From: Agelas oroides
Taxonomy: Eukaryota; Porifera; Demospongiae; Agelasida; Agelasidae
NCBI GenBank assembly: GCA_949130485.1
Contig: OX422192.1
Span: 4,162,085 to 4,226,084 of the forward strand
Direction of reading: 5' to 3'
Length of the DNA: 64,000 bases
Shown: piece after piece, positions 1 through 64,000 of the stretch
Layout of the letters: every line of letters begins with the position of its first letter
How positions within the stretch are numbered: position 1 is the first letter of the stretch
Made by a program: the position numbers and the translations under genes
Notes under the pieces: generated by a model
Seen by the model: only the letters and a program-made list of their open reading frames with translations
Databases searched by the model: none
What the model was told of the DNA's origin: nothing

Positions 1-199
1 CAAATGCTACAGTTTTGGCATCTGCTTTTTCACAGTAACAGTAAGCCTAAGGCATGGCTGGTATATTGTTCGAAGGAATAGGCTCGTTATGGTGGAGAGG
101 TATTGTAGTGAGTGTGCCTCACTATTCATTGTACATACTTAAGTTTAGCTCCTTTGATGGTGAAGCTTGTTTCAATAAAGCCTTACCGCACTATTCTAA

Positions 200-575
200 T
201 ACCGTATAGCGGGAAATTTTCGCTGGTGCAAATTTTCGCGGAAAAGCGTCCTGACTCTTCAGAAGAAATTTTCGCGGAACGCGAAACGCTCTGACCACAC
301 CCCTACCAGTTGATGCGACATCTTCGGACCGTCTCTTACGGTTTCATTGGTATTTTGTACAGTAGCAGGCTGATTCTTCTTTACAGCAACCATTTAGAGG
401 GCAGACAGACTGTAGAGAACCATCTCGTTCACATGGGTACTCGACGTACGCACGTAATGACGTCATCAATTTCCATCTTAGTTCATTTTTTCGCAGTTTT
501 TATTTTCGCGGAAGCAGGTCTGTCCGCGAAAATCGCGAAAATTTGCACCCAGCGAAAATTTCCCGCTATACGGTA
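200..575. mobile_element. MITE with TACCGTATAGCGGG ends
   Basis: Both ends read TACCGTATAGCGGGAAATTT inward, followed by GCTGG and GCAAATTTTCGCG. The arms form an inverted repeat of about 45 bp with one indel, flanking roughly 290 bp of unique DNA. No transposase frame is present, so it is a non-autonomous DNA transposon. A TA duplication is possible but cannot be separated from the terminal TA. Short open frames inside are shadows of the repeat. Confidence 0.75.
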
Positions 576-576
576 C

Positions 577-956
577 TACGCTTAAAAAATAATTCGGTTG
601 TGACCATAGGTTAACCTTTGAACTGCAATTGTCGCAAATTTGCGACCCACACAGGCATGCGCTAAGTGCAGCTGTCGCATTTATGCGACAAAGTAGCCAA
701 CTTGCGCTTACTGCAGGAAGCTAGACTTTGGGGTAAACCCTGACTGTTTAAGTCTAGGCCACACTTTTCCACTTACATCACTATTCAGGAAAGCCAGGAA
801 GGGGTGGTACTAGTTTGTTAGTGATCGTGGATTTTGACAAGGGCTGCTAAACACAAAGCTTTCACTCGAACAGAGGAAGCAAACGGCCTCCAGTTCACTT
901 AAATTAGATCTTACATTGCATAATCATCACAATACGTGGAAACACGAAGGTGTGCT
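577..956. other. Unassigned spacer
   Basis: I see no convincing coding frame, RNA gene or repeat boundary in this stretch. It contains several TTTGCGAC/TTATGCGAC words close together (about 630-690) that could be remnants of a degenerate repeat. Confidence 0.4.
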
Positions 957-1172
957 TTAGTAGCTAGGTAAGTGTACAGCTAGTATTTCCTAGAATTGTC
1001 TGCAGACCTCCTTAAATTTCTGCAAACATGAAGGCAGTACCAAGTGTAGCTAGATAGTTGTATAGCTGGTTTTTCCTTGAATTGTGTACATATTTCATAG
1101 AACTGATGAAGGCAGTACCAAGTGTCCCTTTGCTAGGTAGGAGTATAGCTGGTTTTTCCTGGAATTGTGTAA
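957..1172. repeat. Tandem repeat, about 79-bp unit, 2.6 copies
   Basis: The words AAGGCAGTACCAAGTGT, GTATAGCTGGTTTTTCC and GGAATTGTGT recur in the same order. Two nearly full units start near 1029 and 1107, and a more diverged partial unit lies at the left. The unit is not a multiple of three over its whole length and no frame runs through it, so it is annotated as noncoding. Confidence 0.65.
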
Positions 1173-1501
1173 AGACAAACTATGACAGTACACCTGTTTA
1201 GAGACTTGTAAAAAGACCACAAAGGCTGGCTTCAGTCACTATCTTATACTAAATTGAATTAGCATAATTAGGACTCTGGCTTACAAAGAATTAGATTCAT
1301 GATAAATTTTTGGAATTAAATTTCTTAGCAGAGGCGGAGACAGCTACCAAGAAGTGGGGGGCTCATGTTCTAAATGTTACGCTGTGGGGGTGTGCAAGCA
1401 TGCCCGTACCCCCAATTACGGTAAAGTTTACTCTAATTAATGCTACCTGAGTAAAAGGGTAAGGCCCAAGGTTGCGCATAATTAGACCACATGAGAGCAA
1501 A

Positions 1502-1546
1502 CTATACGCTTAGTCTCGTGGGGTCTGGGTGAGACTACTATACGCT
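1502..1546. mobile_element. 27-bp mini-MITE with perfect 9-bp duplication
   Basis: A 27-bp segment at 1511-1537 begins TAGTCTCG and ends GAGACTA, so its ends are inverted repeats. It is flanked immediately by CTATACGCT on both sides (1502-1510 and 1538-1546), a perfect 9-bp direct repeat that is the expected target-site duplication. The same end sequence recurs at 14513, 27387 and 32137. It is one of the smallest insertions in the window that still shows both hallmarks of DNA transposition. Confidence 0.75.
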
Positions 1547-2248
1547 GTCATGGGAGAGCCGCAGACCAAACTAGTGGCAGTGTAGCACAGTGTAGCCCTA
1601 ATCCTGGAAACGAGATGATATTGTATTTCTCTGTACAACTAGTAGAAAAATTTGGAGGGTTGAGCCCCCCCCCAATCTGAAAAGTGGGAGGGCCTTAGCC
1701 CCCCCCCTATATCTCCGCCCCTGTTTAGGTAGGATTTGATCATTCGTAGTATTAGAATAATGACAGTATGGCTCAGCTTTGCAAGTTCCAGGCAACCCAA
1801 TGGTGCTCCAAGACCTTATAGCATAGTCCTCACCAAAATTCATTGTAGTCTAGTTTTGGCAGAAGTTGCTTTGCTAGTGGTTGGTTCAAACTTGTATCAA
1901 TTGCTGTACCCTTAATCTTTGAGCATAGCTATACAGTAATCTTTGAGTGTAGCCAGTGCTAGGCCATTTTTGTGACAGTCATTTATTCTAAGAGACTCCC
2001 ACTACTGTGTCATCATATTCTTCAATTGAACATGTATTCAAAGCATTCTTGGGAGAAATCAAAGTCTCTAACAAGTCATATCTACCGTTTTCAACATAGG
2101 CATGGCTTAGAGTAACAAATAATTGCTCTTCTGTGGTGTATGCTAAGACTGAATGACAGCACACTCAGATTACAACTGGTTTGGATGTAGCTACAGGTGC
2201 AGGTTGGACAAAACCCTGATACGCATTAAATGTGTGATGTGTTTGATA
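1547..2248. other. Spacer with C-rich repeat debris
   Basis: The stretch 1650-1725 contains runs of C flanking GTGGGAGGGCC and a TATATCTCC word. The last two reappear at 32465-32510, so this is probably a fragment of a dispersed MITE. No exon or RNA gene is recognised in the remainder. Confidence 0.4.
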
Positions 2249-3258
2249 TTAAGGTGGCAGGGAACCCTGCGTTTTCAAGGTCAATAAACCTGGAATCCAA
2301 GCTGATAGAATTCTTTGTCTTTGTAAATGTTTAGTGCACAGTCCGTTTTGGGAGTCTTCATCCGTTCACTGTCCATAAAATTGGGGATTTTCCCCATTTC
2401 CTGTCGGCATTGGCATCCAATAATCAGTTTATAATTAAGTTAGTTAAGATGTGGCCTGGCGGAACCTGGTCAGAACTTTGAAGATAAGCTTAGATCGACT
2501 TAAAAAAAAAAAAAAAAGAGAAAAAAAAAAAACCAGAGGAGTTTTAGTAGAGTGCTGTAGTGTCAGTAACTGTGAGTAGTGCGTAATGCCTGCTTGTGAA
2601 AGCTAGCTTGTGTATAGAAGCAGCAGAAAGGCCACAGTGTCCAAGACTGTACTCACTGGGTAGGCCCAGGTCTTGCGATCGTATGCCTAGCCTAGTAGGT
2701 GGCCATGGCCCGGTGCTCCGAGTGCTGGGCTAGGCTTTAACTAGAATGCGAAATATATCGTTGGTAGTACCCTGCCGTAGACAAGCAAGCTGCAGAGGAC
2801 TTGTGTGTGGAACAGAACCGTGAGTTGTTTAGCGACATAAGGGGGAGAGGTGGGGCTAGTAATGCTTGCTTCCACTCGTGAATGAGCCCCTCCCGTAGAC
2901 AAGCTGTGAATTTTTTGAAATGTGCATTCATTTTGGTGCAGTCAAAGTTGTCCATTCCAAGAGTAGTGACAAACATGAGTCTAGCCTGACTTTGAGAGTA
3001 GCTCTGAACAAAAGCTGGCACAGATTGATTTGAGATACATTGGTGGATAGGACGCTACCTAGAGTGAGTGTGTAGATGCGTCCATCGAGTGGCAATTTTG
3101 GGTTCATGAATATATTAATGAGCCACTAAAACCCTTTTTAAAGCAAGATTGCCCTAAGGCAAACCCTAACCCTGAAACTAGGAGTAACCCTGGTCCTGAC
3201 GGTAACCCAAGTTTATGTTTTCGTTAACCTCCGCCAAAGGACTTCCCCGCCACCTTAA
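2249..3258. mobile_element. piggyBac-like non-autonomous element, copy 1
   Basis: The element occupies 2253-3254 and is flanked by TTAA at 2249-2252 and 3255-3258, the signature duplication of piggyBac-type transposons. Its inverted ends read GGTGGCAGGGAA and GGTGGCGGGGAA. An A-rich tract lies at 2501-2532 and an ACCCTAACCCTGAAACTAGG segment near the right end. A minus-strand open frame of 94 codons (2737-3021) is largely shared with copy 2, but no transposase motif is visible. Copies 2 (24412-25431) and 3 (63701 to the window end, inverted) are clearly the same family. Confidence 0.85.
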
Positions 3259-4675
3259 TAGCTGCCTTGCAACTGAACAGTTGATCTGTATAATGACTAT
3301 CAGGCCCTTATGATAATGAAACCAAAATGGTTCCTTCTGTCTTAACTTACGTTCTTCTTCTGATCTGATGCCCTTGATCACAGCTGGCTGGGGTATGGCT
3401 ATAATTATGTGGAGAAACAGGCCCGTACCAGGATTTTCAGAGGGGGTTTACATAGATATCTGATGTACACATATGAATGCAAGACTAGGGGTCTGGAGGC
3501 ATGCTCCCCCAGGAAATTTTGAGAAATTAGATGCTCTGAGATTGCTTCTGAGGCCATTTTGGGACAGAAGCAGAACCATAGTAGCTACATGGTCCACTTC
3601 AATGTCAACGGTATATGGACATTTGCTAAGCCAGCTGACATCAGTAGCTGGCAAAACAGCAGGTTGGGTGACAGATGGTGAAATAGTACCATAAGCTCCC
3701 AAAAATACCCCCCCCCCCCCCCCTCCAATTTTGCACACTACTTTGAGGCAAAAGTGGGGAGGGAGCGTTTGCTCAAATATTGGTATTGTGCATATCCCCT
3801 GGTTCCTTGTGATACTACACACAAAGTCGACAATCATGACAACCGCAGTGAAGAATGGCAGCTTTTCTGAAGGTGTATTATGGGAAAAATTTGAGGCGCT
3901 TGTGATGATAGCTGAGAGGCATCGAAGCAACTTGCATCGTCAGTGGTGACAGGGGACGACCCCACGTAAGCTCGTACTATGCAGTGAAGACCTTGGCGGT
4001 GGCCAGTGAACAAGGCCATAGTGATTTCGTTTGTACGTGTTTATGAACACAACACTAACCCAAAGCTCACTAAAAGCGTGCCCAAAAAAAGCTCACCACG
4101 GGGCATTTACATGAGGGCAAATTAGGAAAATTACCTATGCAAGAAATTAGGAGTTAAGGAGGGGGGAGGGCATTTGCTTGAAGGGGGTGTATTTTCGGGA
4201 GCTTATGGTATACAGAGAAGGAAAACCATCAAGCTTATACTGACAGTAAAATTACTACCATACTAATACGTCTCCATGCATTTTCAGTTTGTGTCAAACG
4301 ATCGTATACTCCAGGCTGTTCAGTTACCGCTTCACTGTTGGTGGTGACTCACTGGCCTTAATGACAATTGATGAACTCTCAAGCACCCAGAACAGTACGC
4401 ATGTGCTTATGCGACTTTTCATCTCAGCAGCGTAAACACGTATGCACATTCCGGCCAGTCCTCAATAAAAAATGCGGTGCTCAGCAGTAACAAAACTTGT
4501 TTGGATGGCAATGATTCTCAATGACAACAAAGTTAGTGGGCTACTTACAACCAGTAGGGCATTAAAATGATAGTCAGGCAGTGTATAAAATCTTTTGGAG
4601 GCCAAAAGGGGGGTTACTGCCTACGGGCCTGACAAAAAAAAACTTTATACTGCATATGTACAATGGACACACATT
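3259..4675. other. Spacer downstream of the ankyrin-Roc gene
   Basis: It contains a C run at about 3708-3723, which may be the core of a decayed MITE, and two overlapping opposite-strand open frames of 160 and 73 codons around 3450-3930 without any recognisable domain. The segment 4520-4676 should hold the 3' untranslated region of the minus-strand ankyrin gene. I could not find a convincing AATAAA signal on the minus strand there. Confidence 0.4.
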
Positions 4676-7600
4676 CTATAATTCTTCAGACTCACTGTTT
4701 AGGGTTTCCAGGACCTGACTTCTCACTTTCTCATCCATTGAGTGCTTTTCACTGAATAGTTCACCTAGCAGCATGTCATTATTATAAGGATCAACCAGCA
4801 GTAGATCTTGAACTGAAAGTGGGTTTCTGCCTCTCTGATCAAGAACATTTGTTGCTCCTTTATTAATCATTCTTGCAACTCCAGTGAGAGAGTAACACCT
4901 AACGTCTCCATTAATATCACTGATGGGATACTTGACATCCATGGGATGAATGAATGATTCTGACATTTCTACTGCCTTACAGTGTTCATCTTTAGCTGAT
5001 AAGATTTTCTGGATAACCTCTGAGCGCAGCTGAACACATTTAGCTTTTTCACCTTTAGGGCAGCGCATCATTACTATGACTGATTGATGCTGCAACCCTA
5101 CTTCAACAACTGTTTCAATTGGAACCCAGTTAAGCCATCCTATACCATGCTTCCATACTGAGCATTTGCGGCGAAGAAAAAGTGAGTCTTCACGGCAGTC
5201 ACCTGGATCAAGCCGTAAAGCAAAAGTGAAAGCTAAACGTAGAATAATCACATGAAGGAACTGTGTTGTGAGGAATTGATCATGTCGGATGCACTGGTAA
5301 AACCAACCACATTTGCAACACATGGCATCATCTTGCTCCCATATGTGCAATGGATTTTCAACACTAACTAAAGCTGGGAAGAAGTAGTACGCTTCTGAAA
5401 CATTTGAAGACATGTCTTCAGCCTCATCCTTAAGCAGTTCTAAGGTTTCATGATCCTCAATCTTAAAACAAAATTCCAGGTGGATAAGAAACTCACAAAC
5501 CATATTTAAGTCATCATTTCGAAATGCATTTTTCAACTTGTTGAAAGGAACAACTCCAGTATTCCAGGAAAGATCCTTGTACTGCTTGAAGTTCTTTGGA
5601 GCAAAGATAGCTCCATTGATCTCACCCAATAAAGTCTGCTTTTCAAGGATGACCCACCAGTCTCCACGGCTTTCACTACCTTTCACTAGGAGGAGTAGGC
5701 CTTTGTCACTCAAAGTTGAAATGAGAGGTATAAGGTTGTCAAGGTTGTAAGGAAGAAGTGTACTATTTTCCTTGATACTGACGGCTACATTTGAAACTGT
5801 GCATGCAACATTACCTTTGAATCTTTCCTTAAGAAAGGCATACAGCACATGGCAGTGCAAGTCAACATCTGCTGTCTGTCGCAAGGCAGTGCAGCTTTGG
5901 TTTACCAAAGAACAGAAAAGTCTCAACCCTTTTGCGGCTGGGTCCCTGCAGTCAATAGCAACTTCACCTACAAAGTGAAATAAAACTGGTAACCGTTTGA
6001 GTAAGTCAGACATAAATGTCATTTTCTCTTGAACACTTCCTCCAGTGGATTTTACTACATCAGCATGACTTCCAACCAGGATCACTTCAGGAGGTGTGCT
6101 AGACTGTGAAGCATGGTTGTTAATGAAGGACCACCAGTAACGCATTGTTTCACTAATCCTCTCTTTACTCTCGCTTAAGTTGACAACAATGATAAAAGCC
6201 GGTGGAGTTGAGATTACTGTACTTTTTATGACTGCACCATGGCTGCTGTAATATTCAATCTGACCTGCTAGGTCATAAAGGATAGTGTTGCCAAATATCT
6301 TGCTCTGGAATTTAGTAGGAATGATACCAGCAGTGTGGGGTGAAACATTCTTGACTCTTCTCAACTGTTTGGGGACAATTTTCCAAAGAAAACTAGTGGC
6401 TTCTTTGCAGATAGCTTTGACTAGAGTGCTTTTTCCAGTCTCAGGGTTTCCAACAATAAACATATTAATGTATGTTTGTACTGACTGCTTTGTCTTGCAC
6501 TTAACAATGTGAGAGATTGCTTGTATGAGCTGATAGTTTGTGGTAAGTTCTATGGCTGTCTGGCCTGCATTGTTGACATGCAATGGGTCAACAGAGATTA
6601 ACAAACGCTTAGCAACTTGCACCATTTCTGGGTGAGCTTCTCCAACTCTGCAGGCAAGATGTAGGGGGGTGTTGCCATGTAGGTCACACACAGTAGGATC
6701 ACAATTTTTGTGCTGAAGAAGAGCTGTAGCTGCTATATAATTATTGTACTCGATGGCTGTTAGAAGTGGAGTTAGATGATCATTGTTCGGGATGTTCACA
6801 TCACAACAGACATTAGCCAGCAACTGGGAGATTACAGTTTTTGTATTCCCCCTAACAGCAATGTGTAGTGCTGTATCACCTTCCTTATTCTGGACACTTG
6901 AATTGCATTCCTTATTCAACAGCAGTTTAACAATTATGTCATCTTGCCCATATTTAGTTGCGATGTGTAATGGGGTGTTTTCAGAAATAGAAGTTTGAAC
7001 ATTGAGGTAAACTTTTTCATCATTGATGAGGTATCTGCAAATGTCTACATTACCCCACTGACATGCAATGTGAAGTAGACTGCCTCCGTCCTCATTAAGT
7101 GGGATATCCTGAGCTATCTCACCCCTGTTATTGGGAATGTTAGTCTTACATTTTCTTTCAAGGAGAAGCTTGATAATATCTAATGACTTCTTGTAACAAG
7201 CAATGTGTAGAGGAGTATCACCCTTCTTGTTCTGAATGTTTGGATTGCATTGCTGATGAGCTAACAACTGGGAAATTGCTGCTGTCTTGCTCTCTCTAAC
7301 TGCTAAATGTAGGGGAGTATCAGACACTTTGTTCTGAGCATTTGGGTTGCATTCCTTATTAGACAACAACTGAACAATTGCATCATCTTGCCCATACTCA
7401 GCTGAAATGTGCAATGGAGTGTTTTCAGAGATAGAACTTTCAATGTTAGGGTCACATCTTTCATCATTGATAAGGTACTTGACAATACCCACATCACCCC
7501 ACTGACATGCAATGTGAAGTAGACAGTCTCCATCCTCATTGAGTGGGATATCCTGAGCAGTCTCACTTTTCTTATTGGGAATGTTAGTACTGCATTTCAT

Positions 7601-9949
7601 TTCAAGGAGTAATCGAATAACGCTTAGTGATTTTACATAACATGCAAGGTGTAGTGCTGTGTTCAGATGTGTATTTTGAATGTTGAGATTGCACATTTGA
7701 TCAGTGATGAGGAATGTGATGATTCCCACATCACCCCACTGGCATGCAATGTGAAGTAAACAGTCTCCATCTTCATTGAGTGGGATATCCTGAGCAGTTT
7801 CGCCTTTCACATTGGGAATGTTTATACTGCAATTCAATTCAAGAAGGAATCTAACAATGTGTAAAGATCTCTGGTAACACATAATGTGCAGTGCAGTATT
7901 CAGATTCATATTTTGAATATTGCAATCACATCTTTCATCAGTGATGAGGTATCTGACAATATCTACATCACCCCACTGACATGCAATGTGAAGTAAACAG
8001 TCTCCATCCTCATTGAGTGGGATATCCTGCGGCGTCTCACCTTTCTTGTTGGGAATGCTAGTGCTGCATTTCCATTCAAGGAGGAGCTTGATAATATACA
8101 ATGACTTTCTGTAGCAAGCAACGTGAAGGGGAGTATCACCCTTCTTGTTCTTAACATTTGGATTACAAAGCAACAGTTGACCACTTGTGCTGTCTTGTCC
8201 GTATGTAGCTGCAATGTGTAATGAAGCGCTTTCAGAGATAGAAGTTTGAACAGTGGGGTTACAGCTTCCATCAGTGATAAGGTACCTGACTATATCTACA
8301 TCACCCCATTGACATGCAACATGAAGGAGACAGTCTTCATCATCATTGAGTGGAATATCCTGAGCAGTTTCACCTATCTTGTTGAGAATGTTGGTAGAGC
8401 ATCTCATTTCAAGGAGGAATCTAATGACTCTTAGTGAATTCACATAGCATGCAATGTGCAATGGTGTGTTCAGATAGTGATTTTGAATATTGGGGTTACA
8501 CCGTTGCTCAGCGATGAGGTAACTGGCAATATCCAAATCATCCCACTGACATGCAATGTGAAGCAGACAGTTTCCACTCTCATCGAGTGTAATATACTGA
8601 GCAGTCTCTCCTTTCTTGTTGGTAGTGTTAGTACTGCATTTTTGTTCAAGGAAAAGTTTAACAATATTTAATGATTTATGCTGACAAGCAATGTGGAGAG
8701 GTGTATCACCATCCCTGTTCTTAACATTTGAATCACACTCCCCACAAGACAACAACTGAATAACTATTTCATCCTGCACTTGTTTAACTGCAATGTGCAA
8801 TGGTGTTTCTGTATCTGCATTTTGAATATTTGGATCACACTTCTTGGCAGCTAAAATTTGAGAAACTGAAGTAATTTTATTTACTTTAATAGCAATGTGT
8901 AGTGGTGTATCACCCACTTTGTTCTGAACATCTACATCACACTGCTGATGAGCTAACAGTTTGGAAATTACATCTGTCTCGTTCTGTCTAACTGCAATGT
9001 GTAGTGGTGTATCACCCTCTTTGTTGTGAACATTCAGATCACATTTCTTACATGACAATAGGTCAACAAGTGTGCTACTGCAGCCATTGCCCCCTAGATT
9101 TTTAACAGCAATGTGCAATGGAGTGTTGCCAACTTTGTTTTGTACATTGATATCACACTGCTGATGGGATAACAGTTGGCAAGCTGCTACAGTCTTGTTC
9201 TGTCTAACTGCAACATGTAGTGAAGTATCACCCTCCTTGTTCTGAATATTTACATTGAAGTGTTGATGAGCCAACAGTTTGGAAATCACAGCTATCCTGT
9301 TTTGTTCAACTGCAACATGTAGTGGTGTATCACCATCCTTGTTTGTAACATTTAGTTCACATTCCTTACATGACAGCAGTTGAACAATTGTGTTGTCTTG
9401 TGCATATCTAACAGCACAGTGTAGAGATGTATCACCAACTTTGTTCTGAAAATTGACCTTACACTGCTGATGAGCTAACAGTCGGGAAATTGCTGCTGTC
9501 TTGCTATGTCTGATTGCATAATGAAGTGGTGTATCACCATCCTTGTTTTGAGCATGTGGAATGCATTTTGCACAAAACAACAATTGAACTATTATGTCAT
9601 CTTGCCCATACTTAGCTGCAAAATGTAGAGGAGTATCACCATCGTTGTTGTGAATGTTTGGATTACATTCGTTATATGACAAAAGTTGGAGAACTGTGTC
9701 AGTATGTCCACACTTAACTGCAACATGTAATGGAGTGTTTTCAAAGGTACTACTCGGAGCATTAAGGTTACATCTTTCAACAGTGATGAGGTACTTGACA
9801 ATATCCACATCACCCCATTGGCATGCAATGTGAAGCAGAGAGTCTCCATCATTATGATTCACTGCTAAATGCTGCAGCAGAAAAATTGTGTTGGAGGATT
9901 TTATTACATATGTAACACAGGCATTTAAAGCTCTGAACATGGTGACCAT
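4676..9949 (-). CDS. Ankyrin-repeat Roc-COR (Roco-type) GTPase protein
   Basis: This is an uninterrupted frame of 1757 codons. Residues about 30-1130 are roughly 30 ankyrin repeats (GDTPLHIAV and CLLHIACQWGDVDIV types). A Roc GTPase domain follows: P-loop GNPETGKST at 1167-1175, DLAGQ at 1226-1230, and SHAD for base recognition at 1294-1297. Residues about 1390-1700 look like a COR region, with a CKCGW cysteine cluster near 1547; no kinase domain follows. Roco proteins are intracellular signalling scaffolds that dimerise through COR; the ankyrins presumably bind partners, unknown here. Ankyrin units have duplicated as blocks of 82 residues. The first 26 codons may be intron: a strong splice acceptor (TTTTTCTGCTGCAG) ends at 9872, so the true exon may begin at 9871 with further exons upstream. 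The last codons before the TAG stop at 4676 encode an acidic tail. Confidence 0.9.
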   Translation of the reverse strand: MVTMFRALNACVTYVIKSSNTIFLLQHLAVNHNDGDSLLHIACQWGDVDIVKYLITVERCNLNAPSSTFENTPLHVAVKCGHTDTVLQLLSYNECNPNIHNNDGDTPLHFAAKYGQDDIIVQLLFCAKCIPHAQNKDGDTPLHYAIRHSKTAAISRLLAHQQCKVNFQNKVGDTSLHCAVRYAQDNTIVQLLSCKECELNVTNKDGDTPLHVAVEQNRIAVISKLLAHQHFNVNIQNKEGDTSLHVAVRQNKTVAACQLLSHQQCDINVQNKVGNTPLHIAVKNLGGNGCSSTLVDLLSCKKCDLNVHNKEGDTPLHIAVRQNETDVISKLLAHQQCDVDVQNKVGDTPLHIAIKVNKITSVSQILAAKKCDPNIQNADTETPLHIAVKQVQDEIVIQLLSCGECDSNVKNRDGDTPLHIACQHKSLNIVKLFLEQKCSTNTTNKKGETAQYITLDESGNCLLHIACQWDDLDIASYLIAEQRCNPNIQNHYLNTPLHIACYVNSLRVIRFLLEMRCSTNILNKIGETAQDIPLNDDEDCLLHVACQWGDVDIVRYLITDGSCNPTVQTSISESASLHIAATYGQDSTSGQLLLCNPNVKNKKGDTPLHVACYRKSLYIIKLLLEWKCSTSIPNKKGETPQDIPLNEDGDCLLHIACQWGDVDIVRYLITDERCDCNIQNMNLNTALHIMCYQRSLHIVRFLLELNCSINIPNVKGETAQDIPLNEDGDCLLHIACQWGDVGIITFLITDQMCNLNIQNTHLNTALHLACYVKSLSVIRLLLEMKCSTNIPNKKSETAQDIPLNEDGDCLLHIACQWGDVGIVKYLINDERCDPNIESSISENTPLHISAEYGQDDAIVQLLSNKECNPNAQNKVSDTPLHLAVRESKTAAISQLLAHQQCNPNIQNKKGDTPLHIACYKKSLDIIKLLLERKCKTNIPNNRGEIAQDIPLNEDGGSLLHIACQWGNVDICRYLINDEKVYLNVQTSISENTPLHIATKYGQDDIIVKLLLNKECNSSVQNKEGDTALHIAVRGNTKTVISQLLANVCCDVNIPNNDHLTPLLTAIEYNNYIAATALLQHKNCDPTVCDLHGNTPLHLACRVGEAHPEMVQVAKRLLISVDPLHVNNAGQTAIELTTNYQLIQAISHIVKCKTKQSVQTYINMFIVGNPETGKSTLVKAICKEATSFLWKIVPKQLRRVKNVSPHTAGIIPTKFQSKIFGNTILYDLAGQIEYYSSHGAVIKSTVISTPPAFIIVVNLSESKERISETMRYWWSFINNHASQSSTPPEVILVGSHADVVKSTGGSVQEKMTFMSDLLKRLPVLFHFVGEVAIDCRDPAAKGLRLFCSLVNQSCTALRQTADVDLHCHVLYAFLKERFKGNVACTVSNVAVSIKENSTLLPYNLDNLIPLISTLSDKGLLLLVKGSESRGDWWVILEKQTLLGEINGAIFAPKNFKQYKDLSWNTGVVPFNKLKNAFRNDDLNMVCEFLIHLEFCFKIEDHETLELLKDEAEDMSSNVSEAYYFFPALVSVENPLHIWEQDDAMCCKCGWFYQCIRHDQFLTTQFLHVIILRLAFTFALRLDPGDCREDSLFLRRKCSVWKHGIGWLNWVPIETVVEVGLQHQSVIVMMRCPKGEKAKCVQLRSEVIQKILSAKDEHCKAVEMSESFIHPMDVKYPISDINGDVRCYSLTGVARMINKGATNVLDQRGRNPLSVQDLLLVDPYNNDMLLGELFSEKHSMDEKVRSQVLETLNSESEEL

Positions 9950-10148
9950 ATATATATCATATTAAACTTCCTTGGGGTTTGAGAATATTGCCCATGAAAT
10001 AAATCTCCCAGCTACAAACAATATGTGCAGAGGGCCTGTCTATATGAAATTGGGACAATGAATATTTTGTGCTACTGTAAAATTGAATATTATCCCAGCT
10101 GTACTTAAATTGGAACAATGAATATTTTGTGATACATTGAATACTAGT
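9950..10148. other. 5' flank of the ankyrin-Roc frame
   Basis: AT-rich DNA upstream of the minus-strand open frame. A direct repeat around GGAACAATGAATATTTTG (about 10050 and 10110) is visible. I see no clear promoter or upstream exon. Confidence 0.35.
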
Positions 10149-10560
10149 GAGATGATTTATCATCATGGGGCGAGCCTGAGCAAGCAGCAAACATACTACT
10201 TTGTCATGGCACACAGCAGGATTTGTCACTGTTGGCTGTTTAAGCCAAATTTATATAAGTAGCTAAGTCCTCACCAGAGATAAATATAAGTATCACATAT
10301 TCCCGCCATTTCTCCAGCCAGGGCAGCTAACGTAGCTACACATGCATGGACTACACTTTACACCGAAATCATGAGCTAAATTTTTTGCGTTTATGCCGAG
10401 TGCCGTTTATACTGTGCATGCCCAGCCGCGAGTACCTGAAGTGACCCAGTCAACCACCGTCCGTATTAAATTTGTACCGCCTGTGAGCGGCCTGCCGTCG
10501 TCGGTAGAAGCACAAACCAGTGCCACGCGTGCTTCAACTTCAGTCGTCTTTGCTCCGGGT
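10149..10560. repeat. Dispersed repeat (GGGGCGAGCCTGAGCAAGC family), copy A
   Basis: A segment starting GTGAGATGATTTATCATCAT, then GGGGCGAGCCTGAGC, is followed by blocks that match 33696-34060 in the same order: TCATGGCACACA, GCTACACA.GC.TGGACTA, CACC/TGAAATCATGAGCT, and GAGTACCTGAA. Shorter pieces with the GGGCGAGCSTGAGCAAGC core lie at 43019, 47650 and, inverted, near 36400. No coding capacity is recognisable. Confidence 0.6.
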
Positions 10561-10689
10561 CCCCAACGCTGCAGTAGCCCTCCACTGGCCTTCAGATGCT
10601 TCAAGCAGTATGCTGCTAAGCAGAGGGTTTCAACGCTTGTGCACTAAGTACACCAACTAAAAGCATATACTCCAGGCCACTATGTAAAG

Positions 10690-10995
10690 AGAGGTACGTT
10701 CTGATTTGATGATTATAAGCCATCTGTATTCATCCATTTTGAGTGAGATGTTCATCCAATTTTGGATGATTTTAGCCCATATGTCTATGTAGAACAGAAA
10801 CAATCCAAATTTGGATAATTTTAGGTATCCATTTTCATTTTGCAACATATGTACCATCCAATCTTGAATGATACTGGTCATCCATTTTTGGATGATCTCA
10901 AAACTGGATGACTCTGGTCCCCCATTTTTTGATCATTCATTTTGTTTTGGACAATTCTGCATGGTCATCCATTTCTGGATGATCTCATTTATCAT
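10690..10995. repeat. Cluster of ATCCA..TTGGATGAT palindromic words
   Basis: The word ATCCAWTTTTGGATGAT, itself self-complementary, recurs about eight times in both orientations. A second cluster lies at 12185-12300. Together they bracket the 1.2 kb that contains a MITE at 11463-12103, so they may be the terminal repeats of a larger, older element. Confidence 0.5.
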
Positions 10996-11462
10996 GATCA
11001 TGGAACCTGCAACTCCTCAGGGAGGAGTGATCTCTCCCTGGTATCTTCAGGAACAGCTTGGACATGTGTTCAACATCCAGACCATGAAATTCATAGCAGT
11101 GCTTAATGATTTCTTCCAGTGGTGTGCTCCATACATGCAGGTACTTTTGTAGCTCTCTGGTTGGACATTCCTAAAGAAAGTATTAACTGGCCATGAGCCC
11201 TTGTATTATGACATTCTTGGTGATGCTGGTGAGATGCTCAAGTTTGTTTGGGAGAAGAGAAAGTATTGGTGTAGGCTAGCTCCGTCTTGAACTTCAAGAG
11301 CATCTTTTTAGCTGACAGATTTCACTGGAAAGAATGTGGGATGTTCTAGTGTCTATTCCCTTGATCACTATGCATCCCTGGACATTAACTCTATTTATGA
11401 ATGCAGAGAACGTTTTCATGTAAAACTGTTTGTTGTACTTCAGAAGAGAGCTAAGCTAGATG
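10996..11462 (+). pseudogene. Possible decayed coding fragment, unidentified
   Basis: Broken plus-strand frames contain stretches with protein-like composition, such as GHEPLYYDILGDAGEMLKF and, inside the neighbouring MITE, ANTACAIAIQRGSSVNVMCC. They are separated by stops and frameshifts. I do not recognise a family. The segment lies between two clusters of palindromic words and may be cargo of an old transposon. Confidence 0.25.
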
Positions 11463-12106
11463 GGGAGTCGGTAAAACGCAGAATACAGAATAGCGGAATA
11501 ACGGAATAACTTTTAATTGACAGGAAATGAAGATGCTATGAACTTTGCCAACACAGCATGTGCAATTGCCATCCAGCGAGGTAGCTCTGTCAATGTTATG
11601 TGTTGTAGAGCAACTATGAACACTGGGCAGACCCTCAACAGTTGTGCTATAGCCAGAACTAAGGAGCACCGTGATCCTTATCTTATGTGAAGGTATAACT
11701 ACAAGTTAGCTCAACACTGCTGAGGACTAAATATATTTGTATAAATTGTCTGAGCAATGTTGCAACAGTAGACAAAGGGCTTTCCATCCATAAACCCATA
11801 GACTTGGGTCCTACGCACAGTCAAGCCTTGGAATGAGGCTAAGTATTAAGTAAATATTCAGCGGACTTCTTACGGCACCTGGCTTACCGCGCTTTTTCTA
11901 GCTGTAGGACAACTATCGAGGACTCCTACAAAATGTCCATAGCTCCTATACAAGTCCAGATACAGATAGCAGTAGCAGGGCTACCTTGCTGGAGAGTGAT
12001 ATCAGTGCTGTGAATTGGCAAAGTTCAAAGGGTTTTCATTTCCTGTCAATTAAAAGTTATTCCGTTATTCCGTTATTCCGTTTTCCGCATTTTACCGACT
12101 CCCATG
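11460..12106. mobile_element. 641-bp MITE with GGGAGTCGGTAAAA ends
   Basis: Positions 11463-12103 form an element whose arms match over about 65 bp: GGGAGTCGGTAAAA, then repeats of GGAATAACGGAATAAC, then TTTTAATTGACAGGAAATG. ATG flanks both sides and could be a 3-bp target duplication, although three bases could match by chance. There is no transposase. Confidence 0.75.
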
Positions 12107-12939
12107 CATGTAGATGTAGCTAACACCTCTATGTAAATTTTGTATGTACATATTAGTCATCACCACAATTTTTCTACAATCGGATGCTAAATGAGATCAT
12201 TAAAAAGGAATCATCCACAACTGAGTTGGATTTTACAAACTAAAATCATCCAAAATCGGATGATTCTTCAAAAATCAGTCAAAAATGGCTGATTGCAAAT
12301 GGTCTATAACCACCAGATCACACATGAAACAATGCAGCAACTCAGCATCCTGTGCAAGCAGCTACTATGGCTGAAATGTTCTACACATGGACTAAGCTTC
12401 ACAGTAGTCAAACCAGCAGCTATGGTAAATCTTTGTTGCTTGTGAGCAGCTTCGCTTACCCTTAGTTTTGAGATAATCTTGTGCCCAGACCCCCACAAGG
12501 AAAAATGATCAACCAAGTCAACTTTCTTGGGCTGGTGTGTAGTTTATTACTAGTGTAACCTAGCAACGTTCTAAACATTCTGCACCACACCCGTTCCAAA
12601 AATGCTTGGATACCCAAGTTGAAATGCAAAATTTTACTGCCATAAGAGAATTTCAATTAACTATTTCACAATCTCATTGGTCCTTACCACATTTTTGAAA
12701 TACTTTCAAAAAGTTCAACTTTGTTCACTAGACTGTTTCTTGCACATGAGTTGGGCATGAGACTAGTTTGAGAAAAACCAGAGGTGAATCGCTATACCGG
12801 TAAGTTTTTAGCTTGACAAGTGGCAGCTACTATAATAACGTTTGGTGAAAACTTCTACCGTGTACAATGTTACTGCTACTCCATGCAGGTCTTACATACA
12901 GAGCTGGTAACTATACAGTAGTGGTGGTCAGTAACTCAC

Positions 12940-12975
12940 CCTTCTCAAGATTAGTCTTGTCAGCAGCTCAAATGC
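12940..12975 (-). CDS. Rab-like gene, exon 6
   Basis: The exon follows a TCTCCCATTTTAG acceptor and encodes AFELLTRLILRR, matching the last helix of Rab8/10-type proteins. It ends at a GTGAGT donor. It joins exon 5 in phase 0 across an intron of only 95 bp. The hypervariable C-terminus with prenylated cysteines must be in a further exon that I could not find between 9950 and 12939. Confidence 0.7.
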
Positions 12976-13070
12976 CTAAAATGGGAGAATGTAAATAGCA
13001 TATGCCTACTTCTAGGAGCTATCAGTAAGGTATAGTAGTAATGACATCACACGATAAGCTGACCTCTGAC

Positions 13071-13226
13071 CTTATCAATCTTGTGGTTGGTCGTAGCAGA
13101 GGTTTCCAAAAAAGGTATGCCCTGAGTATAGGCAAGTTGTTCCCCTCTCTCCTTTTCCACAAGCCTTGTTGCCTCCCAGTCATGGCGGTTGCCAATCAAC
13201 ATCAACTCCACATCTGGGGGGGCATG
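13071..13226 (-). CDS. Rab-like gene, exon 5 (G4 and G5 region)
   Basis: The 52 codons lie between a TTGCACTCCAG acceptor and a GTCAGA donor. The exon starts HAPPDVELMLIGN, which corresponds to the HAS.DVE..LGN segment at which Rab8/10 helix 3 runs into strand 5. The base-recognition motif reads NRHD instead of NKxD, and the G5 loop reads ETSAT instead of ETSAK. Both changes replace conserved lysines that contact guanine. The intron upstream is 17.8 kb and full of transposons, so linkage to exons 1-4 rests on phase, strand and order. Confidence 0.75.
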
Positions 13227-13499
13227 CTGGAGTGCAAGAAAAGAATGGAAGGAGGACAAAGTTGAGCAACAAATAAGCTGATGAAGTCTAAAAAAAGGAA
13301 AAGCACAATGTTACCAGCTGGAGGATATAACAGCAACTGGCTACACATGTATAAAATGAGAGGTTAATTTTACCCAAGGCAGGTTGCCTTTTTGCAGCTT
13401 GGCCTAAGCCTTGGCCCAACTTCGGTGCAAATCATTTAATATGTTGATTTTTGAACAAGGTTCAAGAACTTTATTAGCAAATAAACAGAAATTAATGTC

Positions 13500-13900
13500 A
13501 GGGTTGCAGTGGTGGATCTAGAATTCTGGTGGCGTAAGGTGCCGGGTGAAAGCCACATCCGGTGGGTGGAGCTATGGGCGTGACTATGTCATGATGACAT
13601 ATGAAGGGGATACACCCGGTTTGAAATGGTTACATCATCTCATTAAATATTCATAAGACATTTTAACGCTTCGCACTGGCTTTGCATGACTGTTGTACTT
13701 CGACCTTGACTGCTGACTTTTGCTTGCTTGGCAAGGCACACAGCCAATTGTTCTAGGAGCGCTTCCTAAGGTATTCAGTGGAGATTTACAAGTATAACAA
13801 TGCATCAGAACTCATAAGTTGACATAAAACTCAGCAGGAGTCCATTTGGGTTGCATAAATTAATAATGGCCTACCCTGGTACATGTACACATAGTACTGA
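13500..13900. other. Intron DNA with MITE-end scraps
   Basis: The part at 13508-13620 begins GCAGTGGTGGATCTAG, a type of end also seen in decayed form at 58400-58415. No complete element can be delimited. The rest is unannotated intron of the Rab-like gene. Confidence 0.3.
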
Positions 13901-14213
13901 AGTTCTTGAGGCCCTCCATCCTGTGACCAGACCCTTCCTCTCTTTGCGAAGGGTGTGGCAATGAGTAAAGGCAATAGCATAATTATTCCTATATAGCTAA
14001 GATTATGCCATCAATCCCATTAACCACTGACAACAAGTGTACTTGCATAGTGAGCGACTGATTATTGGTCGTGTCCAAACACTGCATGCAGTGCGCATGT
14101 TGGCTTACTCTATTCATGCACCTAGAGTGCATTCAATGGTACGTAAATATTGCCTGGTTACAACTAGCAATACATGAATACAGTCAGATCAAGAGTTCCT
14201 ACCTTCATATATA

Positions 14214-15022
14214 AAGTCACAAAAAGGTTTTCTGAATGAAAACAAGTGCATGTAGGGATGGAACCCTCAAAAACCAACCAAACTAGATGGGAATGACACC
14301 ACAACAATTTCACACCATCCCTACATCTTGTGCCATTTTGCCAACTATGCTTTGTGTTTGTTAGTTGTGTTCATAGGAGGGTTGTGGAAGGCAGTGGGAT
14401 GGGTAGTGCTGGGTGTGGAGTGCATGTTGATGTGCATGGGGGGTGAGTTATGTTGTGGGTGGCTGTGATGTAGTTGCTATGCTGAGAATGGCAGGTATGG
14501 TCTGTCTTGAATTAGTCTTGCAAGCCAGACCCTTTCTGCGCAGCACCGATCGCTTTCAGTATGCAGCACACAGAGGGAAGAAGTTTGATGTTTGGATTTA
14601 CAATTTCACTTCAAAGCATTTATGACGATTCTTAGTGCCTTCCTCTGCGTGCCGATACTGAAAGCGATCTGCACTGTGGAACGGAAAGGATCTGGCTTGT
14701 GAGACTAGTGTTGAATGCAGAAACTGTTGAGTGCATGAGCTGGGTCTGTTGGAGTAAGTTATGTTGTGAAATTTTATTGCTGCTGAACATGGCAGATATG
14801 GATTGTCTTTATGTAAAAGGCTGTGGAGTGAGCAGCGCTAACTACAGCTAGTATTCATTTAGTGGGTGTGAATAGACTAGAGAGTTTACTGGTGTGCATA
14901 GTTGGCAAGATGTAGGGATGGTGTGAAATTGTTGTGGTGTCATTCCCATCTAGTTTGGTTGGTTTTTGAGGGTTCCATCCCTACATGCACTTGTTTTCAT
15001 TCAGAAAACCTTTTTGTGACTT
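14214..15022. mobile_element. Composite inverted-repeat element with TGTAGGGATGG MITE arms
   Basis: The arms 14214-14353 and 14896-15022 are nearly identical inverted copies of about 125 bp, separated by about 540 bp. Each arm contains a complete 75-bp MITE bounded by TGTAGGGATGG and CCATCCCTACA (14252-14326 in the left arm). A related MITE is at 41691-41796. The shared sequence extends beyond the MITE, so the arms arose by inverted duplication of a larger segment. A second element lies between them. Confidence 0.7.
14504..14716. mobile_element. 195-bp TAG-family MITE with 9-bp duplication
   Basis: The element 14513-14707 begins TAGTCTTGCAAGCCAGACC and ends with the inverted partner GGATCTGGCTTGTGAGACTA; the arms pair over about 70 bp. 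The flanks are GTCTTGAAT and GTGTTGAAT, an 8-of-9 match interpreted as a 9-bp target duplication. A stray inner fragment appears inverted at about 15135-15197. Confidence 0.7.
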
Positions 15023-15880
15023 GTTCCTGCTCTTTTTTTTTTTGTATTGCTTTTTAGGAATGGTAAGAGAGAAGTGACATGGGAGGGTAGGCCGAGGGGA
15101 AGATGCATGGTGTGTACAGTATGATAGTAGAAAGAGCTAAGAATTGTCATAAATTCAAACGCTTTGAAGTGAAATCATCAATCCAAACATCAAACTTCGG
15201 GGGGTTTAGAAGTACAGTCCAAGCAAAGCCTCATAAAAACCAAGTGAAAAGCAGATGAGTTTAATAAGGCTTTGCATGTAAGCTTATAAATCCTGTGCTC
15301 ATTTAACGTGGACTACTAATGGGTTCACCGAAAAACTCTCCATAGACTGTCACCAGAGTATTGAGTCATAAGACCCCATTACAGAACTGTTTGATGGTGA
15401 GTAGCTATAGTCTAAATGGGTTTGAAACGAACGCATAGGGGTCTGTGGAGCTGAACAACTGCCAGTTCTGTGGCCACCTCTAGTGCAGAAGTTTGGAATG
15501 AAGCCATGCACTGTTGAGTCGGTGCTACTAGAGTTTGAGTATACCAAGCTACCAATAGGCTGCCACTTGCTTCGTTGGAGGAATATGAAGACTCAGGCAC
15601 AACACAAAAGGAGGATGTTAAGAAGACACCAGCCAAAGTGCTACCATCAACTCGCAGTAAACATTGTATGTGTACTATATGCATGTAAATGACTATAACA
15701 AGCAAATTTGAAATGTGAAGGTTGACAATAAAACTTGAAATTGAATATCAGTGGCTAGTGTTCTAAGTCATATGAAGTACTTGATGGTTAAAACACTAGC
15801 TGGCATAGTACCGTCTATACCACTTGAGCTTGGCTTTTGCAGCCTTCAAATTAGTCATACGAGCTGCTGCCCTTTTTTTT

Positions 15881-16200
15881 GTCAGGGTTCCTCCAATAAC
15901 TACTATGGGAGGATACGCGGGAAGCTGCCCTTCCTTTCTCAGGGTCCTCCCAATAGCGGGTATGGGAGGATACGCGGGAAGCTGCCCCTCCTTTCTCAGG
16001 GTCCTCCCAATAACGGGTATGGGAGGATGCCCTGGAAGATGCCCTATTGGTCTCAGGGTCCTCCCAATAACGGGTATGGGAGGACGCCCTTTTCGTCTCA
16101 GGGTCCTTCCAATAACAGGCATGGGAGGACGCCCGGGAAGATGCCCTGTGTTTCTCCGGGTCCTTCCAGTAATTATTACGGGACGCTTGCCTTTTTTTCC
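15881..16200. repeat. 57-bp minisatellite, about 5.5 units
   Basis: Units begin CTCAGGGTCCTCCCAATAAC and continue GGTATGGGAGGA. Most are 57 bp; one is 45 bp. Because 57 is divisible by three, four of the six frames stay open through all or most of the array (plus: 15751-16218 and 15824-16300; minus: 15851-16285 and 15796-16122). Their products are repetitive, for example GPPNNGYGR. No flanking exon signal singles out one frame, so I treat it as a noncoding minisatellite with a small chance of coding. Confidence 0.75.
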
Positions 16201-16300
16201 CCTTTGTTTCGCAGGTAGTTCTGCTTGTCCTGCGCTCGTTTCTTGCGGACATTACGCATATTGCGTTCGATGTAAAGTGCAGCACAACTACGTCAACTGA

Positions 16301-18405
16301 TCCACGAAATCAGATTTGCAAACTGCAACGCTCAATTCTCACCTTCTCTTCGAAGTACTGAACCACGTGCTCAGTTGAACCCTGGTGACGTAATTATGAG
16401 TAATATTTAATTCGAGCAAAATGGCGTGTAGCAGCTAGCGTAAGTGTGAGATTACCTGAGAATCGCCGACAAGTTTGAGTTCTTTCTTTTAGACCGATAA
16501 GTGGCAGGTGCAATACCTAGTGATTTATCCTGTTGTTTTGCGTTTGAATCGTTGTAAAAGCTCCAGCCGTTATCGTGTTATCGCGGTGAGAGGCAGAAGA
16601 AGAAGAAAGTCAGAAGATAGACGATTTGTCCGTTTTGGCGACTTGCCGGTCTGGTGCTTAGCGATACTTTCCAGCAAACTTAACAGTCTTTTTGCTCATG
16701 AAAACACTCGATAATGCCTGATATGGCTCATACAGGCCTTTGACTAATCTAACGAAGACATTTCGAGCGTGTTATTTGTGCACTTTTAATGTGGCGGCCA
16801 TTTTTTTTCGGGGTCATCCCTACATATGGCGTACTACCGTACGCCATGATGGTGCAAACATGCATTGATTTAATTTCATGTCACAAGAATGTCACACAGT
16901 CTAGAAAAGAGATCAACAACCCTGCAAAACATTGAAAAAGTAGGAAAGTTGGTAGAAACATATACATAGGAGAAGTCCTTTGATTGGTAAACAGGCAATT
17001 AACTAACTGGTCTTGCTGGCCATACCCTGTTTCTTGGATTATCTTGTATTGACTCTAATTAAATGTCTCACCAGTTGCATACAAAAACAGATGGGTGGGA
17101 TAACTTGAAACACTTCATGTTTGTACTGTCAAGCACTGAAGATTTTAAAGTGATGAGTACTACTTGCTACCTTATATCTAGTCTAGTTACCAATTGCAGA
17201 TTGAATGTCAATGACACTTTCCAGAAATCTAAATGGCATGCACATATTATTGCAAGTTGGCTAAGGAAGTTGTGATAATGTCACAAACATGAATACATCA
17301 AATTAAGCTAGGTGTTTTCTCTTAACAAATGCACTAGCATTCTGCTGGCTAACTTAGATATTTGCTATAAGATTGTGAGATCACTGTCTTTACATTCTTT
17401 TATTGTTAGAACATGCTGGATCTTGTAGAACGTGGAGGATATGAAGTGCATTATACATCCTGTTGAGTTTAGTCAAATAAAAGGCTACAATACTATACAA
17501 TGTCAACACTCAGTTCTATACCTCTTTACCACAGCCAATGATCAGCACTAGTAGTGTGAGAATCTGGCTCCACGAGACTAGATTATACGCGGTAGATGCC
17601 AATTGGCGTCATACAGACACATGTCATGAAACGCCAATTGGCATCACGGATATAGCTAAGCGTTATCACGGCCCAGGGCGAATAGCTATAAGTTTTGTAT
17701 CTGGTCTGTGATAAGCTTGGGGCTTTTCCTACTGCTATAAGTGGGTTGGTCCAGAAGCCCTCAAGGGACGGAGCATAGCGAGCGATAACAGCCCGGTATT
17801 TCCACTAACAACAGTATGTTAGCATCCGTATGCTATACAGCGATTTATATGGTTAGGGTTGGGTTAGGGCTAGTATAAATATAGTTTTCTTCTCAACACC
17901 AATAAGCAGAGGTACAGTGTCGCTTGGGGTTCATAATTATCTAGACAGATCTCGAACTGTGCCTTGTTAGTCAACGAGCAAAGCCAAGACAGTAAACACA
18001 ACACGCGGCAGGTAAGCGTCCTCCGTAAACCGGTTACATACAACATACCTAGGTTCTAAATAACCCTGGAAAGCCTTTTTCTGTTCCTTATTTCGCTCTG
18101 TAGAGCTTCATTTGCTTCCCTGATGCTTTAATCCTTGGAAAAAAGCATTTTAAAAGTTGACATCACGTGAAGTTAATCTATTTCCACGTTTGAGGTCAAT
18201 TGCATTCCATTTAATTGATCAATTTTTAGCAAACATTGACCAATTTTTTTTTGATGCTAAACATTGAGTGTCTACCTACTTAACAGCACAGAACTCTAGT
18301 AAACCCTTGTAGCTAAGTAGCAGTGAACTTTCTTTTGCTAAAGCCTACTACGTAACAAAGCTTTTACCTATCAGAGAGTCGGTAGACTCTCTGATTAGGG
18401 ATGGC
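16301..18405. other. Intron DNA, largely unassigned
   Basis: This is part of the 17.8-kb intron of the Rab-like gene. Isolated MITE ends occur at 16815 (CATCCCTACA) and 17573 (CACGAGACTA). A short GCCAATTGGC-type word occurs twice near 17597 and 17632. The GGTTAGGGTTGGGTTAGGG near 17850 is telomere-like but only a few units long. No exon is recognised. Confidence 0.4.
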
Positions 18406-18620
18406 GCCGACGCGCAATATATGCAATACTGAAGCAAAACCCGTATAACTTCACCACAAACACGCAAAAAGTTTATTTAAGCATCCAGGCTTCCTCTTAG
18501 AGTGGCTTTGTGATCAGCAAGACCCATATAGATGCCCAAAAGCCTCGCGGAAGACAGCTAAACGCAAAAGTGTGCGATAGCAAAAGTGCCATTTTTCGTA
18601 TTCTTCTTTCTTTCTTTTTT

Positions 18621-18656
<36 letters not shown>

Positions 18657-18676
18657 TCCTTCCTTCCTTCCTTCCT

Positions 18677-18720
<44 letters not shown>

Positions 18721-18744
18721 TCCTTCCTTCCTTCCTTCCTTCCT

Positions 18745-18780
<36 letters not shown>

Positions 18781-19012
18781 GTTACGACTTTTGTTCAAAC
18801 AACGATATCTCGCAAACTGTTTAAGTACTCACCGTCATTTTAGCACGAAACTGATGCTTATTACAGCACCCTGGTCAATAAAAGCAATTCACAACACTCT
18901 GAGGCTGCTGTCCGTTGCTTAGGACGCCATTTTATAATTTTGTACGCATGCGCACACGAAGTCTCGTTCCCAGACCAAAGACCACTGTCATTGGTCTGGA
19001 AGTGAGACTAGT
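18406..19012 (-). repeat. Dispersed 0.4-0.5 kb repeat with hairpin end, copy A
   Basis: Read on the minus strand, the segment starts with a hairpin (18962-19012, AGTCTCG ends). It continues GCGCATGCGTACAA, ATGGCGTCCTA, GCATCAGTTTCGTGCTAAAA, a GTGAGTACTT word, then GTCTTGCTGATCA. The same blocks run in the same order at 42263-42700 on the plus strand. The order of CpG-containing leader, ATG and GTGAGT resembles a captured promoter with first exon, but the frames are broken. A tetranucleotide array interrupts this copy. Confidence 0.65.
18599..18780. repeat. (TTTC)n/(TTCC)n microsatellite
   Basis: About 180 bp of TTTC with two blocks of TTCC (about 18658-18677 and 18720-18746). Open frames across it on both strands encode only FLSF or KERK repeats and are artefacts. 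The array sits inside the dispersed repeat and may have grown from a TTCTTTC seed. Confidence 0.95.
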
Positions 19013-19250
19013 ACACAGGCGAAATGGCCAGCGGGCAGTAGCATGGCTAGTACGGACCCCGCGGCACTGGGCAAGGCTTGTGAACACCACGTAGGTAAGG
19101 CGCTACCTACTTGTAGCTACACTAAAAATAGCCTACTCACCGCTTTAGTGAAGCTAGGATGGTCAGTTGTCAGTATGATAGTCTTCTGTGCTGCAGCTGG
19201 TCAGTCGTCATGACAACTGAATCATGAAATTGGTTTTTCATACGCAGTTC

Positions 19251-19297
19251 ACCAGACCCTTCCCTCTCTTGCGGAAGTGGGTCTGGCTTACGAGACT
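19251..19297. repeat. CCAGACCCTTCC..GGGTCTGGC hairpin repeat
   Basis: The inverted repeat CCAGACCCTTCC..AAGTGGGTCTGGCTTACGAG ends in the GAGACTA typical of the TAG MITE family. A close relative lies at 39274-39328 and a third, partial one at 13921-13955. No duplication is visible, so boundaries are approximate. Confidence 0.5.
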
Positions 19298-19400
19298 AAG
19301 CAGAGCACTGGTTGCAAAAGCCGGGTGGCCTGGGTTCGATTCTCAGCAACTGGTGGCCTTTTCACTTCCCTCTATTTCACCTCAAAAACATCAAATATCA
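19297..19400 (+). repeat. tRNA-derived SINE, family 2, copy 1 (5'-truncated)
   Basis: It contains GCAGAGCACTGG and the B-box-like GGGTTCGATTC, followed by the tail GGCCTTTTCACTTCC.TCTATTTC.CCTC. The same tail follows the tRNA-like body at 46600-46690. The A-box half is missing here and replaced by the hairpin repeat on its left. Confidence 0.65.
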
Positions 19401-19956
19401 GCTATCACATAGCCTATCTTCTGCATACAAGCCAAGTCAGTTACTTTACTCTGGGTACTCAAATCACTTCACTTTTCATTTCACCCTTCACAGTGGCCAG
19501 TGCATCTCTCTGTACAGCATTCCCAGTTAGAACGCACCTGTAAACATGCCAATTATGTAAACCGCAGCATAATATTTCAGCCCAACTTTGAGCCCGTGTA
19601 CCCGCTAACTGCCCGAGCGGAACCTTTTGATTTTTACATATTTTGTAGAGCTATCCATGGGCTATCCGTACATATATATATCGCCAGGGTTCGGGTAGTC
19701 AAAAAAAATGTACTAAAATATGCGGCAACATATCGCGAGTCTCGCCCCGCGACGAGGTCGCGAAAAGCGGCCACAACGCTGGAAGACATTCTCAAACCGG
19801 GATACAAAGTGGATTTGTGAACAGCAGAGAGGTGCCTCTACGCACACTGACCCAAGTCCGGTTCGTTTCTGCCATTGCTAGCTGGAGCTAGCTTGTAGAA
19901 AAGTCAGGAAGTATTCATTGCGTTAATTACACACTGGAATGTAGCTCTACGTGAAC
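19400..19956. other. Unassigned intron DNA
   Basis: No domain is recognised in the open frame at 19500-19820, whose C-terminal half is arginine-rich. The poly(T) run that begins at about 19958 marks the tail of the retrotransposon to the right. Confidence 0.35.
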
Positions 19957-22190
19957 TTTTTTTTTCTTTTTTTTTTTTTTTTATAATAGTTTATGCAAGG
20001 AGCAAGGGTTACATAAAATAGCAAGGCGTGCTAATACCAGTATGTAACCGTGCAGAAATATACTATGAGTGTGAAATAAAGGAAGGGGTATCTAACATGT
20101 AAACACACTAAGAGATGACTGAAAAGAGTGCAGAGTATGTGAAGAGGTTAATTCTATAGGGAGGCAATTCCATTTCCTGATGGTATCTGGTACAAAGGAG
20201 TGGGCAAATGCTGAGGTTCTGCAGAAAGGCTGGTGAAGCAGGGATGGTCTCAAGGAATATGGCACAGTAGATCTTTGGACCACGATCTCAGGGGGAAAAT
20301 AGCAGAGGTTGTTGACAATCTTGAACATATGACTCAGCTTCAAATAGAGACGCCGATTCTCGAGGGAGGGCACCTTACACACGTCCAATAGCTCAGAGTA
20401 TCCCAAGTTCCAGTTTTTGCAGCAAACCCGCAGTGCAAACTTCTGGATGTTCTCGAGAGAGCTAATATCTTTATACAAATGTGGGTCCCAAACTTGAGCC
20501 GCGTACTCTGTGTGGGGTCTGACAAGTGAGAGGTAAAGGTGGAGCAGGGTGGAAGGGTCAGAATGTTGGTAGTATCATCTGTACAGAAGACCAATGATTT
20601 TGCGAGCCTTGCTACAAACTTCCTGTATGTGAGGTGACCACTGCAAACTGGAGGACATAAGAACACCAAGGTACTTGAAAGTTGAGACAGTTTCAAGTGG
20701 AGAGCCATTGAGATGAAGAGGTGTAACGGGAAGACAATGAGTCCTTTTCCTTGAAATTAGCATGGACTTACATTTGGAGGTATTAAATGTCATCTTGTTT
20801 GTTGAAGCCCAGTTACTGATAGAGTCTATGTCCCTTTGGAGAAAGAGGTAGTCCTCGCTGGTACAAATAGGTCGGTAGAGCAGGATGTCATCTGCATAGA
20901 GTACCAAGGTGCTTCCTTGTGAGATGTTTGCTTTGACAATATCATCGATGTAGATCAGAAAGAGGATTGGACCAAGAATTGACCCTTGAGGGACACCAGA
21001 TGTCACAGGAGAGGTTTCTGACGATACTCCATTCAGCACTACCTTCTGTTGTCGACCAGCCAGGTAATTGTGAAGCCATACATACACATTGTGGGCTAGG
21101 TTGAGTACTTTGAGTTTAGAGAGCAAGGGCTCGTGGGGAATGGAGTCAAATGCCTTGCGGAAGTCGAAAAACACAGCTCCTACCTCATGGTTTCTCTCCA
21201 TGTGTTGGAACCAGTCATGTGTCACGTGCAGAAGTGCAGAGACAGTTGACTTTCCCTTCTGGAATCCCCACTGGCAATTAGCTAGAGGGCTGTGTTCGGA
21301 TAGATGGCTGTTAATGTAAAACACAAGATGGCGTTCCAGAACTTGCTTAGGATGGGGAGTAGGGAGATTGGGCGGAAGTCAGATGTATTTCTAGCCCTTG
21401 ACACTTTGGGGATGGGCACTATTGCAGATTTTTTCCAGTTTGAAGGGGGCTTGCCACATGCAATGGAGTGGTTAAAAAGTTTGGTGATTGATGGGGCGAT
21501 GGAATATGCGGTGGACTTAAGCATGCGAGCAGAGATGCCATCTAATCCATTTGCTTTGGATGTGTCCAGAGACTGTAGCATGGTGCGTATTTCCTCTTCT
21601 GTACATAGAATGTCAGATGGGCATTCATTATTTACGTCAGGGGTGGTGGTGGTGACTGGAGGTGATGATCCATTGAAGCAACTAGTAAAATAGTCATTCA
21701 ATGCGTTTGCTTTTTGTTCATCTGTTGCACATGAGTTTCCATTGTGGTTCAGAGTACCGACAGATGTGTCCCGACCGTCAAGGGCCTTAATGGACTTCCA
21801 GAAACACTTTGGATTAGATAAGTTTAAATTGTTGAAGAATTTCTTTTTTGCTTGCCGGAGTTGGGATGTTACTCTGTTTCGAATATGCTTGTATTGCATC
21901 CATATCCTTGGTGAGTTGGTATTTTTAGCTCTTTTGAATGCTGCATTTTTCCTTCGAATGCACTGGGATATGGACTTGTTGATCCATGGTCGGTTACGGC
22001 GTTTGGGTGGAAGAACTTTTGTTGGGATGCATTGTTCCATAATTGACATGTACATGTCCTGCCATTGTGTAGAGTGTTGGTCAATATCTTCACAATACAG
22101 TGAGTCCCAATCTGTTTGTGAAATCAAATGGTTGGCTTTTGAAAAATCTGCATGAGCATATCGCCATACGGTTCATTCCTGTATCTGAAT
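19957..22190 (-). mobile_element. 5'-truncated non-LTR retrotransposon (CR1/Jockey-like)
   Basis: Minus-strand frames encode a reverse transcriptase: the DFRPIS fingers motif near 21370, the FRKAFDSIPH motif, GVPQGSILGP, and the YADD catalytic box near 20900, then the thumb and a C-terminal region typical of CR1/Jockey-type LINEs. A T-rich tract at 19958-19983 is the poly(A) tail read in reverse. The endonuclease domain is absent: homology stops near 22185, as expected for 5' truncation. The frame is broken by a one-base shift near 21340 and an in-frame TGA near 20576, so the copy is dead. I found no target duplication. The insertion lies in the large intron of the Rab-like gene, same strand. 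Confidence 0.9.
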
Positions 22191-22934
22191 GAAATGGACC
22201 GCTGGCCTAACGACTGTATACAGTTTGAACCCGGGTAAGTTGCCAGGCCGTTTTTCTTAATTAACGGCCTGGGTACGAGGCTAAAAGCACAGCAGTGCAC
22301 TCAGTACATGTTCAATATGTAAGCATGTGTAAGCAGGTTGAACGTGTGACATCACATAATTGTGAAAATCCCTTCTAGTGCCGCTGTGAGGGGTGAAGGT
22401 GGTGTAGCTGGTTCAGTTCTACATAGGTAAAAGCTTTGTTAGCAAAACAACATTTACTGCTACTTACGTAGCTGCAGTTCACAAACAGAAGTTTAGTATG
22501 CATGCAGTATACGGAGTTTAATTTCATAAGGCTTCTTAAAAAAGCTTTACCCTCAAGGGAGGAGACAAACATCAGTTTATCAATCATGAACAGCAAGACA
22601 TGCCTTCACCTATTTATACTCATGCATTATGCGCGTATTCTTAGCCCGAAGCACACTAGCATGCTCAATACACGTAGCAATGATTTTATATGTAGGCATA
22701 TTGAACACGTGACACACGTAAGCTTGAAAATCCCTTCTGGCGCTGCTGTGAGTGGTGAGGGTGGTGTAGCTGTTGAAGGGAAGCTTGTTGGTGTACCAAA
22801 GTTTCATTCCTAGTGTGTAAGTGCACCATGCCATTAACAAATATGCGCTCAGATGGAGTGTCCAATGCTTCCTCTGGGCTGTATGTTATTGATCATATAT
22901 TATTAACCCTCGGCACGCCTCGGCGTACGAGATT

Positions 22935-23037
22935 TCGAAATCCACTGGATTTCACGTGGATTTCGGATTTCAGAATGGATTTCTGGATTTCAAAAGTGGA
23001 TTTCTGGATTTCAAAGCGGATTTCTGGATTTCATTTG
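22935..23037. repeat. GGATTTCTGGATTTC minisatellite, array 1
   Basis: Four to five units of GGATTTCTGGATTTCAAAR (18-20 bp), the first ones diverged. The same unit forms array 2 at 25626-25786, 2.7 kb away. Confidence 0.75.
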
Positions 23038-24039
23038 AACCGCTGTTATTCCGAAGATACAGCTAAAATATACTCATGAACAATCATGAACCACATTCCT
23101 CTCAGCCTATATGCCAACAGAATACAATGTCACAGACTCACAGGCACTTCACCGCTACATAGCGCATAGGCAGCGTGTTCGCTGATTCATACATATTCAT
23201 ATGCATACTGCGTGCTCGTTGCTTTTATACATATTCATACGCAACTGCATGCTCGTTAACATCTCATACATAATACATCTATTATCTGACAATTGCAACG
23301 AGCAAAGTAACCGCACCCCAAGATGCTTATAAGCGGTAATGTTTGCTGGTAAGCCACTGCTACTTAGCTACAAGACCTGAAGTAGGTTTTAGGGATCAGG
23401 ATTTTGTGCTGCAAATTTTCCTGAAGTGGAAAGCCTTAGAGTTTTGTGGTTTCTTAAAAAAAGCTTTACCCTCAAGGGAGGAGCCAGTTGTGAATAGCAA
23501 GGCACACCTTCACCTCGATCCTTTATACTCGCGCATTACACGCGTAATATCAGCCCGAAGCGCGGTAGCGCGCTCAATACACGCAATGATTTTATACGTA
23601 GTATATTGAACGTGTGACGTCACGTAAGCGCTTCGGGAGTCGCTGTGAGGGGTGTAGCTGGCGAAGGGAGAGTTGTTGGTGTACCAAAGTTTCATTCATG
23701 GGGTAAGTGCACCATGCCATTAACGAATATCAACTCAGATTGGATGTTCAACGCTTCCTCCGGCCTGTGTATTATATTGGGTTATATTAGTTATATTATA
23801 TTATTTACTCGGGTCCTTTAAGTTGCATCTTGGGGTGTAACGAGCAAAGTAACCGCACCCCAAGATGCTCATAAGAGATGCTGTTAGTGCTGCAGGTTGC
23901 TGAATGGCTCACTGCTGGGTTCAAGGGAGGAGCCAGACATGAGTTGACTACATAACCTTTAGTACAGGCTTTAAAAAATAAATAAAAGCACCGCCATGTA
24001 TTTGCTATTGTCTGCAAGGGATGGGAGCCCATAAGCAGT

Positions 24040-24125
24040 TACACAGGGATTGAAAAAAAGAGAGAAAAAAGTGCTACCCAATGCTGAGGATCGAACCCTA
24101 ACCGTTAGACCACCGCGTACTGCTA
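24040..24125 (-). repeat. tRNA-like SINE fragment
   Basis: On the minus strand the stretch reads GGTGGTCTAACGGTTAG directly joined to GGGTTCGATCCTCAGC, an A-box-like and a B-box-like word with the anticodon arm deleted, followed by a T-rich stretch. It is too short to fold as a tRNA and is best explained as a SINE remnant. Confidence 0.45.
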
Positions 24126-24407
24126 ACATAGCACCAGTAAGGCTATTTAGCACTTCCATAGTTTACATAGCACCTACTTCACATCAGTGAGGTAGACTAC
24201 CACACACCTGTATTAATAACGGAAAATGCGCGAGCAAACACGGAGACCGTTTATTGTTTTCTTATTTAGTACCACTTTCCCATGTTTGTTGGTGAACCTA
24301 AGTTTCATTCCTGGGGTATGTGCACAATGGCACTAACCACTATGCACTCAGATTTGAGATTCAATCCTTCCTCTGGCCTGGCACTTTTTCATGTACTTGT
24401 ATGGCTG

Positions 24408-24667
24408 TTAAGGTGGCACGGTACCCTGTATTTTCAAGGTCAACAAACCTGGAATCCAAGTTGATAGTCTTCTTTGTCTTGTTAAAATTTTAGCGCACAG
24501 TCCGTTTTGGGAGTCTCAAACCGTTCACGGTCCGTAAAATTGGGGATTTTCCCCATTTCCTGTCGGCATTGCCATCCAATAATCAGTTTATAATTAAGTT
24601 AGTTAAGATGTGGCCTGGCGGCACCCTTCATGTGGTGCTCGGAACTTTGAAGATAAGCTTAGATCGA

Positions 24668-24705
<38 letters not shown>

Positions 24706-25435
24706 GGAGTTTAGTAGAGTGCTGTAGTGTCAGTAGCTGTGAGTAGTGCGTGATGCCTGCTTGTGAAAGCAAGCTTGTGTCTAGAAGCAGCAGAAAGGCC
24801 ACAGTGGCCAAGACTGTATTTGTTGAGTAGGCCCAGGTCTCGCGGCCGTATGCCTAGTCTAGTTGGTGACCGTGGCCAGGTGCTTCGAGTGCTGGGCTGG
24901 GCTTTAACTAGAATACGCAATTTATCGTTTGTGCTACAGTCTGACAGACAAGGGAGCTGAACGGTGGCTGTGTGTGGAACAGAGCCGTGAGTTGTTTAGC
25001 GACATAAGGGGGAGAGGTGGGGCTAGTAATGCTTGCTTCCACTCGTGAATGAGCCCCTCCCGTAGACAAGCTGTGAATTTTTCGAAATGTGCATTCATTT
25101 TGGTGCAGTCAAAGTTGTCCATTCCAAGAGTAGTGACAAACATGAGTCTAGCCTGACTTTGAGAGTAGCTTTGAACAAAAGCTGGCATAGATTGATTTGA
25201 GATACATTGGTGGTTGGGACGCTACCTACAGTGAGTGTGTAGATGCGTCCATCGAGTGGCAATTTTGGGTTCATGAATATATTAATGAGCTACTAAAACC
25301 CTTTTTAAAATTAGGCAAAGCAAGATTGCCCTAAACCAAACCCTAACCCTGAAACTAGGAGTAACCCTGGTCCTGACTGTAACCCAAGTTTATGTTTTCG
25401 TTAACCTCCGCCGAGGGACGACCGTGCCACCTTAA
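24408..25435. mobile_element. piggyBac-like non-autonomous element, copy 2
   Basis: The element 24412-25431 has TTAA on both sides (24408-24411, 25432-25435) and inverted ends GGTGGCACGGT. Its interior matches copy 1 throughout. A pure A run occupies about 24671-24700. The minus-strand frame beginning MPAFVQSYSQSQ (24934-25188) matches copy 1 in its first 60-odd residues with almost no replacements, which is more conserved than the surrounding DNA appears. Confidence 0.85.
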
Positions 25436-25467
25436 GTTCTTCCCTACTATTTATTTAGCATCTTGGG

Positions 25468-25514
25468 GTATGACCTTTGTACCCGACCGAAGATTGGCCG
25501 GGTACAAAGGTCAT
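25468..25514. repeat. Perfect 16-bp stem hairpin
   Basis: ATGACCTTTGTACCCG and its exact complement surround a 15-base loop. It lies just right of the piggyBac-like element and left of the second GGATTTC array. Its upstream word GCATCTTGGGGT also precedes the repeats at 23825 and 27100. Confidence 0.7.
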
Positions 25515-25625
25515 TCATTGTGGTGACGTTCTATTACGTCAAATAAAATCGGGCATGTGCACATCCTTGTAGTGTGATTAATGTAAAGTATACGGATATT
25601 TGCGGAGTATTTTAATACAATCCTG

Positions 25626-25786
25626 AATTGGATTTCCGAATTTTAGAGTGGATTTCCGGATTTCAGAGTGGATTTCTGGATTTCAGATTGGATTTCTGGA
25701 TTTCAGAGTGGATTTCTGGATTTCAGTGGATTTCTGGATTTCAAATTGGATTTCTGGATTTCATTTTGGATTTCTGTAGACAGTGT
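25626..25786. repeat. GGATTTCTGGATTTC minisatellite, array 2
   Basis: About eight units of 17-20 bp of the same motif as at 22935-23037. The frame through it yields only DFWISDF-type repeats and is not a gene. Confidence 0.8.
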
Positions 25787-26114
25787 ACGAGATTTTCTTC
25801 GTGATGGACCCCTCGTGTGTGTGTCTGTCTGTCTGTCTGTTACCACGCTAGCAGCTACATACCTCGTTTATACGTCTGAAGTGGTTGTTTATGGCATTTT
25901 CAAGATTTTAGTCGTGTGGCTTTCGCTGAAAACGCTTCGTTCAAAAGTTCTGGCATGATTTTCTAACAACCACTGCCTTCCTGGCTTCTTGACGATGATG
26001 ACGAGCTCTCGATGGACAAAAGAGTGTGTAGGGATAGCGATAGCTCCTATAACACGACTGACTTGTCACTGATCTTACTAAAAATAGCCACTATCCTCGA
26101 AAGCTTCTTGGCTT

Positions 26115-26558
26115 TCATCGTTGTGTATCTGCTGACCTGGCACTATGCTGGCACACGTGATACATTGATTGATTGATGATTGATATGACACCATACAGGC
26201 ATTGCACAAAAGCAAAAGAAAAAATACTAGGCCTAGTCCAAACACACAAAAGTCGAGGACAACATATAGAGAGCATGGCAAACACCACAAAACACAGTCT
26301 CAGTCCAAGATCAACCATACTCATCCATATGACATCAGAGATACTTGACAAAGTCCTCTGGTAGATCTGAATCCTCTTGACACCGTCGCCAATGTGTACT
26401 AAGGGGGCTACCCATCCCGCCATGACAGCTAGTACAGGCCAAAGTGTGCCCAAGTGCCACGTGTACACACCTAGCAGCATCGAAGTGTTCCAGACCGTAA
26501 AGACACCATCACTGAGCTTCATCGTGTTGTACCCCCTCAGAAGTCTCTCGAAACACAC
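26115..26558 (-). CDS. Hypothetical hydrophobic ORF, 147 codons
   Basis: The frame has three or four hydrophobic stretches that could be membrane segments (for example TLWPVLAVMAGWVAPLV and LRLCFVVFAMLSICC). It has no similarity I recognise and no clear splice or promoter signals. It lies inside the large intron of the Rab-like gene on the same strand. A chance open frame in AT-balanced DNA is at least as likely as a real gene. Confidence 0.2.
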   Translation of the reverse strand: MCFERLLRGYNTMKLSDGVFTVWNTSMLLGVYTWHLGTLWPVLAVMAGWVAPLVHIGDGVKRIQIYQRTLSSISDVIWMSMVDLGLRLCFVVFAMLSICCPRLLCVWTRPSIFSFAFVQCLYGVISIINQSMYHVCQHSARSADTQR

Positions 26559-26989
26559 ATAAACATACTAAATCATGAGCTGAGGCATTCAGAATACACC
26601 TTCAGAACAGACAGCAACTCAGGTCGCCATTTTGTACATTGCTGATGTCATAAATGCATGCACGCGCGCACGTCTATGCATATTGCATTCCTGCTGCTTA
26701 CACATTTGCTCACGTTCTAGCTTTAAGCTAGCTAGCTAGCTAGTTAACCCAGTTATAAATAACGTGGAGGATGTTTATTTATATAATCCTCACACCGCGC
26801 TATACACCTTGGGACGTTATACTGGCTTAGCTATGCTTTCCCATGTCAGCATAATAACATTACATAAGAGCATAATGACTGCCAGTTATAGCACAAAATT
26901 TTTAAAGTTGAACATTTTCATTTCATTATTATCACTCAATAAACCAAAACACGCATCAAACGCCGAGGGTTTTGCACTGTATGTGCTTC

Positions 26990-27165
26990 ATTTATACCGG
27001 GTATTATGCAATCTTTTATTTCGCCTCTTGGGGTGTAATTATATATGTGAATCCTTTAATTTGCATATTTGGGTGTAATATTATATTATGCAGGTCCTTT
27101 ATTTTGCATCTTCGGGTGTAATATTTTGTGGATCCTTTATTTCGCACTTTGGGGTGTAATCTTTA
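26990..27165. repeat. Four short direct repeats, TCCTTTA..GCATCTTGGGGTGTAAT
   Basis: Four units, 35-50 bp apart, share CTTTAWTTYGCA..TTSGGGTGTAAT. Single copies of the core occur at 23825-23845 and, inverted, at 23300 and 23860. The spacing is irregular and the repeat does not code. Confidence 0.6.
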
Positions 27166-27377
27166 TTGATGTGATGCAAGGTCAACTTTTAGTAAGATCA
27201 CAGCATGCTATAAAGATGTTTTAATGAAATAAGCAACATAGTTTTCCTCAGAAATAGTACTTGGTATGACTTCACATGGTATTTTCCATTTGTAAAAGTG
27301 TGATAATAATTTATTGTCATTATTGAGGTGGGTATTCTAGTTACGTAGATGTAGGGTACATAGATGACACTAGCTAT

Positions 27378-27785
27378 AGTGATTTCTAGCCTCGTTCCCA
27401 GGCCATTCCTGCCTCCAGTTTTTGATCGCTTGCAGTATAAAAACGGAGGGGAAGGCCTGGGAGAAAGAGTCACGTGCGTGACATCAGGTAGACATGAGGG
27501 TAGACGTGAGGAGGGCGGTGCCCGATTGCTGTAACTCACAAACTTTGCATTGATCAGACTCGAGTCTACCAAGCAACAAGCTGTATTGATGCTGTCTTTC
27601 AAACGTTGCAGTCTCAAGTTCTTGGACAAGATATTACAAGAGGGACCTCAAGGTTCTTCGTCGGGCACCGCCCCCCTCACATCACGCATGTGACTCTTTC
27701 TCCCAGGCCTTCCCCTCCGTTTTTATACTGCAAGCGATCAAAAACTGGAGGTGGGAACAGCCTGGGAACGAGGCTACGTTATTTC
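27378..27785. mobile_element. 390-bp TAG-family MITE with long arms
   Basis: The element 27387-27776 starts TAGCCTCGTTCCCAGGCC and ends with the inverted partner. The arms pair over about 140 bp, including CTCCAGTTTTTGATCGC and the GGGCGGTGCCCG near their inner end. The flanks AGTGATTTC and CGTTATTTC match at 7 of 9 positions, consistent with a decayed 9-bp duplication. Open frames on both strands inside it are palindromic artefacts. Confidence 0.8.
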
Positions 27786-28068
27786 ATGAAAGCATACAAA
27801 GTTGGCAAAACCAGTTCCCCTCCGGCCAGTTCTGATGTCAAATTTTATACACATAACCTGAAGTGGAGAATAAGTCCATTTTTAACAGTAAGGGGGCTGT
27901 TTACAAACTAGTTTTCCAAAAATAACATTCTGACCCTTTAAACCCTATAGTGCACTTTTGGTTACATCATACTGCGCACTGCCCAGAAACAATAGTCTCT
28001 GCACGCTTCCGCGCGGGTTCTGCGTCAGCAAAAAGGTGGGACAGAGGAGGTGGGTGGTGTCACCCTCA

Positions 28069-28309
28069 GGGTGACATGCAATGGTGGCTGCTAGGCTTGG
28101 CTGCAAAAGCGCCATGGTTGGGACCAGGTGGGCTACTTCTTGCCCTGGCTGCATGGACAGGCTTAGAAAACACTACTCTCACCTTGTAGGGTGACATGCA
28201 CATGGTGGCTGCTAGGCTTTGCTGCAAAAGCGCCATGGTTGGGACCGGGTGGGCCAATTCTTGCCCTGGCTGCATGGACAGGCTTAGAAAACGCTACTCT
28301 CACCTTGTA
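28069..28309. repeat. Two tandem 120-bp units
   Basis: Both units run from GGGTGACATGCA through TGGTGGCTGCTAGGCTT and GCATGGACAGGCTTAGAAAAC to CTCACCTTGTA, with about 95 percent identity by eye. This is a recent duplication. Frames through it are open on both strands over a short distance but have no known domain. Confidence 0.85.
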
Positions 28310-30987
28310 GGGGGTTCATTTCTGGCAGGGAAGGCTGCTTAGGCTCTGAGAGGGTGTTTGACAACCGAGAGTGCTGACCATTTCATGCTCGTTAATGAGT
28401 GGGCATGGTTAAGTTCACGAGTCTGCTTGCTAAGGCTGGAAATGGACTTGGGTTCAGTTTAGGAGTAAGAGCTTGGACAGAAATGGAGATATGGTGCGTT
28501 AAAGGCATGCATAGCCTAAAACTAGTCTCAACTGAAAAAAATTCAGGGTTTAAAGGGCTAAGGGTGAGGGGGATAGACTGTGTGACATTATAATATAAAG
28601 CATGTTACATGCAAGCAATTACACCATAGGGCATGCTTGTTAGGAGGGAACCTAAAAGCAAGATTCTTTGAGAGAGTATTAATTCGTTTTGCAACTACTA
28701 GGGAAAGTAATAGGGCAGTGGAAAGTGGAGCTAGTAACAGAAAATGTCTCCAAGTCCAACCTCACATTTTGAGTTTGTGATATCACAGCTGTTACCCAGT
28801 CTTGTCAACTTATGAGCCAATTTGGACACTCAGTCATTAGGCCAGTGGTCCAGAAAGCAAGAACAGGAAGAAACTTCATTTCAACATGATCTTGAACAGG
28901 CCATTTACCTTCTGCCTCAGCTCTCTCCAGCCATAGCCAATTGATACACCTGTTTCTATGCAATGGTACCTTTGCTTCACAAAACCCCACCTTTGTTTTG
29001 TGTCAGCATATGAGCAGCTTTTGTGGATGTTGTTTTGTTATGCTTGTATGTGTTGCAACATAGCTTGAGAAAAACTGCAAAGAAGATAGAAAAATGGGCC
29101 TGTTCCAGCATGAAGTTTTTGCACTATGTGAGTGACAAACAAGCCCCAAAAATTCACAATTGTGTCGCTTGACAGACTGTTGCATTGGCATATTGATGAA
29201 TGGACACAGTAGCACATCAGCAGGTTGACCGAACTGCTGCTAAGCTGCATGTAGCTGGTTCTGTGTTACAGATGGCAGAAAACAACATGGACAAAGATGA
29301 AGAAATTTCTAGTAGCATTGAGGCATCTGAGGAGGAAGAGGTATGGAATACATTCCATAAAGAGGAGGCACAGAACAACAGATGCAGAAAATCAGGAAGT
29401 CTACTACTACTGAAAAGAGCATATTTATAATGTGGTGCAGCAGTACACACAAGTAGTACAGTGTTGGAGTTAAACATGATTGTCTAACTCGCTGTATAAC
29501 CTGCTGGTGTGCTACTGTGTCTGTGATTCAATATGCCAGTGTTGTCTGACTCCCTTATTGTATTGAGCCAGTAGGTAGTATAGTGATGTAATGTAACACC
29601 CTTAGCAACCAGTATTTCGGGCCAAAGACTGTGATACAGATAGATATGTCTCAATCAAAATTAGACACACTGCGGTATATACTAGCTGAATAGTCATCAA
29701 TGGACTCATGTGATACAAGAGGCTCGCAGTCCAGTGCACTTGAACAAATTGCAGCAGCAAAAATGCAGTCCAGGAACGACACTACATTTACGTTGCATGC
29801 ATAGAATGCTTATTTACCGTTTAAGTTTACATTTTTGATTGAATGATTTCTGTAGTTTCAAAGAAGAAAGAAATAACGATCATTTACAATATGACTGATT
29901 GGAACCATAATGATATAGGCAATTTGCCAGACTATGTTTACTGCTTTAGTCCAGTAGTGCAGGCAGGTGCCTGGGTATGAGGCGAATGTATCTGAAGGAG
30001 TCTGTTAAAACACTGCTACCTGAGCAAGTGTGTTTATATGCTAATGTGATCTCAATGTATTGGAGATGGGCAATACAAACAATACCAGTATTAGCCCCAA
30101 GGAAAATCGAAATCTTAGGTGTATTTTGTTGCAAAAGGTCAAAGAATGTTCCTCATCTTCACTTGTGACACCAGTCTTTCACTTCTTACCTTGTGGACGA
30201 AAACTACTGTGCTGCCCACTGGTTCAGTTGTGTGTTCCTCTTAATGTATACTAGAATAGGTTATGTGGAACACTGTACTATATGCTGAGGTTGTCAATCC
30301 ATCCAAGACACTGTAGGGAAATGCTACAGTAAAACCCAGCTATAAGTACACATACCTGTTCAGTGTCAGTTAAATTGTTGCCTAGTTCCATTACCCACTA
30401 AGTTCTACTCTCTAGAAGTCTAGAAGTCCCTACAAGGGTAGAGTAGCAGTTTCTTTGCTTGTTTGGGCTTAAAAGTAGAGAAATATCCCATCCAGTGCTA
30501 ACCAACGCCTTTCTACAACTAGGGAAGAAAGCCACCATGCATGTGCAAAGTACCCCCTGCCTAAACCCACCCCCACCTTTCCCTATTCCACCTTTTTGCT
30601 AGAATAAACTTATCTTTATAACATGCGGCTAAAGTCGGATTACAGGAAACAGGAAGTATCAGGCCGCCCTTCCATTCAGGCACCAGAGGATACTACCACT
30701 CCACTGTACTTCATAACTGGAGTAGCAAACAGTTAGTGTTGGAGCAACGTGCCTACAAAGGTCATCGGCCGAATACAGCAGCATGGTGGCTTATTCTATA
30801 TTCATGTTGCTTGGAAGTCACCATTAATTATAGAGAAATGGGATATAAGTTAACCTTACATGAGTCTGAGGCCAAGCTGCACCTGAGAAAGCGGGTTAAT
30901 TTAATCTCAGATTTCTTCCTTGTGCACCTATAGCTAGCTACCCCTACCTACTCAAAGTTGCACCTACTCAAAGTTACACACACTCAC
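28310..30987. other. Large-intron DNA without recognised features
   Basis: I checked both strands for exons with splice signals and for repeats seen elsewhere. Several open frames of 60-86 codons exist (for example an acidic 76-codon frame at 29200-29430), but none has a recognisable domain. Confidence 0.4.
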
Positions 30988-31065
30988 ATCCCTAATGTCC
31001 TGCAGTCGTTTTGTGATGTTTTCAAATGACATCAGACTTGTGATGTCATACACCAGCACGATACC
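30988..31065 (-). CDS. Rab-like gene, exon 4
   Basis: The 26 codons encode GIVLVYDITSLMSFENITKR and a short helix, matching the strand-4 to helix-3 segment of Rab8/10 (GIMLVYDITNEKSFDNI). The exon lies between a CCTTCCCAG acceptor and a GTGAGT donor, in phase 0 at both sides. This part is well conserved and is the clearest Rab signature in the gene. Confidence 0.85.
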
Positions 31066-31178
31066 CTGGGAAGGGAGGAGTACATTCACAAGACAATGTG
31101 GTTAGTTGACACACATGTACAATCTGACCATCCCATGCAATATTATGACATCTCTCCTCATAATGTTGTATAGCTTAC

Positions 31179-31239
31179 CATGGCACCACGATAGTATGAG
31201 GTAGTGATGGTGTGGAATCTTTCTTGTGCATGTGTGTAC
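31179..31239 (-). CDS. Rab-like gene, exon 3 (switch II)
   Basis: The exon supplies the last base of a Trp codon, then YTHAQERFHTITTSYYRGAM. The family sequence is WDTAGQERFRTITT.YYRGAM. The length is unchanged, so the G3 motif DTAGQ has become YTHAQ: the Mg-coordinating Asp and the invariant Gly are lost, while the downstream ERF..ITTSYYRGAM is intact. The acceptor is preceded by a very long pyrimidine tract; the donor is GTAAGC. Confidence 0.85.
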
Positions 31240-31430
31240 CTGGAGAGGAGAAGAGGAAGGGAGATAGGAAGGGAAGGAGGGAAGAGAGAGAGAAGCAAGA
31301 AGGAGAGGAAGTTAGGGAGGAGGAGAGAGAGAGAGGAGGGAAGCAGGGAAGAAGAAAGGAAGAAACAGCAAGAAGGGGGGAGTGGGGGATACAGTAAGAA
31401 GGAAGGGAAGAAAAGGGGCAGGTTGCTACT
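31240..31430. repeat. 190-bp polypurine/polypyrimidine tract
   Basis: The plus strand is almost purely purine (GGAAGG, GAGAGA, AAGAAGG words), so the minus strand of intron 2 is almost purely pyrimidine right up to the exon 3 acceptor. Open frames through it give only Glu/Arg/Lys repeats and are not genes. Confidence 0.85.
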
Positions 31431-31713
31431 AGGCCTTCAGCGAACGCTTTTGCAGCATTTGGATGTGGTAATTTACTAAGAGTGCCATTTTGATAACTTC
31501 TTAAATCTAGCCAACAGCAGTTGCTGATATCATTCAATAGTGATAACTAGGTAAACAATGAATCACATATCTTCTTCAGGATCTCATTATTCTACCATTT
31601 GGAAGTAAAATTCTATTGAAAACACTGGGAAGGAGGGAGGAAGGGCAGTGGAGGTGCAGAGAATGTTGCATTGCCATGTATGCAAAAAAGATAAAAATAG
31701 CTTACTGACATAC

Positions 31714-31774
31714 CAGACTTGCAGCTGGATTCGTTTGCCTTCAATCTCAACTGTTCTCATTACAAAATCAACAC
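31714..31774 (-). CDS. Rab-like gene, exon 2
   Basis: After a TTCATCATTCAG acceptor the exon completes a Gly codon and encodes VDFVMRTVEIEGKRIQLQV plus two bases of Trp. This matches [20 protein letters not shown] of Rab8/10, strands 2 and 3. The donor is GTATGT. The phases fit exon 1 (one base left) and exon 3 (one base supplied). Confidence 0.85.
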
Positions 31775-31810
31775 CTGAATGATGAAAAGAGGAGTGACAA
31801 AGAGTGCAGT

Positions 31811-32414
31811 ACCGTAGTGTCCCGCAAATACGCCCCCCCCCCCCCCCCCCCCCCCCCTCGCGCATAAGCCCCCCCTGCATTTTTAGCGCAAGGTCTTGCA
31901 GAGCTAATTTTATCCCGCGCATAAGCCCCCCAACCATATATGGCTGTTACCAAAATTTATTGACAACTAAGTGTGGCAGTCCTGTGTAGAAATCGAAGGT
32001 TATTCAGTCGCATATTTCGATCGCATCGCTGTGTTCCGGGTGAAGCGCCGTATCGCTGAACTTCCGTTAAGGGCGGGGCTCATGTGCGCTTCATAGATAT
32101 TCAATTATTCATGCATCTACGAAGCACGTATGAGCCTAGCCTCGTACCCAGGCCACGTGGCCTGGGTACGAGGCTAGTATGAGCCCCGCCCTCAGTCAGC
32201 ATCGATTTCTCTATAGCATGGGACTGCCACATGTATACACAACATCCTTCCAGACTGTAAGTCGTCAAATGCGTCATGAAGTTGTGGGCGGGGCACCGGA
32301 AGGGAGGGCGTAATCGCGAGAGAAAATGTCGCATCCCGCGTATAAGCCCCCCCTGCGCTTTGCACTAAGGCTAAGGTTGCAAAAGGGGGGAGCGTAATTG
32401 CGGGATACTACGGT
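31811..32414. mobile_element. 604-bp MITE with ACCGTAGTRTCCCGCAA ends
   Basis: Left end ACCGTAGTGTCCCGCAAATACG and right end inverted ACCGTAGTATCCCGCAATTACG are each followed by C runs and GCGCATAAGCCCCCC-type words. The run of C at about 31830-31858 is one of the longest in the window. It sits in intron 1 of the Rab-like gene and has itself been invaded by a 40-bp palindromic element at 32137. Confidence 0.75.
32128..32185. mobile_element. 40-bp perfect-palindrome mini-MITE with 9-bp duplication
   Basis: Positions 32137-32176 are a perfect palindrome of 2 x 20 bp, starting TAGCCTCGTACCCAGGCCAC. It is flanked exactly by GTATGAGCC on both sides (32128-32136 and 32177-32185). The element therefore consists of nothing but its two inverted ends and still carries a clean target duplication. 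It is nested inside the 604-bp MITE. Confidence 0.85.
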
Positions 32415-33695
32415 TATAGCAGTCAACCAGTCCATCCAAGCCTGACATTAGCAACCCCAATTTGAAAGTGGGAGGGCCTAAGTTCCCTATATCTCCCCCT
32501 GCCACTGCTGCAGGCGTACTAATTAGACCACAAGTGAATAAGTTAATGAGTCGGGAGCTTTGATGTCCACCAGGGTGGGAAGTGCTTTATTTGCGCAGTC
32601 AATTCACTGTAAGGTTTCCCAGGTATGTAACTGCAACTTAGACTCCCTTGGTTGGGTAGTCTACAATCACTGGACTGGACTGGTGGACTGGACTAAAAAT
32701 CATTTTCTGTCTAATGTGAAGTCACCTGTATGTAGGGTTACATTTGGAACTTTCTTTCACAGACTCTAGCAAGAATATTAACTAGATGACATGAAGCATG
32801 CACACTCAATCCTATAAAGCCTACTCGGCAAGCCTTAAGGCATCTACCATCAGCACACCAGATGTCACCTGGAATGAGTCTTACTGGTTACTTAATTATA
32901 CTTGTGGATTGATGATGCTTGCAGATTGGGTACTGTAGTGAAGCTTAACAAGCGTGCGTACAAGCCATTTGTCCAACTGCAAGTGTCATATGTAGCTAGT
33001 GACTAGAGTCTTTACTAATAACTTGTACTCAGACGGTTGTCTCTACCATAAGGCCAGGCAAACTAGATATTGTTTCACATCAGTGCCCGCTTCCTGAGAC
33101 CTGCCACCTCAACTGTCATTATCGCCTTCCAAGCAGACACGCCCACTTTTATGGCCATAGCAACGTAGATTTGCTGAGTGTATAGCCTTCAGTAGTAATG
33201 AATAATGAATAATGACCACCCACCCACATGCAAATCGAGTAAGTGGCTGATGCGAAACAATAAATCTAGTTCGCCTGGCCTAACATGGAAGGAGTTCCCA
33301 GGCTCCAAAAAACTGGGACCTGGGTGTGAGCCTGATCCATTTCACACCATGCTGCACACTATAAGCACAATGTAAAGCAAGGCCTCACCACTGTTGTAGT
33401 CTACACAGAGAGAATTGTGTGTCCAGATTTATATGCTAAACTACAGGAGAGTGAGGTCTAATAAGAGAGCACAAAAGTGATTTTTAGCACAAAAAATGTC
33501 AGTCCACCACTCTAAGAAGACATTATGTTGTTTTGACCCAAAATTTGTTATTTTAGTTGGATCAGTGAACAGTTGAAATGTGCAGAGATACTTCTGTGAG
33601 TTGGTTAAGAATTCCTGTATTCCCATAGAGCATTGTAGCTTTTGGGGGGGGGGGGGGGGGCAAATACATACGTAAGTGGTATCATCTGTAAACTA

Positions 33696-34060
33696 GTGAG
33701 ACGATTCATGCATCATCGTGGGGCGAGCCTGAGCGAGCAATGCATTGCTGGTTCGTCATGGCACACAAACTATGCACTGTTAGTAACAGCAGGAATCATC
33801 ATTGCATGCATGTCTGCTGTTCCATGAGCGTGGTGAGCAAAACTCCATGTAGCCAAGCAGCATCTGTATCTGGTGAGAACTATAGTCAGGATAACTACTA
33901 CAGCTACACAAACGCTTGGACTAAACTTCACACTGAAGTCATGAGCTGAATCTCTGGCACTTATGAGTGTTGATTATGCATGGCCAACTGAGTTACCTGA
34001 ACGTGTCCAGCCCGGCTGCTGTCGGTGAAGGGCTACTGCCCATGCTCTGGGATTTTGCAT
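33696..34060. repeat. Dispersed repeat (GGGGCGAGCCTGAGC family), copy B
   Basis: Matches 10149-10560 block by block: GTGGGGCGAGCCTGAGCGAGC, TCATGGCACACAAAC, TGGACTAAACTTCACACTGA, GTCATGAGCTGAAT. It lacks coding potential. It lies at the centre of the 2.8-kb inverted-repeat structure. Confidence 0.6.
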
Positions 34061-34482
34061 TCACTAAACATCCGTGCCTTGGGAGTTTGGAAGATGTTAC
34101 TAAGTGACATTTGTCACTAACTCACAGTAGCTAGCATCTTGTTCACATGCACAACTGAAATAGTATCCTTTGGGTCATTTACTGTGAACAGCCCTGGACT
34201 CAGTGTGAAGTTCGACAATGTGCACACTCCATAAAGAAAAAAAGAAAGCTGATTCAGACTCTCCACCAACCAATTTAAAATTATACAAAAACAAAGATGT
34301 TTACTAATGCAAAATCCCCAGAGTATGGACTACAAATATTCATTTACAGATGATACCACATATGTAATTGTCTCCCAAATGCTACAATGCTCTAGGGAAT
34401 ACAGGCATTCTTAACCAACTCCCAGAAGTATCGCTGCACATTTCAACCGTTCATTGATGCAACTAAAAGAACAAAATTTTTG

Positions 34483-35266
34483 GTCGTAACTAGGCCTTGA
34501 TGGATTATGCATTTTGAGAATAATAGGTAACAAAAAGAATTTGAGAATAATAGGTAAAACAATAATAGGTCCTAGTTTTGTAGGCTATAGCACCTAACAG
34601 CAATTGGCGTTGAGTCTAGGCATACATGTAGCCTCGTCCACAGGCATCATTTGGCAGCTGCCGCCAATGAAACATTGAAGCCTGGGAATGAGGCTAGTGC
34701 ACATGCGCATTTCCACTCCAATCTTGTCTCTTTGTTGCCTCCTTAATAGGAGAGTACACCTGAAAGGTGGGGTGTTCACGGTTGGTTGATGAGAATTTCG
34801 GATCTTTTCTGTTTAAGGTCAGAGATGAACTTAATGAAGAACGTTTGGGCCTCCAGGTCGTCGATCCACTCAACTCCTAGGATTATTTCCGTAAACGCTG
34901 ATGGATCACGCGCCGGATCAGGTAGGTTGAGCGGGGCGTGGCTGAGCAGGGATTGACGCTCCGCCTGCAAGGCGTTGCAGGCAGCTCCAATCACGTGTAG
35001 TAATGTAGTAGGCATTATTTAAAATGAGTATTTGTACAGTTTTTGTTATTGAGTGGGGCTATCTATATAACAAGACTCTATTTGGTGCACGATGTATTGT
35101 ATTTAGACTGGGAATAACAGGCGTGATGAAAAGAATATTAGGTAGCATGAGAAGCAATAGGTAAGTTCAGGTAGTATGAGAAGAATAATTATAGGTAAGA
35201 ATTTTGAGAATACAAGAATAGAATAATAGGGTAAAAAAAAAAAATCCATCAAGGCCTAGTCGTAAC
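34483..35266. mobile_element. 768-bp hAT-like non-autonomous transposon, 8-bp duplication
   Basis: The element 34491-35258 has identical 16-bp inverted ends, TAGGCCTTGATGGATT, and a perfect 8-bp duplication GTCGTAAC on both sides. An 8-bp duplication is the rule for the hAT superfamily. Inside, GAATAATAGGTA words recur near both ends, and a TAG-family MITE lies at 34631-34698. A 79-codon minus frame at 34776-35015 shows no known domain; there is no transposase. It cleanly interrupts the right arm of the older 2.8-kb structure. Confidence 0.85.
34631..34698. mobile_element. 68-bp TAG-family MITE
   Basis: Begins TAGCCTCGTCCACAGGC and ends GCCTGGGAATGAGGCTA with a short inner stem TGGCAGCTGCCG. 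The flanks (GCATACATG, GTGCACATG) match at 6 of 9 positions, so any duplication has decayed. It sits inside the hAT-like element. Confidence 0.65.
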
Positions 35267-35490
35267 AACATAATCTCTTCTTAGAGTGTACATTGCAGTC
35301 CAGTCCACCAGTCCAGTCCACTAGTCCAGTCCACTATAGTCCAGTCCAGTGATTGTAAACTACCCCTCGGTTGTCTAACTGCAGCTTAGATCTTTCCATA
35401 ACTGAGTATACGAATAATACAGTAACTACAGTACAATGTCGGTAAATCAACATTGCAATTGAAGCTGAATGTTGACAAAATTTACACACT

Positions 35491-35811
35491 AAGGGGGCGT
35501 CTCCAACTATTTTTGGTGCAGATAATGTCACTCCCCCTCCCCATAACGTCACACAATAAAATAAGTTCAAAACCAACATGAAAGGATAACTACAATACAT
35601 GAAGCCGTGGCCTTTTTGAAACATCACAGAGTTAAAATCCAAGTCAGCTGATTATCTTTCGGATTTTTGTAAATGCAGACCTCCTCCTCACGTACAACAG
35701 TGCGAAGCACGTGGCATAAATTAACGTCACGGCCTCCCCCCCCCCCCCCCCTCCCAACGTCACAATGATGTTATCTGCGCCAAAAATGGTTTGGAGACGC
35801 CCCCTAAGCTA
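35491..35811. mobile_element. 320-bp MITE with AGGGGGCGTCTCCAA ends
   Basis: The left end reads AGGGGGCGTCTCCAACTATT and the inverted right end AGGGGGCGTCTCCAAACCAT. Both continue TTTTTGGYGCAGATAAYRTCA and include a CCTCCC/CGTCAC segment with a C run near 35740. No duplication is obvious. Confidence 0.75.
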
Positions 35812-37235
35812 CATGCATAGAAACAGCTTGTTCAAAGAAGCAAAAGTAATATCTGTTCACAACTGCCAGTATACACAAGCCCACGCGGTAGCAGGTAGCA
35901 GAGATAACTTTTGCTACAGCATGAGCGATAAGCCAGTTGTTTAGTATAGGCGCTGTAGCTAGTAAAATTCACTTCGCAATATCCTAAAGTATACCGGTAC
36001 CGGCGTTTGTATTTGTTTTTACAACAACATAAGGCACAGCCTAACAAAAAGGGCATCATTTTGTAGCTCTTTTAACGCTCTATCTTTTGATACTAGTTTC
36101 ATTAAAATGTATTGGAGGTTGCTATCAGGAGTTATCGTCCTTATAGTTCAATTTTCATTACCGGTTCTCTAGACACAGCGTCTGTAGCGATGGTTGCGTA
36201 AGACAAGGCACAGCCTACAGGTTGAATAGCTGCATCCTAGCATGCATGAATTGATGACTTACCTCCGAGCTTCCTGAATGCAGGACGATGCGCGAGACCA
36301 ACAAAAGCAGGCTGCGTGCTCACAAAACAGACTTTTGTGCCAGCCTCATGACTGCGTGTCATGTCGCGTACCCCCGTAGCAGCGTGTTCCTCGCTCAGAC
36401 TCGCCCCACGATGGTGAAGCAGCTATGACGCTCACTAGCCGCTGCTCCAGCCATACGCTATTGCTGACTCACTACGCACAGTCCACTACCGGTTAGACGG
36501 TGTTACAATGGCTATTTAAACTGCTCGACAGTGCTTCAAAGGTGACTCAGCACTTTTTGGGCGGTAGAATGCACAAAATAATATTAGTACAAAATTTAAT
36601 TAGTGCACGGTCAAGTAACTATACGCCCTCGCGCTCGACCCTTGGTCTGGGTTACTAACCTATATATTTAGCAGTATGGAATTTGAAGTTTAGATTTTCA
36701 CTTGCAAAATCATTCACACATTTTTCTATTCTAGCTAAACACTATAACACGTGACCGACACAATCTGTCCCTTTGAAGGTGACAGACTGCCTCAAATGAG
36801 ACAGGTATAGACACTTCTGACTATGAGTGTGCTTCACAGCCTGTAGCAGAAAAGGATCCTGTTATCTCCCACATTGTATACACACAATATGCTATAGTCC
36901 ATATCAATTGTTGAATTGGGACAAATTTGGCTGCAAATGTTCTCACCAAACGATTTCTCAACAGCTGAAAGTTAGTTAAGAACACTACTCAACAGTCCAC
37001 CTATCAGTTTCAGAAAGAGAGCTTAAGTGTACTCATAATATGTTTCCCAACCCTTACCCTAACCCACAACCCGCCTTCCTAATGGTATATAATGCCTACA
37101 GCATTGCAAGCTGTCTGGTAAGTACCGCAAGTGCAGTTCTTTTTTAGGGGCTGTTCTTTGTTCTTGATCCGCGGATCCCTCGGTAAATGGTAGGCTTGGA
37201 TGTCGAGATGATTGCTGTAATAAGTTATTTTTTTA
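35812..37235. other. Intron 1 DNA of the Rab-like gene, unassigned
   Basis: Contains one inverted GCTCAGACTCGCCCCACGAT fragment of the GGGGCGAGC repeat family near 36398. Otherwise I see no exon, RNA gene or delimited element. Confidence 0.35.
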
Positions 37236-37363
37236 TTAACTGTCCATATATATACGGGTCAGTTGTCCGTGATTCCGCGACAGATAACAAACCGCTACCC
37301 TACTGAATGTTATTTCCTTTCTTTTAAAGCATATTAAATTGCAACACACTAACCCCAGCTCAC

Positions 37364-37499
37364 CTACAACACTGGATGTACTGTCGACGTATGTGGACAG
37401 TATGCTGGCCTTGCGTACATTTGAGTCTCCGATCAGTAGTATCTTGAAGAGCAGGTCATACTCTTCCGCAGCAACAACAGACGCCCCCAAAGTAGACAT
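37364..37499 (-). CDS. Rab-like GTPase gene (degenerate), first exon
   Basis: The ATG at 37499 starts MSTLGASVVAAEEYDLLFKI, continuing LLIGDSNVRKASIL: the Rab P-loop region, in which GDSGVGKS/T has become GDSNVRKA. The conserved Gly before Lys and the Mg-binding Ser/Thr are lost. Switch I is about five residues shorter than in Rab8/10, and the conserved Thr before IG is replaced (SVVG). The exon ends with one base of a Gly codon at a GTGAGC donor. With exons at 31714, 31179, 30988, 13071 and 12940 it gives 176 codons with every junction in phase. Rab proteins are prenylated vesicle-traffic switches; this one probably cannot bind or hydrolyse GTP normally. Intact splicing against decayed motifs favours a pseudo-GTPase, but a young pseudogene is possible. 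Confidence 0.8.
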
Positions 37500-38565
37500 T
37501 GCCCTATAGTGGAGTATGTTCCGGCCGAACAGTATTGTAGCTCTGTATGTACTACATGGGAATCCAATAACTTTCTTACACGTAGCAAGCCTACAAATAC
37601 TTGGCTAGACTTGTAGAACACGCCACGGTCACACCCATTAACGCTTTGTAATGACTTGGGTCGAAATCCACCCGTTTTGAAACACAATCATGAATAATTA
37701 ATTAGCTACGTTTACGTACGAGTAAGCACAATGTCAATAAAGAATGCTGTATCATGTCAGTCACAGAACAAGATTCTCGGGCCATGTGTTGGTGTTCTCC
37801 ATCTGCTGCAATGCTGGCACTGTGATACACTGTAAAAAATTGGAGGTTGATTTAACCCAGAAAAGGTCATCTCAATTGCAGTCTGGATTCATCTAGGTCC
37901 AGGCAGTGGCTCACCTACTTTTGCCAGGGTTTAGGGTTACACCCCGGCTTGTCCAGTGCAGGTTTCTAGCAAACAATGAATTGGGTTGCAAATGAAATTC
38001 AATTTGTTATTGCATGTTTGTGCCAAAAGGGGGTGGAACTCTCACTATATTCATGTATTATTGGATTGACTCTGAAAAATATTCATGCACTATTGGCTAA
38101 CCTTTGGGCAGTATTTATGCGCTTTTATGCAAGTATTCATGCCATATTGGAACTTTGAGTACACAAACACTGTAACCCTACACTGTGTAGCTGGCTATAC
38201 ATATAAAATACTGTCTATAGGTATACTACTTCGCATGCCCTGCACTATGGGAATTTGTAAAAACGATGGTGTAGACCATAGGCGTAGGAAGCAAATTTGA
38301 AGTGTAGAGGCCATGCTGTGCCGCGCGAAGCGCTGCTAAAAAATGGAACGTAGTGCGGCGGCGAATTTTTTCAAAGTGTGCACCTTTAGACTGCAAAATA
38401 AAGCCGTTTTTTCAACGGTGTATAATATTCTAGCCTCGTTCTCAGACCCGGTAAGCTACCAACCCTCCAGTGAGGCCTCTGCTGATTCACTAGTTCCAGA
38501 GGATTTTAAACCAGGTATTGCATTGCTTGTGTACTGATAATTACAAAGCTTTGCTGTATAAAAAC
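37500..38565. other. Upstream flank of the Rab-like gene
   Basis: The promoter of the Rab-like gene should lie just above 37499, but I see no TATA box. A CACTGTAAAAAA MITE end occurs at 37828. TATTCATGC words repeat at about 38050-38150. A 64-codon plus frame at 38343-38537 has serine/proline-rich composition but no known domain. Confidence 0.35.
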
Positions 38566-38566
38566 T

Positions 38567-38624
38567 GAGTCTCGTGCCCAGACCCCGTTCAGAAAAATCG
38601 AGAAGGGGTCTGGGCACGAGCCTG
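38567..38624. mobile_element. Short TAG-type hairpin element
   Basis: GTCTCGTGCCCAGACCCC pairs with GGGGTCTGGGCACGAGCC across a 20-base loop. It resembles the TAG-family ends, although the outer TA is not preserved and no duplication is visible. Confidence 0.6.
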
Positions 38625-38650
38625 CATGCGTTGAGTGGCTGTCTATTTAC

Positions 38651-38744
38651 CGTGATTTAGCCAGGGCAAGAATGATAACCTCATCCTGGTCCTCTTTGCT
38701 GCAAGGCAACTCCCCAGTATAAAGCCTGTTCAGGTCAGTAGAAA
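38651..38744 (-). CDS. Isolated candidate exon, weakly FERM-like
   Basis: A CTGATCTGCTTTAG acceptor is followed by a single open phase encoding STDLNRLYTGELPCSKED and ending LALAKSR at a GTAAAT donor. The pattern (helix, GELPCSKED, helix) resembles the start of the FERM F2 subdomain (xLPCSxEDA), but 31 residues are too few to be sure. I could not find partner exons. It would belong to a different minus-strand gene upstream of the Rab-like gene, or be an exon relic. Confidence 0.4.
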
Positions 38745-40245
38745 CTAAAGCAGATCAGTTGGATTACATGGCACCAGAAATTTGGATTATAGTTAGCTCA
38801 TCATAGGTAAAGGTTAGGGTTAGGCATGTGAACAGGATTTCTGGTGCCGTATATTCCGATTCATCACTAAAACACGGCTATCAGTTCTGAAGTAGTGTTA
38901 TGCTCAGACCCCAATACTGGGCTGGGGCTGGGGCTGGGGCTATGTGGTCTCAAAAGCCAGAATCACGTCACTAAAAGGGAAGGGTCTGGTGACCTGCGTG
39001 TACAAGCTGTGTCCCACTGGAATGCAATTAGCCAAAAAGTGTAACCAGTTTCTAATAATGCTACTGACTCTTGAAATACTGATCATTCAGTGCGCTTCCC
39101 CATCAAGAAATACAGCTGAAGTGTTCTTACTGCTCCTGCAGTAGCATGGAAGAGAGGTGTCCTGGCTTTCTGTTGCCATCTTCAATAGCTACTGTTATTG
39201 CAACTCAAACAATGAAGTAATGTGCCAGCTGATGAAATGGATGACACCATGCATAGGGTGCACTTGTCTATGCAGTTCACCAGACTCTTCTCTTCTTGCA
39301 GAAGTGGGTCAGGCTTGCAAGACTATAGGTGTGGGCACAAGATGAGTTCTGACATGCAGCTGTTAAATTATCGAATCCTTCACTCGTATCCTAATACTTG
39401 CTGATGAGCTGCCCAATTATGTTGTTCCATAAGACTTGATCTTTGTTGCTCAGTCATCTGTAGTTACCCTTTGCTTTCTCAACATACTTGGCCAAGCTGT
39501 CTTGCAAGATGCTGCCATTTTTCACTGACACCCTTAGTAAATCACTTCCTTACTCTTGCAGCAAGAGTGAAAAGCTTTGTATGAGTGAGCCAAGTCGTTC
39601 CCTGGAAGACAGAACCACCTGTCACAATATTGTGTGTTGGAGTGTAGAGTAAGCATAATTATTAACACCATGTTGGAGAGGCTAGATAGTTATCTTTTTG
39701 TAAGGAAGAGTTGGGAAAGCCTAGTACATAATCTCATGCATGTGATGTCAAGATAGAAAGGATGGCAAAAAGGATCTATATGTGTACGGCCATTCTTGAG
39801 CCCAGAACAGCAATAAGAGCCAGGCAACTTACCCAGCTAGTGGGGGCAGCCACTATCATACACTTCAAGGATTGAACATGTAGCTGCTTGAACAAAATGA
39901 AAACATCACCTTTTTGTTCTGTTTTTTTTTATAGATTACATCATCGTGACATAAGATTATGTACCACTTCTTTCAGATTGAAAGGTGGGTGGGGGCCTGG
40001 AGATATTGGTTAGCTACTCTGTTTAATAAGCCCCCTTACTGCAGAGGAACTAAATCAGCTCCCCAAGTGAGAAGCGTAAGCCCAATTTTGGTATACTCCC
40101 AGGTTGTAATAGTGTGACTGTTAGGGCACATTTATAATATTCCTCTGTACGTACATACATACATGCATGCACTACAAAAAATACTGTTACAGTAACTTTT
40201 GTAGGTTAGTTTAGTCTCAGGATATATTTAACTGGTGAGTATTAC
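38745..40245. other. Unassigned DNA with TAG-type hairpin scrap
   Basis: The word CACCAGACTCTTC..GGGTCAGGCTTGCAAGACTA at 39284-39326 belongs to the hairpin repeat at 19251. A minus-strand stretch around 39470-39590 reads EKWQHLARQLG with two in-frame stops and is treated as a decayed, unidentified fragment. Confidence 0.35.
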
Positions 40246-40246
40246 A

Positions 40247-40755
40247 CAACAAAAGAAATTGTTCCTTTTCCTTGTCATGCACATGAATTGCAAGACTCAT
40301 GAACGATCTGCGACCTACAGTATGTAAATTTCCCACTTCTTATAGCAACTTTGATTGTTGCAGTACTTCAAGTTCCAGATGGCAAAGGCATCCTCATGAC
40401 AGCCAAGTATGCACAAATGCAAAGCCCATGCATGGAGTACATTACAACAATGGTAGACTGGGAAGTTTACTTACACCACAATACAAAGCAGAAGACATTG
40501 TTCCCTTTCCTTGTCATGTGAACTGTAAGACTGATTAACCATTGTTGGCCTATGCCTAGCCCTTAGAGCAACTTCAATTGTTGCAATACTCCAAGCTCCA
40601 GATGATGAAGACAGTGGTTAAAGCATCTTTTGTTCGAGTGTACAATACTTATATCCCTCATGACAGCCAAGTATGGACAAATGCAAAGCACATACATGAA
40701 GATGCTACTAGAACAGGGAAGTTTATGAAAGTATGTACAAAGCAAAAAGTGTATA
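40247..40755. repeat. Diverged tandem duplication, about 250-bp unit
   Basis: Two consecutive units share, in order, TTGTTCC.TTTCCTTGTCATG, GCAACTT.AATTGTTGCA.TAC, AAGCTCCAGATG, CATGACAGCCAAGTATG.ACAAATGCAAAGC and GGGAAGTTTA. Identity is roughly 75 percent by eye with indels. No frame is kept, so it is not a duplicated exon. Confidence 0.6.
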
Positions 40756-41017
40756 ATTATGGCAATGGTGTAAAACCTTCCACCATCATGACAACATGAA
40801 GTAGACTTTGTAGAAGGTGGGCCAATGCACTGAAAGTAGAATAACCACACAAGAAGTTATTTTAAGTGAGTAGCTCTTGCAGTGACGTGTGTATATACAT
40901 ACATCAAGAGCGCATAAGAACAGGTGGCTCGAGTAAGAGCGTGTAACTCCAATAGAAGCCCATAGTCTTGTCAAAATCATTCTGGAGGTCTCTATAAACG
41001 TACAACAACCTTTTAAC

Positions 41018-41274
41018 ACTGTAAAAAAGAAAAGGTTGTTTTGACTCAATTTGGTTACCTCAGTTTCCTCTCACTTGTCTGCATTGTTAAAACCAGTGGA
41101 GTCCCACTGCCTGCTTTAGATTCCAAACAGACTAATAACTTGATTTGGCTTTCCAGAACATTAGCAAATGTCATGGGAGAATACTTTGCTAATGAAATTG
41201 TCCAATCGTGTGGAAAAGGGTATGAAACTGAGGTAACTGCAATGGGTAAAAACTACCCACTTCTTCTTACAGTG
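41018..41274. mobile_element. 257-bp MITE with CACTGTAA ends
   Basis: CACTGTAAAAAAGAAAA at the left and TTCTTCTTACAGTG at the right are inverted. The end type CACTGTAAAAAA recurs at 37828 and 57789. A 98-codon plus frame starts inside it and crosses its right end, so that frame is not taken as a gene. Confidence 0.6.
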
Positions 41275-41690
41275 TGGCAGTTCTTGAAGGGCATAGCTGT
41301 AACCTTGTTCTTAGGCCACTTTCCTCCTCCCACATAGCCTGGGTTCTGCCCTTCTGTAAGGGCAAGAAGGGTCTGGGGTCCAGATTGCAGTGCAGTCTAG
41401 CAGCATGGGGTATATGGTGTATGTGTACATTGTCGGAAGCTATGCATGTAGCGACCACTGTTACTACATATAGCATGTCAGCACCAAAACCTACCTGGAA
41501 CCCTTGTTGGCATTTAATATTGTAAACGGACCGCTTATACAACCTAGACACTGAGCTGAAGTGAGCTGCAGGACTGGTCATATAGTAAGTGCTGTAGTAT
41601 TTATAAACTCAAGTAGTTGGTGCTCATTTACAGCATTATTAACTCCACGGATGGGTGCAGGTTTAGGTTTCAACCATGCTGCAGTGTGAA

Positions 41691-41796
41691 AAAGATGTAG
41701 GGATGGGGCATTGCTTTTATGTTGACCTTTGCTTTTATGCTATCGTCCCTACCTTGTTTGCATACTTTTTGGCATGCCATCCCTACATCTTTTTAC
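41691..41796. mobile_element. TGTAGGGATGG MITE
   Basis: Inverted ends AAAAAGATGTAGGGATGG and CCATCCCTACATCTTTTT bound about 106 bp. It is the same family as the MITEs in the arms at 14214-15022. The interior repeats TTGCTTTTATG twice. Single ends of the family occur at 16815 and 26027. Confidence 0.75.
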
Positions 41797-42262
41797 ATTT
41801 TTAATGTGTTTTTTTTGTTTCCACCCTTTTTTTCAATGTTAATCTCAGTTACAGTTTAATAGACCTAAGCCTAAGAAGATTTCTTTCACTGATTCACTGA
41901 GTGTAACCACAACCCTAGAACTTGAAACAGCATAATTTGACAGCTTAGCAGTGGTTCCAAGCATGTATACGCAAGCTGGAATCCGATGGAGGGCTAATAA
42001 CTCTCTGTACCAGATTTTGAGCCGTTTGTGAAGCCGATTTCCTGATTTACGATCACATGACAACTCAGTGACCAGCACAGAAAACATGCAGTATCGACAG
42101 AGCATAAAGAGTGACCATCCAGGCGTTACCGAAAGCTGTATTTTATAGTGTAGCTATAAGTAAGCAACTGCTCCTTACCTATGTGGTGTCTATAAGCCTT
42201 TCCCACAACCACGGGAATAGACCCTGCCAGCTGTGCATACAGTCGCAATTTCGTGTGAGCAC

Positions 42263-42700
42263 TAGTCTCGTTCCCAGAGCAATGACCGTGGTCTTTGGTC
42301 CGGGAACGAGACTGCGTATGCGCATGCGTACAAGATTAGCAAATGGCGTCCTACACAACGGACAGCAGTTGGGCAGTGCTGTGAACAATTTTTTTGACCA
42401 GGATAAATTTGAAGCTATGAAGACGCTGAGTGGTTGTGAAGCTCGTGCTGTGATAAGCATCAGTTTCGTGCTAAAATCAAGGTGAGTACTTGAGCCGTTT
42501 TCGAGTTATCGTTGTTTGACAACTTGGTCTGAACAAAGAAAAAGAAAGTGGCACTTTTTCTACAGCACATTTTGTATTTAACTGTCTTTCGCATTGCTTT
42601 TGAGTGACTGAATGAGTCTTGCTGATCATAAAAGAGCTCTCAAAGAGGAAGGCTGGGTGCTTAAATCTGCTTTTAGCGCAGTTGTGGTCAACGGTTATAT
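42263..42700 (+). repeat. Dispersed repeat with hairpin end, copy B
   Basis: Same order of blocks as 18406-19012 but in plus orientation: a hairpin TAGTCTCGTTCCC..GGGAACGAGACT at 42263-42312, then GCGCATGCGTACAA, ATGGCGTCCTACACAACGG, GCATCAGTTTCGTGCTAAAA, a GTGAGTACTT word, then GTCTTGCTGATCA. The frame from the ATG stops after 13 codons, so it is noncoding now. Confidence 0.65.
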
Positions 42701-42895
42701 GGCTTTTGCTTAAGCTACCCTGTATTTTCGAGGGATTCGCTTTTTTCACAGCGGTTCATGTGGCGGTTACGTCACCTATTGAATATTCATAAGTAACCCG
42801 TCGCGCGCACTTACCGTACCAACGAAAACAAATGTGTTCACCACACTTATAACACTACAGGGAAAAAATACACCTAGTGCAATCCCTGGCCCCAG

Positions 42896-42931
42896 CCCTA
42901 ACCCTAACCCTAACTCTAACCCTTAACCATT
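42896..42931. repeat. Short interstitial telomere-like tract
   Basis: GCCCTAACCCTAACCCTAAC followed by one imperfect unit and CCCTTAACC. About five CCCTAA units, consistent with an animal TTAGGG telomere repeat type, but surrounded by ordinary repeat DNA and not a chromosome end. Confidence 0.8.
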
Positions 42932-43449
42932 TAGCCAACAAGCCACAACAGACGACAAGCACACCGTTCGGTCTAATGTATGCTGTGAAACGAATTAACT
43001 AGGAGAATGTAGAACATTGTGGGGCGAGCGTGAGCAAGCAACACACAGCTTTAACTTATATCAAAGGCTGAGTCAGTTAAGTGTCACATCACAGCACACA
43101 GGTGGCGTGGCATGTAGCTGAACAAAGCTTGTCACTCTATACTCTCTACAAAAGTGCTTAACAGCTTAGAGAAGATGGTTGCAGAGACTAGCTTGTCATG
43201 GGGTGGTAACATACAATGCAGCCATTAGTGCAACCTAAGCATTTACTCTGGCTAACTGTAGGCTAAGTCTAAACACAGCCTGGCTTGTCGCGCATAGTCC
43301 TTACTTGAGGCATCTAAAGGGTATAGCAGATGGGGTTCGCCATCCATCAGCCATGGATGGAAGGAGGGTCTCTGCCACTTCAGCCTCTCTACACAACTGT
43401 TTAATAGCCCTTGTATAGACCTTATGCAATACCTCACGTAATTAAACGT

Positions 43450-43574
43450 AAAACGGAAAGTGGACGGAATCCGGATACTACGCCGCCATTTTGAGTGGCA
43501 AGGAAGACCGCGGTCTATGGAGCTTAAGTACAGTGAAGCACTTTGCGAGCTCGCTGCGTCAACGAAGCATGCAG
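43450..43574 (+). promoter_or_regulatory. Possible promoter and first exon
   Basis: The stretch is CpG-rich relative to its surroundings and contains CGCCGCCATTTTG, a YY1-like site typical of TATA-less start regions. It is followed at 43517 by an ATG opening 19 codons (MELKYSEALCELAASTKHA) that end at a GTAAAC donor (43575). No downstream exon was found, and the right edge abuts a retroelement scrap, so this is tentative. Confidence 0.25.
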
Positions 43575-43745
43575 GTAAACTTATTCGCTTCGGTGAGCGT
43601 TAGGTCCTGTTGAGGCCTAGCAAGTGATCTTCCTGTCTGTCCTACATATAGGTGGCTGAACAATCCTGACATCCAATCTGGTATACCACACCAGTCATCA
43701 TCTCCATGGGAACATGGTCCTTGACTAAGGCACTGGTGGCGACAC
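43575..43745 (-). pseudogene. GIY-YIG scrap of a Penelope-like retroelement
   Basis: Minus-strand frames read GVVYQIGCQDC, then, after a frameshift, YVGQTGRSLA. This is the GIY-YIG nuclease signature in the form used by Penelope-like elements (VYxIxCxDCxxxYVGxTGRSL), with its characteristic cysteines. The frameshift near 43657 and the absence of a reverse transcriptase upstream show it is a dead C-terminal fragment. Confidence 0.6.
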
Positions 43746-44514
43746 AACACCAGTAACAATGTAGTGTGTGGCCGTGTTGTAACGTTCAGTAGTTTAGTTT
43801 CAGTACAATATTGTGTTGCAGATTCAAAGTTTTAGCTTAGTTTTAGCTTTAGTTACTAAAGCTTAAAAGGGTCAGTATCAGTACTTTAGCTTTAGTTGAC
43901 TACCACTTTTGGGTGATTTCAAATTGGTTTAGTTAACGGACTAAGGTCTAGTTTTAGTTTAGCTAAACAGTGTGGCAGTTCATATAATACAGGCTGTTCA
44001 TCTTTATGTTTCATCACTAACTCGAACACCTATTGTACTACATTAGCAATGTATCCTACAGCCTATAGAGTGTGTACCTTGACTAGAAGCTTACTGCATT
44101 GTTTGGGATAGTTTGTATTATTCCTGCAGTATGCAGAGCTGTACTCTCGCCTGTCACACAAAACATGATTAACTGCGTAAGTGCCACATTAAGGCACTGT
44201 AGAAGAATTATGCATTGTACAAAGGAATGTATTCATGCAAAGCTGCATGGTTGTGATAAAATTGAAGTTGCAAGCATGCTATCTTAAGAGTGATTGAATG
44301 CTTCACAGACAGTCGTATGATGTGAATTTCTCTATCTCTATATTTCTCTGTTACATAGTACCTAGCTGTCTAATTGTCAGACTGTGGACACACTCCTGCA
44401 TGTAGCTATACATGTGCAGGTGACCGAGGGATGTGCTGTCACAAGGTTTCCATACATACCTCTGTTTTGATGCATCTGGCCCATTTGAAAGATGTATTTT
44501 ATTTGCAGAGTTGA

Positions 44515-44600
44515 ATGATGGTGAAAAAGACATTGAGATCCAGCCAGGATTCGAACCTGACAAGGGTTGATGTCAGTGGCAGGCATGATGTGTAATACTT
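44515..44600 (-). repeat. SINE family 1, inverted 3' fragment
   Basis: Read on the minus strand it contains CAGGTTCGAATCCTGGCTGG followed by ATCTCAATGTCTTTTT, identical in layout to the B-box half and tail of the tRNA-like unit at 44722. The A-box half is replaced by unrelated sequence. Confidence 0.65.
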
Positions 44601-44721
44601 CCAGCCTGACCGAGTCGGTACCAACCATGCAGAGTTATAGAGTTAGCCTAAGAGAGATCCAGCCTGAGAATCAAACAGTGTCTATGGATAAATGCCATCT
44701 ATCCTGTGCTCCAATGCCAGA

Positions 44722-44808
44722 GCTCCAGTGGCTCAGTTGGTAAGAGCATCTGACCGGAATTCAGAGGACCCAGGTTCAAATCCTGGCTGGATCTCAATGT
44801 CTTTTTTT
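44722..44808 (+). repeat. tRNA-derived SINE, family 1 (tRNA-like head)
   Basis: Positions 44722-44793 fold as a cloverleaf. The acceptor pairs at 6 of 7 positions, the D stem is GCTC/GAGC, the anticodon stem TCTGA/TCAGA with loop CCGGAAT, and the T stem CCAGG/CCTGG with loop TTCAAAT. The A box TGGCTCAGTTGG and B box GGTTCAAATCC are intact, and a T7 run at 44802-44808 can end Pol III transcription. The loop has C instead of the universal T at position 33, and its GGA would call for a serine tRNA, which needs a long variable arm. The tail is shared with 44515-44600. I therefore call it a SINE head rather than a working tRNA gene. Confidence 0.65.
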
Positions 44809-44972
44809 GCCATCTGGTCCATTTATTCTCTGTTCCAACCAATCACAAATTCCAGTGGCAGAGTAGTAAGACCTATAGAAGCGAATCCTGGCTGCATCTC
44901 AATATCAACATACAATGCAGCCATTGGATCACACTGTAGTTCAGATAGCTGCTATAGACCAGAGGTATTGCT

Positions 44973-45036
44973 ACTCACTCTTAAGCTTGAAATCACTGCT
45001 TCTATAGAAGCAGTGATTTCAAGCTTAAGAGTGAGT
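44973..45036. repeat. 64-bp perfect palindrome
   Basis: ACTCACTCTTAAGCTTGAAA continues through ATCACTGCTTCTA to the centre at 45004/45005, after which every base is the exact complement. There is no spacer. A partial third copy (ATAGAAGCAGT) follows at 45041-45051. No flanking duplication is visible, so it is not clearly a transposon. Confidence 0.95.
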
Positions 45037-45398
45037 TGCAATAGAAGCAGTTAATATTTTCCCAATATAACTTGATTTTTATGCTGATGGTGTTGGAAAG
45101 CATGAAGTTCAACATCTTGCTATTGACCAACCTAGCTCTCATTGTTCCTAAACTTTAGTGCTGTTGCAAAACTAAGTAAGGAACAGAGGAATCACCGATT
45201 GGGGATCCATGTAGAGTACCACCAACAGCTTGTTCCACAAATACTGTATTACAGATAAAAAGAAGAAGCCAGTGGCCCATATCAGCCTGATCTATAGAAC
45301 CCTTGTCACCCGGCATGGTTATTATAGTGAACAAACCTTTGAAGGCATGATAATTGGAGGCAGGAAAGTCAAGGGATGCATAATGTTATCCAACACAT

Positions 45399-45567
45399 AG
45401 GCATAGGAACCGGGGGGGGGGGGGGGGGGGGGGGGGCACTGGGGGCATGTGCCCCCCCCCAAGTTTTCAGTCTGTGCCACACCCACTCTATATGTCCTGT
45501 ACTATAAATTAATTTTATTAAAAACTGTGCATCCCCCCCCCCCAATCAAAAAGTCTCTCCTATGCCT
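45399..45567. mobile_element. MITE with AGGCATAGGA ends and G/C runs
   Basis: The left end AGGCATAGGAACC is followed by a run of more than 20 G. The inverted right end AGGCATAGGAGAGAC follows a C run. The layout matches known metazoan MITEs whose ends border homopolymer runs, but no target duplication is seen. Confidence 0.55.
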
Positions 45568-46595
45568 CTGCAACATGTGACAAGAGGAAGCAACTTCCTT
45601 TCAGGTTTGTTCAACAGCAAACAAACACCATAAATTATACATTGTACACCTGCATAATGGGAAGCAAAGTATGACTACTGACTGAATAGAGTGTATACTA
45701 TATATGTGCCAACAAGTTATTGGGAACAAGAGGATGTGATATCAACCTTATGTGATGCTTATGTTACCGCATAGCAATAGGTAATGCATGATAGTGTTGG
45801 TCACATAGGCTCTCATCGACCACAACTGCCAGTTCAACAGCACCTCCTTCAAGTGGTAGTTTAACTCTCCCAAATTAAGCACACTGTACACTCACCAATG
45901 TGTGGCTTGTGTGCTATCCTCCTCCTTAGAAGTGGCCACACCAGAGAACACAAGATGTTTATGGAGACTGTCAGCAGACAGAAGGAACCTACAGTTGTTT
46001 CTAGTCATGTGATCTTCAGACAATGACACTTCTCTATTTCAGTCATGTGACAGTGTTCTAAGTAGCATATTTATTAAAAAAATATGTGCTACTTTCAAAA
46101 GCATGTAGCCCATTGTTTTGATATGTACATTCCTTACTCTCTAGCATTCCATGTGCTTTCTGGAACTTGACCAACAACATGAATTTGCTTGCCACCGTCA
46201 TTCAAAGGGATTGCTGACACCATGCATTGTTGGGTGAGCCTTAGTGAGCTTCATCACTTCTTCCCAGGAAGCTACTATGGCTTGAACATTATGGTACCAA
46301 TACGACCCGCACTCAATGCAATAAGATAGCAGGGGACTGTCTACCACACTATATAGTTCTTACTCAAACAGCTTAATTAGAGAATGCTGTGCCACCATTT
46401 CAATCGACATGCCAAGTGTCAGGTATTGGCCAGTCATGCTTTTTACTGAAAACTTTGAATTCAATAATAGCTCACTCCATTTATAGTCATTCACAATCAG
46501 GCGAATGCCCCAGTCACATACCTGACAGTCGCTGGGGCATTTCAGTACCACCAGTGCAGTACATATAGAGGATTGTGAGAGCTGTTTGTCCAGTT
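45568..46595. other. Unassigned DNA
   Basis: I found no exon with paired splice sites, no RNA fold and no repeat shared with other parts of the window. Confidence 0.35.
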
Positions 46596-46690
46596 TTTGT
46601 AGCTCAGTGGCAGAGCACTGGCACCCCAAGTCAGGTGTCCTGGGTTTGATTCCTGGTGACTGCTGGCTTTTCACTTCCATCTATTTCGTC
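46596..46690 (+). repeat. tRNA-derived SINE, family 2, copy 2
   Basis: A box TAGCTCAGTGG, D stem GCTC/GAGC, an anticodon-like arm CTGGC/GTCAG, B box GGGTTTGATTCC, then the tail GGCTTTTCACTTCC.TCTATTTC. The tail matches 19297-19400. The acceptor stem does not pair, so it is not a tRNA gene. Confidence 0.7.
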
Positions 46691-47256
46691 TCATAATATC
46701 TTAATTCCAGCACAAGGCAAGATGTTCTAATTATAAGCAGTCACACCGGTGCCATAGCTCTCCATCTCAGTGCTTTTTTCCCCTTCTTGTCTGTGGTGGT
46801 CAAGAATTGAAGTCATCCTGGGTGGAGGGAAATGAACAAGATTTATTTTGTATACACAAGAGGGATAAGGATGAAGGTGAGGTTGTATGTACCAACTCCA
46901 CTGGTTGGGACTATATAGTACAGAAATGACTCATCATTACAAGCATACTGCAGTAAACAAGCTGAGACTGTGTGGTAGCTATGGGGACAATAGATTTTGT
47001 TTACGCAGACTTGGAATTTGACTTATGTATTTTTTGTGAAAGTTTTGTTTACACAAATTTGTAAGAATGTGACTGTAAGGATGTACATTCGGAGACCGTG
47101 GTGTTTAGGGCCAAAGGGTGAGAGGCTGCTGCATTCCTAGCCTAGCGCAGATGCTCACAGGGACCTGAGACTTTCATGGTATTGTAGCAGAAGCGTAGAT
47201 AGCTAACTGATTGGCTGAGGAAACCTCAGAGTAATGCAACTAGCCTGTGAATGGTA

Positions 47257-47461
47257 TGCTCCACCTCACCCACTGAATGGGGTAGGAGAGAGTGGGGATT
47301 TATCATGTCAATTCCCCATTTATGAGGGTGTACTTTGCCTATATATAATGAATGCTAGTAGCAAATCCCCCACCCTGCCAGTCTCACGGGGCACAAATTC
47401 ATTGGCAATCCCCCAACTCTCCTCCCATCCTCGTCCCAGGAAGGTAGGGTAGGGCATACCA
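47257..47461. repeat. Imperfect inverted repeat
   Basis: GTATGCTCCACCTCACCC..GGGTAGGAGAGAGTGGGG pairs with CCCCAACTCTCCTCCC..GGTAGGGTAGGGCATAC around about 110 bp. It is probably an old MITE. Its boundaries are approximate. Confidence 0.5.
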
Positions 47462-47659
47462 TTGATATGTGAACTTATGGCAACAGCTATAATAAGCACT
47501 CGAAATCCCAACCATGAACAGAAAAATGTCTTGGTATCTAAGTTTATTGCTCAAATGGTGGCAGTGCCTCCTCCTAAACTCCCATCCTACAAACTCGGGT
47601 GAACTATGCCCACAAACTAGTTCCACCCTGATGTGAACCAACGCCAGTAGGGACGAGCC

Positions 47660-48141
47660 TGAGCAAGCTGGTAGCGCTAGATTGTCTGTATTAAAGAAGC
47701 AACCTGTGGTGCCAACCCAGACAGCAGAGCCAAAGTACTGGCTGACCTGCTTCTGTGTGTGTCACGTTTACTGATTGGATGCTGGAAAGAAGACTTGCTT
47801 CTGTGTTTGTTTTATTGATTGTACACTGGACAGTCTCATCAGCACAGCTGGTCTCACCAAATGGGAGTCCTGCATGCGTGTGGCAGAACACAACGGGGCA
47901 AGAAAGCTGGGTAGTAAATGTAGACTACAAAACGATGCATATCGACAACAAAACATTCACTTCCACATTAAGTTTGCTGCTTAGTCATTCATCTGCATTT
48001 GTGCAAGAATGTGGAGCCAAGGTTAAGGCCAGTTTTCTTGCAAATGAAAAGAGTCTTGATGCTAATGTGGCTCCACACGTGCGCATGGTAGTTTTGGTGC
48101 AGTTCAAGCAATGCAGTCTTATGTGTATACAATATATGTAA
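47660..48141 (+). other. Weak coding candidate, unidentified
   Basis: A 128-codon frame at 47755-48141 has a hydrophobic N-terminal stretch (LASVFVLLIVHWTVSSAQ) that could be a signal peptide, then two N-glycosylation-type sites. An overlapping frame is equally open, and an upstream frame reads EPEQAGSARLSVLKKQPVV before a stop. The evidence is insufficient to choose; no domain is recognised. Confidence 0.2.
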
Positions 48142-48569
48142 CTCATAGCTGTAGTGTGTTTGGACAATTTAGCAGTTTGAACATGGATTAGCATGGTTAT
48201 AGAATTTAGATATATACATGCTTTGCCAGCTCATAACTATGTATTATTAAAGGGCAGCAATACTAATTTGTTGTTAACACATGCAGTGGTGAAAGTTCTT
48301 GTTCTCAACTTCTCATGCAGTAAATTCAGCTCCCGTATAGCTACTTGAATTCTTGGCAAGTCCAAGTCCAGTGCAGTTGGTGCACTCTAAGTAATCGATT
48401 TACACCTTGGAATTTGATTGTCATGTATGTCAAACTGTATGGTGGGGCCAAACACCAATAGCTACATCAGAATTTGGTTGCTGGCCAGTGCAAATCAGGC
48501 TTGCAGGCCACTGTATTCCTACACCAGTATTTTATGAGGTGTCAATTTCCTCTATGAACAAGTGATAAG

Positions 48570-49472
48570 GTGATACTTAATCAGCAGCGCTACATTTGGA
48601 TTCCACACATCATTGAGAAGTTACACCGAGTTGTGAATCCACTCTTGGTGATCCCCTCTGATAATGCCTTGCAGGAGGTCATCTCAGGCATTCAACAGCT
48701 GTCTGGAGATAATGTATACAGTGGAGTGTTCCTAAAATCATACAGGTTTTATTTAGCTGATATATATATATTCTGACCTTATACCAAGGTATTTCCTAGG
48801 CCTTTTGTGGCAAATCCAGCCCACAGCAGTTGCTGATCTGGCTTGCCACATAACACTTCATTAGTGATTGTGCAAACAAGTTTCACAGATGATCTACATT
48901 AGCCATGCACTATTGTGTCATGCACTATTTATTGGGAGTAAATATTTAGCAAGATTCCTGCTTCCTTCATGGCATGACATTGTGTACTCCATCCCTGCAT
49001 GCTATATACATAGTGTATTGTGCCCATGCCTGAATGAAATACTTTGGCTCCATGCATAATTTTTTAAAGCTCTCCTGTTTGGCATGCAGGTTTAGCAGTC
49101 GATCATTTCCATGTTCAGCAGTTCTATGCAGCGTCACTTGGGTCAGTACACATCCACCTGGTTGTGAGTTCCATCAGCAGGAGGAAGAGTAATTGCACAA
49201 AAATTGCAATCACAATGACTGGCAATTACCCCAAGGGAGTTGTGACTCATCTGACAGACAGTACAGCAAGAATTCAAAGTGGAGCTCTTCAATTTTTGTA
49301 TGATGATCCCAGCAGTGAACAAGTGTTGAAGCCTACGCTGATGAACAGCTTCAGTGGGGCAGAGATAAGCACACAGCATCAGCAGTTCACTGCTCAATGC
49401 CCACCGATTGTCACTGCTAATGAATTCTTATTAGATGAGCTTGTGAAAGTTGTGATAAAGGATGTCCTTTAG
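48570..49472 (+). CDS. Unidentified exon-like ORFs, possible ATPase-type fragment
   Basis: The frame open from a GCATGCAG acceptor at 49089 to TAG at 49470 gives about 127 codons, with segments GALQFLYDDPSSEQVL and QCPPIVTANEF. A DDP segment followed by PIVTAN is reminiscent of Walker B and sensor-1 positions in AAA/SF3-type ATPases, but the P-loop is not in view, so this is only a guess. A second frame at 48570-48745 (IIEKLHRVVNPLLVIPSDN) lies upstream but its splice phase does not fit. It may be a decayed gene. Confidence 0.35.
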
Positions 49473-50480
49473 TTCCTGCACACAGGTACGCTGCACAAGC
49501 TAATTTTGGTTCCCTTTCACACTAAGCATTTGCAGTGTCAATAGACAATCTGGACAGAATCCTTAGGGATAGGGAGAGGTCAACAAATGCTCTAGAAGCT
49601 ACGTGTCAGGAGAGAGAGGGATGTTGATGTCAGAAGAGAAAGATATACGGATACCATGCAGTGAATAGAAGTGTAATGACATTAGAGGGGAATGTCAAGT
49701 GGTAGTGCATGCACCACCAATAAGGGAGTCATAAGACACATGCTACAGCACACAGCCAGAAGTCAAATTGTAGTACCAGTTTGAATAGGTGTCCTTACTG
49801 CACTCGACACAGAGTTACATATGTGTACCTCCTCAGCATGCTATATGACGGTCAGAGTAAATAAACTTATATACATTGATAAGCCATCTGCACCAGTTGA
49901 CAATCTTAATCGCTTGAGTAAGCACAGCAGGGACTAGGGGCTGTTAGTAGTGTTGTAGTTGAGGTCCCATTAACCTCACTGCCTAATGCACAGCCAACCA
50001 TGCTACCCATGTACATGTACTGCATGGCTTATATAATAGAGTCTGGTATGCTTTTAATAAGTATCTCTATATCAGATCATACAGTTCCTGAAGTTACTTC
50101 AAGTGGTTTGTTGGACCATTTCTAGGCTGTTACTGTTCTATGGCAGGCTCTACAACAAGAGGGATCAACTGCACCAATCATCAGTCTGTTTGTTGTGCAG
50201 TATGCCCAATACTGCCACAACAGATGATGAAATTTTGAGGTAACATTACGCTGAATTTAAAATCGAAAGTTTTATGATTTATACAACTTTGTCCCTACAT
50301 GCACAGGTTTTGAAGGTGGTAACCCCTAAAGTGTGATATCATCCACCAGCTAGTCAACTCATTCCTGGAATAAGCATGCATGTGGCCCACCCTTCTGAGA
50401 TTGTCCTTCGTCGGCCCCTACGGCCAATGAGATTACTGCAGGCCATCAGTGCTTCTTGCCAGATAATTATCCACTGACAA

Positions 50481-50989
50481 ATGACAATTCCCAGGAGCTG
50501 TTTTATCCAAGAAAGGGCATGTGTCACAGTGCCAAGAGAAGTGCTTTCTGAAGAATTTTTCACATTCTTGAATGAAAGTATGCAATACAGTTGTGCGCTA
50601 TGCAACTGTGTTTGTGGTTCAACTGTTATCGTTGCTATTCCACAGCTCAATCTGATTCAGATGAAGCTATACAGAAGAGCAAGAAGCACAAGAAACATAG
50701 CAAGGAGAGATATGACCCCAACTCAGAAGGAAGTAAGTTCAAGGTAATACACCAACCACATCTGGAGAAAAGCCTTGGTACACTTCTGAGCATGAAGGTT
50801 GATAAGTATTTGGTGTTCAATGTCAAAATTAACTTTAAGTTACATTAAGATGTACATGATACTTGTCACATTGTATCACACATACCATAATTTTATGCAT
50901 TCATACTGAACAACAGGAAGGTGAGAGACAACAGGAGAGAAATCAGCACAAGAAGAAAAGGAATAAGAGGGGGAAAAAAACGAAATGAG
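50481..50989 (+). CDS. Possible 3' exons of the same unidentified gene
   Basis: One frame at 50481-50747 reads EEFFTFLNESMQYSCALC. After an ATTCCACAG acceptor near 50644, another reads SDSDEAIQKSKKHKKHSKER and reaches a GTAAGT donor near 50734. A lysine-rich terminal segment (KKKRNKRGKKTK, stop near 50987) follows at 50930. The basic tail suggests a nuclear or nucleic-acid-binding protein. Several junctions are ambiguous. Confidence 0.3.
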
Positions 50990-51887
50990 GCTAGTCAAGA
51001 ACCTATAGTTAGAGGTTTGTTTATCAGATCTTCAGACCGTGCATGCATTGTTCTTTGATCCAGAACCAAATGTGGTAGGTCAATAAGGAACTACAACTGT
51101 AGTCCTTGATAAAAAATCTACCAGTAAGGGTTACAATACTAATAGGGTATGCTTTGGAATAATTGCACAGTGAGAAGTGAGAAGCAAGCACTGCAAACAC
51201 TGCAAACACAAGAAGAGCAAGCACTGCAGACAGAAGAGATAAAGGATAGCAGACATTGAATCTACACAAATAGGTTAGTTCTAGATCTATTATAGCTAAA
51301 TATTGAAATACATACATATTCATACCACAACCAGCACATTTCTATCCAGAACAAGATCTATCCAGACTTGGATTCTTACTCACAACCTGGTGATGCAGGT
51401 GAACAAGAGGGTGTTGCGTCTGTTATTCTCAGTGAAAAATTTTATCATGCCACAAGCTGGTAATACAATTTGGTGCAGGTAATTAAACCATGCAAACCAA
51501 TGTTACATATTTTGTTCCCTGATAACAGATGAGGAAACTTCAAGCAAAAATACAAGACAATAAAAAGATCCAGAAACAAAATTAATACAGATTGGAGATC
51601 GAATCTGAGCTTGTGGGTTAGTATATACTCATCAGAGAATGTATCTATAGGACTTTTAACGTGAAGTTGATTGTTGTCATGTCTCTTATTAACACAAAAT
51701 ATCATGACATTTATTTGCTTATCAATACTTCACATGCAATTAATTTCATTCCGTGCACTAGCGATTGAGCCAAAATGTACAAAGACTGATGAACTTCCAT
51801 ATAAATCTTTATAGCTGCACATTTACTGTACTTACGTCAGTGCATACACTATTCCAATCCTTCCATGTTCTTCAATCTTACATGTAA

Positions 51888-51971
51888 ACACACACAGGCA
51901 CACACACACATACACACACACATGCACACCCACACACAGCACACCCACCCCCCACACACATACACACACAC

Positions 51972-52009
<38 letters not shown>

Positions 52010-52010
52010 T
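51888..52010. repeat. (CA)n microsatellite
   Basis: About 120 bp of ACAC with interruptions (TACACACACACATGC, CACCCC). The minus-strand frame of 72 codons across it yields only Cys-Val repeats and is not a gene. Confidence 0.95.
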
Positions 52011-52504
52011 CCTCTCGCCCTCCTGGTGATCTCTGGGTTTCATGTAGTGCAAGAAGAGTCTATCCACAAAAGATGCTTATGTGTTGGAGCTACTCCAGTG
52101 AAACATCCAGCTTCAGGTAGTTATTTCCCTAGTTATAGCTTTCTAAATCAACTGACGCACATGAATTCCTCTGCATAATCACTAATACATGCATGTGAAC
52201 ATGAAATTCAACGTATGCATGCACGTCTACATGTACGTGAGAGATACATGCACAAAATTTACAATCATGCTGGAATCAGCCTACAGTACCAATACAAAAA
52301 CAAAAGCATGGTAAATCACACCCATCCATCCAATAAACCTCAGTGCCTGTAATATGTAAGGAATGCAAGGTGCACAAGTGTATTTTATGCATAGTGTACC
52401 ACCCTGAGATGGCAATGGTGTATGCTCAGCTGCATCTTATACTCAGCCCAGCAAAAGCACTGGATGCACGTATTTATCAACCTGCTTCTAAACAACATGC
52501 ACAT

Positions 52505-53226
52505 CGACTTTACCACCTACATATCTAATAATTGGTGATACAACAATTAAATACTGCACATATAAATCTGAATATGCAGGTAAAAAAAAAAAACAGGTAA
52601 ATTCACTGGAATTCAGGGTGTTTACCTAGCAAGGAACAAACAGATTCTGCAATAATAAAGTGGTGCACAACTCTTTCTCTGTTGGCCTGCCACCTAGCTA
52701 TGATACCCTCTTCTGCATTATTGTTCACAAGCTTGTTGTCATTTTCTGAGAGTGGCACGTGCCACTAGGGGACATAAACTAAGTAAAAACCTTTATACTT
52801 CAAAATATATCGATTTAATGCGGAAAGGTGAGTAAGAGAGGAAGCGGGTTGTTCAACAGCAAACTCAATTTTTACATTCTACATCTACACTGTAGGAAAC
52901 ATGAAATATGATATAACAACTCACTTAAGCCATGCTTGGTGAATGTACATCAGCAACTCTAGTAACATTACAGAGGTACATACTGTGGCATTATGCTTTG
53001 AGATCTCAAAACACTGATGGCCCCTTCGATTCCTAGAGAGCCACTGCAATGTGCTCGCCTCTGTCATACATGATGGTTAATCTCTGATTAATCACTCATG
53101 ATTACTTATGCACTACATATCTAATAATTGGTGATACAACAATTGAACACTGCACATATAAATCTGAATATGCAGGTTAGAAAAAGAGCTAAATTCAAGG
53201 AACAAAGAGATTCTGCAATATTTCTC
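52505..53226. repeat. Direct repeat pair, about 140 bp, 600 bp apart
   Basis: The segments 52515-52660 and 53113-53226 share CTACATATCTAATAATTGGT, GATACAACAATT.AA.ACTGC, ATAAATCTGAATATGCAGGT and AACAGATTCTGCAATA. The second copy lacks an internal stretch. The intervening 450 bp are unassigned. Confidence 0.65.
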
Positions 53227-53465
53227 TGTAGCTACTTATACACACATGCACCAGGGACAAAAACTTGGGAAATATTTACTTACATTTGAATCTGCAGAAC
53301 CCACAATTTCCCTATCAGCTAGCATAGGGTCATAGAGAAATGCTTTTTACTAGTAAATATAAAATTGATAGCAAAAGTACAATACCATCCCATAAAATTT
53401 GCACATCTCAAAATAGTGCATTATATCGCTCAATGTGCTGTATCTCAATTGCTTGCAATACTGTC

Positions 53466-53835
53466 ATGTGTTTACTTGTAGACAGCAACTGCTGAGTATC
53501 ATTTATGTTGTCATGTAGAACTTGTTCATAGTCCTAGTAACATGTGGCCATGCATTTGGGGTTCAGTTAGCATCACACAGAGGTGATAAATGTAAAAGCA
53601 ATCAGCCATGAGCTATATATACAGTGCATTAGCGTACAAAATGCACTGTTCTTAGGTTCACAAATAGCATAGGCACCTCTGCTATGGAACGCATATTTAG
53701 TTTTGCTTAATTATTAGGCATGTGTTTACTTGTATTATAGGCAGCTGATGTTTGCATTTTGTGCAACTCTCAATTATCCATTGTGTTGTCATGTAGAACT
53801 TGCTTTACTGATAATATGGCCATACATTTGATTAG
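53466..53835. repeat. Direct repeat pair, about 90 bp
   Basis: TGTTTACTTGTA, GTTGTCATGTAGAACTTG and ATATGGCCAT.CATTTG-type words occur in the same order at 53468-53560 and 53725-53835. Identity is moderate with indels. Confidence 0.5.
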
Positions 53836-55960
53836 CTAGTCAGTGCTGTTGACTGTGAAACTCCACCATGATGTCAGCAAACGATCACACATAAATCTGA
53901 GTGACTGATGACCTTAAATGCTCCATCCACTCAAAATCGGTAAAAAATTGCAGACACCTGCGCTCAAACCCAGCAGTGTACATTCTGGAACACAAACAAA
54001 CCTACTGAATCTATTATTTAGGTCTCTAATTGTGTTTTAGCGATGTAACTGTACTGTGTCCTAGCTAATTGGCCTGCCAGGCACATGATAGTATCCCCTT
54101 ATTTATGATTAAGGGAGAGAGCAGTTGCAATACCTAGTCATATAACAGATTTTTTTGTAAGTACCATAAGGCTGCAATTTGTTGATTTTTAGTTTCTCAT
54201 CAGGTGCTTCCCCTGCACACAATGCAGGCAGGAGGGTATTACCATTGTTCATCCAACAGATATTTCTCACAAGAGAAGTTGACAATCGTGATGGCAAGAT
54301 GATCGTCGCTCATTGTCCGCTATTACCTTTTACTAAATTTTGGTAAGGTATGTGTTCACTGTACACCAAAAAAAAGCATTGTGTATAGCCTTAATCCTGA
54401 CCCAAAGCACCCCCTCCCTTGAAGTTTTGATGACCTGTATAAGCAGCGTCACATATATAATGAATATTCGAGAAAGATCCTAAAATTATGAGTTCATTAC
54501 GTCCATCAGGTTAGTTGTACTCAGCTACAGGTTAGCTGTAAAATGTATGTTAGCCTCCTTTCCATGCTCCTCTCTCTTGTTGCATACTAGTATGCAGATG
54601 GGAAGAACCTGGGGTGTGACTAAATGCTGTCTCTTACGTATTTTACTGAATAGAGACCATAGTTTGGACTCTGCTGATTCTGTCTGCCGAGAGTTTAACT
54701 TGAAAAAAAGGTAGCATAGTTTCACATAGCCAAACTTTCCAGTGAGAATCTGGCTATGTGTGAGTAGGGGCAGCATGCCTCCAGACTTCCCCTACCTCCT
54801 ATCCACCCACCTTCCATTCACCCCTATTGTCCGACATCACCGGATTAGTTCCTCCACACACAGGGTTTACCCCCTGCAAAAGGGCCAGAGAAATCAGCCC
54901 GGTGCCTTCTGCACATCATAAATTATGACCAAAACTGCAAAAGAGTGTATAATAATTATGTGCACCGTTAATGACCTACCAGTTCGTACCTGCTCCATAC
55001 TCATAATTGGCTGCAAATAGCTAACTAGATACGAGGTCTTTTACCTGTTGTGGAGCCTACAGTCTGCCTGCAGTGCCGCGAGTGACGGAGTGTTTTCCAC
55101 AATTTGCTAGCGGATATCGTGGGACGTGGAACGTGGAACGCGGATTAACGGACTTGTGGTGACGTAATGTTTATTTGAGAGTCCCGCCCACATATTTCTG
55201 ATTAATACTTAGAGTTGTTTTCCACTTGCGATCTACTGGGATAGAGAGATACAGGGAGACCCATCCAAATTTTCGAAGGTGAGTTGGATTACTGTGCGAG
55301 GGCTGACTAACAAGCCAGGCTTTTCACAGAACAGAGAGACCAGTCGACACTTAACCTGTCAGTCTCCCATATTTGATAGTAGCTGCCCCGTGAGGAGAAT
55401 TATGCAGCCCAAACATGATAAAAACACATTGTCTAATCATTGTTGTCATACATACTTGTCATTGCCATTGTGTTACTAGACAATACACAATGTTTTGATG
55501 TGTACATGTAAATGATTGTGTGTTCTCAAATGGAAATGAATTTGATGGGTGTGGTTTTGCATGACATGCACTAAGTTCCTCTGATGTAGTCGTTTCACCA
55601 ACCACAACCTGGGAGATTGAGAATATTGAACTCAGCAGAAGACTAGTCCCTCTAGATAGTTGCACTGAGTGCATGGTGTTGTGATTATCAAGGTTCTCCA
55701 TACTTGCAGTCGTCTGCATGCCATTCAAGTCTCTTGTCTGTAGGGAACATTCTCATTGAGTCAAATGATAGTTGCCCCAATAGCAATCAGAAGGCTACAC
55801 GTCACCATTGAATCAGATGGCAGCTGCATGTCCCAGATATGAAACCCTATCAAGGTCCAGTGCTAGCCTCATAGTCTGGACCACAAACATGTTACTGCAA
55901 CCAGTGCTACCTGCTGCAGGTGATATAACTTTGGACTTGAATGTGCTTGGTCCTTCTCTG
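53836..55960. other. Unassigned DNA
   Basis: Several open frames of 60-90 codons on the minus strand have no recognised domain. A CG-rich patch at 55065-55150 (TGACGTAAT, GGACGTGGAACG words) could be a promoter but has no exon attached. Confidence 0.35.
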
Positions 55961-55962
55961 TA

Positions 55963-56205
55963 CCTGTAACCAGCTACCTGTAACCAATCCAACAGTTTAT
56001 ACAGAGCCAACGTGTACACAATGGTATACTGACATTTGATTGTCAAACTACCTCCCCATCCTCTACAGTGAATAGACTATTTACTGTAGAGGATGGGGAG
56101 TTGGTTTGCCGAGGATGTATGATATGCACAATCAAATGTCAGTATACCATTGTGTACATGTTGGCCATGTACAAACTGTTGAATTGATTACAGGTAGCTG
56201 GTAGC
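55963..56205. repeat. Long inverted repeat with 18-bp perfect core stem
   Basis: The core CTCCCCATCCTCTACAGT pairs perfectly around a 13-base loop. Outside it the arms continue to pair through CAATCAAATGTCAGTATACC, ATTGTGTACA.GTTGGC and CTGTTGAATTGATTACAGG/CCTGTAACCAATCCAACAG, with a 20-bp insertion in the right arm. A further direct copy of the outer part (TTTATACAGGGCCAACGTGT) follows at 56222-56250. Confidence 0.8.
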
Positions 56206-56401
56206 TACTCTAAGTGTGACAGTTTATACAGGGCCAACGTGTACACAATGGCACTCTACAGTGAGCGTGGTGTGACATGCATGTAGGCCCCTACCCAACT
56301 CATTAGCTTTTCATACAGCAAAGCAACATGCAAGCACTTGGTGGAAAGCCTGGGAACAAGGCTAGATAAGTGTGTAGAGCTGACTGAAGCTGTGTAATAC
56401 T

Positions 56402-56443
56402 GACTACTGACCTTGAGCCGGAATATTCTGGCTCAAGGTCAGT
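56402..56443. repeat. 42-bp near-perfect palindrome
   Basis: CTACTGACCTTGAGCC pairs perfectly with GGCTCAAGGTCAGTAG around GGAATATTCT, itself almost self-complementary. It lies 200 bp from the previous inverted repeat. Confidence 0.85.
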
Positions 56444-56908
56444 AGTTTGTGCATAATGTTATTGTTTCCTGTATCTACAACATAATCATGGTATATTTTT
56501 ATACACAGAGAGTGACTGTGACATTGTTTATATTCAATTTTGGTAATTGTCCATAGTGCATTCCATGCCAAGTTAGTACCATGTCTGAATTTTGCATGGC
56601 TATGATATTCCTGGTAGACATCAGCATCCATTCTCTCGGTCTTGCATGCATGCAATGGCATTCATCTTTTGCTTTCATGTCAATTTACATTCCTCAACTC
56701 TATATCCAAGTTATTGTGCAGATTCCTATCATTGCACCCACGCTGTTTCTCACCAGATATTCACAAACTTTATGTGTGCAATATTCCCAGACTGTCTAAG
56801 AGTGCCAACACTATTCCAATGATATACCAACACTACTCCAGTACACACTAGTCATTATATTCTTGCTGTCTGGAGAGTGAGATAATGTGTGCATGGTTCC
56901 CTCCACAG

Positions 56909-57195
56909 TACTGCTCCTGAGGAGGACACACAGCCTCACTGTGTTGTGGCTGGTACGCTGCGACATTGGTGAGGATGGTGCATGTCAGCTGGCAGTGGCC
57001 CTCAGGGCCAACTCCACACTGAGGGAGCTGTGGCTGTGGGACAATCCACTAGGAGAGAGAGGAGCTAAGGCACTGGTGGAGAGTCTAGCACACAACACCA
57101 GTGTGAAGGATCTGTACCTACCACAACAGTACAAGGACATGATCAGAAACAGTGTGGTGTATGGCAGAGTTAGTAACAGAGTTGACTGGAACTAA
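56909..57195 (+). CDS. Leucine-rich-repeat terminal exon (NLR/RI type)
   Basis: After a GTTCCCTCCACAG acceptor the frame encodes LLRRTHSLTVLWLVRCDIGE, then DGACQLAVAL and a second unit NSTLRELWLWDNPLGERGAK, then ALVESLAHNTSVKDLYL, ending at TAA. These are two ribonuclease-inhibitor-type leucine-rich repeats as found at the C-terminus of NLR-family innate immune receptors and related proteins. No NACHT, death or CARD sequence is visible within the preceding 10 kb. It is either the last exon of a gene whose other exons I cannot recognise or an orphaned fragment. The intact frame and acceptor argue for recent function. Confidence 0.65.
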
Positions 57196-57329
57196 ACTAA
57201 AATCAAATGTGTATTGTTTGGCACAGTGTGTCATTCATCACTTGGTGTACCTTTTTCCCTCATGACTATAGTTCATTGTGTGTTGTTTGGGTTCAAATAT
57301 TCTAACACTTGGTTCAAATATTCTAAACA

Positions 57330-57660
57330 CTTCTAACTTTAATTAGTGTCAAAAAGGTCAATCTTCCGGAATCGCTATCACATAAAAAGTATATTATAGT
57401 ATATAATGAACTTCCTGGACCTGTATTAACCTTAAATCTATAAGGCTAAAATGCCTGAGTATGTAAGTATACCAATACCAGCCCACTACATTATATATAA
57501 TGCAATTTTGTTTGAACTAACATGACCACAACAAATGCAGTCTGTCAGTCAGTGGGATAAGATTTTATTACCATGTAAAAAAAGAATTTATGAACTTCCT
57601 TGACTTCTACAAGAATTTTAACCTTCCAAGGCTAAAATGCCTGAGTAATAACTATGTACG
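57330..57660. repeat. Direct repeat pair around GGCTAAAATGCCTGAGTA
   Basis: ATGAACTTCCT.GAC, TTAACCTT and AAGGCTAAAATGCCTGAGTA occur in the same order at 57408-57463 and 57589-57648, just downstream of the LRR exon. They are noncoding. Confidence 0.55.
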
Positions 57661-57788
57661 TACGTCATAGTAAACCATGGCCATAATGGAGCACCCATGG
57701 AGATAACACTACACATCAGCAAAATTGCTTGTACATGCAAACTTGCTGCTGTTCACATGCATGAACTGAGAAGCATGCAAGGTGCATG

Positions 57789-58032
57789 CACTGTAAAAAA
57801 GTATTTGTCATAACGACTGACAGTTTGTTATTTCAGTTTCAGATGAGTGAACACAATTCATTACTATGTGGAGGAGAACTACATGACAATCTTTTCCTCA
57901 TTCTCAGGCAACTATCCTCCACATTATTATACCATCTTGGCAATTAACTGTGCCCATGCATCAAATTGGTTCACTCATCTGCAACGCACATGACAAATTG
58001 ATGGTCAAAATGACAATTCTGTTCTTACTGTG
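57789..58032. mobile_element. 244-bp MITE with CACTGTAA/CACAGTAA ends
   Basis: Ends are CACTGTAAAAAAG and inverted CACAGTAAGAAC. A second, inner inverted repeat CAGATGAGTGAACACAATT pairs with AAATTGGTTCACTCATCTG. It resembles the element at 41018-41274 in its ends. Confidence 0.55.
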
Positions 58033-58880
58033 TGACTATCTCATGAATTATATGTGTCCATATAATCATGTACTGTATTAGTGAGGATAGAGGTGAAATA
58101 GCAAGAGTACTGCCAAATCTAGTCATTGTGTTTGAAGCCGCTCGCAGAATTTAAAAGGCGTGGCTCCGCATCGCTCCGCAGAGGCTTTGTCCGAACTGAA
58201 TATCTCGAAACAACTCTAGGCCAAGTCAAACGTCTGGAGATCAGTAAGGAACTGATACGTGAGTGTGTAACTGTGCCTGCATGGTTGTTGTTGCTGCATG
58301 CCACTGCTGCATAATCATTTGATGGACTCGTGCAGTTATGTACGCAAAAATACACTACTGAGCCGCCAAAGGGGGGTGCATTTGCACCCCCCTTACCCCC
58401 CCCAAATCCGCCACTGCTTAGGCCCTGGCATCCCTGAAATCCTAGCTATGCACTGAGCTGTAGGCTTGTGTGTGGAGTGGTGACATCAATCATTACTAAC
58501 AAGTTGGTAGTGAGGATTTGACACACAAAGCATTTGTGAGTAAATCAAGTTGTGCACTCTTGATCCTGGTTCACACCAAATAACAAGGGCACACACTGGT
58601 GTGAATGGGTTTCTCCTGCCTTGAGTACCTGAAGGACACATGTGATACATCTGTAAACCTAGGTTCAAGTTTGGCTGCAAACTATTGCATCTTTGCTAAT
58701 CACCATGTGATGCACAAACAAACACTGTTTTTAATTTAGTCAATCTATAAGAGCAGCCTACTGTCTCAAGGCACATTCCCTTCTCTGTAACACTAAACAT
58801 TTTTTTGGAATGTGAAATAGGGACTGGATCAGATTGTTACTAACACTCACAGGAATAGTACACCATGCTGACACATGTTT
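58033..58880. other. Unassigned DNA with short C/G-rich MITE scrap
   Basis: The segment 58364-58425 contains GGGGGGTGCATTTGCACCCCCC, a small palindrome, beside the end-like word CGCCACTGC. Nothing else is recognised. Confidence 0.35.
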
Positions 58881-58882
58881 TA

Positions 58883-58915
58883 ATGGTCCAAGATGAGCCT
58901 CATCTTGGACCATTT
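58883..58915. repeat. Perfect 15-bp stem, 3-base loop hairpin
   Basis: AATGGTCCAAGATGA, loop GCC, then the exact complement. The tight loop suggests it would fold if transcribed. There is no T run after it and no associated gene. Confidence 0.8.
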
Positions 58916-58999
58916 CCATTTCGGAAATCCTATGACATGGATGCAAATGTTAATGTGCAATAAGGTGATAAATCTACATTTAATGGTGGTGGTTTAGAC

Positions 59000-59337
59000 T
59001 GTCATGAGTGTCAGTGTGACTGTACTTCACTGTGGGGTAAAGTGCCTCAGAATTGTATTGTAGCAGACAAGGACCATAATTCATACATTATCTCCCAGAC
59101 TGAATGACTCATAGACTTGTATATTAATTGCAACATTTTCTACATGCACCAATTATCTTTCTATTGTATGTGTTGTCCACCTGGAATTAGCATCACCCTA
59201 TAAAATGCCTCTTGTAACCTCTGGCTGTGACACAATTCTATTGAACCTGCCCTTCTGAGTAACTCAGCGCGAGTGCTGGCGTTGCGAAGCTGGACCTTCG
59301 GCATAACTGTAGCTGGAAGCTCGGACCGACGCTACAA
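59000..59337 (+). repeat. Probable 5' LTR (right part certain, left end guessed)
   Basis: The DNA immediately upstream of the primer-binding-like sequence TTGGTGTCAGGAGTGGGA (59338) should be the end of a long terminal repeat; it ends CGACGCTACA. A TATAAAA at 59199-59205 lies at a reasonable position for the LTR promoter. The TGTCATGAG at 59000 is one possible start. The 3' LTR is not in the window, so the pair cannot be compared. Confidence 0.45.
59199..59205 (+). promoter_or_regulatory. TATA box of the presumed LTR
   Basis: TATAAAA in CATCACCCTATAAAATGCC, about 140 bp upstream of the primer-binding-like sequence. Its position fits the U3/R part of a short Gypsy LTR. Confidence 0.45.
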
Positions 59338-59354
59338 TTGGTGTCAGGAGTGGG

Positions 59355-60322
59355 ATGCCGAAATGTCCACAAGAGCGTCCGCCAAACATGCAGCAGGAGC
59401 TGGAGTAGCAGCTGGCGAGACTCCTGAGCATGATGGAACTGCAGCAACAGCGCCAAGAACAGCTTGCTCAGGAACAGCAACAAAGACAGGAGGAACAGTT
59501 TGGCCGCCTGATGGAGGAACAGCAGCAACAGGGAAATCTGCTCATGAAGCAGCAACGCGAGGCCGAGGAGCAGATGGGCGCTCTCAAAGATGACCTCGAG
59601 CAGACAAAGGGTGCCATGGAGGGACGATTCCTGGCTACCGAAGGATCACTGGAAGGGATGCACCGAGACTTGACTGAGAAATTGCAAGCGGATCAGGCGT
59701 CTCTGCGGAAAGAGCTACAGGAGGAGTTGCGGGCTGAACTCCGGGAGCTGCGGAGCTCTGAAGAGGAGCGGAGGAGAGAGCCGAGGCCCGAGACAGGGCC
59801 TTTTGTTCCCTTGCGTCCTTCATGCAGCAACTGAATTTATTCCCTCTGTCACTCCTCTCCCTACAAGTACAGATGGAAGCGTGCCCAGAGCTGGTGCCGC
59901 ACAGCAACCTCCTCTGTATGATGGTCGTTCATCGTGGGACGCATACATCACACAGTTTGAGATGTTGGCGCAGCTAAACCACTGGACGGAGATAGAGAAA
60001 GCGACGCTACTGGCTGTGAGTCTGAGAGGAGCGGCATCAACGGTTGTCAATCCTACCGGCGGATCGTCGAAGCGACTACAGGGCACTGATGACAGCCCTA
60101 GAGAATCGTTTTGGGACGGCGCACCAAGCAGAGCTCCACGGAATGAAGCTCAGGAACCGAACCCGAAGGCGAGAGGAGTCTCTTGCCGAGCTCAAGGAGG
60201 ACATTGAGCGACTCGCACGACTGGCTTACCTGGATGCGGCGCCAGGGATGTTAGAATTATTGGCGAAGGATCAGTTTATTGACTCGTTGACTGATGAGGA
60301 CATGAAGTTGAAGATACGGTAG
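59355..60322 (+). pseudogene. Gypsy-type gag, broken
   Basis: An ATG at 59355 opens a frame with an in-frame TAG at 59406, then a Gln/Glu-rich coiled coil (59409-59830), a shift near 59810, a capsid-like segment with WDAYITQFEMLAQLNHW, another shift near 60050, and a stop at 60320. Gag forms the particle of LTR retrotransposons. At least three disabling lesions show the copy is inactive. Confidence 0.8.
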
Positions 60323-60486
60323 AACCGTCCTGAGACCCTGCAGCAAGCACTGGAAGCAGCGTTGGAGCTGGTGTCCTATCAGTTGGCAAGTATAGGCAGC
60401 GAGCGAGGACAGTCAGTGCAGCGCAACTGGACTGCGAGCGTGATAATACGCCAACAAGGCTGCAGAGAAGGACCAGGCCCACCGAA

Positions 60487-61219
60487 GTGCACACTGATGT
60501 CCTGGAGGAGTTGCAGCGGTGCATAAAAGCGATGCAGCAAATGTTTGCTACGGAGTACGGGAAGTCACAGGGATCAAGAGGGGCTACTAGGAGAAACCCC
60601 CGGAGATCTTCGCAGAAGCAGCCCACTTGTTGGAGTTGTGGTGAAGCTGGCCACATCCAGCGAAATTGCAAGAAACAAGCAACTGAGAGTACACCCCCTG
60701 CTGCCGCCAACCCTGAGCCGGATCAGGGAAACTACCAGTATAGCCGAGCTTGCGGGGCAAAGCTCGGCTACTTTCACACAAGCCCCAACTGAGAATTTTA
60801 AAACTGGTGTGTTACATGGTCCAGAGAATCTGTTTGTTGCAGGAAGCGTGGAGGAACACCCTTGCCAAATCACCATTGATACTGGGAGTAATATTTCCAT
60901 CATCCGTCCAGATGTACTGTCCAAGCAGGAGCAGATACGCATCCAACCTGTGACCCAGTCTCTTCGAACTGTTACAGGAGAAAAGGCACCCATACAGGGA
61001 AGGGGTGATCTCCATGTAAGGATTGGATCACAAGAAGCTGTGCATCCTATGTGGATTGCAGACATCCAAGATGAATGCATCTTGGGATTGGATTTTTTGG
61101 AGCTCCATGGATGTATGGTAGACCTTAGGGACAGTGTTCTGCACATCAGTGGTGAGGAGGTTCCTCTACAAAAGACTGGCAGCTGCAATCTAGTACTGTT
61201 ACCAAGACAGCACTGTTAG
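60487..61219 (+). pseudogene. Gypsy-type nucleocapsid and aspartic protease, broken
   Basis: A CCHC zinc knuckle (CWSCGEAGHIQRNC) is encoded near 60630-60671. After a frameshift near 60740 a retropepsin-like domain follows: the active-site DTGS at 60878-60889 and the later ILGLDFL near 61080, the usual flap-to-C-terminal pairing. The order gag, knuckle, protease, then reverse transcriptase fits the Ty3/Gypsy group. Confidence 0.85.
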
Positions 61220-61488
61220 CCTGCCCCCTCATTCGGAGTGTATTGCACTGGCCAAGGTAGCAGGGTTGCAACCAGGTGAAGCGAAGTGGGGAATACTGGA
61301 ACCCCACAGCAGGGACACCATGCACTTCAGCACTACAGGGTGTGCTTGTGGGGAGGACGCTGGTAGATCTGTACCAGCCCACTGCAGTTGTCCGACTCAT
61401 GAATCTTACTGGGCAGAGATGCAAAGTCAGAAAAGGCACTGAGATTGCTAATTGTGAGCCAGTGGAGAGTGTAAAAGTGTCTCACAAC
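61220..61488 (+). pseudogene. Gypsy protease-RT linker
   Basis: The frame through 61276-61480 includes VGRTLVDLYQPTAVVRLMNL and GTEIANCEPVESV, the glycine-rich hinge commonly found between protease and reverse transcriptase in Gypsy elements. It breaks off at an A-rich run at 61490. Confidence 0.65.
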
Positions 61489-63010
61489 ACAGAAAAAAAA
61501 AAGTGTGCTAATCTGACACAAAAAGTGTGTCAAAAGTGATGTCTCCAGTTTTGACACACCTACACGCATGTCAAATTGTTAGGTGTGTCAAAACTACACG
61601 TGCTAACTGGACAGTGTGCCAAATTAGTAGTGTGCTATTCAGCAAGTGTGCTAAATAACAAGTGTGTTATTCTACCAATGTGTCAAAATTGGTGTGCAAA
61701 ATTAGCAGTGTGTCAACTGACATGCAGCTGACCCCTCACTTAGTGGGTGGAGCTTTTACATGGAATTTTCAATAAAACACTCTTGACTGTAAGCAAAATA
61801 TAATTGTGACATACACTGAGTTGAAAACATGAATATACTAAAACAAGCAAACAATAGCTATGCTATAACTTACGTTACAGCATTTTATACAAATACGTAT
61901 GTGATTAAGTACTACATTGTGTCAATATACTCTATACATACAAAAATGGCATTTAACTATGCATATAATATACATTTTATGTACCTATCAATCAGTTAGT
62001 TGAGTTCAATTGTTAGGTCATGCGATAGAGGAACTGCAATCATTCTATTATTCCATTATACAAGTCATGTGGGGCATCTTGGAGGACAAAACAGTAGTGA
62101 TTATCATACTAGTGCATTGAACTTCCCGCCCTAGCAATGCTCCTACCAGTAGCATTCATTTCTCACAGAGGTGTATAATGTCTTCACTAACCCTTTGCAT
62201 AGTCTAAAGTTGAAGTTAAACGCACGAAACAGGTCTGTAGAAATGTAATTTTTGTATAATTGCTTTCCTTCAATTGCCTTCCAACATGGCAGCATGCGTA
62301 CTGAAAATATTTCGAAAGTGTGGCAGCTATCATTTCAAATGCGATTCCTCTACCGGGGTATGTGAAGAAATCACACAGTCAGCATCTCAGAAAGGCTCAT
62401 CTTGTTTGTTGTTATTCATGCATACATGGAAATCCCTGAACGTAATCACCAGGCTAGATGTATTAAACATTGTAACCACTCACTTGGCTATGAGCCTCTT
62501 CAAGCAGCTGGGGCCTCTGTAGTCAGTTGGTGTAGTGAGGAGAAGTAAACAGGCCTGGAAGGTATAGTGGAAGATGGTCATGATACAAACTAGGTTTGCA
62601 AATTTAAGAGTACAAAAATGCAAGCACTGGACAATTCCCAACCAGAAGAGTCATCCACTCAGCAGGTACATTTCAGAAAATACAAGGCCTTGTGTACAAC
62701 TTATGTTCTCCGCACCTCATTAAGAAATGTACTATGGCTCCCCCCACCCCCAATCCAGTGCAGAACAAATTAAGGAGGAAGACCTAAATGCAAATTCGTA
62801 ATAAGTATATAGTACAAGCTTACTTACCAGCAGTTTAAACCACTTGCAGGGCAGCGTGGAGATTGAACCTTGTGGCCTGTGTACTTCTGAACAATGAGGC
62901 ATTAATAGATGGAGACAAAGGTCCTGTGTATGGATATACAAGTGATGTGAATTAATCATCTGGGGCTTTTAAATAAAAGCTTTTGTTCTCCCTATCTCGT
63001 ACCTTTCCTC
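61489..63010. other. 1.5-kb foreign DNA interrupting the Gypsy pol gene
   Basis: About 150 codons of pol expected between linker and RT are missing, and unrelated DNA stands in their place. It opens with a poly(A) run and an array of GTGTGYYAAA-type words. The rest is AT-rich with short open frames, one of 82 codons at 62274. No clear ends or duplication are seen, so insertion and deletion may both have occurred. Confidence 0.55.
61494..61740. repeat. Degenerate GTGTGCTAA/GTGTGTCAAA array
   Basis: About fourteen copies of GTGTGYYAAA-like words, 12-25 bp apart, in both orientations. Examples are AGTGTGTCAAAA, TTTTGACACACC and AAGTGTGCTAAAT. The regular spacing is unlike the surrounding DNA. 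Confidence 0.65.
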
Positions 63011-63019
63011 TCTGTGCAT

Positions 63020-63700
63020 ATACAGCCTCCAGAACCTCCCTTCAGAACATGTCTTTGGGAAGGCCGCAGACTCACTCTGTGTACCTATCACCACCACGAT
63101 CTCTCAGACAAGAGAGAGGAGGGACAGAGAGCGATTGCTGAGATGTGTGAGCAGGGGGTGATAGAACCATCCACCAGTCCATGGGCTTCCCCTGTGGTGC
63201 TTGTTAGAAAGAAAAGCAGTGATCTAAGGTTCTGTGTTGACTATAGAATGCTCAACAGAGTCACAAGAAAAGACTCCTATCCCCTACCACGCATTGACGA
63301 GACATTGGAGGCCCTCGCTGGAGCTGAGTGGTTTTCCTCACTTGACCTAATGAGTGGCTACTGGCAGGTGGAAATGGATGAAGCATGCAAGGAGAAGACT
63401 GCCTTCTCTTCAGGAAATGGCCTGTGGCAATTTCGTGTCATGCCTTTCGGCTTATGCAATGCTCCTGCCACTTAACGATTAATGGAGCAAGTGTTGGCAG
63501 GTTTACCCCTCTCGGTTTGTCTCATCTACCTTGATGACATCTTGGTGCCTGGAAAAAATTTTGAAGATGAGATGTACAACCTCCAGCAGGTGTTTGACAG
63601 GTTACAATCTGCTGGACTGAAGCACAATCTGCTGGACTGAAGCTCTCACCAAAGAAGTGCCACCTCTTTCGGACGGAAGTGAAATTCTTGGGACATGTCA
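63020..63700 (+). pseudogene. Gypsy-type reverse transcriptase, truncated
   Basis: The frame encodes CEQGVIEPSTSPWASPVVLV, RFCVDYRMLN, the FSSLDLMSGYWQ box and QFRVMPFGLCNAP, then hits TAA at 63473. After the stop the same frame continues to YLDD near 63530, the catalytic aspartates. A 20-bp tandem duplication near 63605-63641 shifts the frame again. The match ends with LGHV near 63690, where piggyBac-like DNA begins. RNase H and integrase are absent. Confidence 0.9.
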
Positions 63701-64000
63701 TCAGGACCAGGGTTACTCCTAGTTTCAGGGTTAGGGTTTGCTTTAGGGCAATCTTGCTTTGCCTTATTTTAAAAAGGGTTTTAGTAGCTTTAATATATTC
63801 ATGAGCCAAAATTGCCACTCGATGGACGCATCTACGTGCTCACTGTAGGTAGCGTCCTAACCACCAATGTATCTCAAACCAATCTATGTCAGCTTTTGTT
63901 CAGAGCTACTCTCAAAGTCAGGCTAGACTCATGTTTGTCGCTACTCTTGGAATGGACAACTTTGACCGCACCAAAATGAATGCACATTTCAAAAAACTCA
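63701..64000 (-). mobile_element. piggyBac-like element, copy 3 (incomplete)
   Basis: From TCAGGACCAGGGTTACTCCT the sequence is the inverted complement of the right part of copies 1 and 2. The terminal 70-odd bases with the inverted repeat and TTAA are missing at this junction, so it is not a clean insertion into the Gypsy RT. The element runs past the end of the window and includes the conserved AFVQSYSQSQ-type stretch, here altered. Confidence 0.85.

Follow-up and report, generated by a model that had tools for sequence, protein, structure and literature searches.

The window, a stretch of 64,000 nucleotides from the sponge Agelas oroides, carries on its minus strand a Rab-like gene (W, at locus C10) and, downstream of it, a gene encoding ankyrin repeats and a Roc-like GTPase. 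Re-splicing confirmed the six exons of W that an earlier note had proposed, with GT..AG boundaries at 5/5 introns. Joined in phase, they make 528 nt, or 176 stop-free codons, and an extra GT donor follows exon 6. Exon 1 (37364..37499) supplies the ATG and a degenerate P-loop, GDSNVRKA, ends at a GT donor and resembles the first exon of gene A, a canonical Rab10-like gene found elsewhere in this genome. Exon 2 (31714..31774, 61 nt) is bounded by AG and GT and is equal in length in A and in five other duplicates of this gene type (B, C, D, E, and F). Exon 3 (31179..31239, 61 nt) encodes YTHAQ and then the unchanged stretch ERFHTITTSYYRGAM; exon 4 (30988..31065) is 78 nt long. Exon 5 (13071..13226), which encodes NRHD and SAT, measures 156 nt, as it does in A, B, C, D, and E (147 nt in F). 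The 36-nt exon 6 (12940..12975) closes with a phase-0 GTGAGT donor.

The encoded chain matched Pfam Ras (5.5e-44, 150 bits), and its best solved-structure matches were Rab10 (186 bits) and Rab8A (173 bits), in keeping with the Rab-like identity first assigned to it. Its 61/61/78/156/36 exon pattern is common to gene A. Since the chain is similar to Rabs and has the exon pattern of A, we excluded a chance open frame. By the Ras-fold character of its sequence, its Rab8/10-type core, and its canonical exon pattern, W fits the Rab10/Rab8 group. In a Rab8-like gene of this genome, a donor follows the first 90 nt of the region matching exon 5. Intron 4 of W contains a reverse transcriptase frame on the minus strand (20578..21378; RVT_1, 1.9e-32), which we take to be LINE-type.

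Paralogues of W in the same genome

The genome contains a canonical intact Rab10-like gene, A, which the earlier note had missed, and we found six duplicates, W included. W and A are 68% identical over 175 aligned codons. Duplicate E has GG in place of AG at one acceptor and is thus damaged at a splice site. In a Rab tree, W was favored with F (support 76), while a clade of W, D, and F was barely tolerated (p-AU 0.063, or 0.13 before exon 1 of F was added). No relatives were confirmed in the genome and viral contig collections searched.

A tail exon with a Cys-Cys pair is present in A and E and altered in B. Searching with the tails of A, E, and B, queries that a dissimilar tail would escape, we did not find this exon downstream of W (12.9 kb), D (16.3 kb), F (8.8 kb), or C (5.2 kb). 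The two best-scoring candidates for W (scores of 35 and 28, with shuffles reaching up to 28) both lay inside the ankyrin frame of the window and were rejected; all other matches were at chance level. The 176-codon chain, which stops at a phase-0 donor, is incomplete, with the likeliest next exon at 4676-9871 of the window. The search for a 3′ exon thus gave a phase-0 candidate but not a prenylation tail exon.

Nucleotide-binding motifs and selection on the Rab part

In W, the P-loop reads GDSNVRKA, switch I is shortened to SSVVG, and the remaining motifs read YTHAQ, NRHD, and SAT. The initial description of all motifs as degenerate holds motif by motif, but it is too strong residue by residue: 7/14 key nucleotide-binding residues are lost and 7/14 are kept, among them the P-loop Lys, the Gln of DTAGQ, and the Asn and Asp of NKxD. 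W could on this account be an atypical Rab in which the kept residues allow weak or altered binding of GTP or GDP. We consider this very improbable, as in the Ras fold the changes of P-loop Gly to Arg and Thr to Ala, the loss of the switch-I Thr, and the change of the DxxG Asp to Tyr would remove contacts to phosphate and magnesium. Gene F, at locus C12, encodes a second intact pseudo-Rab chain that also has 7/14 key residues, partly different ones from those of W. One genome thus holds a canonical relative together with several duplicates at different stages, and the sets of eroded residues in the C10 and C12 copies overlap in part.

The switch-II stretch ERFHTITTSYYRGAM differs between W and A at 6/15 codons, and every difference is silent (P about 1.5e-4). 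A crude count of changed motif residues versus changed core residues in W did not differ significantly (Fisher p=0.17). We split the W branch into 159 core codons and 34 motif codons. The core had a dN/dS of 0.40, with a value of 1 rejected (2dlnL 6.52), while the motif columns had a dN/dS of 1.34, which was not different from 1 (2dlnL 0.59). Heterogeneity between motif and core gave a 2dlnL of 12.1, with a range of 10.1-12.1 over three trees with an earlier alignment. The motif-versus-core difference in gene F, 1.83, was not significant. The outcome of the dN/dS comparison proposed in the earlier note was mixed: the whole-gene value for W was 0.53-0.55, for which 1 was not rejected on 2/3 trees. 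Whole-gene dN/dS alone would have missed the non-decay pattern of W.

Neutral simulation (2000 runs at a dS of 0.34) predicted about 5.5 stops, and W has none (P(none)=0.0025). Because W lacks stops where the simulation gives 5.5, and because its core is constrained, we set aside a simple pseudogene as the main reading, in agreement with the original suggestion that the pattern is not one of simple decay. W could instead be a recent pseudogene in early decay that lately became non-functional, its open frame a remnant of past selection. The whole-gene dN/dS, the damaged acceptor of E, and the reverse transcriptase frame within intron 4 would all fit such a history. However, every splice site of W is intact, and the missing stops, the core dN/dS below 1, and the silent nature of 6/6 switch-II changes argue against it, making recent loss of function unlikely. 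Instead, the core and switch-II helix of W are probably still under selection, and the sequence comparisons support the idea that the nucleotide-binding surface was released while the remaining chain was kept.

The ankyrin-Roc gene and its linkage to Rab10-type loci

Downstream of W, a proposed minus-strand intron of 3,068 nt (9872..12939), in which a canonical tail exon was not found, separates the phase-0 Rab donor from a phase-0 acceptor 3.07 kb away. This acceptor opens a proposed exon 7 (4676..9871, minus strand) of 1731 codons plus a stop, which encodes ankyrin repeats (Ank_2, 18 stretches) and a Roc-like GTPase with the motifs GNPETGKST and DLAGQ. Both motifs are invariant in 6/6 aligned members of the ankyrin-Roc subfamily, and the dN/dS of the window exon was 0.318, with 1 rejected (2dlnL 49.6). 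The Pfam Roc score of the window protein, 23.6 bits, was under the cut-off of 27; comparison of its Roc-like part with the Roc domain of LRRK2 gave 4e-4 with a single sequence and 0.034 with a profile. A structure model of the Roc part (pLDDT 37) was too poor for use. Sequence searches gave no match to a COR domain after the Roc-like part, and there was no match to a kinase domain in the window protein. Across the genome, 84 sequences matched the Roc part, comprising an expanded ankyrin-Roc family and related proteins. One candidate relative, C14:8470269, was rejected as an LRR-Roc protein with only distant similarity; we take it to be LRRK1-like.

The duplicates at C9 (gene D) and C12 (gene F) also lie upstream of ankyrin-Roc subfamily members on the same strand, so that this arrangement is found at 3/5 Rab10-type loci. 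Under random placement, the probability that at least two of the four other loci show it is 6e-6. Of 127 Rab-type matches in the genome, the 102 outside the five loci include none within 60 kb of any of the 84 Roc matches in any orientation. The acceptor of the ankyrin exon is in phase 0 at C10, C9, and C12 (3/3), and by eye its sequence is alike at these loci and in one C17 copy. The distance from Rab to ankyrin exon is 17.9 kb at C9 (3954895 to 3937041), where none of the same-strand open frames in the gap, the longest of 212 codons, matched Pfam. At C12 (2853274 to 2820100) it is 33.2 kb, with about 23 kb of that gap unread. These linkages, together with the exons, splice signals, phases, and constraint pattern of W, are direct observations.

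The first in-frame Met of the ankyrin exon lies at codon 489 in the window, 391 at C9, and 4 at C12. Thus, an upstream coding exon would be needed in the window and at C9, unless the in-frame ATGs that sit just upstream of the acceptor in the window serve as starts. These ATGs and the Met at codon 4 of C12 also mean that these ankyrin-Roc genes could start alone. This bears on the main rival to a fusion, in which pseudo-Rab and ankyrin-Roc genes were copied together as neighbors to C10, C9, and C12 but are transcribed apart, with the pseudo-Rab a free, non-prenylated pseudoGTPase ending in an unrecognized 3′ exon. Linkage by itself does not show splicing, the C12 ankyrin exon retains its early Met, and among the four C17 ankyrin-Roc copies with fetched 5′ ends, two (L063 and L066) have an ankyrin exon that opens with a start codon. 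Moreover, no Rab match was found near the C17 or C7 copies. The matching phases at 3/3 loci, the lack of an early in-frame Met in the window and C9 ankyrin exons, and the failure to find for W, D, and F the tail exon that A and E possess argue against independent neighbors, a rival that we regard as unlikely. The earlier note missed that W is probably not a free-standing pseudo-Rab: the phase-0 exon at 4676-9871 and the linkage suggest that it forms the N-terminus of an ankyrin-Roc protein.

The trees did not help to date such a fusion. The Roc tree was unresolved, as C10, C9, and C12 did not group and all supports were 28-47 apart from those of identical copies and of a single C17 pair, and the Rab tree barely allows a clade of W, D, and F.

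Discussion

A model that we consider fairly likely is that W serves as the N-terminal, Rab10-derived binding module of the ankyrin-Roc protein and acts independently of nucleotide. W would have arisen as a duplicate of the Rab10-like gene of this genome and shed the tail exon that carries the prenylation Cys-Cys. The phase-0 donor of exon 6 (12940) would be spliced to 9871, the start of the first coding exon of the neighboring gene, giving a predicted product of ~1,907 residues in which a pseudo-Rab10 is followed by ankyrin repeats and a Roc-like GTPase. As GTP would no longer be needed by the Rab part, its P-loop, switch I, DxxG, NKxD, and SAK would be free to vary, with presumed loss of binding. 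What remains would most likely be a fixed surface used to dock the protein to a Rab10-recognizing partner or to sense such a partner, and nucleotide switching, if any, would be carried out by the Roc domain.

If confirmed, the fusion would place on a single polypeptide a Rab10-like domain and an ankyrin-Roc protein, two types of protein that encounter each other in the LRRK2-Rab10 pathway. It would also allow a direct test of whether the repeats belong with the Rab surface. We also entertain, as an improbable further possibility, that the ankyrin-Roc family and related proteins are receptors, three of which have a copy of Rab10, a hub of membrane traffic, fused to the front as an integrated bait. 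W and the C12 copy would then have been freed from GTP binding, with W keeping unaltered the switch-II surface that partners or hostile factors grip. If true, nature would here have fused in cis two kinds of protein that come together in trans in the LRRK2-Rab10 pathway.

Although pseudoGTPases are a known class, few are young enough for release of the nucleotide site to be watched while the remainder is kept. The core dN/dS below 1 and the silent-only switch-II changes, set beside a whole-gene dN/dS of 0.53-0.55, suggest that W, a candidate class i pseudoGTPase, is maintained by selection. Like W, the class i proteins p190RhoGAP (pG1 and pG2), CENP-M, and the fungal dynein LIC have a Ras-like fold with eroded G-motifs, and in p190RhoGAP the pseudoGTPase is embedded in a large multidomain protein, as in the proposed fusion (PMC5593906). 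In the sections of that source cited here, these proteins are presented as conserved in evolution, and a Rab10 origin is not ascribed to them (PMC5593906). W, by contrast, is a duplicate 68% identical to A, with presumed loss of nucleotide binding. EhRabX3 and EhRabX10 of Entamoeba are, like W, Rabs with several non-conserved G-motifs and have been termed pseudoRab, although EhRabX3 is described as a functionally active hydrolase (PMC8514894). They belong to another lineage, and the cited portion of their description mentions no ankyrin-Roc part (PMC8514894).

LRRK1 and LRRK2 have ankyrin repeats before the Roc domain, as does the window protein (PMC10669493, PMC6337361). The N-terminal part of LRRK2 binds Rab29 and phosphorylated Rab8 and Rab10, and LRRK2 phosphorylates the switch-II Thr of Rabs, Rab10 among them (PMC10669493, PMC6337361). 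Set beside LRRK1, LRRK2, DAPK1, and other Roco proteins, the window protein gave no kinase or COR match; and while the Rab is a separate protein for LRRK2, in the window it would be fused in cis. Rab10 is itself a metazoan duplicate of Rab8 (PMC3425129), and the presence of a Rab10-like gene is consistent with animal DNA. Rab44 and Rab45 also combine a Rab with an extra domain, EF hands, in one chain (PMC3425129). Their extra motifs are N-terminal, whereas in the window protein the Rab part would precede the ankyrin-Roc part.

Results

The earlier note had proposed a spliced minus-strand Rab gene with degenerate nucleotide-binding motifs, and it placed all six exons correctly (window 12940-37499). 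The coordinates were exact, the five introns all have GT..AG ends, and the joined exons give 176 codons without a stop; an additional GT directly follows exon 6 (window 12940-12975). The chain of this gene, W, matches Pfam Ras at 5.5e-44 and, among solved structures, Rab10 best (186 bits) and Rab8A next (173 bits). Intron 4 reaches 17.8 kb, partly because it contains a reverse transcriptase frame (window 20578-21378, minus strand; RVT_1, 1.9e-32), which we read as LINE-type.

Searching the 259-Mb genome with the W chain, combined with reading of splice sites, recovered seven Rab10-like genes: W, A, B and C (the last three on contig C24), D (C9), E (C1), and F (C12). They share exons of 61, 61, 78, 156, and 36 nt, except that the second 61-nt exon is 52 nt in E, the 78- and 156-nt exons are 81 and 147 nt in F, and the 36-nt exon, present in the other six, was not found in C. 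Assembled exons of all seven, with ends chosen by similarity and splice signals, lack internal stops. Exon 5 of E has a GG acceptor instead of AG (L032 1671, contig C1), its frame being otherwise open. Gene A is canonical, with GDSGVGKT, DTAGQ, NKCD, SAK, and a tail exon with terminal Cys-Cys. All 14 key nucleotide-binding residues are retained in A, 13 in B, 12 in C and E, 11 in D, and 7 in F and W. As the readouts for W (GRKAVYAQNRDSAT) and F (GGRKTDNQNMNS--) reveal, these two most eroded copies differ in part in the residues lost. Interspersed repeats at window 18369-19236 and 41678-42714 recur beside C, D, and F and could have helped in Rab gene copying. Clustered Rab-like frames, several with an internal stop, occur at C23:782787-803684.

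We determined whether W evolves as expected of simple decay, which the earlier note had disputed. On two trees, the W branch had a whole-gene dN/dS of 0.53-0.55, for which 1 was not rejected (2ΔlnL 3.24); a third tree, whose likelihood was clearly lower, gave 0.37, and 1 was rejected there (2ΔlnL 16.75). A crude tally of altered residues in motifs versus core of W (Fisher p=0.17) counts against a motif-specific release. However, three finer tests point to constraint. Simulated neutral evolution from A, run to the W-branch dS of 0.34 changes per site, produced about 5.5 stops on average, and only 0.25% of 2000 runs had none. When columns were split into the five G-motifs (34 columns) and the core (the remaining 159), dN/dS of W was 1.34 in the motifs, not different from 1 (2ΔlnL 0.59), and 0.40 in the core, below 1 (2ΔlnL 6.52); the difference gave 2ΔlnL 12.1 (10.1-12.1 on three trees, in an alignment lacking F exon 1). 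Lastly, the exon 3 stretch ERFHTITTSYYRGAM, 3′ of the broken DTAGQ, shows six codon differences between W and A, every one silent (P ~1.5e-4 under equal freedom of silent and replacing changes), while in the same switch-II stretch B, C, D, and F have replacements and E has lost three codons. For F, core dN/dS was also 0.40 (<1, 2ΔlnL 9.67), motif dN/dS was 0.64 (not different from 1, 1.5), and the contrast between them was not significant (1.83); the two values of the split for A with Rab8 were 0.07 and 0.015. The finer tests, but neither the whole-gene ratio on two trees nor the crude tally, speak against simple decay. These codon comparisons show W to encode a predicted Rab10-related chain with core and switch-II stretch kept under selection and nucleotide contacts released.

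We examined the 3′ end of W. A tail exon with Cys-Cys ends A and E, and an altered one ends B; the stretches read 3′ of W, D, F, and C revealed no similar exon. An open frame of 1761 codons, encoding ankyrin repeats and a Roc-like GTPase, lies downstream of W on its strand. The exon 6 donor and the acceptor at window 9872/9871 are both in phase 0, and the DNA similarity of relatives starts ~12 to 22 nt inside this acceptor. From this acceptor, the ankyrin-Roc exon (window 4676-9871, minus strand) has 1731 codons, the first in-frame Met being codon 489. Because tails are missing, phases match, and start codons are missing, we infer that the Rab and ankyrin-Roc parts are spliced, W exon 6 joining the ankyrin-Roc exon.

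The ankyrin-Roc part is under selection, as its branch of the Roc tree has a dN/dS of 0.318, far below 1 (2ΔlnL 49.6), with a dS (0.27) near the 0.34 of the Rab branch. The P-loop GNPETGKST and DLAGQ are identical across all six aligned subfamily members. Since the match to LRRK2 Roc is weak (4e-4 with a single sequence, 0.034 with a profile), the Pfam Roc match falls under the family cut-off, and no COR domain was found in this part, we call it Roc-like rather than a proven Roco protein. A structure model of the Roc part was too poor in quality for use.

Searching the genome with the Roc part identified a closely related subfamily, comprising 13 rows with ≥74% identity and one more piece, on C10, the window's contig, and on C17, C9, C12, and C7. 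D lies 17.9 kb, and F 33.2 kb (~23 kb of this gap unread), upstream of a member's ankyrin exon on the same strand. The D gap was fully read, and its four scanned same-strand frames (108-212 codons) had no Pfam match. By eye, the C9 and C12 acceptors resemble the window's; both are in phase 0, and in each the open frame is terminated by the acceptor's own TAG. The first in-frame Met comes no earlier than codon 391 on C9 and at codon 4 on C12. The 5′ ends of five copies (four on C17, one on C7) showed a start codon heading the ankyrin exon in at least two, both from C17, preceded in one by an in-frame stop. Neither of two queries gave a Rab match near the C17 or C7 copies.

Counting C24 once, three of five Rab10-type loci are linked, upstream and on the same strand, to the subfamily. 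With W taken as given, random placement would link at least two of the other four with P=6e-6. The W-chain search returned 127 rows, of which 25 fall in the five Rab10-type loci. The remaining 102 (~70 loci) all lie more than 60 kb from each of the 84 Roc rows, whatever the orientation. On C24, slightly more than 60 kb separates one Rab10-type gene from a distant Roc match on the opposite strand. We conclude that the linkage is real.

The 84 rows fall in 59 places (20-kb clustering) of ankyrin-Roc or related Roc genes, a large expansion that merits separate study. Three equally scoring ankyrin-Roc genes spaced ~39.4 kb apart (C12:2736310, 2775738, and 2815187) are a recent tandem triplication, with identical Roc parts in the two compared.

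Elsewhere in the window, aspartyl protease and reverse transcriptase frames (60527-63472, plus strand) form an element we label Gypsy-like. There are two plus-strand Rfam tRNA matches (44722-44794 and 46593-46664); ARAGORN calls one tRNA-Ser, and the weaker match may be a tRNA-derived repeat. Another interspersed element occurs in three copies (2249-3258, 24408-25435, and 63701-64000), one of them inverted relative to the other two, with 83-98% similarity over the matched pieces.

Discussion

PseudoGTPases are an accepted group, some members binding no nucleotide (PMC5593906), and "pseudoRab" is a published term for Entamoeba (PMC8514894). Searches of an open-licence library, which excludes most subscription journals, listed no description of a Rab fused to ankyrin-Roc or of a sponge pseudo-Rab. 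The claim of the earlier note is therefore partly right, the putative fusion being the larger finding.

A single predicted protein of ~1,907 residues would carry the Rab part in phase before the constrained ankyrin-Roc exon and would lack a prenyl anchor. The Rab part would then be a fixed docking surface, with any switching performed by Roc.

LRRK2 binds separate Rabs, including phosphorylated Rab8 and Rab10, through its N-terminal repeats, and it has been proposed that Rabs bring it to membranes (PMC10669493, PMC6337361). In contrast to these separate partners, the Rab part of the window protein is predicted to be fused and locked, and by analogy could replace, mimic, or block an LRRK2-type Rab partner. 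As Roco proteins of brown algae have been proposed to be immune receptors (PMC11378527), the fused Rab part might also serve as an integrated bait.
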